Source: a virus. From it: a DNA stretch of 33,535 nucleotides. The notes under the pieces were generated by a model. It made no database searches, was not told where the DNA came from, and was given only the letters and a program-made list of their open reading frames with translations. This document shows, piece after piece, positions 1 to 33,535 of the stretch; positions within the stretch are counted from its first letter, which is position 1, and every line of letters begins with the position of its first letter. A program made the position numbers and the translations under genes. The stretch lies in IMG/VR virus record IMGVR_UViG_3300030419_004518, positions 58,646 to 92,180 of that record. The stretch is one strand, 5' to 3'.

Positions 1-1
1 T

Positions 2-2965
2 GTTGCTCAAAATATTGGTCATGGCACATATCCAAGAATGACCATTGAAGGTCAATATGGTAGAGTTGGTATCGGAAGTACTATTCCACAGAAACGATTA
101 ACAATAAGAAATGGTAGTGGAGATGATGGTGGAATATTAGTCCAACCAAATATTAATTTTGCAGCTAATGAAAATCGTGCATATTTAGTAGTTGGAACAG
201 ATGCTTGGAGTGGTTTAACTACAAGCTGGAATACTTATGGATTCCAACATCGTTTCAAAACAAATTCAGGTGGTTCTCCTAGATTAACTATTGACTCTGC
301 ATCTGGAGAGTTATTATGTATTGAAAATGGAGGTAATATTGGTATCGGAACTGACAATCCACTTAGACCACTTCACATAGAAGCTTCAGATTGTCGCATC
401 AGATTGACAGATTCAGATGTAACTACAGATGTTGAACTTCAAAATAATAGTGGTGATGCTATTCTAACAACTAACGGAGCAAGTAATTTAAGTCTTCAAA
501 CCAATAATACTGAAAGACTTCGCATCACATCAGATGGTAAAGTTGGTATTAATACTAATAGTGGTTTAAAAGCACCACTTCATGTTGCCCATGCTGACGG
601 TGGTTTTGGTGCTACACCATATAATAAGGCTGCGATTTTTGGTTCTAAAGGTTGGGTAGATGATACTAGATATCACTATAATGATGCAACTATTTTTCTC
701 TCAGGTAGAAATAATGCTGGTATTGATACTGGTGCTGGAATAGAATTTACCACTCGTACTGTGGCTGATAATAATTGGAGACATGGAGCAATTACTTTTG
801 GTCAAGATGGTATTTTTAGAGTTCTTAATGGTGGTGCTGGAACAACAGAAGGAACAGAAAAAGTTAGCATCTTAACAAATGGTAATGTTGGAATCGGAAG
901 TACTACTCCAACATTAGGATTAGATATAAACAGAGGTGCTAATTCTGGTGTCTTTTTGGGTAATCCTATACACGGATATAAGATAAGAGCAAATGCAACT
1001 AGTTCTAATGATTATGGATTGCTGATTGAGGATGAGGATGGTGTTGATCTTTATAGAGCAGTAGCTTCTACTGGTACTAGTAATGCAAATACTCATACAT
1101 GGTGGACAGACACTGAAGAAAGATTTCAGATCACATCAGGTGGTGTTAAACAAATTAAGAATGGAAACCTGAATATACTTTCAACATATATTGATTTCTC
1201 TGGTTCTTTATCTTCAACACCAGCAACAGCAGCAGCAATATTCAGACCAGCAGATAATACACTTGCATTCTCAACTGCAAATGAAGAAAGACTTCGGATC
1301 GCATCAGATGGTAAAGTTGGTATCGGAACCACTAATCCAAGATCCACATATCTTCATGTTGGCCCTGTTGGTAATACTCCTGGTAGTGTATTTACTACAT
1401 CTCCATTATCCGTATTTGCATCTGGTAATTTAGGAGGAACTACTGGTGATGATAATAAAATTGCAATATTTGGAGGTCAATCAACAGGTAATGTATCTGG
1501 ATTAAGTCTTTATCATTATAGAAGGTCAACTGGTACTAGTTGGACAACAGATGGATTCTCTTTCAGACAAGAGGTTGATAATACTGCAGACATTCATAAT
1601 TATATGTGTTTTGCTGGTGGTAAAGTTGGTATCGGAACTGCAATTCCAGGAGAGAAACTACATGTAATTGGACAAGTTGGTGGTTCTAACCCTTCAGCAG
1701 GATCAAAATGGGATATTGCTAGATTTGTAGCACATGATTATTCTGCTACAAACAGTGGTGGATTAACCATAGGTGCTTATTGGAATAACAGTACTGTTAG
1801 TGGAAGAAGATCATATATTCAATCTTCACAGAGCACCGATTCTGGAAGCACTGCTAGAGACTTGTTATTAAATCCTGATGGTGGTGATGTTGGTATTGGA
1901 ACCGATCAATTTTATGATGGTTCTACAAAGTTAGAAGTAAGAGGAAGAATTAATACAGTTGGTAGTGCATCCACAGGATCTATAAACCCAGGTAATGGAA
2001 CTGTTGTTAATGTAGGTTCATTAACAAATCATAATTTACAGTTGATTACTGGTAATTCTACCAGAGTAACAATTGTACAAGCAGGTACGTCTGGGGAAGC
2101 AATGCGTATCTCAGGTGTTGGTGTAACTGTACAAAGTTCCTTAACTCCTAATTTTGAAGTACAGACTACAGCTTCTTCAGGTCAGGATTGTAAGATAACA
2201 CTAAAAGGTGCAAGAACTTCTTCTAGTACCAGTAATATTGCTATGATACGATTCGTTAATGATACATCTTCCTCATATACGATGGGTGAAATTGTTGGTA
2301 TGGATCCAGCTGGAGCACATGCTAGTCAAATAGGTGATCTAGTCTTTAGAACAACTCATAATGATACCACAACTGAAGTTGCTAGATTTACAGGTGGTGC
2401 AACTGCTGCTGGTAGAAATTTAAAATTTGCGGATGGATCTGGTATTGATTTCTCTGCAACTACTAATTCACCAGGTGCTAACTCTGATACGACAAGTGAA
2501 GTTCTGAATGATTATGAACGAGGAACTTTTGATTTCAAATTAGATGATGATGATGCTGGTAGTGATACTCTTAAGATGCATTATGTTAAAGTCGGAAGCA
2601 TAGTACATTGTTATGGTCCATTTAGAGGTACTGAAGGTCAATCTGCATCTGTATATTGGCAATTATCAGGTACAGCAAATTCAAATATAACTACTAGTTG
2701 TGAATTACCATTCGTTCCTGTAGATTCTGGTGCATGTGACTCACCAATTTATAGAAATATAGAAACAAGAGAACCGAAAAATCCTTCAGATGGTGAACTT
2801 ATGCCAGTTTTGGGTTGGGCAGCAGGAGATTCAACATGTAGATTAACTGATACCAGAACTGAAAAAGTATATAATGCTTATGCTGCTGGTGATACAATGC
2901 AAAAAGCTGATACTAGGACTAACGTTGTTCTACATTTTAATTTTTGCTACGTTACAAATTCCTAA
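2..2965 (+). CDS. Repetitive tail-fibre protein, 5' end cut by window
   Basis: This is the C-terminal 987 codons of a long virion fibre protein. The frame is open from base 2, and the residues before the first in-frame ATG (base 38) already fit the repeat, so that ATG is internal and the true start lies upstream. About eight units of the type R-(L/M)-x-I-x-S-x-G-x-VGIG(T/S)-x-x-P are visible (for example near bases 60, 340, 540, 890, 1310, 1625), separated by 40-110 residue inserts. Such units are common in marine phage fibres and are expected to form a trimeric beta-rich shaft; this is family knowledge, not shown here. The end differs: a GIDFSAT segment followed by LNDYERGTFDFKL (around 2440-2560) is the terminal domain type often seen in marine phage fibres, probably a distal tip. 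A late promoter for the next gene overlaps the stop codon. Confidence 0.86.
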   Translation, partial: VAQNIGHGTYPRMTIEGQYGRVGIGSTIPQKRLTIRNGSGDDGGILVQPNINFAANENRAYLVVGTDAWSGLTTSWNTYGFQHRFKTNSGGSPRLTIDSASGELLCIENGGNIGIGTDNPLRPLHIEASDCRIRLTDSDVTTDVELQNNSGDAILTTNGASNLSLQTNNTERLRITSDGKVGINTNSGLKAPLHVAHADGGFGATPYNKAAIFGSKGWVDDTRYHYNDATIFLSGRNNAGIDTGAGIEFTTRTVADNNWRHGAITFGQDGIFRVLNGGAGTTEGTEKVSILTNGNVGIGSTTPTLGLDINRGANSGVFLGNPIHGYKIRANATSSNDYGLLIEDEDGVDLYRAVASTGTSNANTHTWWTDTEERFQITSGGVKQIKNGNLNILSTYIDFSGSLSSTPATAAAIFRPADNTLAFSTANEERLRIASDGKVGIGTTNPRSTYLHVGPVGNTPGSVFTTSPLSVFASGNLGGTTGDDNKIAIFGGQSTGNVSGLSLYHYRRSTGTSWTTDGFSFRQEVDNTADIHNYMCFAGGKVGIGTAIPGEKLHVIGQVGGSNPSAGSKWDIARFVAHDYSATNSGGLTIGAYWNNSTVSGRRSYIQSSQSTDSGSTARDLLLNPDGGDVGIGTDQFYDGSTKLEVRGRINTVGSASTGSINPGNGTVVNVGSLTNHNLQLITGNSTRVTIVQAGTSGEAMRISGVGVTVQSSLTPNFEVQTTASSGQDCKITLKGARTSSSTSNIAMIRFVNDTSSSYTMGEIVGMDPAGAHASQIGDLVFRTTHNDTTTEVARFTGGATAAGRNLKFADGSGIDFSATTNSPGANSDTTSEVLNDYERGTFDFKLDDDDAGSDTLKMHYVKVGSIVHCYGPFRGTEGQSASVYWQLSGTANSNITTSCELPFVPVDSGACDSPIYRNIETREPKNPSDGELMPVLGWAAGDSTCRLTDTRTEKVYNAYAAGDTMQKADTRTNVVLHFNFCYVTNS
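519..553 (+). repeat. Shaft-unit DNA seam, copy 1
   Basis: 35 bases beginning TTCGCATCACATCAGATGG are identical to bases 13682-13716 and 14006-14040, which lie in a different gene 13 kb away. They encode RITSDGKVGIN of the shaft unit. Shorter, slightly diverged versions occur in every repetitive fibre gene here. Confidence 0.85.
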
Positions 2966-2971
2966 TAAATA
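2964..2971 (+). promoter_or_regulatory. T4-type late promoter (AATAAATA)
   Basis: AATAAATA overlaps the stop codon of the preceding fibre gene and lies 38 bases before the next start. It matches the NATAAATA late-promoter core of T4-like phages, which is recognised by a phage sigma factor related to gp55. The same core recurs before six other structural genes in this window. Confidence 0.7.
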
Positions 2972-3009
2972 ATAATGCCTAAACCTGTTTAGTTCGGAGG
3001 ACTTTCCTA

Positions 3010-3297
3010 ATGGCTCTTACTGAATCAATTGAATATGATAAGATTGAAGTTGTTGGACTTTATAAACATATTCAAGTTAGAAAAGCTACAGTTATAAAAA
3101 AAGATGGAAATGAAATAACTCGTACATTTGATCGTTATGTTTTAAAATGTGGATCTCTAGGTAGTAATAATGAATTAGTAGAAACTGATATTTCTGGTCA
3201 ACCAGATGAAGTAAGAGCAATATGTAATGCAGCATGGACAGATGCAGTCAAAGAATCTTGGAAAAACTATATGACTGCTCATGATAATGGAACTTAA
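3010..3297 (+). CDS. Small conserved structural-module protein
   Basis: A 95-residue soluble protein with no membrane segment and no recognised catalytic motif. The N-terminus (EYDKIEVVG...IQVRKATVIKKDG) and C-terminus (AICNAAWTDAVKESWKNYM) resemble a small protein I have seen repeatedly beside tail-fibre genes in marine T4-like phages. Its function is unknown to me; a virion or fibre-assembly role is inferred only from position between two fibre genes. The start is well supported: CGGAGGA lies about 9 bases upstream of the ATG, the strongest Shine-Dalgarno site in the structural module. It has its own late promoter at 2964 and another late promoter follows it, so it could be made in amounts different from its neighbours. 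Confidence 0.75.
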   Translation: MALTESIEYDKIEVVGLYKHIQVRKATVIKKDGNEITRTFDRYVLKCGSLGSNNELVETDISGQPDEVRAICNAAWTDAVKESWKNYMTAHDNGT

Positions 3298-3314
3298 TTG
3301 TTATGAAATGTACT

Positions 3315-3322
3315 CATAAATA
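3315..3322 (+). promoter_or_regulatory. T4-type late promoter (CATAAATA)
   Basis: CATAAATA followed by GGTAAAAAG lies 14 bases upstream of the ATG of the 1698-residue fibre gene. The A-rich stretch after the core recurs in the promoters at 8442 and 12522. Confidence 0.72.
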
Positions 3323-3335
3323 GGTAAAAAGTATA

Positions 3336-6300
3336 ATGGCATTAGATAAATTAACTAAAATTGATTCTCAAACTGGTATAAGAACCACAGCTGATTATAC
3401 TGTATCAGATTTGACAGTGGATACTGTAACTGTTAAATCTGGTGGAATCAAGATGCCAGTTGGAATGAGTACATTCCAAAATGTTACTGTTACTGGAGAA
3501 TTAACAGTAGAAGGAACGACAACAACATTAGATACTAATTTGATAGGTGTAGATAGAGTTGAAGTAGGAGCAGATAGTGATAGTGTTGTTGGTGTAGCAG
3601 TCACACAAAGTGGATCAGCAGATATTGTAAAGTTAGTTGGATCAGGAAGTACAGTTGTTACTGTTACTACTGGTGGAAATGTTCTTGTGGGAACAACAAA
3701 TGAAGGTACTGCTGCCCAGTTGTTGTCACTTTATAGAACAGGTTCATCTTCATTAGAATTGAGAACTAATACAACTGGAAATAGTATTCTTCATTTTACT
3801 GATGGAGATCCACCATCAGGTAATGCAGCATATAGAGGATTTATCGAATATAATCATAGAAATGATTTTATGAGGTTTGGTACTTCTGCGTCGGGAAGAG
3901 TTTGGATTAATAGTGCGGGAGTTGGTATCGGAACGACCAACCCACAAACAAAATTGCATATATTAGCTGCTAATCCAGTTATAAGATTAACAGATTCAGA
4001 TCAAACAACAGATAATAAGAGTTGGAATATTTCTGCTGGAACAGCTAATATTTTAAGATTCCAAGCAATAAATGATGCTGGTAGTAGTGGTGGTGGAAAT
4101 TTATTTGAATTTTATAGAAGTGGAACGGCAATAAATCAATTCCGTGGAGTTAAATCTGCTACTCCTTGGTTTGTAATTGATAATGACACCAGAAGAGTTG
4201 GTATCGGAACTACCATTCCAATAGAAAAATTGGAAGTAACTGGAAATACTGTTATTGGAATTGTAACAGATAAAACAAATTATTCCAATACATTTGATGC
4301 AAGTGGTAATGGATTAGGTGTAACTGGAGTTAGAGCTCTTAATATTATTGATCATAATGCTGTAATAAAAATAGCAAGAAATCATAATAACTATGGATCA
4401 GGAATAGATTTTCAGCATTGGAATCTTGATATATCTACAAGGTATGGTAGAGGACTTGTTGGGATTGAGTCTAGTAGTATGTATTTGATGAATACTACTG
4501 AAGAAGGTTACATACACTTTAATACTACACCAAGTGGTGGATCGCATACAGAAAGACTTCGCATCAATTCAGGTGGTCAAGTATCAATAAGTGGAGCAGG
4601 AACCACATTTGGTAATAATACATTATTGAATATAGCACCTGCGAATAGAACAACTGCATTTGATGCAAGTGATGGAGATACTTGGCATGATGTTGTTATA
4701 AAACATGGGGGAGATGCTACAAATAATGCAGTAGGACTTGCTTTTGAAGTTTCAGCAGATGCTTATCATAAGAATGCTGGAACTGGTATTGCAGCAATTA
4801 AGAATGGAACTGATAGTGATTATGGTGCTGATTTAGCATTCATCACCAGACCACAAAGTGCGGTTGCACAAGAAAGACTTCGCATCACATCTGATGGTAG
4901 AATCGGTATTAATGATAGTACGCCAAATGATTATGAATTGGACATAATGAAACGTAGCACTGCTACTGATGCACAGATAAGACTTTATAATAATGGAACA
5001 GGTTCAAGCAATGATACAATAATGCGGTATCAGATTGGTGGAACATCGGCAGCTAATTATATCTACTTTGGAGATAGTGGTGATACCAATGCTGGTCAGA
5101 TAGTCTATAATCATGGCAACGATAGTATGAGATTTTGGACTGGTGCTAATGAAAGACTTCGCATCGACTCAAGTGGTTTCGTTGGTATCGGAACTGACGA
5201 TCCACAAAAGACTTTAAATGTTTTTGCTGGTGTAGGAACAACTGAGTTAATTCGCCTCTCTCAACCAGTTGATGCTAGTGTTCAACAAAATTTTGGAATA
5301 GGTTGGTGCTCAAATAATAACCACACATGGCCTGGAGCACAAATAACTTCTGAGGAATATGATGTCTCAGATCCAAGGAGATCTTTACTTTTTTATACTA
5401 GAGGAACAAATGATGATATTGCTCCTACTGAAAGACTTCGCATCACAAGTGCAGGTAATGTTGGTATCGGAACTAATACTACAAATGAACTCGTCCGTAT
5501 ATTTTATACTGATTCAACGGTATGGCCTTTTGATTCTACGGTAAGTGGAGCACCTACGTATACTCCATACTCTAATGAGGTAGTTCTTCATAATCATGTA
5601 AGAGACACACTGGGTTCATTTGCTAGTATCTTTTTCCGTGCAGGATCAGATGCTAGTGGAAATAAAATTGGAACAGCAAGAATAGCTGCTGTAGATACAG
5701 GAGATTATAAAGCAGATCTTGTATTTGGAACAAGAAATACTACATTCGCTGAAAGACTTCGCATCAAATATGATGGTAATGTCGGTATCGGAACTAGTGT
5801 ACCTGATGCACCACTTCATGTACATACTACTCCTGGTTATGGAACCATAGCAATATTTGGTAGTAATGACAATACATCTGGAGAACAATTTGAGTGTCTA
5901 GAAATAAAAAATGATATAGCAACATATCCTGCATTATCAAATCAGTCATCTGGTGATACTTTAGATTTAAGATCTTTGGGTTCGATTCAGGCAACGATAG
6001 ACTCAAATAATAATTCGACTGGTAGGTATTTCCGTGTATCTGCTAATGGTATCGGTAATACTGCAACTGAATATTTCAGAGTTCAAGAAGATGGTTTGGT
6101 TGGTATTAATAGCACCAGTCCAGGACATCAATTAGATGTAGTTGCTACTACTTCTGCTGTTGCAAGATTTGAAAGAACTGGTGGAGCATGGGCAAAGGTA
6201 GATATTAAAGCAGGTAATAATGCTGGTAATTCATATCTTACATTTAGTGATACTGATGCAAGTGAAAGAGGCGAGATTAACTATGAACATAATGATGATA

Positions 6301-8432
6301 GTTTGAGATTTGGTACTGCTGGAACAGAAAATAGAATGACGATTGATTCAGCTGGTCGTGTGTTAGTAGGACTAACTAGTGCTATGACCACTGGATCAAA
6401 TGATCGTAGAGATACTATTCAGGCAGTTCATACAGCAGGTGCTCAACTTCTACTAGGACGTAATGATACAGAAACATCAGTATCAAATAGGTTAGGTGAA
6501 ATTGCAGCACTAACTAATGATTCTGGAGGAAATGGATATAAGGTAGGTGCATCTATAAGATTTGAAGTTTCTGCTACTCATGGTAGTGGTGGTGATCATC
6601 CAACATCAATATTATTTCAAACTTGTACTGATGGTAGCGACACCTTAGAAGAGAGAATACGTGTTAATCATGATGGTGATCTTATAATGACATCATCTCA
6701 AATTCAAAAAATTAATAATACTGGTTCTCTGGTTCTTGCTGGTGGTGATGATTCAAATGTTGGTGGTAATATTACAGTGTATAGTTCTAATCATGGCACT
6801 ACTTCTTTACGAGATGTAATTAGATTTAGGAATAGTGCAAATGAATGTATGCGTATTGATGGTAGTGGTAGACTACTTCTGGGTAGTAGTAGTGAAACTG
6901 ATCGTTCTATTAGTGATGACTCAACTGCAGTTCTTCAATTGAGTCATGCATCAACACCTAAAATGATCCTTGTTAGAGATGATACTAGTATTGTTTCTGG
7001 TAATCATATTGGAATAATTGATTTTCATAGTATAGATGCAGGTCCAGTTAGGTGTGCAAGAATTTCAGCACTTGCAACAGCAACTCATCAGTCAAATGAT
7101 CATGCTACTGCTTTAACATTCCAGACTTGTGCTGATAATACTTCCACTTCCCAAGAAGCGTTGCGTATTTGTCATGATGGTGATGTTATGATTAACAGAA
7201 ATGACGCTAATACATCAAATAATGCTATTCTTGAAATAAATTCGCATGATATTCAAAACAAATATAATTATGATAATACGTCACAATATGCTCTGTTGAT
7301 CGATAGTCATTTTTCTGGTACTGAAGATTTAACAACAAATAGAACGAAAGCAGGTATAAGAATTGATATGGAGTACAGTGGTACTGGTGCAAAGAGTAAT
7401 ACTTCTGGTGAAAGAAATGCTTTGTATGGAGTACATTCTACAATAAACACAACAAAAGATACGTATACAGCTTATTCTGGATACTTCTTTGCAGAAGCAG
7501 GAGCAGATGATCAAGAGGAATCCACTACCGTTATGGGTGTATATGGATATGGAAGAAATTATAGTATTGGAGGATCAAATAGAAGCTCCACAATATATGG
7601 TGGATATTTCTTAGGATATAGAGGTGGAGATATAAATGCTGGACACCTATATGGTGTATATGCACGAGCACATCAGACCACTAACGGAAGTGGTAAGGGT
7701 GGTGATATAACTGGTGTGTACTCAGAATGTGAATTTGATGAAGAAGATATCAACAATGCATATGCCTTTAGAGGGCATATGGACAGGGATGCAGGTACTA
7801 TTACAAATGGTTATATTCTTTATGGTTCTTTTTCTGGAGATTCTAATTTCACCAACAGATGGGGAATTTACATAGGAGATTCTGCGAAGAACTATCTTAA
7901 TGGTGACTTAGAAATTACTGGTACTTTTGAAAAAGGAACTGATAACTTTAGAATACCACATCCACTTGTAGGACTCACAACAACAAAAGATCTTGTTCAT
8001 AGTGTGATTGAAGGTCCACAGATGGATCTTATCTATCGTGGTAAGACTGATCTTGTTGCTGGTATATCCACAATTAATATTGATACAAAAGCAGGAATGA
8101 CAGAGGGTACATTTGTTGCTCTTTGTAGAGATATTCAGTGCTTTACATCAAATGAAACAGGATGGACAAACGTAAAAGGATCTGTGACTGGTAATAAAAT
8201 CACAATTATTGCACAAGATAATAGTTGTACAGACACTATTTCTTGGATGGTTGTTGGTGAACGTCAAGATGATAATGCTAAATCAGCAAAATGCACTGAC
8301 AATGATGGTAATCTTATCGTTGAACCTGATAAGAGAACTGATCTTAACGATAAATATCAGGCAGAGTCTGAGAAAAATATTTACAATATAGATCCTAATC
8401 ATAATCCTGGTGATGATCCTGTTGAAGAATAG
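3336..8432 (+). CDS. Giant repetitive tail-fibre protein (1698 aa)
   Basis: The longest gene in the window. The N-terminal ~120 residues hold a head region (LTVEGTTTTLDT, TQSGSADIVKLVGSG) that is clearly paralogous to residues 35-130 of the fibre encoded at 12547. Residues ~195-1270 contain about twelve shaft units ending in VGIGT or a degraded form (VLVGLTS, LLLGSSS, VMINRND), so repeat quality falls toward the C-terminus. Residues ~1300-1530 form a different, Gly/Tyr-rich segment with recurring YGVY, YGGYF and YGYG motifs. The C-terminal part (HPLVGLTTTKDLVHSVIEGP near 1540, GTFVALCRDIQC near 1590, SWMVVGER near 1636) is a domain I recognise from many marine phage fibres, and the extreme end is acidic. 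The likely role is a long fibre or tail appendage contacting the host. Expressed from the late promoter at 3315; the ribosome site is weak. Confidence 0.87.
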   Translation: MALDKLTKIDSQTGIRTTADYTVSDLTVDTVTVKSGGIKMPVGMSTFQNVTVTGELTVEGTTTTLDTNLIGVDRVEVGADSDSVVGVAVTQSGSADIVKLVGSGSTVVTVTTGGNVLVGTTNEGTAAQLLSLYRTGSSSLELRTNTTGNSILHFTDGDPPSGNAAYRGFIEYNHRNDFMRFGTSASGRVWINSAGVGIGTTNPQTKLHILAANPVIRLTDSDQTTDNKSWNISAGTANILRFQAINDAGSSGGGNLFEFYRSGTAINQFRGVKSATPWFVIDNDTRRVGIGTTIPIEKLEVTGNTVIGIVTDKTNYSNTFDASGNGLGVTGVRALNIIDHNAVIKIARNHNNYGSGIDFQHWNLDISTRYGRGLVGIESSSMYLMNTTEEGYIHFNTTPSGGSHTERLRINSGGQVSISGAGTTFGNNTLLNIAPANRTTAFDASDGDTWHDVVIKHGGDATNNAVGLAFEVSADAYHKNAGTGIAAIKNGTDSDYGADLAFITRPQSAVAQERLRITSDGRIGINDSTPNDYELDIMKRSTATDAQIRLYNNGTGSSNDTIMRYQIGGTSAANYIYFGDSGDTNAGQIVYNHGNDSMRFWTGANERLRIDSSGFVGIGTDDPQKTLNVFAGVGTTELIRLSQPVDASVQQNFGIGWCSNNNHTWPGAQITSEEYDVSDPRRSLLFYTRGTNDDIAPTERLRITSAGNVGIGTNTTNELVRIFYTDSTVWPFDSTVSGAPTYTPYSNEVVLHNHVRDTLGSFASIFFRAGSDASGNKIGTARIAAVDTGDYKADLVFGTRNTTFAERLRIKYDGNVGIGTSVPDAPLHVHTTPGYGTIAIFGSNDNTSGEQFECLEIKNDIATYPALSNQSSGDTLDLRSLGSIQATIDSNNNSTGRYFRVSANGIGNTATEYFRVQEDGLVGINSTSPGHQLDVVATTSAVARFERTGGAWAKVDIKAGNNAGNSYLTFSDTDASERGEINYEHNDDSLRFGTAGTENRMTIDSAGRVLVGLTSAMTTGSNDRRDTIQAVHTAGAQLLLGRNDTETSVSNRLGEIAALTNDSGGNGYKVGASIRFEVSATHGSGGDHPTSILFQTCTDGSDTLEERIRVNHDGDLIMTSSQIQKINNTGSLVLAGGDDSNVGGNITVYSSNHGTTSLRDVIRFRNSANECMRIDGSGRLLLGSSSETDRSISDDSTAVLQLSHASTPKMILVRDDTSIVSGNHIGIIDFHSIDAGPVRCARISALATATHQSNDHATALTFQTCADNTSTSQEALRICHDGDVMINRNDANTSNNAILEINSHDIQNKYNYDNTSQYALLIDSHFSGTEDLTTNRTKAGIRIDMEYSGTGAKSNTSGERNALYGVHSTINTTKDTYTAYSGYFFAEAGADDQEESTTVMGVYGYGRNYSIGGSNRSSTIYGGYFLGYRGGDINAGHLYGVYARAHQTTNGSGKGGDITGVYSECEFDEEDINNAYAFRGHMDRDAGTITNGYILYGSFSGDSNFTNRWGIYIGDSAKNYLNGDLEITGTFEKGTDNFRIPHPLVGLTTTKDLVHSVIEGPQMDLIYRGKTDLVAGISTINIDTKAGMTEGTFVALCRDIQCFTSNETGWTNVKGSVTGNKITIIAQDNSCTDTISWMVVGERQDDNAKSAKCTDNDGNLIVEPDKRTDLNDKYQAESEKNIYNIDPNHNPGDDPVEE

Positions 8433-8441
8433 GATAACAAT

Positions 8442-8449
8442 GATAAATA
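8442..8449 (+). promoter_or_regulatory. T4-type late promoter (GATAAATA)
   Basis: GATAAATA followed by ACTAAAAAATA, 20 bases before the next ATG. The downstream ACTAAAAA extension is shared with the promoter at 12522. Confidence 0.75.
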
Positions 8450-8468
8450 ACTAAAAAATAAGAGTGTC

Positions 8469-11400
8469 ATGCCTTATATTGGTCAATTACCTGCAACTGG
8501 TGAGAATAATGCGTTTAGGATATTAGATGATATTTCTTCTTATGTTCTAACATTTGATGGATCGGATGCGAGTGTTGTAAGTACATCGAATGATACAATT
8601 ACAATAACTGGTGCAGAAAATAGATTTCTTACAGGACAAAGAGTAACATATAGTAAAGGCTCTGGTGGAACGGTAATAACTGGGTTAACAGATGATACAG
8701 CATATTATGCAATTAGAGATAGTAATACAACAATAAAACTTGCTACTAGTTCATCAAATGCAACTAATGGTGTAGCAGTTGATCTAACAGGTGTTGGAGG
8801 AGGAACAGCACATAAAATAACTCTAGCATTTGATGGAACAAATACAAAATTTAGAACAACATATGATAGTGGAAAGCAAGATCCAAAGGTAACTAGAGCT
8901 GCTCAATTAGTATTATCAATAAATGGTATTATTCAACAACCAATTGATAGTACATCACCTTCTTCTGGTTTTGGAATTGATGGTGGTGATATTGTATTTT
9001 CAACTGCACCTGATGCCAATGATGATTTTTGGGGTCATGTATTAGCAAGTAATACAGTAACATTTGATATTTCTGATAATGATATAGATAATTTTACTGG
9101 TGATGGATCAACAGTAAACTTTACTCTTTCAAAAACTCCATCAGATAATAGAAATGTTTTAGTTACATTAGATGGTGTAGTTCAGTATCCATCAGATAAT
9201 AGTACAACAAGAGCATATCAAGTTTCAGAGAATGAATTACAGTTTGTAAGTGCTCCTGCATTAAATGTTTCGATACAAGTAAGACATATTGGTTTTGCTG
9301 GTGCATCAAGTGGTTCTAGTGCATCTGGTGGAGTAACAGGATTTTATGGTAGAACAGGTAATGTAGTATTAAAGAACACAGATAATCCAGTTATTGGTAA
9401 TTTAACAGCAGTAGATGGAACATTTAGTGGTAATGTTTCTATTGCAAAGACATTAACATACATGGATGTTGCACATATTGATGCTGTTGGTGTGGTTACA
9501 GCACAATCTGGTATTCAATGTCTTGATGATTTGAATGTTGGTTTAGGTACATTTTTTGTTGATAAGAGCACAGGATTTGTAGGTATTGGAACTATTGTTC
9601 CAGTAAGGAAACTTCATGTAGTGTCCGATGAACAGGTAGTAGGACTTCTTACATCTACAAATGCTGCAAATAAAAGTTTTCTGAGGATGTCGGATCCTAC
9701 TACAACTTCTCAAGGAACTGCCCCCTCTATTGGAAGTAAGGGTGATTTTTTAGAGTTAAGAACTGGTAGTGCTACTAGATTAACTATCGACTCAAGTGGT
9801 AATATTGGTATTGGAAGCACTGCTCCTGCTCAATTATTACATTTAGAAAAAAATGGTGCATTTCAAATTCTTTTAAAAAGAGGTGGTGGTTCTCCTAGTG
9901 AGGTGGCATTTAAAAACTCAGGTAATTATGCAGTAATCTCAAATAATACAAACGGAATAGATTTACAAACAGGTACGACTCCATCATCTTCTTTGCATAT
10001 TGATCAATATGGTAAAGTTGGTATCACAACCGAAGAACCACAGAGAAATTTACATATACATCAAAATACAGCAGCTAGTGCTTATTTGCATATGACTAAT
10101 AGCACTACAGGTGCTACAACCACTGATGGTTTTAGTTTGTATATTGCAACTAGCGGAATTGCATATTATCGGGCAAGAGAAACTACAGGACAACATGTAT
10201 TTTATACAGGAACTACAGAAAAATTTCGCATAGATGAAGATGGTAAAGTTGGTATTGGGTCAGATGATCCAGATGCATGGTTACATATACAAACTGTCAG
10301 CACTACTGGTGATGAAGATCTTATTAAATTAAGTCGTAACCAATATGAAGTAGGTAAGATAAGAAGATCTGCAGGTGCTATGAGGGTCAGTGGTGATGGA
10401 AATTTACATCTTGAAGCTGATTATAATACGGATCATGGAGCAACAGATTCAAATATTATATTTAATGTTGATGATGATGAAAAAGTTCGCATCACATCAG
10501 CAGGTAGGCTAGGTATAGGAACTGATAATCCATCACATGACCTAGATATCGAATCTGTTCATCCAACTATTGAGTTGAAAGATTCAGATAATAATTATAT
10601 TTTCCAATTAACACAAAGTGGTTCTGCTACTTATGTGGATTTTGATACAACAGGTGGAGGAAGTTCATCACTTAGAATTAGAAATGCTGGTAGTGAAAAA
10701 GTTCGTATAACTTCTGGTGGTCTGGTCGGCATCGGAACTGATAATCCAGACTCTAAACTTTCTATTTACAGTGGAACTGCAGGTACAGTAACAGCAGATG
10801 CAGATGCTGATGAATTAACACTTGAGAGTAGTGGTAATGTTGGATTATCCCTATTAACAGCAGCGACAGGTGAGAGTAGTATTTACTTTGGAAATCCAGG
10901 TACTAACGGACAGAAAGATGGTTGGATAAAATATTATCACGAATCTCATTCAACAACAGCAGATAGAAGATGTTTATCATTTAAAACTGGTGGTGGATCT
11001 GAGAAAATGAGGCTTGATGCTACTGGTAGATTACTAATAAATCGCACAGCACAACACGCATCAAGTTCTGAAAGATTGAGTGTGAATGGAATGACTTCCA
11101 TTCAAAAGGATAGTACTAGTACTGCTGGATTGTATGTTTTTAATGAAGAGACAACAAGTGATGGAACTGTTCAACCATTTATTTTCTGCCATGATGGTAG
11201 TGGTATAAGATCTGGACTCGGTGTTCAAAGAAGTACTGGAAAAACAATTTTAAATGGACAGTTTGGAATATCATTAAGAACTGGTTCTTCTGGAGTTGGT
11301 GGTGATGAAAGACTTTTCATCAAATCAGATGGTAATGTTGGTATAGGAACTGATAATGCATCAACACAATTACACCTTAAAGGTAGTGACCCAACATTTA

Positions 11401-12512
11401 GAATTCAAAGATATGACCAATCTGCATATGGAGACATAACTGTAGATACTGCTGGTAAAATAATCTTTAAATCAGATCCAGGTGCTGCTGCAAGTAGTGA
11501 TGGATTTCAATTTACTGTGAATAATGATGAAAAACTTATGATTAATTCTTCTGGTCAAGTTGGAATTAATCAAGATGATTGGGCTGATAAAGATCATATG
11601 CTTGAGGTAGTCAATGATACTCATAATGTAGAAATTGCAAGATTTACTTCAAGTTCTGGTGGTTCTGGATCAGTAGTAGGTGAGGGATCTATTGGACTTT
11701 CTGTATTTTCTTCAACTACCTATCCTCATGTATCAATTGGTGTAGAGGAAAATAGCAATGCAAGTTATGCAGGACATTTGACATTTGCAACTAGAAGTGA
11801 TGGCAATGATACAAAACCAGTTGAAAAAATGCGTATCAAATCGAGTGGTGAAGTCGGTATCGGAACCACTACTCCATCTGGTACTTTGCATTTAAGTGGT
11901 ACTGGACCAGTATTGACTTGCACAGCAGATAATGGTTCTTCTGGACTTAGAGTTAATACTGTAAATCAAACTACAGGTCAAGTATTTAGAATCCAGCAGG
12001 ATAGTACTACTAAATTTGAAGTTGCTTGGAATGGACATACAACAATTACTAATGGTTTCTCATTTGGACCTCATAGTGGGCATACAAATGATGAAAATGT
12101 GAAAATGCATTTATATAGTGATGATAATATTAATGATGCTGTTGATTTTTCAGTTGCGATTCAATTTGGTAATGCAAATAATGGACCTTTTATGATTGAA
12201 TTATACCAAGCTCATGGTCATTACACAGGTAATGCTTCATATTGTAAGATACTTGGTTCATATGGTGCTCATGATGCTAGTGGTGGTTGCTCTTTTCTTG
12301 TATTAGAGAAACAAGGATATATCGACACAGGTGGGGTATTCGAAGTTACTGATAATAGCACTTCTACTCAAAGAACTAATAATACTAATTATACGGTTAC
12401 TATTACAGGTAAAGCTGCTTCTTCTGATACTGGCACTAGTCTTAAAGTTAAGACTTACGTTATTGTTTATAGTAGGACTAATCCAGCATCAGTTGTATTT
12501 GCTGAAGTTTAA
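8469..12512 (+). CDS. Repetitive tail-fibre protein (1347 aa)
   Basis: The first ~280 residues are a non-repetitive head. It starts MPYIGQLPATG, contains DDISSYVLTFDGSD and has two related blocks with the pattern '(F)TGDGSTVNFTLSKTP...VLVTLDGVVQYP', a type I know from N-termini of cyanophage fibres that attach to the baseplate or another fibre. A collar follows (LTYMDVAHIDAVGVVTAQSGI, around residues 330-350) that is paralogous to the collar of the gene at 20160. About ten shaft units follow, including KVRITSAGRLGIGTDNP, KVRITSGGLVGIGTDNP and KMRIKSSGEVGIGTTTP. The last ~200 residues lack the repeat and end in a beta-rich domain (VTITGKAASSDTG, KTYVIVYSR), probably the distal tip. No enzyme motif is visible. 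Late promoter at 8442. Confidence 0.87.
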   Translation: MPYIGQLPATGENNAFRILDDISSYVLTFDGSDASVVSTSNDTITITGAENRFLTGQRVTYSKGSGGTVITGLTDDTAYYAIRDSNTTIKLATSSSNATNGVAVDLTGVGGGTAHKITLAFDGTNTKFRTTYDSGKQDPKVTRAAQLVLSINGIIQQPIDSTSPSSGFGIDGGDIVFSTAPDANDDFWGHVLASNTVTFDISDNDIDNFTGDGSTVNFTLSKTPSDNRNVLVTLDGVVQYPSDNSTTRAYQVSENELQFVSAPALNVSIQVRHIGFAGASSGSSASGGVTGFYGRTGNVVLKNTDNPVIGNLTAVDGTFSGNVSIAKTLTYMDVAHIDAVGVVTAQSGIQCLDDLNVGLGTFFVDKSTGFVGIGTIVPVRKLHVVSDEQVVGLLTSTNAANKSFLRMSDPTTTSQGTAPSIGSKGDFLELRTGSATRLTIDSSGNIGIGSTAPAQLLHLEKNGAFQILLKRGGGSPSEVAFKNSGNYAVISNNTNGIDLQTGTTPSSSLHIDQYGKVGITTEEPQRNLHIHQNTAASAYLHMTNSTTGATTTDGFSLYIATSGIAYYRARETTGQHVFYTGTTEKFRIDEDGKVGIGSDDPDAWLHIQTVSTTGDEDLIKLSRNQYEVGKIRRSAGAMRVSGDGNLHLEADYNTDHGATDSNIIFNVDDDEKVRITSAGRLGIGTDNPSHDLDIESVHPTIELKDSDNNYIFQLTQSGSATYVDFDTTGGGSSSLRIRNAGSEKVRITSGGLVGIGTDNPDSKLSIYSGTAGTVTADADADELTLESSGNVGLSLLTAATGESSIYFGNPGTNGQKDGWIKYYHESHSTTADRRCLSFKTGGGSEKMRLDATGRLLINRTAQHASSSERLSVNGMTSIQKDSTSTAGLYVFNEETTSDGTVQPFIFCHDGSGIRSGLGVQRSTGKTILNGQFGISLRTGSSGVGGDERLFIKSDGNVGIGTDNASTQLHLKGSDPTFRIQRYDQSAYGDITVDTAGKIIFKSDPGAAASSDGFQFTVNNDEKLMINSSGQVGINQDDWADKDHMLEVVNDTHNVEIARFTSSSGGSGSVVGEGSIGLSVFSSTTYPHVSIGVEENSNASYAGHLTFATRSDGNDTKPVEKMRIKSSGEVGIGTTTPSGTLHLSGTGPVLTCTADNGSSGLRVNTVNQTTGQVFRIQQDSTTKFEVAWNGHTTITNGFSFGPHSGHTNDENVKMHLYSDDNINDAVDFSVAIQFGNANNGPFMIELYQAHGHYTGNASYCKILGSYGAHDASGGCSFLVLEKQGYIDTGGVFEVTDNSTSTQRTNNTNYTVTITGKAASSDTGTSLKVKTYVIVYSRTNPASVVFAEV

Positions 12513-12521
12513 TTTATTATA

Positions 12522-12529
12522 CCTAAATA
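12522..12529 (+). promoter_or_regulatory. T4-type late promoter (CCTAAATA)
   Basis: CCTAAATAACTAAAAAGTA lies 17 bases upstream of the next ATG. The core differs from the others at one base (CTAAATA instead of ATAAATA), a variant also reported for marine T4-like phages. Its downstream extension matches that of the promoter at 8442. Confidence 0.7.
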
Positions 12530-12546
12530 ACTAAAAAGTAATATAG

Positions 12547-15500
12547 ATGGCATTCACCAAAGTCCGTGGTCGGGGAGTCACTACAACAGATAATTATACA
12601 GTTGGAGTTATAACTGCGACTAAGTTCGTTGGTCCGATTACTGGTGGTGGTGGAGGAATTAATGTTGGTGTTTTAACTGCAACAGAATTAGATCTTAATG
12701 GTAATGGAGATGTCAGTGGTAATTTAGTTGTTCATGGTAATCTTACAGCAAACGGAGACTTCACTACATTAAACACAACTTTAAGAGAAGTAGAATTATT
12801 AAAAGTAAATGCAAATAGTTCAACAACAGCAGGTATAATAACACAAACAGGTGCAGGGGATATATTAAACTTATTTGATGGAACTACAGAAGTGATGACT
12901 GTAGTTGATGGAGGTAAAGTCGGTATCGGAACCACTAATCCAACAGAAAAATTAGATGTCCTTGGTAATTTAGTAGTTGCAGAGTCTCTTGCAGTCAATA
13001 GACCTCGAATTGTCTTATCTGCTCCTGATCAAGGTTCAAGTACTTATAGTCATTTATTTGGTGCAAATTTAAAAGTTGATAGTTCTGGAACTTTTACAAC
13101 TCCAACTGCAAACATTAGTGGTGGTGGATGGGAATATCTTGCTCAAAATAGTATTAATCAACATGGAGAGATAAGATACCTATCTGCACCTGATACAAAT
13201 GCAACATCATCAACTCCATTAGAAAGATTTCGCATCGACTCAGATGGTAAAGTTGGTATCGGAACTTCTACTTTAGCAGCTAGCAGCAGACTTACTCTGC
13301 TTGAAGAAACAGGAAATGCACAGACATTAGAAATTAAAGCAACAACTGCTACAAGTACAGGTTCACAACCTGGAATTAAATTAACAGCAAATAATGGTGA
13401 TAATATTGGTGGTATCTTTGGTGATGTAAATAGCGATCAGTTAAGAATTCAAACAGGTGGAACAGATAGAATTATTGTTAATAATATAGGTATTACCTCT
13501 ATACAAGGTCAAGATGACCAAGATAATTTTATAGTTGATGTTAATGGTACTGAATTTGCAGTTCATACAGATGCCACAGATGGTGAAGTAAGTTTAAGAG
13601 GACAAGACGGAACTGCAAATAATTATGCCAAATATATGACTTTCTTCACTCAAAAAAGTGGGGAAGCAGCAGCTGAAAAAGTTCGCATCACATCAGATGG
13701 TAAAGTTGGTATTAATAGAACTAATCCAACCTCTTTTCTACATGTAGCAGGTGGTGATTATCAAACACTAAGACTGGAAAACACTGATAATGGTGCTAAT
13801 GGTCCTTACATAGAACTTTATAATAATTCATCATCTCCTGCTGATGATGACTATATTGGTATTCTTAGTTTCAAAAATAATAATAGTGCTGATGAAGAAA
13901 TAACATATGCTCAGATTAGATCGCAATCTACAGATATTACCGATGCGACAGAAGATGGTGTTTTAACATTCCATACAAGAAATAATGGAACATTTGGAGA
14001 AAAAGTTCGCATCACATCAGATGGTAAAGTTGGTATTAATGAAGATGTTCCTCAAGCATTACTACATGTAGCAACTGATAATGGACAGACACTCCCTACA
14101 ATAAGTGCTAGTTTTCCTTTAATAGTAACTAAAAATAGTAATGCTGGCATCGCCATAATAGCAAAAAATGATGCAAAATCAATAATTGGATTTGGTGATA
14201 CTGATGATGCTGATAGAGGAAAAATACAATACGTTCATACGAGTGGTGCTGATGCAGACTCTATGCAGTTTATTAGTGCTGGTGTTGAAAAACTTCGCAT
14301 TGTAGGAGCAGGTATTACAGTAACAGGAGAAATTGCAACAGAACAAGATTATCCAGATTACCGACCAACATTAGATCTTAACTTCGCAGCAGTCAAGAAA
14401 TTAGATTCAAGAATTGTATATTATAGAGGTGGAAATGCATCATATACAGATGAGTTTGGTATTGTTAGAGTTGTTGGTGCTAATACTCCAAGATTTGATC
14501 ATGATCCAGTAACAAAAGAGTGTAAAGGATTATTGGTTGAAGAAGCTAGAACTAATTATTGTAAATCAAGTTCAGATTTTTCTAGTTTATGGTCATCTTC
14601 TACTGGCGGTTATGGTATAGACAATGCAATAACCAATCCAGATGGAACTGTTGGAGCACAATATCATATAGGTGCAGAATGGTATCATACTATGGATGTA
14701 TCTGGTGCTAGTACTAACGTGATTACAATTTCTGCGTGGGTTAAGGAACGGTCTGGACAATCTGGAAATCTTGCCTTTCAAGTATACCAACAAGTATCTG
14801 GAAGTGTAGTTGATATGGGTACATTTGGTTTTAATCCTGCAACTGGAGTACTAAGCACTGCTGATGCAAACTTCTCTGATGGTATAGTAACGGAATATCC
14901 AAATGGTTGGTACCGAATTAGTGTAAAAGCAACCACAGATTCTGGTAATTTTTCATCTAGTACTAGACTTGATCAACAGGGAGAAGAACATTATGTTTGG
15001 GGTGTACAAGTAGAAGCAGGATCATATGCAACTTCTTATATTCCAACTTATGGATTTACATCAACTCGTTCAGCAGATAGTTTAACAATTAAAGGAAAAG
15101 AATTTAGTGATTTATATAACCAAAAAGAAGGAACCCTAATGGTGAATGGATATACACCACCAACAACTTTAGTAGCATCTCCTGCTACTAAAAATAGTGT
15201 TAGTTTAAGGGGATCAAGTCAAGCAGTGCATTCTATAAGATATGTTCCTCATGCTAGTACTGCAACTAATAGATACGTTGATGCTTTCCAATTACTTGCT
15301 AATGGAACAAACGTAGTTGATCATGGTGGTTCTCATGGTAATGCAATTGAAGATAGGTATTATAAACATATTACTACGTTTAAAGAAAATGATTATGCAT
15401 ATACTTTTAATGGAGGACATCAAGTTTGGACAGATACATCTGCAGATTTACCTGAAATGGATAGACTAATTATTGGTGAAAGTCCAACACAATTCTTCTT

Positions 15501-15564
15501 AAAGAGAGTTGTATATTATCCAAAGAGACTTCCAAATTCTCAATTGACTACTTTAGTCTCATAA
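12547..15564 (+). CDS. Tail-fibre protein with C-terminal receptor-binding-type domain (1005 aa)
   Basis: The N-terminal head (GNLTANGDFTTLNTTLREVE, then TQTGAGDILNLFDGT) is paralogous to the head of the fibre at 3336, so the two probably share an attachment partner. Only about five shaft units follow (residues ~120-590), and two of them share a perfect 42-nt DNA repeat at 13675 and 13999. The last ~400 residues are a distinct domain: PRFDHDPVTKECKGLLVEEA near residue 650, a beta-rich core with ISAWVKERSG and GWYRISVKA, and YVWGVQVEAGSYATSYIPT near 815-833. That combination marks a carbohydrate-binding or jelly-roll-like tip domain found in many phage tail proteins. The inferred role is host-surface recognition, with the shaft acting as a spacer. 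Late promoter at 12522. Confidence 0.87.
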   Translation: MAFTKVRGRGVTTTDNYTVGVITATKFVGPITGGGGGINVGVLTATELDLNGNGDVSGNLVVHGNLTANGDFTTLNTTLREVELLKVNANSSTTAGIITQTGAGDILNLFDGTTEVMTVVDGGKVGIGTTNPTEKLDVLGNLVVAESLAVNRPRIVLSAPDQGSSTYSHLFGANLKVDSSGTFTTPTANISGGGWEYLAQNSINQHGEIRYLSAPDTNATSSTPLERFRIDSDGKVGIGTSTLAASSRLTLLEETGNAQTLEIKATTATSTGSQPGIKLTANNGDNIGGIFGDVNSDQLRIQTGGTDRIIVNNIGITSIQGQDDQDNFIVDVNGTEFAVHTDATDGEVSLRGQDGTANNYAKYMTFFTQKSGEAAAEKVRITSDGKVGINRTNPTSFLHVAGGDYQTLRLENTDNGANGPYIELYNNSSSPADDDYIGILSFKNNNSADEEITYAQIRSQSTDITDATEDGVLTFHTRNNGTFGEKVRITSDGKVGINEDVPQALLHVATDNGQTLPTISASFPLIVTKNSNAGIAIIAKNDAKSIIGFGDTDDADRGKIQYVHTSGADADSMQFISAGVEKLRIVGAGITVTGEIATEQDYPDYRPTLDLNFAAVKKLDSRIVYYRGGNASYTDEFGIVRVVGANTPRFDHDPVTKECKGLLVEEARTNYCKSSSDFSSLWSSSTGGYGIDNAITNPDGTVGAQYHIGAEWYHTMDVSGASTNVITISAWVKERSGQSGNLAFQVYQQVSGSVVDMGTFGFNPATGVLSTADANFSDGIVTEYPNGWYRISVKATTDSGNFSSSTRLDQQGEEHYVWGVQVEAGSYATSYIPTYGFTSTRSADSLTIKGKEFSDLYNQKEGTLMVNGYTPPTTLVASPATKNSVSLRGSSQAVHSIRYVPHASTATNRYVDAFQLLANGTNVVDHGGSHGNAIEDRYYKHITTFKENDYAYTFNGGHQVWTDTSADLPEMDRLIIGESPTQFFLKRVVYYPKRLPNSQLTTLVS
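13675..13716 (+). repeat. Shaft-unit DNA seam, copy 2 (42-nt perfect direct repeat)
   Basis: 42 bases beginning GAAAAAGTTCGCATC are identical to 13999-14040, 324 bp (108 codons) downstream in the same frame. Recombination between the two copies would delete or duplicate one complete unit without disturbing the reading frame. Confidence 0.88.
13999..14040 (+). repeat. Shaft-unit DNA seam, copy 3 (42-nt perfect direct repeat)
   Basis: Partner of the repeat at 13675-13716. The inserts that follow the two copies are unrelated in sequence, so only the seam is conserved. Confidence 0.88.
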
Positions 15565-15570
15565 TAAATA
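15563..15570 (+). promoter_or_regulatory. T4-type late promoter (AATAAATA)
   Basis: AATAAATA overlaps the stop codon of the preceding fibre gene, the same arrangement as at 2964, and lies 20 bases before the next ATG. An AGGAGA ribosome-binding site sits between them. Confidence 0.7.
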
Positions 15571-15590
15571 CCACAGGAGAGATATAACTA

Positions 15591-18212
15591 ATGCCTAATC
15601 TAGTCGGAATCGGAAATAGTCAAGTACCCACCAACGCAATGTTGGGTGGATTGGCCTACCAAGATCCTGCTCATGCTAATTTAACGAATGTAGAGATAGA
15701 AAATATTGAAAAGATAAAAGCAGAAGTTGTTGATACAGCAAATAGAGTATTTGTATATGATACTAGAAATGATAGTGATGGTGGAGCATGGAGAAAAAGA
15801 TGTCAAGGAAAATCATGGTATAATGAAGAATTGGGAACAATAGATAGAGGGCATAGAAAGGAATTTCCTGCTGTTGCTGTTCTTGTTCTTACTGATACAT
15901 CATTAATCATTTATGATGGTGATGATCCAAATATGTCCATGTGGATGAGATTTCGTGGTAATGGACAAGTTGGTGCTCATTCTAATATGTTGACATCAGC
16001 TACTGGTACTCGTTATACTTGTGTTCATGCATTAAATGCTAGTATATGCGTTGGATGTAATGATACTGATGGATCTCCTACACCTGAAGGATTATATGAA
16101 ATAAACTTTATTTCAGAAAGAGCACGAGTTTATAGAGAATCAGGTAGTGGACATACAGGATCTTTCTATCAGGGTAATATTGCAAATAGAAATAGTAAAA
16201 CATTAGGAGGTGATAATCAAATAGGTACTGGAAGTTTGACTTATTATGGTGATGATAATGGTGCAGCAATATATGATCAAAATGTTCTTGATGTATCAAT
16301 GCATGTTGATAATGGAGCTCCAATAGATCCTAATACTGGACTTCCACGACCTATAATTGGAGTTGCAAGTCAAGAAGCAGTAACAATTATAAAAACTCCT
16401 CAAGAGTATATTTCAGGTATAGGAACTAATCATGCCGATGGTAATGCTTTTTTAAGAACAGAAGATGAAGCATCATATGATGGATTGAGAAGAATGAGAA
16501 CTATTGATTTTGATAAAGATGGAAGAGCACTGTGGAATTCTTCTCAAATTGCAGCAGGATATCAACAGGCAATGCTGACTAAAGCAAATGCTGCTCAATA
16601 TATGACGTTTAATTCCAATTATGGACATAATGGTATTGGGTATGGGTTTAGTTGGGCAGGTAAAATAATAAGAACAGATAATTTGAATACTGCTACTAGT
16701 ACTATTGGTTATTGGGCTGCAAGTGCTACCAATAGAAATGATGCTCATCCATTTTTTGCTGGAGACAATATTGCTATAACATCTAATGGAGAAGGAGTTC
16801 ATACTGATGAACCAGCAAATAGTATAACATTAATTGATAAAAAATCTTTATTCCAATCTAATCCTCTAATTTGTGGTATAGGAACAAATTATAATACTGG
16901 TTGGTATCCTGCTCAAAGTAACGGTTTGTGGTTATGTGATATTGATCAGTCAACAATTGGTGTAAGTACTGTAACTGGAACAAATATGTTAAGTAATGCT
17001 GGTACTTTTGATGCTGCTCTTGATGGATCATGGGGTGGAAACGCAACTTTAACTCTTGATAGTAATAGATTAAAAATTCATAGTGATGGTGGTGTTAATT
17101 ATTATACATATCAAACAGTAACTACAGTAACTAATAAAAAATATGTAATATCATTTACTTGTAGTGATTCATCTAGTTCTGCAGTTTGGTTGAGAATAGG
17201 AACTAGTGGTGCTACTTCTGTTCAAACTTTAAATTGTAATAATCATGGTGCATTAGATAATTATGCATATAGTTTTAAAGCAGGTGGTACATCGACTAGC
17301 ATTACATTCATGGTTACTGTAGGTATTGATGGTAGATATACTATTATTGATAATGTTTATTTACAGGAAGCTCAAGAATTTGATAGAAGTCGTTGGACTT
17401 CGTTGGGTGGAGGTCAATCTGCAAGAGTTCATGGATCAGTTACCAAAAAACCAGTAGGAAAAAATTCAGATTTAGTTTATTATACTAATTTTGGTGCTAG
17501 TGATTATATTGAAATTGGTAATGTTGAATCAGATGGTACAGTTCAGGCTGGTTCACCAAATGATGCACAACTTATGGATTGGGGAACAGGAGATCATTTC
17601 ATTAGTGCGTGGTTCTGGTGTACTAATGTTGGTGGTGGACAATTTATCTTTAAAAAAGGTGATAGTGGTAGAGAAACAGAATTATGGATTGCTTCTGATT
17701 TGAGATATGTTGCATTTTATATTGATGGTGCTCAATATAATAGTGGAAGTGGTGCATATAATAATGAGGCTTGGAATCATGTTGTTGCTGGTAGACAAGC
17801 AGGAAATGTATTAATGTATATAAATGGTATACAACGTGATATAACCACTGCTGTCACTAATTCTACTGCTGATGTGAGTACTAACTATTCAGCAACAATA
17901 GGTGAATCTTGTAATACTAATACTAGATTAGCATTATTGAGTTGTGGTCCTGTATTTCCAACTGCAGATGCAATTAAAAAAATGTATCAAGAGAATAGAA
18001 AATTATTCTCTGATAATGTAAAATGTACTCTTTATGGTGGAGAGAAAGCAATTCCTTTATATGGAGCAGATTATGACGAGAAAACTGGATTAATGCATTT
18101 CGGAACATCAGAAGGAAGAAGTGATTTTGATGGAATACGTAGAATAAATAATACTACAGTTGGGATAACCACAACTTTATCTGCATCTGGTGGACTAATA
18201 GCGGAGAAATAG
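15591..18212 (+). CDS. Tail fibre/receptor-binding protein with LamG-like domain (873 aa)
   Basis: Unlike its neighbours this protein has no VGIGT repeats. After a short N-terminal attachment region (VGIGNSQVPTNAMLGG) comes the motif DGGAWRKRCQGKSWYNE at about residues 63-79, then EFPAVAVLVLTD, a signature I associate with a family of marine phage fibre proteins with a propeller-like segment. Residues ~627-770 look like a LamG/concanavalin-like sandwich (YIEIGN, FISAWFWCTN, WNHVVAGRQAGNVLMYINGI), normally a sugar-binding fold. The C-terminus (KMYQENRKLFSDNVKCTLYG then RSDFDGIRRINNTT) is the usual ending of this family. The likely role is adhesion. AGGAGA lies about 10 bases before the ATG. 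The next gene starts one base after this stop and lacks its own promoter, so the two are probably co-transcribed and may act together. Confidence 0.84.
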   Translation: MPNLVGIGNSQVPTNAMLGGLAYQDPAHANLTNVEIENIEKIKAEVVDTANRVFVYDTRNDSDGGAWRKRCQGKSWYNEELGTIDRGHRKEFPAVAVLVLTDTSLIIYDGDDPNMSMWMRFRGNGQVGAHSNMLTSATGTRYTCVHALNASICVGCNDTDGSPTPEGLYEINFISERARVYRESGSGHTGSFYQGNIANRNSKTLGGDNQIGTGSLTYYGDDNGAAIYDQNVLDVSMHVDNGAPIDPNTGLPRPIIGVASQEAVTIIKTPQEYISGIGTNHADGNAFLRTEDEASYDGLRRMRTIDFDKDGRALWNSSQIAAGYQQAMLTKANAAQYMTFNSNYGHNGIGYGFSWAGKIIRTDNLNTATSTIGYWAASATNRNDAHPFFAGDNIAITSNGEGVHTDEPANSITLIDKKSLFQSNPLICGIGTNYNTGWYPAQSNGLWLCDIDQSTIGVSTVTGTNMLSNAGTFDAALDGSWGGNATLTLDSNRLKIHSDGGVNYYTYQTVTTVTNKKYVISFTCSDSSSSAVWLRIGTSGATSVQTLNCNNHGALDNYAYSFKAGGTSTSITFMVTVGIDGRYTIIDNVYLQEAQEFDRSRWTSLGGGQSARVHGSVTKKPVGKNSDLVYYTNFGASDYIEIGNVESDGTVQAGSPNDAQLMDWGTGDHFISAWFWCTNVGGGQFIFKKGDSGRETELWIASDLRYVAFYIDGAQYNSGSGAYNNEAWNHVVAGRQAGNVLMYINGIQRDITTAVTNSTADVSTNYSATIGESCNTNTRLALLSCGPVFPTADAIKKMYQENRKLFSDNVKCTLYGGEKAIPLYGADYDEKTGLMHFGTSEGRSDFDGIRRINNTTVGITTTLSASGGLIAEK

Positions 18213-18213
18213 A

Positions 18214-19458
18214 ATGACAGTAAGAATTGAAAAACCAGCATTTAATTTAAGAGAAAAACTTACAGAACTTGATGTTCCAGTGGGAAATAGTGGTTCTCAA
18301 TTAATGAGAGCAGATACTGTTCGTGAAGCTTTTGAACATATTCAGGCAGGGAGAAAGAATCTAATCCAGAATGGAGATATGAGAATAGCTCAAAGAGCTA
18401 CAACAAAAGATATTACTGCAGGTGGATATCATACAGTGGATAGATGGGAAGCAGTTGGTAACTCTAACCTATCTTTTGATGTAACTATGAGTCGGCAAAG
18501 TCATGCAAATACTCCTTACATGCCTCATAGAAATTCTGTTAAATTCTTAACAAATACGGCACAAAATCCTAGTGGAAGTGAAAATTTTATTCTACGTCAG
18601 AGAATCGAAGCTGCAGATTTTGGTGCTATAAGTCGTTGGGGAATGGATAATGCTCAATGGTTAACTGTATCATTTTGGGTTAAAAGTAATAAACCAGGAA
18701 TATATTCTTTCCAAGCATATGTGGGAATGTCTGGTACTAATGCTGATTGTCTTCAAGCATATACTATAGATAGTCGAGATGTATGGGAATATAAAGTTCT
18801 ACACATTCCACCTGTAGGAAAGAATGCAACTGCTTGGGAATTATATACTGGTCATGAATGGGGTTTGATGGTGGACTGGCATTTATCAGATTCTCCAGAT
18901 GATGAGATATATCCTCATGGATGGAGTACTACATCAGGTGGTGCTGCAAGGTGTGTCCGTGGTCAATCGAATATATTATCTGCTGTTGATAATTATATTG
19001 AGTTTACTGGAATTCAAATAGAAGCAGGTAGACAGGCAACACCATTTGAATATCGTACTTTAGCAGACGAAATGAGAATGTGTCGTAGATATTATACACA
19101 ATACGGACCTAATAGTGCATTGGGTAGATTTCCTATGATGGGAGAATGTACATCTATAAGTGTAGCTCAGTATCCATTACAATTTCCAGTTCCAATGAGA
19201 GGTGGTACTGGAGGTGTAAGTTTTACAACAAATGGATCAGCAAGTGATTATCAAATTTATAGTGCTAACCAGAGTAAACCTTGTGAATCTATAGCATTGG
19301 CAGTTACTATGAAGAATGCTGATGGTAGTGGTGATATTTGGGGAGTTAGAGTTAATCTGAATAGAAATGGAACAAATCAAAATGATTTAACTGCTGGTCG
19401 TGCTGCACAAGCCTACGCTGCATCTACTAGCATTCTAGGATTTTCGAGGGAGTTTTGA
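18214..19458 (+). CDS. Receptor-binding-type tail protein (414 aa)
   Basis: The motif RKNLIQNGDMRIAQRAT (residues 47-63) followed by YHTVDRW (72-78) is characteristic of a family of phage tail proteins with a C-terminal jelly-roll that recognises the host surface. A matching closing motif, GIQIEAGRQATPFEYRTLAD with CRRYY after it, is at roughly residues 266-294; it is the same 'EAG-x-x-x-(T/S)-(P/Y)' type seen in the tip of the fibre at 12547. The last ~110 residues form a separate beta-rich end. Only one nucleotide separates it from the upstream LamG-type fibre gene and no promoter lies between, so it is the second gene of that late operon. I infer a short fibre or tip adhesin. Confidence 0.83.
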   Translation: MTVRIEKPAFNLREKLTELDVPVGNSGSQLMRADTVREAFEHIQAGRKNLIQNGDMRIAQRATTKDITAGGYHTVDRWEAVGNSNLSFDVTMSRQSHANTPYMPHRNSVKFLTNTAQNPSGSENFILRQRIEAADFGAISRWGMDNAQWLTVSFWVKSNKPGIYSFQAYVGMSGTNADCLQAYTIDSRDVWEYKVLHIPPVGKNATAWELYTGHEWGLMVDWHLSDSPDDEIYPHGWSTTSGGAARCVRGQSNILSAVDNYIEFTGIQIEAGRQATPFEYRTLADEMRMCRRYYTQYGPNSALGRFPMMGECTSISVAQYPLQFPVPMRGGTGGVSFTTNGSASDYQIYSANQSKPCESIALAVTMKNADGSGDIWGVRVNLNRNGTNQNDLTAGRAAQAYAASTSILGFSREF

Positions 19459-19460
19459 CC

Positions 19461-19838
19461 ATGTATAAGTATACAATATATCAGGATAGTATATCAGGAC
19501 AATATACTGTATTGAGAAATTCTGATAATACTCAATTTTTACAAGAATCTATTGATAGTGATAATAGAGATTATCAACAATTTCTTCAAGATGTAAAGAA
19601 AGAAGGTCTTGGTATTGTACAAGGACCAACAGTTGGTGTTACTACTGCATATAATATTGCACGTCAGGCAGAGTATCCACCTATTAAAGATCAGTTAGAT
19701 AAAATCTATCATAGTGGTGTGGACGCATGGAAAGCAGACATTAAAGCAATTAAGGATAAGTATCCTAAAAGTCAGGTTGGTGTTACTACAATAGCAGCAG
19801 TTCCTGATTGGGTGCAAACCGAAGTTGACAAGTTATAA
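19461..19838 (+). CDS. XkdW-like tail accessory protein
   Basis: A 125-residue soluble protein. I chose the ATG at 19461 because AGGGAGT lies about 8 bases upstream; an in-frame TTG at 19455 is less likely. The C-terminal half (RQAEYPPIKDQLDKIYHSGV then KADIKAIKDKYPK) matches the XkdW-like family of small proteins that accompany tail-fibre genes in many tailed phages; the tyrosine-proline-proline and 'DQLD-x-(I/L)' core are its landmarks. The molecular role is not established; fibre attachment or assembly is plausible. It directly follows the receptor-binding gene, with the start only 2 bases after its stop, making it the third gene of the late operon begun at 15563. Confidence 0.75.
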   Translation: MYKYTIYQDSISGQYTVLRNSDNTQFLQESIDSDNRDYQQFLQDVKKEGLGIVQGPTVGVTTAYNIARQAEYPPIKDQLDKIYHSGVDAWKADIKAIKDKYPKSQVGVTTIAAVPDWVQTEVDKL

Positions 19839-19854
19839 ACACTCTGTTATACTT

Positions 19855-19862
19855 GATAAATA
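19855..19862 (+). promoter_or_regulatory. T4-type late promoter (GATAAATA)
   Basis: GATAAATAAATC lies 27 bases before the ATG of the small coiled-coil gene, the longest spacing among the short promoter-start distances here apart from 2964. Confidence 0.68.
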
Positions 19863-19889
19863 AATCAGGATTTATTAAAACTAATTGCA

Positions 19890-20126
19890 ATGACTGAACA
19901 ACAACAACATTTACAATCTGCTATTCAGCAACAGAATACTCTTCTGAATGAAATACAGAGTCTTCAACAGCAAATTGATAATAAAAGACAATTAGCAGTT
20001 AAAGCTCAAGGTATTATTGAGTATCTCGATCAAATTGGGGTAAAACTTCCAGAACCAGAGACAACTGCATCTCCTGAAGAAACAGAAGAAGTAGAAACAT
20101 CAGATACCCAAGTAGTAACTGAATAA
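19890..20126 (+). CDS. Small coiled-coil protein next to fibre gene
   Basis: 78 residues in two parts. Residues 1-40 are Gln/Leu-rich heptads (QQQHLQSAIQQQNTLLNEIQ and on) predicted to be a coiled coil. A conserved-looking link, AQGIIEYLDQIGVKLPEPE, leads to a disordered acidic tail rich in Glu and Thr. I have seen this architecture (coiled coil, '(A/G)xxEYLxxIGVxLPEPE', acidic tail) next to marine T4-like fibre genes. The function is unknown; oligomerising chaperone or fibre connector are possible but unproven. It has its own late promoter (19855), and the promoter for the next fibre gene overlaps its stop codon. Confidence 0.72.
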   Translation: MTEQQQHLQSAIQQQNTLLNEIQSLQQQIDNKRQLAVKAQGIIEYLDQIGVKLPEPETTASPEETEEVETSDTQVVTE

Positions 20127-20129
20127 ATA
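20122..20129 (+). promoter_or_regulatory. T4-type late promoter (AATAAATA)
   Basis: AATAAATA overlaps the stop codon of the coiled-coil gene and lies 31 bases before the next ATG. This is the third case in the window of a late promoter built over a stop codon. Confidence 0.68.
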
Positions 20130-20159
20130 GTTCCAATCGAAGAAATTGGGGTAAAATAG

Positions 20160-23100
20160 ATGCCTTATGTTGGTAGAGACTTACAAAGAGGAAATTACGT
20201 AAAATTAGATGATATTAGTTCTTCATTTGATGGAAGTGTAACTACATTTAATTTAACTTTAGGTAATTCTGCATTTTACCCTGGCTCTCCTTTTGCGATT
20301 CTAGTTAGTCTTGGTGGTATTATCCAAGAACCAGAATCAGCATATACTATTAATCAAAGTCAAATAACCTTTGCTGCTGCACCTCACAATGTAGATAATT
20401 GCTTTATCATTGCATTGGGACTCTCGTTAGGTATAGGAGTTCCTGGTCATGGTACAGTAGATGGTGATCAACTCGCCAAACCATTAAATTATAACACAGG
20501 AGATTTATATCTAGATTCAACAAATAATAGAATTGGTGTAGGAAATACTTCACCACAATATAGGTTAGATGTCACTGGAGATGCAAATGTTAGTGGTAAT
20601 CTATCTGTTGGTGGTACAGTAACATATCAGGATGTAACGAGTATAGATTCAGTTGGTATTATAACTGCACAAGCAGGTATTCATTTAGGTATTGGTGCAA
20701 CAGCAGGTAAGTTTGATGCATCAACAGGTATATCTACATTTAGTAGTGCTGTTGGAATAGCAGATTCAATATTTCATGTTGGTAATACAGATACTTCAAT
20801 TAGATTTCCTGATGATGATGTCATTTCAGTTGAAACTTCTGGTGATGAAAAACTTCGCATCACATCAACAGGTCAAGTTGGTATTGGAACTGATGTGCCA
20901 TCTTCAACAAATACAAAATTACAAGTTTATACTAACAGTCATACAATAGCAAGAATGACTGGTGGCATATCATCATCAACAATATTGTATTTTGGTGATC
21001 CTGACGATACCACACGAGGTTGGATAGCATATAATAATAGTAATGATTCTATGGAACTTGGTGCTGGTAATGCTGATAGGATTCACATTGATTCAAGTGG
21101 CCGTGTTAGTATTGGACAAACTGATCCATCTTGGGGAGTTTCTACTGGTCTAATAGTTGGTGATGGTGCAAGTTCTAGAGGAATAACAATTTATAGTAAT
21201 TCTTCAAATGTTGGAGATTTGGCATTTGCTGATGCAACAAGCGGAACAGGAAGGTATAGTGGTTTAATAAGATATAGTCATAATAATAATTTTATGGCAT
21301 TTAGAACAGCGACAGATGAAAGAATTCGCATTATATCGGATGGTAAAGTTGGTATCGGAACCACTGCACCAGAATCATTATTAAGTCTTTATTCTGAAGC
21401 AGATGGTGCTGAACTTCTTCATTTTGATATGGGTTCATCAGATGCTCGAAGAGGTTGGAAGTTCCTACAACATGATACTGGCACATCAACTGATTTACAT
21501 CTACAAGCAGATTCTAGTGGAAAATGGTTTGCAATTTGTAATAGTAGTGGTACCGAACAATTTGAAGTATATACATCTACAACAGCTGCTGATGCATTTG
21601 TAAGAGTCATTCCTAGAATTAGTATAGGATCAACGATAGTACATCATGGAGATCAAGATACATCAATAGGATTCCCTGCTGATGGTCAATTTGCAGTAGA
21701 AACGAATGGTAGTGAAAGACTTCGTGTTTCAAATACTGGTAAACTACTTATAGGAACAGATAGTAGTAGACAAACTCGTGTTTCTAACTCTTCTTTCTCT
21801 GGACTTGTACAGGTAGAAAGTGATGCTGAATTGGGATTCACTCTCAGTAGATTTGTTGATACTTCTGGACCACCAAGATTTGTTATACAAAAAGCAAGAG
21901 GAACTGCTGCTTCTCCTGCTATTGTTCAGGATGATGATACGGCTGGACAATTTTTATTCAGTGCTTATGATGGATCTGATTGGAGTAATGTTGCTAAAAT
22001 AAATGCAGAAGTTGATGGTAATGTAGGTGTCAATAGTATGCCTGGTAGAATGGTATTCGGAATAACTGCTGCTGGAAGTAATTCAGTAACAGAAAGACTT
22101 CGCATCAATTCAACTGGTCAATTAGAATTACGTAAGAATCAAGGTGGTGTAACAGGAAGACCAGAAAATAGAATAGTATTCAGAGATCTTGATAGTAGTG
22201 TTGCAGCAGAACAACCAATAGGTGAAATATCTTGGTATTCTACTGATGCTGGTATGACAAATGTTAATTCTTGGATTAGAGGAATTAATGAAGCAACTAA
22301 TGGTGCTGGAGCACTTTTATTTGGTGTAAAGGATGCAGGTGAAGATGAAATTGAAGCATTGCGTATCACACATGATGGTTTGGTTGGTATCGGAACTCCT
22401 GTTCCAGATGCAAAACTTGAAGTATATAATGGTGGTATTAAAATTGATAGAAAAAATGTAGGAGGTACTTCTAATCCTCATCTTAATATGGTAACTGGTG
22501 CAAATGGTACTGCAAGATTGATGATATATGCAGAAGATGGCACTGATGATAATAGTAATTGGGTATACAAAACTAATGCTAATGAAGAGCATTCATTTGT
22601 GGTTGCGACAACTGAAATACTTCGCTTGAGATCAAACAAAGTCGGAATTGGTCAGAGTGTTCCAACAGCAAGACTTCAAGTAGCAGGTAGTAATCCATAC
22701 GCAGTTACAGACTCAGGTAGAGCAGTAGAAGGAATTGATATTACTGGAACAGCAGGTGGTAATGGTAATTATGGTGCTGCAATTTCTTTTGGTGCTGGTG
22801 CTACTGGACGTGCTGCAATTACTGCAGTTCAAAATGCTACTGATGCTGATAATGTAGGACTTGCAATTATTACTCATCCTTCAAACACTGGAGCAGCTGA
22901 TGCAGAAGAAAAGATTCGCATCACATCAGATGGTAATGTTGGTATCGGAACTGATAATCCTCTAAATCCCCTTGAAGTTTGGGGTTCATCCGTAGACCTT
23001 GCGATTATGGACACTCAAGCTTACAGTCAGAATTCAAGTGGCCCTGCTGTTGCTTTTCAGGGAAATGATAGTGCTGGTGTTAGAAAAACATTCGCAGACA

Positions 23101-24317
23101 TTAGAGGAGTTGCAAACGGTTCTAACATAGGGGAATTTGCAATAAGAACAAGAAGAACTGGAGGAACCTTAACTGAAGCACTTCGCATCGACTCAAGTGG
23201 TAGAGTTTTAATAGGGACAACTAATGTACCATCAAATAAAAATACTGTTACCCCATCTTTAAATGTTTTAGGCAGTGGAGTAAATGGTGCTGCACAAATA
23301 ACTCGTCATACAAGTGTAGGCGGTGGTGGTGCATTGCTACATCTTGCTGCAACAAGGGGTGGTGATGTTAATAGTTATACAATTTTACAAGATGGTGACG
23401 GCATCGGTACTGTCGCTTTTAACGCTGCGGACGGAAATGAGTTTGTTGTAGCGGCTGAAGTTAAATCCCAAGTCGATGGTACGCCTGGCGATAATGATAT
23501 GCCTGGTCGGTTGATATTTGCAACCACATCCGACGGAGCATCATCTCCAACAGAAAGACTTAGAATTGATTCAAGTGGTTCTGTGTGGATTGGATCTGAC
23601 ACTCAGTATGGTAATAATGCATTTAATATATCGAATGGAGGTACAATTATTACTTCCAGTGGACAAAATACTTTAAAATTAATTGATTCAACTGCTCAAA
23701 CAGCAGATGTGGGAGCACGTATTCTTTTAGGTGGTAATTATAGATCATCTGGAGATGCTAGTCCGATGGTGGAATTAAAATCTTTTAAAGAAAATAGCAC
23801 AGATAATAATTATGCTTATGGATTTAAAATATCTACTACACCAAATGGTGGAAGTCTTTCAGAAAGACTTCGCATCGCATCGAATGGTGGTATCATTGTT
23901 GCTGCTAATGCCAATGATGTTGGAACAATCCAACTCCAAGATAATCTAATAGGAGGACATAGAATTGCTGTAGATCAAGATACTATTAGTGATGCCATTT
24001 ATATGCCACGTAAAGGATGTATAGTAGCAATTACTGCATTCACTACTTATGATACTTATCCACAACCAGGTAGTAGTGGAATGGCATATTTAGATATGGG
24101 CCCTAGTAGAAGAGTTGATATAATGTATCATGTAAATGAAGATGCTACTGGATCTAATACTGTTGGTAATGCTCTGAAAGGAAAAGGTGCTTATAGTGCA
24201 ACTATTACAGACTGCACTAATAATAAGACAACACTTATGGCTGGAAATACAGAAGGAACTTTCCGTATTGTGAATCGTACTAGTAATGATTATACATACA
24301 CAATTACATTCTTATAA
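20160..24317 (+). CDS. Repetitive tail-fibre protein (1385 aa) with mosaic units
   Basis: The N-terminal head (MPYVGRDLQRG, DDISSSFDGSVTTFNLTLG, ILVSLGGIIQEP, ALGLSLGIGVPGHGTVDG; residues 1-105) is the typical attachment head of cyanophage fibres and resembles the head of the 8469 fibre. A collar (VTYQDVTSIDSVGIITAQAG, near 155-175) is paralogous to that same fibre. About twelve shaft units follow. Two are internal duplicates: a 'DTSI-x-FP-x-D...VET' unit near residues 205-235 and 500-530, and an 'MPGR-x-(I/V)F' unit near residues 625 and 1115. The second MPGR unit is strikingly GC-rich. The final ~150 residues (HRIAVDQDTISDAIYMPRKG, AYLDMGPSRRVDIMYHVN) are a unique C-terminal tip. It is the last gene of the late block and ends 6 bases from a convergent gene. 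Confidence 0.87.
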   Translation: MPYVGRDLQRGNYVKLDDISSSFDGSVTTFNLTLGNSAFYPGSPFAILVSLGGIIQEPESAYTINQSQITFAAAPHNVDNCFIIALGLSLGIGVPGHGTVDGDQLAKPLNYNTGDLYLDSTNNRIGVGNTSPQYRLDVTGDANVSGNLSVGGTVTYQDVTSIDSVGIITAQAGIHLGIGATAGKFDASTGISTFSSAVGIADSIFHVGNTDTSIRFPDDDVISVETSGDEKLRITSTGQVGIGTDVPSSTNTKLQVYTNSHTIARMTGGISSSTILYFGDPDDTTRGWIAYNNSNDSMELGAGNADRIHIDSSGRVSIGQTDPSWGVSTGLIVGDGASSRGITIYSNSSNVGDLAFADATSGTGRYSGLIRYSHNNNFMAFRTATDERIRIISDGKVGIGTTAPESLLSLYSEADGAELLHFDMGSSDARRGWKFLQHDTGTSTDLHLQADSSGKWFAICNSSGTEQFEVYTSTTAADAFVRVIPRISIGSTIVHHGDQDTSIGFPADGQFAVETNGSERLRVSNTGKLLIGTDSSRQTRVSNSSFSGLVQVESDAELGFTLSRFVDTSGPPRFVIQKARGTAASPAIVQDDDTAGQFLFSAYDGSDWSNVAKINAEVDGNVGVNSMPGRMVFGITAAGSNSVTERLRINSTGQLELRKNQGGVTGRPENRIVFRDLDSSVAAEQPIGEISWYSTDAGMTNVNSWIRGINEATNGAGALLFGVKDAGEDEIEALRITHDGLVGIGTPVPDAKLEVYNGGIKIDRKNVGGTSNPHLNMVTGANGTARLMIYAEDGTDDNSNWVYKTNANEEHSFVVATTEILRLRSNKVGIGQSVPTARLQVAGSNPYAVTDSGRAVEGIDITGTAGGNGNYGAAISFGAGATGRAAITAVQNATDADNVGLAIITHPSNTGAADAEEKIRITSDGNVGIGTDNPLNPLEVWGSSVDLAIMDTQAYSQNSSGPAVAFQGNDSAGVRKTFADIRGVANGSNIGEFAIRTRRTGGTLTEALRIDSSGRVLIGTTNVPSNKNTVTPSLNVLGSGVNGAAQITRHTSVGGGGALLHLAATRGGDVNSYTILQDGDGIGTVAFNAADGNEFVVAAEVKSQVDGTPGDNDMPGRLIFATTSDGASSPTERLRIDSSGSVWIGSDTQYGNNAFNISNGGTIITSSGQNTLKLIDSTAQTADVGARILLGGNYRSSGDASPMVELKSFKENSTDNNYAYGFKISTTPNGGSLSERLRIASNGGIIVAANANDVGTIQLQDNLIGGHRIAVDQDTISDAIYMPRKGCIVAITAFTTYDTYPQPGSSGMAYLDMGPSRRVDIMYHVNEDATGSNTVGNALKGKGAYSATITDCTNNKTTLMAGNTEGTFRIVNRTSNDYTYTITFL

Positions 24318-24323
24318 GAACAA

Positions 24324-24539
24324 CTAACTAACTACTGGTTCTCGTAGTGCTTCCATCTTTATAAATTGTTCGTTCATATTGTAAAATAACTTATAATTCT
24401 CTGTCGTAAGATAATATCCTTTTATTTCGTTGCCATCACAGTGCCAACCATAACCATGAAGACGTTCGGCAACACCATCTATTCTTAACTTCTTACTACC
24501 GTCTAGGTAGTTGTGGTATCGTTCGTCTAAATTGATCAT
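24324..24539 (-). CDS. Small hypothetical protein, minus strand
   Basis: A 71-residue soluble protein, rich in Tyr, Asn and His (DERYHNYLDG, HGYGWHCDG, YYLTTENYKLFYNMNE). I do not recognise it. It is the only minus-strand gene I accept, because its start is unusually well supported: GGAGG lies 4 bases before the ATG and a TG-T-TATAAT extended -10 box lies 22 bases before it, giving a leader of about 15 bases. It ends 6 bases from the end of the last fibre gene (convergent) and its promoter diverges from that of the gene at 24681. Being opposed to the late block, it is probably expressed early, and late readthrough could produce antisense RNA to it. Confidence 0.75.
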   Translation of the reverse strand: MINLDERYHNYLDGSKKLRIDGVAERLHGYGWHCDGNEIKGYYLTTENYKLFYNMNEQFIKMEALREPVVS

Positions 24540-24560
24540 GGTTCCTCCGTTTGTGTTGAC

Positions 24561-24569
24561 ATTATAACA
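24561..24569 (-). promoter_or_regulatory. Extended -10 promoter for the minus-strand gene
   Basis: Read on the minus strand this is TGTTATAAT, a perfect TATAAT with an extended TG. No good -35 hexamer is found at the usual distance. The same nine bases occur before the helicase at 27608. Confidence 0.6.
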
Positions 24570-24635
24570 TAACCATTATAAAATATCTATAAACTTTATA
24601 CCCTCTTAAGATTTGGTTTAAAAAACTCAATATCT

Positions 24636-24663
24636 TTGCATAAACTATATATTATGGTATAAT
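24636..24663 (+). promoter_or_regulatory. Sigma70-type promoter TTGCAT-N16-TATAAT
   Basis: TTGCAT at 24636-24641, a 16-base spacer and a perfect TATAAT at 24658-24663. The expected start near 24670 leaves a leader of only about 11-17 bases before the next gene. It marks the beginning of the non-late gene block. Confidence 0.65.
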
Positions 24664-24680
24664 TAACAGGTCTTAAACTT

Positions 24681-25079
24681 ATGCCCATGTATGAACCAGA
24701 AGTAGATGACTATGTTATTTGGGATCAAGGTAAGCATGGAATAGATGAAGGTTGGGTCTATTTTAAGGGAGACGAGATAGATAATGAACAACGAGTTAAA
24801 TTTGGATGGAAACCAGTACCACGATATATTACAATAGAAACTGGTGTTAGACCAAAACCATATTGTGAACATGCTAAGAATGATCCACACAAATATATTC
24901 ATACATTACTGTTATGTTATGATTCGTGTTGGCATGAATTAAAGTTTGTAAAGAGAAGAAATAGTAAGGTTATTCAACACTGGTCACAGTATGATGAGAG
25001 AGCAGGAGTCTTGGAGACTGAAGATAGATTAGCAGAAATGTATAAATCACAAGAAGGTCGTCCTTTAGATATTCAATAG
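24681..25079 (+). CDS. Hypothetical protein (132 aa)
   Basis: A soluble, aromatic-rich protein with an acidic N-terminus (MYEPEVDDYVIWDQGKHG) and a basic middle (CYDSCWHELKFVKRRNSK). Cys and His residues (Cys and His in KPYCEHAKND, later CYDSCWHE) could form a metal site, but the spacing fits no family I can name. The start may be the ATG at 24681 or the one six bases later at 24687; neither has a Shine-Dalgarno sequence, and the short leader from the promoter at 24636 suggests near-leaderless translation. The intact reading frame and phage-like context support a real gene; its function is unknown. Confidence 0.7.
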   Translation: MPMYEPEVDDYVIWDQGKHGIDEGWVYFKGDEIDNEQRVKFGWKPVPRYITIETGVRPKPYCEHAKNDPHKYIHTLLLCYDSCWHELKFVKRRNSKVIQHWSQYDERAGVLETEDRLAEMYKSQEGRPLDIQ

Positions 25080-25126
25080 GCATAAATTTTTGTTAAAATG
25101 TATCAGGAAATACAGACACAATTCGT

Positions 25127-25133
25127 CTAAATA
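25127..25133 (+). promoter_or_regulatory. Possible late-promoter-like CTAAATA
   Basis: CTAAATA 67 bases before the small gene at 25200 matches the variant core at 12522 but lacks the A-rich extension. In AT-rich DNA this may be chance. Confidence 0.3.
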
Positions 25134-25199
25134 ATGGTAGAATTAGGAATAACAAGATGATCTAAATCTCTTCGTTATTGTAGTTCATTGGAGGCAATT

Positions 25200-25358
25200 A
25201 TGCACAACTTAATTTCATTTAATCAACTCGCTGGATCAAAGCATATGGAATATGTAGATTCACAAGATGATTTACTCACGGAATACTATGAGTGCCTGAT
25301 TGACTGTGAAGACGATCAACACATCTGTAAACGTATATGTAGGGAGGTTTTAGTTTAG
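25200..25358 (+). CDS. 52-residue protein with paired CX3C motifs
   Basis: A short gene with a good ribosome site (GGAGG, 6 bases before the ATG). The C-terminal half reads YYECLIDCEDDQHICKRICREVL, given here in parts: CLIDC at residues 32-36 and CKRIC at 43-47. The four cysteines form CX3C-X6-CX3C on what looks like a helical hairpin, so they could bind a metal or form two disulfides. I recall similar small cysteine-paired proteins in marine T4-like phages but know of no assigned function. It is followed by the terminator at 25443, with which it probably ends the transcript begun at 24636. Confidence 0.72.
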   Translation: MHNLISFNQLAGSKHMEYVDSQDDLLTEYYECLIDCEDDQHICKRICREVLV

Positions 25359-25442
25359 TTAATCAACTGTAGTCAACTAATCTAATCAAATGCTTATTCA
25401 TTCACATCCACCTTAAAGTAAATTCAATTAGTAAATATTCAC

Positions 25443-25473
25443 ACCCACTTGACATTTTTGTTGAGTGGGTTTT
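25443..25473 (+). terminator. Intrinsic terminator overlapping a promoter
   Basis: An 11-bp stem (ACCCACTTGAC at 25443-25453 pairing with GTTGAGTGGGT at 25460-25470, two G-U pairs) with a 6-base loop, followed by a short T stretch. The stem contains the -35 box of the next promoter. Confidence 0.7.
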
Positions 25474-25478
25474 ATAAT
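25449..25478 (+). promoter_or_regulatory. Consensus sigma70 promoter TTGACA-N18-TATAAT
   Basis: Perfect -35 (25449-25454) and -10 (25473-25478) hexamers, spaced 18. It drives the gene at 25520. Being nested in the terminator for the upstream transcript, it lets one transcript stop while the next starts in the same 36 bases. Confidence 0.75.
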
Positions 25479-25489
25479 AGGAATCTCAT

Positions 25490-25514
25490 AGAGTCCCTAA
25501 AAACTTTTTTAAAA
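25490..25514 (+). repeat. Leader repeat, copy 1
   Basis: 25 bases starting AGAGTCCCTAAAAAC, then a run of T and a run of A, are identical to 25856-25880. Both copies sit between a strong promoter and the first gene of a transcript, just 5 bases before the ATG here. Confidence 0.8.
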
Positions 25515-25519
25515 TAAAA

Positions 25520-25819
25520 ATGCCTAGAACTCAAGCATCATTTAATGAAAATCTCAAGAATTTAACAACAACTAATAAGAAAACTATTAAAACTAAAACA
25601 ATTAAAAAGAAAGAAGAAGAAACAATTACATTTTCAAAGACAAAGGATGGTTCCAAGTTTCTTAATAATGGTATTACTTCCTTTATTTTTAGATTTGAAG
25701 ATAGACGAAAAGAACCACAGTTAAATCTTGCATGGTTCAGGAGATTTGATGAAGTAGAAGATCATGTAAAAAGATATAAATTAAAGAAGAAAGATTATAG
25801 GATATTCAAAAAGGTTTAG
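25520..25819 (+). CDS. Lysine-rich hypothetical protein (99 aa)
   Basis: The first ~40 residues are low-complexity Lys/Thr/Asn (TTTNKKTIKTKTIKKKEEE) and probably disordered; the rest is a compact-looking basic domain (FIFRFEDRRKEPQLNLAWFR, DHVKRYKLKKKDYRIFKKV). The high positive charge suggests nucleic-acid binding, but no known fold is recognised, so this is only inference. It is the first gene after the consensus promoter at 25449 and the leader repeat at 25490. No Shine-Dalgarno sequence precedes the ATG. A second promoter follows within 5 bases of the stop, so the gene may form its own short transcript. Confidence 0.72.
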   Translation: MPRTQASFNENLKNLTTTNKKTIKTKTIKKKEEETITFSKTKDGSKFLNNGITSFIFRFEDRRKEPQLNLAWFRRFDEVEDHVKRYKLKKKDYRIFKKV

Positions 25820-25823
25820 TATG

Positions 25824-25852
25824 TTGACATTTACATCATTTTATGCGATAAT
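25824..25852 (+). promoter_or_regulatory. Sigma70-type promoter TTGACA-N17-GATAAT
   Basis: Perfect -35 at 25824-25829, a 17-base spacer and GATAAT at 25847-25852. The predicted start falls within the leader repeat at 25856. Confidence 0.72.
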
Positions 25853-25855
25853 CAA

Positions 25856-25880
25856 AGAGTCCCTAAAAACTTTTTTAAAA
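25856..25880 (+). repeat. Leader repeat, copy 2
   Basis: Identical over 25 bases to 25490-25514. Here it begins 4 bases after the -10 box and lies 27 bases before the next ATG, so its position relative to promoter and start codon differs between the two copies. Confidence 0.8.
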
Positions 25881-25907
25881 ATAATTATTCACATCTAATT
25901 AATAACA

Positions 25908-26093
25908 ATGACAGAACAAAAACTCTACAAAATACAATATAGAGACACAATGGGGTTTGGTTTAATTAATGAAAATGCCACTAATTTAACTAAAGAACAA
26001 TGTGATAAAATGCTGCAATCTCTTATATTTGAAGGAAATAATCCTAATGATTTAAGAGCAGTATTAGTTAATGATCCAAGATTTCCTGATTAA
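25908..26093 (+). CDS. Small conserved phage protein (61 aa)
   Basis: The layout YKIQYRDTMGFGLINENATNL then LTKEQCDKMLQSLI, with FEGNNPNDLRAVL at the end, resembles a small protein repeatedly found in marine T4-like phages ('polar start, LIxENATxLTxEQCDxxLxxLxxEG'). Its function is unknown. It is first in a run of six genes (to 27020) that overlap or lie within a few bases of each other and end at the terminator at 27045, so they form one operon read from the promoter at 25824. Confidence 0.78.
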   Translation: MTEQKLYKIQYRDTMGFGLINENATNLTKEQCDKMLQSLIFEGNNPNDLRAVLVNDPRFPD

Positions 26094-26096
26094 AAA

Positions 26097-26300
26097 ATGA
26101 TTACAAAAGAGAAACAACGCAATCAAGTTAAGTCTAAATTCTATTATATATTCTGGGGATTAGCGACATTAAGTGTATTTACTGGTCAACTATATGTTGG
26201 ATCTGGATATAGACAAATGGCAAGAAGTTTCAATAGAATTGTTGATAGTATTGTATTAGAACTTGAAAGATCTTATGAAAATAAACCGAGATTCTACTAA
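26097..26300 (+). CDS. Single-pass membrane protein (67 aa)
   Basis: A basic N-terminus (MITKEKQRNQVKSK) leads into one hydrophobic segment (FYYIFWGLATLSVFTGQLYV, residues 15-34) and a polar C-terminal tail (RSFNRIVDSIVLELERSYEN). The charge pattern predicts the short N-terminus inside the cell. It starts 3 bases after the preceding stop and its own stop shares one base with the next start (TAATG), so translation is probably coupled. The VFTGQLYVGSGYRQMA motif is familiar from marine T4-like phages, where the function is not known. Confidence 0.77.
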   Translation: MITKEKQRNQVKSKFYYIFWGLATLSVFTGQLYVGSGYRQMARSFNRIVDSIVLELERSYENKPRFY

Positions 26301-26569
26301 TGAAATATTATAACAGAGGACATCATATTGATAACTTATATGATGAAATTAGAGTTATAAGAGAACAATTATTAAATAGAATTGAGATGTTAGAAGAAGA
26401 TGTAGACTATCTAATGGAGGAGAATAAGTATTACTCTAAAGAGATATATCAGTTGCAAAGTGATATAAATAGTCTACTTGCAAATATAACAAGAAGACGA
26501 ACAAATGAAGGATTGGAGTTTAAAGAAGGCAGCAAAGAAGTTAATAAAAAGAGCAAAGAAACACCCTGA
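26300..26569 (+). CDS. Coiled-coil hypothetical protein (89 aa)
   Basis: Residues ~10-65 are a long heptad-patterned helix (IREQLLNRIEMLEEDVDYLM, then QLQSDINSLLANI), a likely parallel coiled coil. The last 25 residues are low-complexity Lys/Glu/Ser and overlap the next gene in another frame, so their sequence is probably constrained by that gene rather than by function here. The start overlaps the stop of the membrane-protein gene (TAATG). Because the two are translationally coupled, the coiled coil may partner the membrane protein; this is inference. Confidence 0.72.
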   Translation: MKYYNRGHHIDNLYDEIRVIREQLLNRIEMLEEDVDYLMEENKYYSKEIYQLQSDINSLLANITRRRTNEGLEFKEGSKEVNKKSKETP

Positions 26570-26660
26570 ATGGTATAGCGAACAAGACATCTATTATGCA
26601 AAACAAGTTAAGAAACAACTCAAACTTGAAGAAAGAGAGTCTTCAAGTAAAACAGAATAA
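26505..26660 (+). CDS. Small basic conserved phage protein (51 aa)
   Basis: Reads MKDWSLKKAAKKLIKRAKKH, then PEWYSEQDIYYAKQVKKQLK and a short polar tail. The pattern '(L/I)IKRAKKHPEWY(S/T)xxDxxYAK' is a familiar small protein of marine T4-like phages, which is the main reason to accept it despite its 65-base overlap with the coiled-coil gene upstream and 65-base overlap with the gene downstream. Strongly basic and helical; nucleic-acid binding is possible but not shown. Confidence 0.72.
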   Translation: MKDWSLKKAAKKLIKRAKKHPEWYSEQDIYYAKQVKKQLKLEERESSSKTE

Positions 26661-26775
26661 GGATGGTTCATTCACATTTGAATGGGATAAAAACGATCCT
26701 AGTTATAACTTTTTAAACAACTTGACACAAGAACAAATCCAAAGTATAATACTAAATGATATGAACTCTCGTTAA
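26596..26775 (+). CDS. Small conserved phage protein (59 aa)
   Basis: The first 20 residues overlap the previous gene. The remainder (KDGSFTFEWDKNDPSYNFLN, then LTQEQIQSIILNDM) matches a small-protein type common in marine T4-like phages, with core 'DGSFT-x-EWD-x-NDP...FLN-x-LT'. Its function is unknown. The start is uncertain: the ATG at 26596 is the only ATG before the conserved core, but a TTG at 26626 could also serve. The next gene begins 2 bases after its stop. Confidence 0.7.
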   Translation: MQNKLRNNSNLKKESLQVKQNKDGSFTFEWDKNDPSYNFLNNLTQEQIQSIILNDMNSR

Positions 26776-26777
26776 TT

Positions 26778-27020
26778 ATGAAGAAACACAATCATTATTC
26801 TCTTGATGCACTTGATGAATGGATACAAGATTGTCTCAATTCAGATGCAGAACCAGAAGAGATTTATGATGCAATAGTTACTGCTATTGATGACAATATC
26901 AGATACCACGAATCATGTGTAAGGGCAAGTAAGAGACTAATGATGTTAGTTAAGAGAACAAATAGGAGACAAAGTGATAATGAGAGTAATGTAGTTCAGT
27001 TGAAAACTAATAAGAATTAG
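26778..27020 (+). CDS. Small conserved phage protein (80 aa)
   Basis: An acidic helical first half (YSLDALDEWIQDCLNSDAEP, then EEIYDAIVTAIDDNIRYHE) and a basic second half (RASKRLMMLVKRTNRRQSD). The pattern 'LxxWIxDCxxSDxxPxEIYDxI...YH' resembles another small protein of marine T4-like phages, of unknown function. It is the last gene of the operon read from 25824; the terminator at 27045 follows after 24 bases. Confidence 0.76.
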   Translation: MKKHNHYSLDALDEWIQDCLNSDAEPEEIYDAIVTAIDDNIRYHESCVRASKRLMMLVKRTNRRQSDNESNVVQLKTNKN

Positions 27021-27032
27021 TAGACAGTTGAG

Positions 27033-27043
27033 AAAGTGAACAC
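27033..27043 (+). promoter_or_regulatory. Conserved upstream element AAAGTGAACAC, copy 1
   Basis: This 11-base element recurs at 30224. In both places it ends exactly 28 bases before a TATTATAT -10 region, which suggests a binding site for an activator or phage transcription factor centred near -46. Confidence 0.5.
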
Positions 27044-27044
27044 T

Positions 27045-27069
27045 AAATCCCCCACTGTGGGGATTTTTT
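27045..27069 (+). terminator. Intrinsic terminator
   Basis: A perfect 8-bp stem (AAATCCCC at 27045-27052, GGGGATTT at 27059-27066) with a 6-base loop, ending in a T run. It ends the operon 25908-27020 and lies just upstream of the -10 box of the next transcript. Confidence 0.85.
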
Positions 27070-27071
27070 GC

Positions 27072-27077
27072 TATTAT
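27072..27077 (+). promoter_or_regulatory. -10 box TATTAT for leader RNA 1
   Basis: TATTAT, with no recognisable -35 because that position lies in the terminator stem. Six bases after it the first helix of the leader RNA begins. Bases 27072-27092 differ from 30263-30283 at only two positions. Confidence 0.55.
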
Positions 27078-27082
27078 ATGAA

Positions 27083-27203
27083 TGTTGAGGGATATGTGGT
27101 TCCTATGCCCCGATTAAGTTTGGGGGTTCAGGTGTAAGCGATTCCCATAGGGTAAATTTGGGCATATAGGTGAAACCTATGTCGATGCCCCACTCTCTCA
27201 ACA
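27083..27203 (+). ncRNA. Structured leader RNA, copy 1 (candidate riboswitch-like)
   Basis: About 121 bases enclosed by a 10-bp helix: TGTTGAGGGA (27083-27092) with TCTCTCAACA (27194-27203). A 3-base bulge on the 5' side leads to GTGG/CCAC (27096-27099 with 27190-27193). Inside are CCCC/GGGG (27108-27111 with 27122-27125) and a strong 3' hairpin, GGCAT/ATGCC plus ATAGGT/ACCTAT with a GAA loop (27161-27189). The base of P1 ends 25 bases before the ATG of the gene at 27229. The RNA at 30272 has the same plan with different helix sequences. Known cyanophage leader families (manA and wcaG motifs) are candidates, but I cannot recall their consensus well enough to assign it. Confidence 0.62.
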
Positions 27204-27228
27204 CTTATTCACTTGATTTAATTACACT

Positions 27229-27561
27229 ATGCCAACTGCATCTACAGCGAAGAAAACAACAACTCCTCGCAAAAGACGCACTCGCAAAACATCAACAACT
27301 GCGGTTAAATCTGCAACACTAAATACTCCAGTTGTTAAAAAGACTGTGACTAAAGAAGAACCAGTTAAGTCAATCAGACCTGCTAAACCTAACCTAACTT
27401 GGGAAGATTACAGAGCAGATGCAATAATTCGTTGGAATATTCATTCTTATGAGGTCAACGAATTAGGTAAAGATTTGGTAAAAGGTTATCAACTTGTTAA
27501 GCAACACGCAGTACAAGTTGCTAATTACACTAAAGAATCTTACAACCGAGCATTTAACTAG
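27229..27561 (+). CDS. Basic protein with disordered N-terminus (110 aa)
   Basis: Residues 1-50 are a low-complexity Lys/Arg/Thr/Ser tail (ASTAKKTTTPRKRRTRKTST), reminiscent of nucleic-acid-binding tails. Residues ~60-110 form a small helical domain (LTWEDYRADAIIRWNIHSYE, then VNELGKDLVKGYQLVKQ). The combination suggests a DNA- or RNA-binding phage protein, but no named family is recognised. It stands alone: promoter and structured leader upstream, two hairpins downstream, the second being a clear terminator. No Shine-Dalgarno sequence precedes the ATG, so initiation may depend on the leader fold. Confidence 0.74.
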   Translation: MPTASTAKKTTTPRKRRTRKTSTTAVKSATLNTPVVKKTVTKEEPVKSIRPAKPNLTWEDYRADAIIRWNIHSYEVNELGKDLVKGYQLVKQHAVQVANYTKESYNRAFN

Positions 27562-27606
27562 GACAGCAGATTAACTGTCACACAGACCCCTTCAGGGGTC
27601 TTTTTT
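27562..27606 (+). terminator. Two hairpins ending in an intrinsic terminator
   Basis: GACAG/CTGTC (27562-27579) directly after the stop codon, then AGACCCC-TTCA-GGGGTCT (27584-27601) followed by a T run. The second hairpin is a textbook terminator. Confidence 0.88.
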
Positions 27607-27607
27607 A

Positions 27608-27616
27608 TGTTATAAT
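27608..27616 (+). promoter_or_regulatory. Extended -10 promoter (TGTTATAAT) for the helicase
   Basis: A perfect TATAAT with extended TG, immediately after the terminator. No -35 match. The predicted start is about 14 bases before the helicase ATG. Confidence 0.65.
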
Positions 27617-27636
27617 GTACTTAATTGATAAAAATT

Positions 27637-28854
27637 ATGATTGATTTGAGACCACATCAACAAACAATTATTGACACTTTACTGGAGAATCGTAAAGGTC
27701 AAATTATTGTACCTACTGGTGGTGGTAAAACAATGTGCATGATTAAGGATGCACAAAAAAGATTTAACGACTGTAATTGGGATTTAGTTAATAAAGATTG
27801 TGATAGAAAAACTGTTGTAGTTGTAGCACCTCGTATTCTATTAGCACAGCAATTATGCGAGGATTTTGTTAAGTATGTGGCAAGAAATCCATTCTTAAGA
27901 CATCACATACTACATGTACATTCTGGTGATACTCATCACGAATCAACTACAAATAGTGATGCTATTATACAATGGACTAAAGACAATTACAGATTTAATA
28001 AGTTAATCTTCACCACATATCACTCGCTTCATAGAATACAAGAAGCAGAGATTGATGTTGATACAATATATTTTGATGAAGCACATAATAGTGTTCAAAA
28101 GAACTTTATTGAAGCAGTTGAGTATCACTCAATGTATGCTAATCGTTGCTATTTCTTTACTGCTACACCCAAACATTCAAGAACTCCTTTTAAGATAGGA
28201 ATGAATGATGAGGACATATTTGGTAAAGTATTAGTCAATGTACCAGCACCAGATTTAGTTAATCAGGGGTATATTCTACCACCTAAAGTAACAATCAAGA
28301 AGATAGATGAGACTGATGATAGTAGATTTAGACACGAGAAAGACTGTGACAATGTAATAGATAGCATTGATGATTGCAACAAGGATAAGATACTTGTATG
28401 TGCAAGATCTACCAAACAAATTGTTAGTTTAACATCACTAACTGACTTCTGCATACAGTTAAGATCTCGTGGATATTCATGGATGTATATAACATCTAAG
28501 ACTGGTGCAATCATAGATGGTAAGAAGGTATCTCGTGAAGATTTCTTCACTAAGTTGAATGAATGGGGTGCAGATGATGATAAGAAGTTTGTAGTATTGC
28601 ATCATAGTATATTATCTGAAGGTATTAATGTATCAGGATTAGATACAGCAATCTTCCTAAGATCAATGGACTATATAACAATTAGTCAGACAATCGGTAG
28701 AGTAATAAGAAAAGGCAATGAGTCTAAAACTTATGGGTTGATTTGTGTACCAGTTTATGATAAAGTAGGTATAACAACATCACGCAAAGTCGAGGCAGTT
28801 GTTGATACTGTTTTCACTAGAGGTGAACCAGCAATTAGTATAGTAAGGAGTTAG
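27637..28854 (+). CDS. SF2 DEAH-box helicase (UvsW-like)
   Basis: A 405-residue ATP-dependent helicase with all core superfamily 2 motifs in order: LRPHQ (4-8), motif I PTGGGKT (26-32), Ia VVAPRILLAQQL (62-73), II DEAH (147-150), III TATP (175-178), V SEGINVSG (327-334), VI QTIGRVIRKG (351-360). This is the type related to UvsW and the helicase half of type III restriction enzymes. In T4, UvsW unwinds branched DNA and R-loops and helps switch origin-dependent to recombination-dependent replication; a similar role is likely. No nuclease domain is present and the length is a little under T4 UvsW, so extra N-terminal DNA-binding regions are missing. I chose the ATG at 27637 over an in-frame TTG at 27625, which lies at the transcription start. 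Confidence 0.88.
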   Translation: MIDLRPHQQTIIDTLLENRKGQIIVPTGGGKTMCMIKDAQKRFNDCNWDLVNKDCDRKTVVVVAPRILLAQQLCEDFVKYVARNPFLRHHILHVHSGDTHHESTTNSDAIIQWTKDNYRFNKLIFTTYHSLHRIQEAEIDVDTIYFDEAHNSVQKNFIEAVEYHSMYANRCYFFTATPKHSRTPFKIGMNDEDIFGKVLVNVPAPDLVNQGYILPPKVTIKKIDETDDSRFRHEKDCDNVIDSIDDCNKDKILVCARSTKQIVSLTSLTDFCIQLRSRGYSWMYITSKTGAIIDGKKVSREDFFTKLNEWGADDDKKFVVLHHSILSEGINVSGLDTAIFLRSMDYITISQTIGRVIRKGNESKTYGLICVPVYDKVGITTSRKVEAVVDTVFTRGEPAISIVRS

Positions 28855-28887
28855 TTATGATTTATTCTTAATACTATGCCACTTAAA

Positions 28888-28902
28888 TTAGTGTCACACT
28901 AA
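28888..28902 (+). promoter_or_regulatory. 15-bp palindrome (TTAGTGT-C-ACACTAA)
   Basis: A perfect 7+1+7 inverted repeat in the 83-base gap after the helicase. With one central base it cannot fold into an RNA hairpin of that size, so a dimeric protein-binding site is more likely. It lies about 30 bases upstream of a TATAAT at 28931. Confidence 0.4.
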
Positions 28903-28930
28903 AACTATTAATTGCAAACTTACATGATAG

Positions 28931-28936
28931 TATAAT
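28931..28936 (+). promoter_or_regulatory. -10-like TATAAT before small gene
   Basis: A perfect TATAAT, but the next ATG is only 2 bases after it, so a transcript starting here would begin inside that gene; the gene may instead start at the internal ATG (28965). No convincing -35. Confidence 0.35.
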
Positions 28937-28937
28937 A

Positions 28938-29105
28938 ATGTTCGATCTCAATCTTTTTTACAAAATGCACAAATCTACGCTAGATCTATTTGAAAAATGT
29001 GCTATTGATCCCAATGATATTGAAGCATTGGCAGCATATTATGAGGTAACTTGTGATTATTATATGGCAGAGTTTGAAGGATTAGAGGAGTATGAATATG
29101 AGTAA
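28938..29105 (+). CDS. Acidic small protein (55 aa)
   Basis: A helical, acidic protein (HKSTLDLFEKCAIDPNDIEA, then LAAYYEVTCDYYMAEFEGLE) ending EYEYE. Not recognised. An alternative start is the ATG at codon 10 (28965), which would suit the TATAAT at 28931. Its last 8 bases overlap the next gene, and GAGGAG within its final codons serves as the ribosome site for that gene, so the two are coupled. Confidence 0.66.
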   Translation: MFDLNLFYKMHKSTLDLFEKCAIDPNDIEALAAYYEVTCDYYMAEFEGLEEYEYE

Positions 29106-29280
29106 AAATATACCTACAAAGGATTATATGGTTGACGGATGGGATAGATCTCCACATCTAGCAGTTCATCCATACCGTAGAGGATCACGCCACAATGTAA
29201 TAGGAATGTGGGTAATGTGGTCTTACTATGTGTTAATAACTCTTATGATTGTTCGATTGATTGTTGTATTAAATACATGA
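29098..29280 (+). CDS. Small C-tail-anchored membrane protein (60 aa)
   Basis: The N-terminal ~36 residues are polar and basic (KDYMVDGWDRSPHLAVHPYR, then RGSRHNV), and the C-terminus is one hydrophobic helix (WVMWSYYVLITLMIVRLIVV) reaching nearly to the end, so it looks tail-anchored. The start at 29098 is preferred over the ATG at 29092 because GAGGAG lies 7 bases before it. Its stop overlaps the methyltransferase start as ATGA, giving a coupled pair. Whether it works with the methyltransferase is unknown. Confidence 0.7.
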   Translation: MSKNIPTKDYMVDGWDRSPHLAVHPYRRGSRHNVIGMWVMWSYYVLITLMIVRLIVVLNT

Positions 29281-30209
29281 AAGATACCATACTATTTGGA
29301 GATTGTAGAGATACACTTTCCACACTAAATGATAAGGTGCAGATGTGTGTTACATCTCCACCTTATTATGGTTTGCGTAATTATGGTGATGAAAGTAATC
29401 AAATAGGGCAAGAAGATACACCAGAAGAGTATATTCAAAATCTGGTAAGTGTGTTCCAAAGTGTAAAGAATGTACTAGCAGATGATGGTACATTGTGGTT
29501 GAATATTGGTGACAGTTATTATAACTATCGTCCTGGAAAAGGTCAAGGGTTAGTTAAACAAACTGTATCCAAGACTAAACAAGATTTACCAGACAAATGT
29601 GCTCGTAGAGGTAATAAATTAGATGGACTTAAAGAGAAAGATTTAATTGGAATACCTTGGATGTTAGCATTTGCATTAAGAGCAGATGGATGGTATTTAA
29701 GGCAAGATATTATATGGCATAAACCTAATCCAATGCCAGAAAGTGTGAAGGATAGATGTACTAAATCACATGAATATTTGTTCCTACTAAGTAAGAACAA
29801 GAAGTATTATTATGACAATGAAAGTATCAAGGAACCAGCGAAAGATTGGGGTACTCGTGATAGAACTAAAGGAAAATATCACAATAAAGGTACAGGATTA
29901 CAACCCCATTCTGGACTCACTAAATCATATCCAAAGAAGAATAAAAGGTCTGTTTGGAGTATAACTAACAAACCATATAAGGGAGCACATTTTGCTACTT
30001 TCCCAAGAGATTTAGTGGAAGTTTGTATTAAAGCAGGTTCAAAGAAAAATGATATTATTCTTGACCCATTTATGGGATCTGGAACTACTGCTATGGTTGC
30101 AAAAGAGTTAGGAAGGTATTACATAGGGTGCGAATTACATGAGGATTATGGTAACTTAATATATGACAGAACAGCACCCTATCATGCCAACCTTGAAAAA
30201 TTCGTATGA
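29277..30209 (+). CDS. Stand-alone DNA methyltransferase, beta-class order
   Basis: A 310-residue S-adenosylmethionine-dependent DNA methyltransferase. The catalytic motif IV SPPY is at residues 27-30 and the cofactor motif I DPFMGSGTT at 263-271, with motif X-like FPRDLVEVCIKAG just before it; the order IV...X-I is that of beta-type amino-methyltransferases. SPPY is more usual in N4-cytosine enzymes and DPPY in N6-adenine enzymes, so N4-cytosine methylation is the better guess, not proof. The target-recognition region would be residues ~90-235. The ATG at 29277 is chosen because it overlaps the upstream stop as ATGA and gives the family N-terminus (ILFGDCRDTL); the longer reading from 29208 runs through the membrane-protein gene. 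No restriction partner is nearby, so protection from host restriction or epigenetic control of phage genes is likely. Confidence 0.9.
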   Translation: MKDTILFGDCRDTLSTLNDKVQMCVTSPPYYGLRNYGDESNQIGQEDTPEEYIQNLVSVFQSVKNVLADDGTLWLNIGDSYYNYRPGKGQGLVKQTVSKTKQDLPDKCARRGNKLDGLKEKDLIGIPWMLAFALRADGWYLRQDIIWHKPNPMPESVKDRCTKSHEYLFLLSKNKKYYYDNESIKEPAKDWGTRDRTKGKYHNKGTGLQPHSGLTKSYPKKNKRSVWSITNKPYKGAHFATFPRDLVEVCIKAGSKKNDIILDPFMGSGTTAMVAKELGRYYIGCELHEDYGNLIYDRTAPYHANLEKFV

Positions 30210-30215
30210 GTGTGC

Positions 30216-30229
30216 CACTTTACAAAGTG
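30216..30229 (+). promoter_or_regulatory. Palindrome CACTTTACAAAGTG
   Basis: A perfect 6+2+6 inverted repeat that overlaps the conserved element at 30224. Only the right half is present at the other copy (27033), so dimer binding may be specific to this unit. Confidence 0.4.
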
Positions 30230-30234
30230 AACAC
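30224..30234 (+). promoter_or_regulatory. Conserved upstream element AAAGTGAACAC, copy 2
   Basis: Identical to 27033-27043 and at the same 28-base distance from its -10 region. The 28 bases between are largely different in the two copies, so the spacing is conserved while the sequence is not. Confidence 0.5.
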
Positions 30235-30262
30235 ATTTTCACCACAGACTCCAGAAATGCGG

Positions 30263-30268
30263 TATTAT
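30263..30268 (+). promoter_or_regulatory. -10 box TATTAT for leader RNA 2
   Basis: TATTAT preceded by a GG and followed after 6 bases by the first helix of the RNA, the same geometry as at 27072. No recognisable -35. Confidence 0.55.
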
Positions 30269-30271
30269 ATA

Positions 30272-30431
30272 AATGTTGAGAGATCACTAGGTTTCTAACT
30301 ACTCTGACAGATGCGATGCCAGAACCCTTAATTAGACTTGGTAAACAAGTTAGCATAGGGTATGCTTAGGACACCGCCAGAAGCAGAGACATGATGTTAG
30401 AGTAATTGACTACCCCTAGTCTTTCAACATT
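30272..30431 (+). ncRNA. Structured leader RNA, copy 2 (candidate riboswitch-like)
   Basis: About 160 bases. The closing helix is 12 bp (30272-30283 with 30420-30431, one G-U). A 3-base bulge TCA on the 5' side leads to CTAGG/CCTAG (30287-30291 with 30415-30419). Then come TCTAAC/GTTAGA (30294-30299 with 30396-30401) and CTCTG/CAGAG (30302-30306 with 30384-30388), making a long rod. The head holds two hairpins: ACTTG-GTAAA-CAAGT (30336-30350) and AGCATA-GGG-TATGCT (30352-30366); its GGG loop could pair with CCC at 30325-30327. The plan of closing helix, bulge and second helix is the same as in the RNA at 27083. It ends 21 bases before a 38-codon ORF. Confidence 0.66.
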
Positions 30432-30452
30432 TGTTGTTTATTCCTTACTACA

Positions 30453-30569
30453 ATGTCCGTAGCAACTGACCAGAACGATCTACTTTTCCTATTGGAAAAT
30501 GCAGAAACCAGCAACGAACTCGTGGAGGCGATTGATGCTTACTTAGACGGTCAAGTTTCTTATGCTTAA
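30453..30569 (+). CDS. 38-residue acidic peptide behind structured leader
   Basis: MSVATDQNDLLFLLENAETS, then NELVEAIDAYLDGQVSYA: an acidic, helix-forming peptide with no membrane segment. It is not recognised. The frame is accepted because of its clean context: leader RNA ends 21 bases upstream and a terminator starts 10 bases after the stop, leaving no room for another gene. No Shine-Dalgarno sequence. It might act as a small regulator, or be the reporter peptide of a leader-controlled switch. Confidence 0.6.
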   Translation: MSVATDQNDLLFLLENAETSNELVEAIDAYLDGQVSYA

Positions 30570-30579
30570 ATGACATATA

Positions 30580-30603
30580 GGGGCATTAATTTGCCCCATT
30601 TTT
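30580..30603 (+). terminator. Intrinsic terminator
   Basis: GGGGCA (30580-30585) pairs with TGCCCC (30592-30597), with a TTAATT loop and a T-rich tail. It closes the leader-RNA-2 unit. Confidence 0.85.
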
Positions 30604-30621
30604 CTTTCTTTACTAACACAA

Positions 30622-30792
30622 ATGTTAGATTACATTATTACAGATCAAGTCACAGATCGTCAAGTTGAATTAACATTTGATGAATACTGTGACATACAAT
30701 TAGGACTCAAATGTGCTGCTGATGTTTATACTGAAGCAGGTAATTCTAAAAGAGCAGATGAGTTTAAATCTCTTTCTAATCTATTAACTTAA
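30622..30792 (+). CDS. Small hypothetical protein (56 aa)
   Basis: An acidic soluble protein (MLDYIITDQVTDRQVELTFD, then EYCDIQLGLKCAADVYTEAG) with a helical C-terminal half resembling a short helix-turn-helix pair but without a DNA-binding signature. Not recognised. It starts soon after the terminator at 30580, without a Shine-Dalgarno sequence and without a clear promoter, so it may depend on readthrough. The following gene begins 16 bases after its stop. Confidence 0.62.
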   Translation: MLDYIITDQVTDRQVELTFDEYCDIQLGLKCAADVYTEAGNSKRADEFKSLSNLLT

Positions 30793-30808
30793 TCCTTACA
30801 ATCTTTCT

Positions 30809-30952
30809 ATGAACGATTACGAACCAGACTTCAATTACGATCAAGATGATTACATTGAAGATGACATAATTAGTCAACTCAATGATACATCTATTCGTGA
30901 CAATCTCTCACCAGAGACACAACAATTAATTAACAATTTCAAAAGAAGATGA
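30809..30952 (+). CDS. Small acidic protein (47 aa)
   Basis: Very acidic and tyrosine-rich at the N-terminus (MNDYEPDFNYDQDDYIEDDI) and polar-basic at the end (LINNFKRR). Probably disordered in part. Not recognised. Its stop overlaps the next start as ATGA, so the pair is coupled and the longer gene downstream supports this one being real. Confidence 0.6.
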   Translation: MNDYEPDFNYDQDDYIEDDIISQLNDTSIRDNLSPETQQLINNFKRR

Positions 30953-31269
30953 CAACATTCTACTCACAATCCGCAAATCCAAATGCAACTAACTCCGAGT
31001 TAGATGCAAAGAAAATTGTTAAGAATGTGCAGTTAAATAATGACCAGTTTGGTGAACTTATTCAGCAATATGTTGAGATAGTTGTTGATCAAATGGATAG
31101 AAAGACTATGGAAGAATGGATAACTGATGAACTCATATTTCAGTATGGAAAGTTAACTAATGAGGAGTTAAAAGAGCGTGTTGATTGTTTCAATGAGGAT
31201 TTATTTGATGAGTTAGTTGATAATGTAACTCAACAATATCCTAAACAAGTTAATAGTTTTGGACATTAA
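30949..31269 (+). CDS. Conserved phage hypothetical protein (106 aa)
   Basis: An all-helical acidic protein: LNNDQFGELIQQYVEIVVDQ, then MDRKTMEEWITDELIF and DLFDELVDNVTQQYP. This order resembles a protein I have seen in many marine T4-like phages ('(L/N)NEQFGELxxxY...VxxMDxKTxExxVxDxL...FEELVENV'). Its function is unknown. It is translationally coupled to the preceding gene. A 127-base gap with a promoter follows, so it probably ends a transcript, although I see no good terminator hairpin there. Confidence 0.74.
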   Translation: MTTFYSQSANPNATNSELDAKKIVKNVQLNNDQFGELIQQYVEIVVDQMDRKTMEEWITDELIFQYGKLTNEELKERVDCFNEDLFDELVDNVTQQYPKQVNSFGH

Positions 31270-31345
31270 TGTTAGTATTTCTTAACATAGTATTCTATAA
31301 TACATATATACTTTGTGACACATACATTACCATATAATTTAATAC

Positions 31346-31374
31346 TTGACAATATCAAGTTAATCAATTAAAAT
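31346..31374 (+). promoter_or_regulatory. Sigma70-type promoter TTGACA-N17-TAAAAT
   Basis: Perfect -35 at 31346-31351, a 17-base spacer and TAAAAT at 31369-31374. The -35 lies inside the inverted repeat ACTTGA-N5-TCAAGT (31344-31360), a possible operator. It drives the genes at 31397 and 31579. Confidence 0.7.
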
Positions 31375-31396
31375 AACACTAACCTCGGTAATCATC

Positions 31397-31579
31397 ATGT
31401 CCCAGACTATCACAAAGACAAAGGAATTAACACGCTATCGTGTTACTTTAGATGTAATGATTGATGAGAGTACTGGTTACCCACCGAGTGATTGGAACTG
31501 GTATAATTTACTCAGGTTAGAGCAAAGAGAGCAGATAAATGATATTCATGTGGAGGATCTTGGGGGTTATGATGTATAA
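31397..31579 (+). CDS. Small conserved phage protein (60 aa)
   Basis: A beta-strand-like start (TRYRVTLDVMIDES) is followed by YPPSDWNWYNLLRLEQREQI, a motif type I know from marine T4-like phages. Its function is unknown. It is first in a two-gene transcript from the promoter at 31346. Its stop and the next start overlap by one base (TAATG). Confidence 0.74.
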   Translation: MSQTITKTKELTRYRVTLDVMIDESTGYPPSDWNWYNLLRLEQREQINDIHVEDLGGYDV

Positions 31580-31707
31580 TGGACGAACAACAATTCTTCA
31601 CCCAAGTATTACATAGAGAGTACAATCACACTGATGATTCTAACATTTTCTCGGAAGAGAATTATGATGATTTGGAATTAGATACAGTGTTAATTGAGTC
31701 TTGGTAA
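31579..31707 (+). CDS. Small acidic protein (42 aa)
   Basis: MDEQQFFTQVLHREYNHTDD, then SNIFSEENYDDLELDTVLIE and a final SW. Acidic, no membrane segment, not recognised. It is accepted because of the one-base TAATG overlap with the gene upstream and because the long terminator at 31721 begins 14 bases after its stop. Confidence 0.6.
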   Translation: MDEQQFFTQVLHREYNHTDDSNIFSEENYDDLELDTVLIESW

Positions 31708-31720
31708 CTAACATATAGCA

Positions 31721-31793
31721 AGAGCAGAGTAAGAGTTAATTAGTGTGTGACACATATATAAGTGTCCACTAATCTCCTATTCTGCTCTTTTTT
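31721..31793 (+). terminator. Long extended-hairpin terminator
   Basis: An outer stem AGAGCAGA/TCTGCTCT (31721-31728 with 31781-31788) and an inner stem ATTAGTG/CACTAAT plus GACAC/GTGTC with a 3-base bulge and ATATATAA loop, followed by a T run. At about 68 bases it is much longer than the others here. Confidence 0.75.
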
Positions 31794-31855
31794 CGTGTAT
31801 TATTAAAGAGTGGAGGAAATACTTCACATTTAAAAACTTTAATTTGGAGATCTTT

Positions 31856-32305
31856 ATGACTAAAACACCAGTCAAATTTGAAGACGGAACAACACTTAAG
31901 GACAGAATTGCAGACTGGACTAATACTTATGCTGATACTATTACAGCAAATTATAAACTATACCATGTAAGATCATTAGAGTCAATGACATCAGAATACT
32001 CTAAAAAGCAGTTGGAAGATGTAAAGAATGGCACTGCTAATCTTATGAAGTTTGTAATAAGAACTGGTAAGAAGTATTATAAAATTATACAACAAGACTT
32101 CGATACTTTCAGAGATAGAAATGAATATAGGGATGGAAGTGTTCATGCCTTTGTTGATAAGAATACAGGTGAAGTTTATAAACCAGCAAGTTGGAAATCT
32201 CCAGCAAAACATGTAAGATATGACATGAGATTAATCAGAGATCGTAATAACTTACATGATCCTAGATTTACAACTTGGGCAGGTGGTTATCTCTATATGA
32301 GATAA
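31856..32305 (+). CDS. Conserved phage hypothetical protein (149 aa)
   Basis: I chose the ATG at 31856 because GGAG lies 7 bases upstream; an in-frame TTG at 31844 lies inside that ribosome site. The C-terminal region (VHAFVDKNTGEVYKPASWKS, then PAKHVRYDMRLI) is a motif I have seen in a protein common to marine T4-like phages. The middle (KFVIRTGKKYYKIIQQ) is basic and beta-rich. Its function is unknown. No promoter with both boxes is seen in the 60 bases before the gene, so it may be read from upstream past the terminator. It starts the last block of closely spaced genes (31856-33535). Confidence 0.78.
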   Translation: MTKTPVKFEDGTTLKDRIADWTNTYADTITANYKLYHVRSLESMTSEYSKKQLEDVKNGTANLMKFVIRTGKKYYKIIQQDFDTFRDRNEYRDGSVHAFVDKNTGEVYKPASWKSPAKHVRYDMRLIRDRNNLHDPRFTTWAGGYLYMR

Positions 32306-32343
32306 TCATCCCCACAAATTGCAAACCTTACTTAACATTTATT

Positions 32344-32535
32344 ATGCTTGATTTTCTATCTGACGTATTACGAGACTACTGCACATTGCATGATTTACCA
32401 TTCATTTCAGCAGATGATTTACTCTATGAAAGTACAACTCAATCAATGGATTGTCACACTAAGTTAACATCAGAGCAACAAGATTGGTTATCATGTTATA
32501 TTAGAGTGTGGGACATTATTCAACAGGAGGTGTAA
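32344..32535 (+). CDS. Small conserved phage protein (63 aa)
   Basis: MLDFLSDVLRDYCTLHDLPF, then ISADDLLYE and LTSEQQDWLSCYIRVWDIIQ: an acidic helical protein. The pattern '(D)FL-x-DVL-x-DYC...P-x-(I/M)SADD(L/I)L...WLS-x-YI-x-VWD' is familiar from marine T4-like phages; no function is known. The ATG at 32344 is preferred over a longer in-frame reading that would overlap the previous gene. The ribosome site of the next gene (AGGAGG) lies inside its last codons. Confidence 0.75.
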   Translation: MLDFLSDVLRDYCTLHDLPFISADDLLYESTTQSMDCHTKLTSEQQDWLSCYIRVWDIIQQEV

Positions 32536-32540
32536 TCATC

Positions 32541-32768
32541 ATGTATAAAAGTGAAACATTTGGAAGAATCTTCTGGGTTGATGATAACAATGATTTCAAA
32601 TCATGCCCACTAAATGTAGATGGGACTGGTGATTTTGATGTAGAAGATTATGTATCAGAGTGGACAGATTGGGAGGGAGTTAACTATGAAACTCTCTTTA
32701 ATATCCATCAGTCATGTGTAATTAACAAGAATAATTACGCAGGTTCATTAACAATCAATGGGGTGTAA
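32541..32768 (+). CDS. Small hypothetical protein (75 aa)
   Basis: A beta-rich acidic protein (FGRIFWVDDNNDFKSCPLNV, then DVEDYVSEWTDWEGVNY). Not recognised with confidence. The start is firm: AGGAGG lies 10 bases before the ATG. An in-frame upstream extension to 32508 would run over the preceding gene and is unlikely. The next gene starts one base after its stop. Confidence 0.72.
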   Translation: MYKSETFGRIFWVDDNNDFKSCPLNVDGTGDFDVEDYVSEWTDWEGVNYETLFNIHQSCVINKNNYAGSLTINGV

Positions 32769-32769
32769 T

Positions 32770-32904
32770 ATGAGAACAATTCATGTTACTAATGACGAAC
32801 TATATGAGTTCGTTAAGTTATACGATATACTCAGAGATATGGACTTTGAGTTAACAGAAAATCAAACAAATGTGTTTGATAAAATCTTATCTATGGACAA
32901 TTAA
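32770..32904 (+). CDS. Small hypothetical protein (44 aa)
   Basis: MRTIHVTNDELYEFVKLYDI, then LRDMDFELTENQTNVFDKIL: a short strand followed by two helices. Not recognised. Position one base after the preceding stop and two bases before the next start gives it operon context; its ribosome site would be the GGGGTG in the last codons of the upstream gene. Confidence 0.62.
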   Translation: MRTIHVTNDELYEFVKLYDILRDMDFELTENQTNVFDKILSMDN

Positions 32905-32906
32905 TT

Positions 32907-33083
32907 ATGTCAAGAGTATTAAATCTCAAGTCAGATGTTATAGATTGTCTACTATCTGACTATCCTGAGTATAAACGAGAGAATCTCTTAAATGAGATTT
33001 TAGTAGACTATCTTTCCCTAATTGATGATGACAGACTATCAGAATTAGAGGACATTGTTGTAAACCAATTTGAGGTAATTTAA
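32907..33083 (+). CDS. Small helical protein (58 aa)
   Basis: MSRVLNLKSDVIDCLLSDYP, then EYKRENLLNEILVDYLSLID and DDRLSELEDIVVN: three amphipathic helices, acidic overall. Not recognised. No clear Shine-Dalgarno site; spacing of two bases on each side suggests translational coupling within the operon. Confidence 0.63.
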   Translation: MSRVLNLKSDVIDCLLSDYPEYKRENLLNEILVDYLSLIDDDRLSELEDIVVNQFEVI

Positions 33084-33085
33084 CC

Positions 33086-33304
33086 ATGAAACTATTAGTA
33101 ACCCAAGTTGAATTTGATTTTGATGATGGATATATTCCATTAACAAAATACGAGGAAGATAACATTATTGAACAGGCAATCGGTATCTGGGAAGTTGATG
33201 ATGAAGATGAATTAGTTGACAAGATAAGTGATACTTTAGGATGGTGTATTAAGAAAATAGATTATACTTCTAACCTTATACATCCACTCACAAGTTATCT
33301 TTAA
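33086..33304 (+). CDS. Small conserved phage protein (72 aa)
   Basis: KLLVTQVEFDFDDGYIPLTK, then EQAIGIWEVDDEDELVDKIS and DTLGWCIKKIDY. It looks like a small alpha/beta protein. The pattern '...(E)xxxLxxxIxDxxGWxxxxIDY' occurs in small proteins of marine T4-like phages; function unknown. It begins two bases after the previous stop. Confidence 0.72.
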   Translation: MKLLVTQVEFDFDDGYIPLTKYEEDNIIEQAIGIWEVDDEDELVDKISDTLGWCIKKIDYTSNLIHPLTSYL

Positions 33305-33318
33305 GGAGGACTAATTTA

Positions 33319-33535
33319 ATGGCAACTTATCAACAATGGTCACAAAGTTACTTCACTAACTTAACACCAGACCAGCACAATGCTAATAATAGATGGTTCA
33401 AATCTATTAGAGACAAACTAACAGATAGTGGTGTATTATATGTTCCTATTCTTGATAAGAATTTCAACAAATCAGGAGAGGAAGTTAATACTCACAAATT
33501 ACAACCTATATCATACTATGATTATAGAGTAGATG
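33319..33535 (+). CDS. Hypothetical protein, 3' end cut by window
   Basis: The frame is open from the ATG at 33319 to the window end (72 codons). It reads MATYQQWSQSYFTNLTPDQH and later KSIRDKLTDSGVLYVPIL. AAGGAGGA lies 8 bases upstream of the ATG, the strongest ribosome site in this block, so the start is firm and the product may be relatively abundant. It is not recognised, and the missing C-terminus prevents any call. Confidence 0.7.
   Translation, partial: MATYQQWSQSYFTNLTPDQHNANNRWFKSIRDKLTDSGVLYVPILDKNFNKSGEEVNTHKLQPISYYDYRVD

Follow-up and report, generated by a model that had tools for sequence, protein, structure and literature searches.

Why do the repetitive tail-fibre genes of one virus share short, nearly identical stretches of DNA (seams), when the inserts between them are unrelated? 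A sequence-only reading had proposed that the seams act as in-frame recombination points for swapping, gaining or losing fibre segments, or that gene conversion keeps them alike. We investigated these proposals in positions 58646–92180 of the 92,180-base virus record IMGVR_UViG_3300030419_004518 (the window, i.e., the whole 33,535-nt stretch that was analysed). The record has a GC content of 34%, starts with a frame whose translation reads as psbA-like, and carries fibre genes that match cyanophage fibre genes. On these sequence features, its source was taken as a T4-like marine cyanophage, of whose genome the 92-kb record is probably an incomplete representation. The seams lie in five genes, all of which matched phrog_18345 and phrog_9942 (both named tail fiber protein):

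2..2965, + strand, seam-bearing tail-fibre gene 1 (ORF from 38; frame open upstream of the window; PHROG tail fiber families phrog_9942/18345)
3336..8432, + strand, seam-bearing tail-fibre gene 2 (1698 aa; PHROG tail fiber families)
8469..12512, + strand, seam-bearing tail-fibre gene 3 (1347 aa; PHROG tail fiber families)
12547..15564, + strand, seam-bearing tail-fibre gene 4 (1005 aa; PHROG tail fiber families)
20160..24317, + strand, seam-bearing tail-fibre gene 5 (1385 aa; PHROG tail fiber families)

No Pfam family matched the five genes above the curated cut-off, and an AlphaFold model of one cassette was uninformative (mean pLDDT 45). One gene of the window matched a DNA-helicase family. 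A small conserved gene at 3010–3297 (MALTESIEYDKIEV) sits between fibre genes and has similar counterparts in many Prochlorococcus and some Synechococcus phages (~67–75% nucleotide similarity along stretches of up to 290 nt).

The seam encodes the motif ERLRI..DG.VGIGT in 45–60 nt. A regex search returned ~28 seams, all in frame, in the five fibre genes, and a repeat search of the window grouped 21 sequences as copies of one 57-nt unit, with an identity of at least 60%. The reported 42-nt perfect repeat was confirmed: its copies at 13675 and 13999 match without exception, and the final 35 nt are found once more at 519. Further copies lie at 4872, 5430, 5751, 10479, 13222, 20847 and 22908, at most ~10 bases away from where they had been placed. 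The proposed range ends at 23890, but one more seam was found in the gene that directly precedes the window. The individual seams are:

512..556, +, seam ERLRITSDGKVGINT, 35 nt identical to 13682/14006
857..901, +, seam EKVSILTNGNVGIGS, repeat search and regex
1286..1330, +, seam ERLRIASDGKVGIGT, repeat search and regex
4551..4595, +, seam ERLRINSGGQVSISG, degenerate 3′ half
4872..4916, +, seam ERLRITSDGRIGIND, repeat search and regex
5151..5195, +, seam ERLRIDSSGFVGIGT, repeat search and regex
5430..5474, +, seam ERLRITSAGNVGIGT, repeat search and regex
5751..5795, +, seam ERLRIKYDGNVGIGT, repeat search and regex
7155..7199, +, seam-like EALRICHDGDVMINR, degenerate, regex
9774..9818, +, seam TRLTIDSSGNIGIGS, repeat search and regex
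10218..10262, +, seam EKFRIDEDGKVGIGS, repeat search and regex
10479..10523, +, seam EKVRITSAGRLGIGT, left edge of the unit in common with Marine virus AG-345-E15
10695..10739, +, seam EKVRITSGGLVGIGT, other codon dialect (CGT ATA), the sole such seam in this genome
11001..11045, +, seam-like EKMRLDATGRLLINR, degenerate, regex
11307..11351, +, seam ERLFIKSDGNVGIGT, repeat search and regex
11529..11573, +, seam EKLMINSSGQVGINQ, repeat search and regex
11823..11867, +, seam EKMRIKSSGEVGIGT, repeat search and regex
13222..13266, +, seam ERFRIDSDGKVGIGT, repeat search and regex
13675..13716, +, seam, copy 1 of the 42-nt perfect repeat
13999..14040, +, seam, copy 2 of the 42-nt perfect repeat, 324 bp downstream of copy 1
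20847..20891, +, seam EKLRITSTGQVGIGT, repeat search and regex
21318..21362, +, seam ERIRIISDGKVGIGT, repeat search and regex
22092..22136, +, seam ERLRINSTGQLELRK, 5′ half only
22353..22397, +, seam EALRITHDGLVGIGT, repeat search and regex
22908..22952, +, seam EKIRITSDGNVGIGT, repeat search and regex
23175..23219, +, seam EALRIDSSGRVLIGT, repeat search and regex
23553..23597, +, seam ERLRIDSSGSVWIGS, version with AGA ATT
23862..23906, +, seam ERLRIASNGGIIVAA, 5′ half only

A second DNA-conserved joint was observed near the N-terminus of fibre genes, at 20590–20688 and 9396–9517 of the window and ~600 bases upstream of its start. This joint reads YQDVTSIDSVGIITAQAGI in two of the three places and has 81–85% identity over 79 nt in P-SSM2, S-B05 and AG-345-E02.

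Seams of this kind could result from selection on the protein only. The seam peptide would then be a fold element (a cap or turn ending a shaft domain), cassettes would be exchanged at domain borders by any recombination, and bad products would be purged. The motif is conserved as protein in 57 phage loci, and breaks within domains are expected to damage folding. However, the codons do not follow from this explanation. Among the regex seams with Arg at position 4, R4 was CGC in 17 of 24 and I5 was ATC in 18 of 23, in line with the codon bias noted earlier. Outside the seams, CGC accounted for at most ~0.4% of the 645 Arg codons of hand-picked non-fibre genes (printed 0.00) and ~1–2% over all open frames; for ATC, the share of Ile codons was 7% in hand-picked non-fibre genes and 10% over all open frames. 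In this genome, all 14 Arg2 codons of the motif are AGA. Because R4 is CGC yet Arg2 is AGA, the bias belongs to the position and not to the amino acid. The same contrast was found over all loci, where Arg2 was AGA in 176/226 seams and Arg4 of these same seams was CGC or CGT in 195/226. Moreover, the conserved Leu22 shows no codon excess, and the codons at R4 and I5 are genome-specific. The seams are conserved as DNA, and the earlier statement that selection on protein alone is insufficient is supported by these three observations. Its companion, that GGT ATC GGA is also kept, was only partly correct: ATC is used at this Ile in 10/22 seams, and seams with GIN use ATT AAT. Protein selection is thus contradicted by the codon data as the sole explanation, which we consider unlikely, and it may have an additional role.

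Seams were compared between phages in a set of 57 phage loci with 554 seams; a profile made from 205 seam peptides gave 663 seam matches in 64 loci. When viral contigs were scanned, two whole fibre proteins returned 3 and 0 loci, a degenerate seam pattern 3, a neighbouring gene of 414 aa returned 2, and a single-cassette query 45. The seams were similar inside each genome and different between genomes, with two linked codon dialects. CGC-ATC (123 seams; dialect 1) and CGT-ATA (76 seams; dialect 2) were the two commonest of the fourteen R4-I5 combinations listed. Four or more informative seams were available for 27 loci; CGC-ATC made up at least half of these seams in 15 loci and CGT-ATA in six, whereas in the other six loci neither did.

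The within-genome excess of codon identity over the expectation from codon usage reached +0.6 in the seam and fell to ~0 towards the seam edges; it was also ~0 for the conserved Leu22. For R4/I5, the excess was +0.35/+0.31 within genomes and −0.10/−0.07 between genomes. Adjacent seam pairs (0.33), distant pairs (0.31) and pairs from other genes (0.37) had a similar excess. When labels were shuffled for R4, the maximum in 2000 shuffles was 0.413, compared to the observed 0.659. The excess is an indirect measure used in place of seam-versus-insert synonymous divergence, because inserts are not alignable inside a genome. Copies are closer within than between genomes, beyond codon usage. The seams are therefore homogenised within genomes, as had been suggested, and their pattern is a signature of concerted evolution and not of protein or codon selection. 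Homogenisation by ectopic exchange predicts such a pattern, and protein selection, codon preference or RNA structure do not; gene conversion would be its cause.

Codon choice could also have been shaped by translational selection, either through rare-codon pausing between domains or through phage tRNAs. CGC is very rare here, and a tRNA-Ile of S-TIM61, annotated 'tat', could read ATA. On the other hand, the rare GC-rich pair occurs in the phages of lower GC, and the AT-rich pair in most of those with a higher GC. The choice is also position-specific (AGA at R2 versus CGC/CGT at R4; I13 unlike I5), which makes translational selection highly improbable.

The inserts are unrelated, as had been stated: only 40/3367 within-genome insert pairs from all loci were detectably homologous. 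Between phages, inserts with 60–85% protein identity kept a homologous neighbour in 2/78 comparisons, which contradicts an identical unit order in relatives. At an identity of at least 85%, neighbours were kept in 46/70 comparisons, nearly all of them from two pairs of near-identical genomes, L040/L058 and S-TIM5/S-TIM66. Two cassettes of the window appear to have been exchanged:

10478..10732, + strand, exchanged cassette; 84% identity to AG-345-E15 from seam to seam, with the sole scored neighbour insert non-homologous
13487..13701, + strand, exchanged cassette; 76–87% nucleotide identity to four other viral contigs, right edge in the seam at 13675

The neighbours of the second cassette were non-homologous wherever they were scored in the four contigs. 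The CGT-ATA seam at 10695..10739 is probably the edge of an imported cassette.

Cassettes were shared mainly within dialects. HSPs of at least 130 nt and at least 80% identity numbered 47 within dialect 1, 8 within dialect 2 and 1 between the two, and per unit of sequence compared, recent sharing (at least 80% identity) was ~50-fold rarer between dialects than within. This distribution would also be expected without ongoing homogenisation, if one recent founder seam per lineage had spread by cassette duplication and later exchange had stayed within the dialect. Yet most inserts within a genome are unrelated to each other, and where an insert has homologues in the other dialect group, its flanking seams are of the resident dialect (66 CGC-ATC versus 1 CGT-ATA in dialect 1; 35 CGT-ATA versus 1 CGC-ATC in dialect 2). 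A founder origin alone is therefore doubtful. Dialect cannot be separated here from lineage, GC and possibly host, and it may either limit exchange or only mark the lineage.

If exchange occurs in seams, homology between phages should end there. Block ends fell in seams in 54% of cases at an identity of at least 65% and in 90% at an identity of at least 90%, compared to ~21% for random ends; the observed level was reached in 0/2000 draws. We relied on this count, which used distinct phages, ends inside seam-bearing spans, lengths of at least 120 and an expectation from the same span. A looser count gave only weak enrichment (0.31 of all ends and 0.36 of distinct ends in seams, versus 0.25 expected). 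It included ends anywhere in the gene, took the expectation only from the seam-bearing span and applied a filter for inserts of at least 90 nt; the two counts differ because of the choice of ends. Since selection could purge breaks inside inserts, enrichment in seams alone is no proof of exchange driven by DNA homology.

Individual events were observed at nucleotide level in isolated phages. S-TIM5 and S-TIM66 differ by seam-to-seam deletions of 825 bp and 291 bp, the insertion of a 327-bp unit, and a block replacement (~1.2 kb for 1.1 kb) that is common to S-TIM61 and S-TIM66. The junctions lie inside seams with a local identity of roughly 9–17 nt (in one case ~9 nt or less), a shortness that speaks against homology as the driver. 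In the seam-rich stretches, 7/9 breakpoints are in seams, which make up an estimated sixth of these stretches; fibre breaks outside seams occur, e.g., at S-TIM5 21268 and 22009, and also count against it. The seams are thus located at natural breakpoints, and together with the block ends these events support the proposal that they serve as recombination points. Two more S-TIM5/S-TIM66 breaks, at 27996 and 29764 of locus L020 (S-TIM5), lie in another repeated motif, TTSTGV, which suggests that neighbouring fibre genes have another family of seams.

S-TIM5 and S-TIM61 are 98.7–99.8% identical in aligned parts of at least 5 kb, and four places do not align. One is the fibre block at S-TIM5 77256–78453, with a seam at both ends. 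The others are S-TIM5 128613–128777, the end of a gene annotated tail fiber; S-TIM5 166659–167140, which adjoins a terminal inversion; and a virion structural gene (S-TIM5 149876–151122 versus S-TIM61 149586–150739), tape-measure-like by eye, whose middle part is strongly different and has no visible seams. The terminal 5.3 kb are inverted (S-TIM5 167140–172474 versus S-TIM61 166284–171618), which could be biological or a matter of end assembly.

No near-identical relative of the window phage was found, so no exchange event was seen in this phage itself, and its seam junctions are deduced from the cassettes in common with other phages. Two further pairs add no event: L040 and L058 because they are near-identical (99.99% over 9.7 kb), and Sf-CH5 and Sf-CH8 because both have the same seam-bearing fibre gene. 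In the latter pair, a gene annotated flagellar hook-length control protein (L089 22782–26653 versus L090 22500–26372) has an annotation in two pieces in Sf-CH5 and in one in Sf-CH8, with repeats of ~75–78% nucleotide identity. The experimental-evolution study on an S-TIM phage concerned S-TIM4, not S-TIM5.

The junctions also bear on whether the seam serves as a signal at the DNA or RNA level (a dedicated recombinase site, a regulatory element or an RNA structure) that is conserved for binding. A fixed nonamer (CTTCGCATC or CTTCGTATA) recurs in the seams, and CTTCGTATA resembles part of a loxP arm. However, two different dialects fill the same place, and the junctions are spread over different parts of the seam instead of the one cut site of site-specific recombination (shufflon, invertase, Cre-lox). 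RNA structure in six seams did not exceed that of shuffled sequences (z −0.8 to +1.0). Such a signal is thus very unlikely.

We consider it probable that the seams are in-frame homology joints for cassette exchange, that the same exchange keeps them alike, and that the payoff lies in adhesin and host-range variation. A cassette would consist approximately of ..VGIGT, an insert and ERLRI.., and the seams would provide short in-frame homology between cassettes of repetitive fibres. While the phage DNA replicates and recombines, ectopic exchange, homologous or by annealing, could occur between any two seams, inside one genome or between co-infecting phages, and seam homology would be its driver. 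Phages of the T4 type have genes for a recombination system of their own (PMC2993671). Whole cassettes would be deleted, duplicated or replaced with the reading frame intact. Ectopic exchange would double as gene conversion, holding the seams near one codon version and giving rise to lineage dialects, and homogenised seams would in turn stay recombinogenic. The suggested host-range payoff fits the isolation hosts of the three phages (WH8102 for S-TIM5; CC9605 for S-TIM61 and S-TIM66, the two with the replacement block), although other genome differences are present.

Because cassette exchange would need seam homology, same-dialect phages could pool adhesin cassettes, with the other dialect largely shut out. 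We put forward this role of the dialect, as a key to exchange compatibility, only tentatively; if true, marine cyanophages would fall into recombination groups that homogenisation both generates and preserves. For changes in the receptor-binding fibres of marine phages, the seams offer a concrete, testable mechanism, with nucleotide-level junctions from the isolated phages S-TIM5, S-TIM61 and S-TIM66. Seam exchange may be a route by which cyanophages change hosts. The seams also mark out the cassettes of fibre genes whose annotation is difficult, the codon dialect is a tag for tracing cassette origin, and the locus is a case of concerted evolution on a ~45-nt tract within coding sequence.

A literature text search for VGIGT returned no paper on the motif. 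The literature searched, which most subscription papers lie outside, held no description of a seam that is homogenised throughout a genome and forms lineage dialects, and the dialects appear to be new. Tail-fibre recombination at motifs is already known from T-even gp37: in T-even distal tail fibres, conserved motifs of the fibre locus recombine, by which segments are exchanged and, according to the title of Tetart et al. (1998, J Mol Biol 282:543; cited in PMC3797505 and PMC6363177), adhesin specificity is swapped. The natural breakpoints found here likewise lie in conserved motifs, in both the S-TIM junctions and the HSP ends. Here, however, one phage has ~28 seams in five genes, with genome-wide codon homogenisation, lineage dialects and single-cassette resolution. 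Cyanophage fibres with Peptidase_S74 (endosialidase chaperone) are also related, as two S-TIM5 fibre genes end in this domain and one of them is seam-rich, whereas the seven window proteins tested gave no match to it at E ≤ 0.1. Mosaic shuffling of phage protein fragments (PMC10684548) similarly builds tail fibres and receptor-binding proteins from exchangeable fragments; that survey compares protein profiles, whereas here a DNA joint is conserved and breakpoints are mapped to it. As in concerted evolution by ectopic gene conversion in repeated sequences (e.g., PMC8230782 and PMC3966223), paralogous copies are closer within a genome than between genomes; in contrast, the tract here is only ~45 nt long and lies inside coding sequence, between unrelated flanks.
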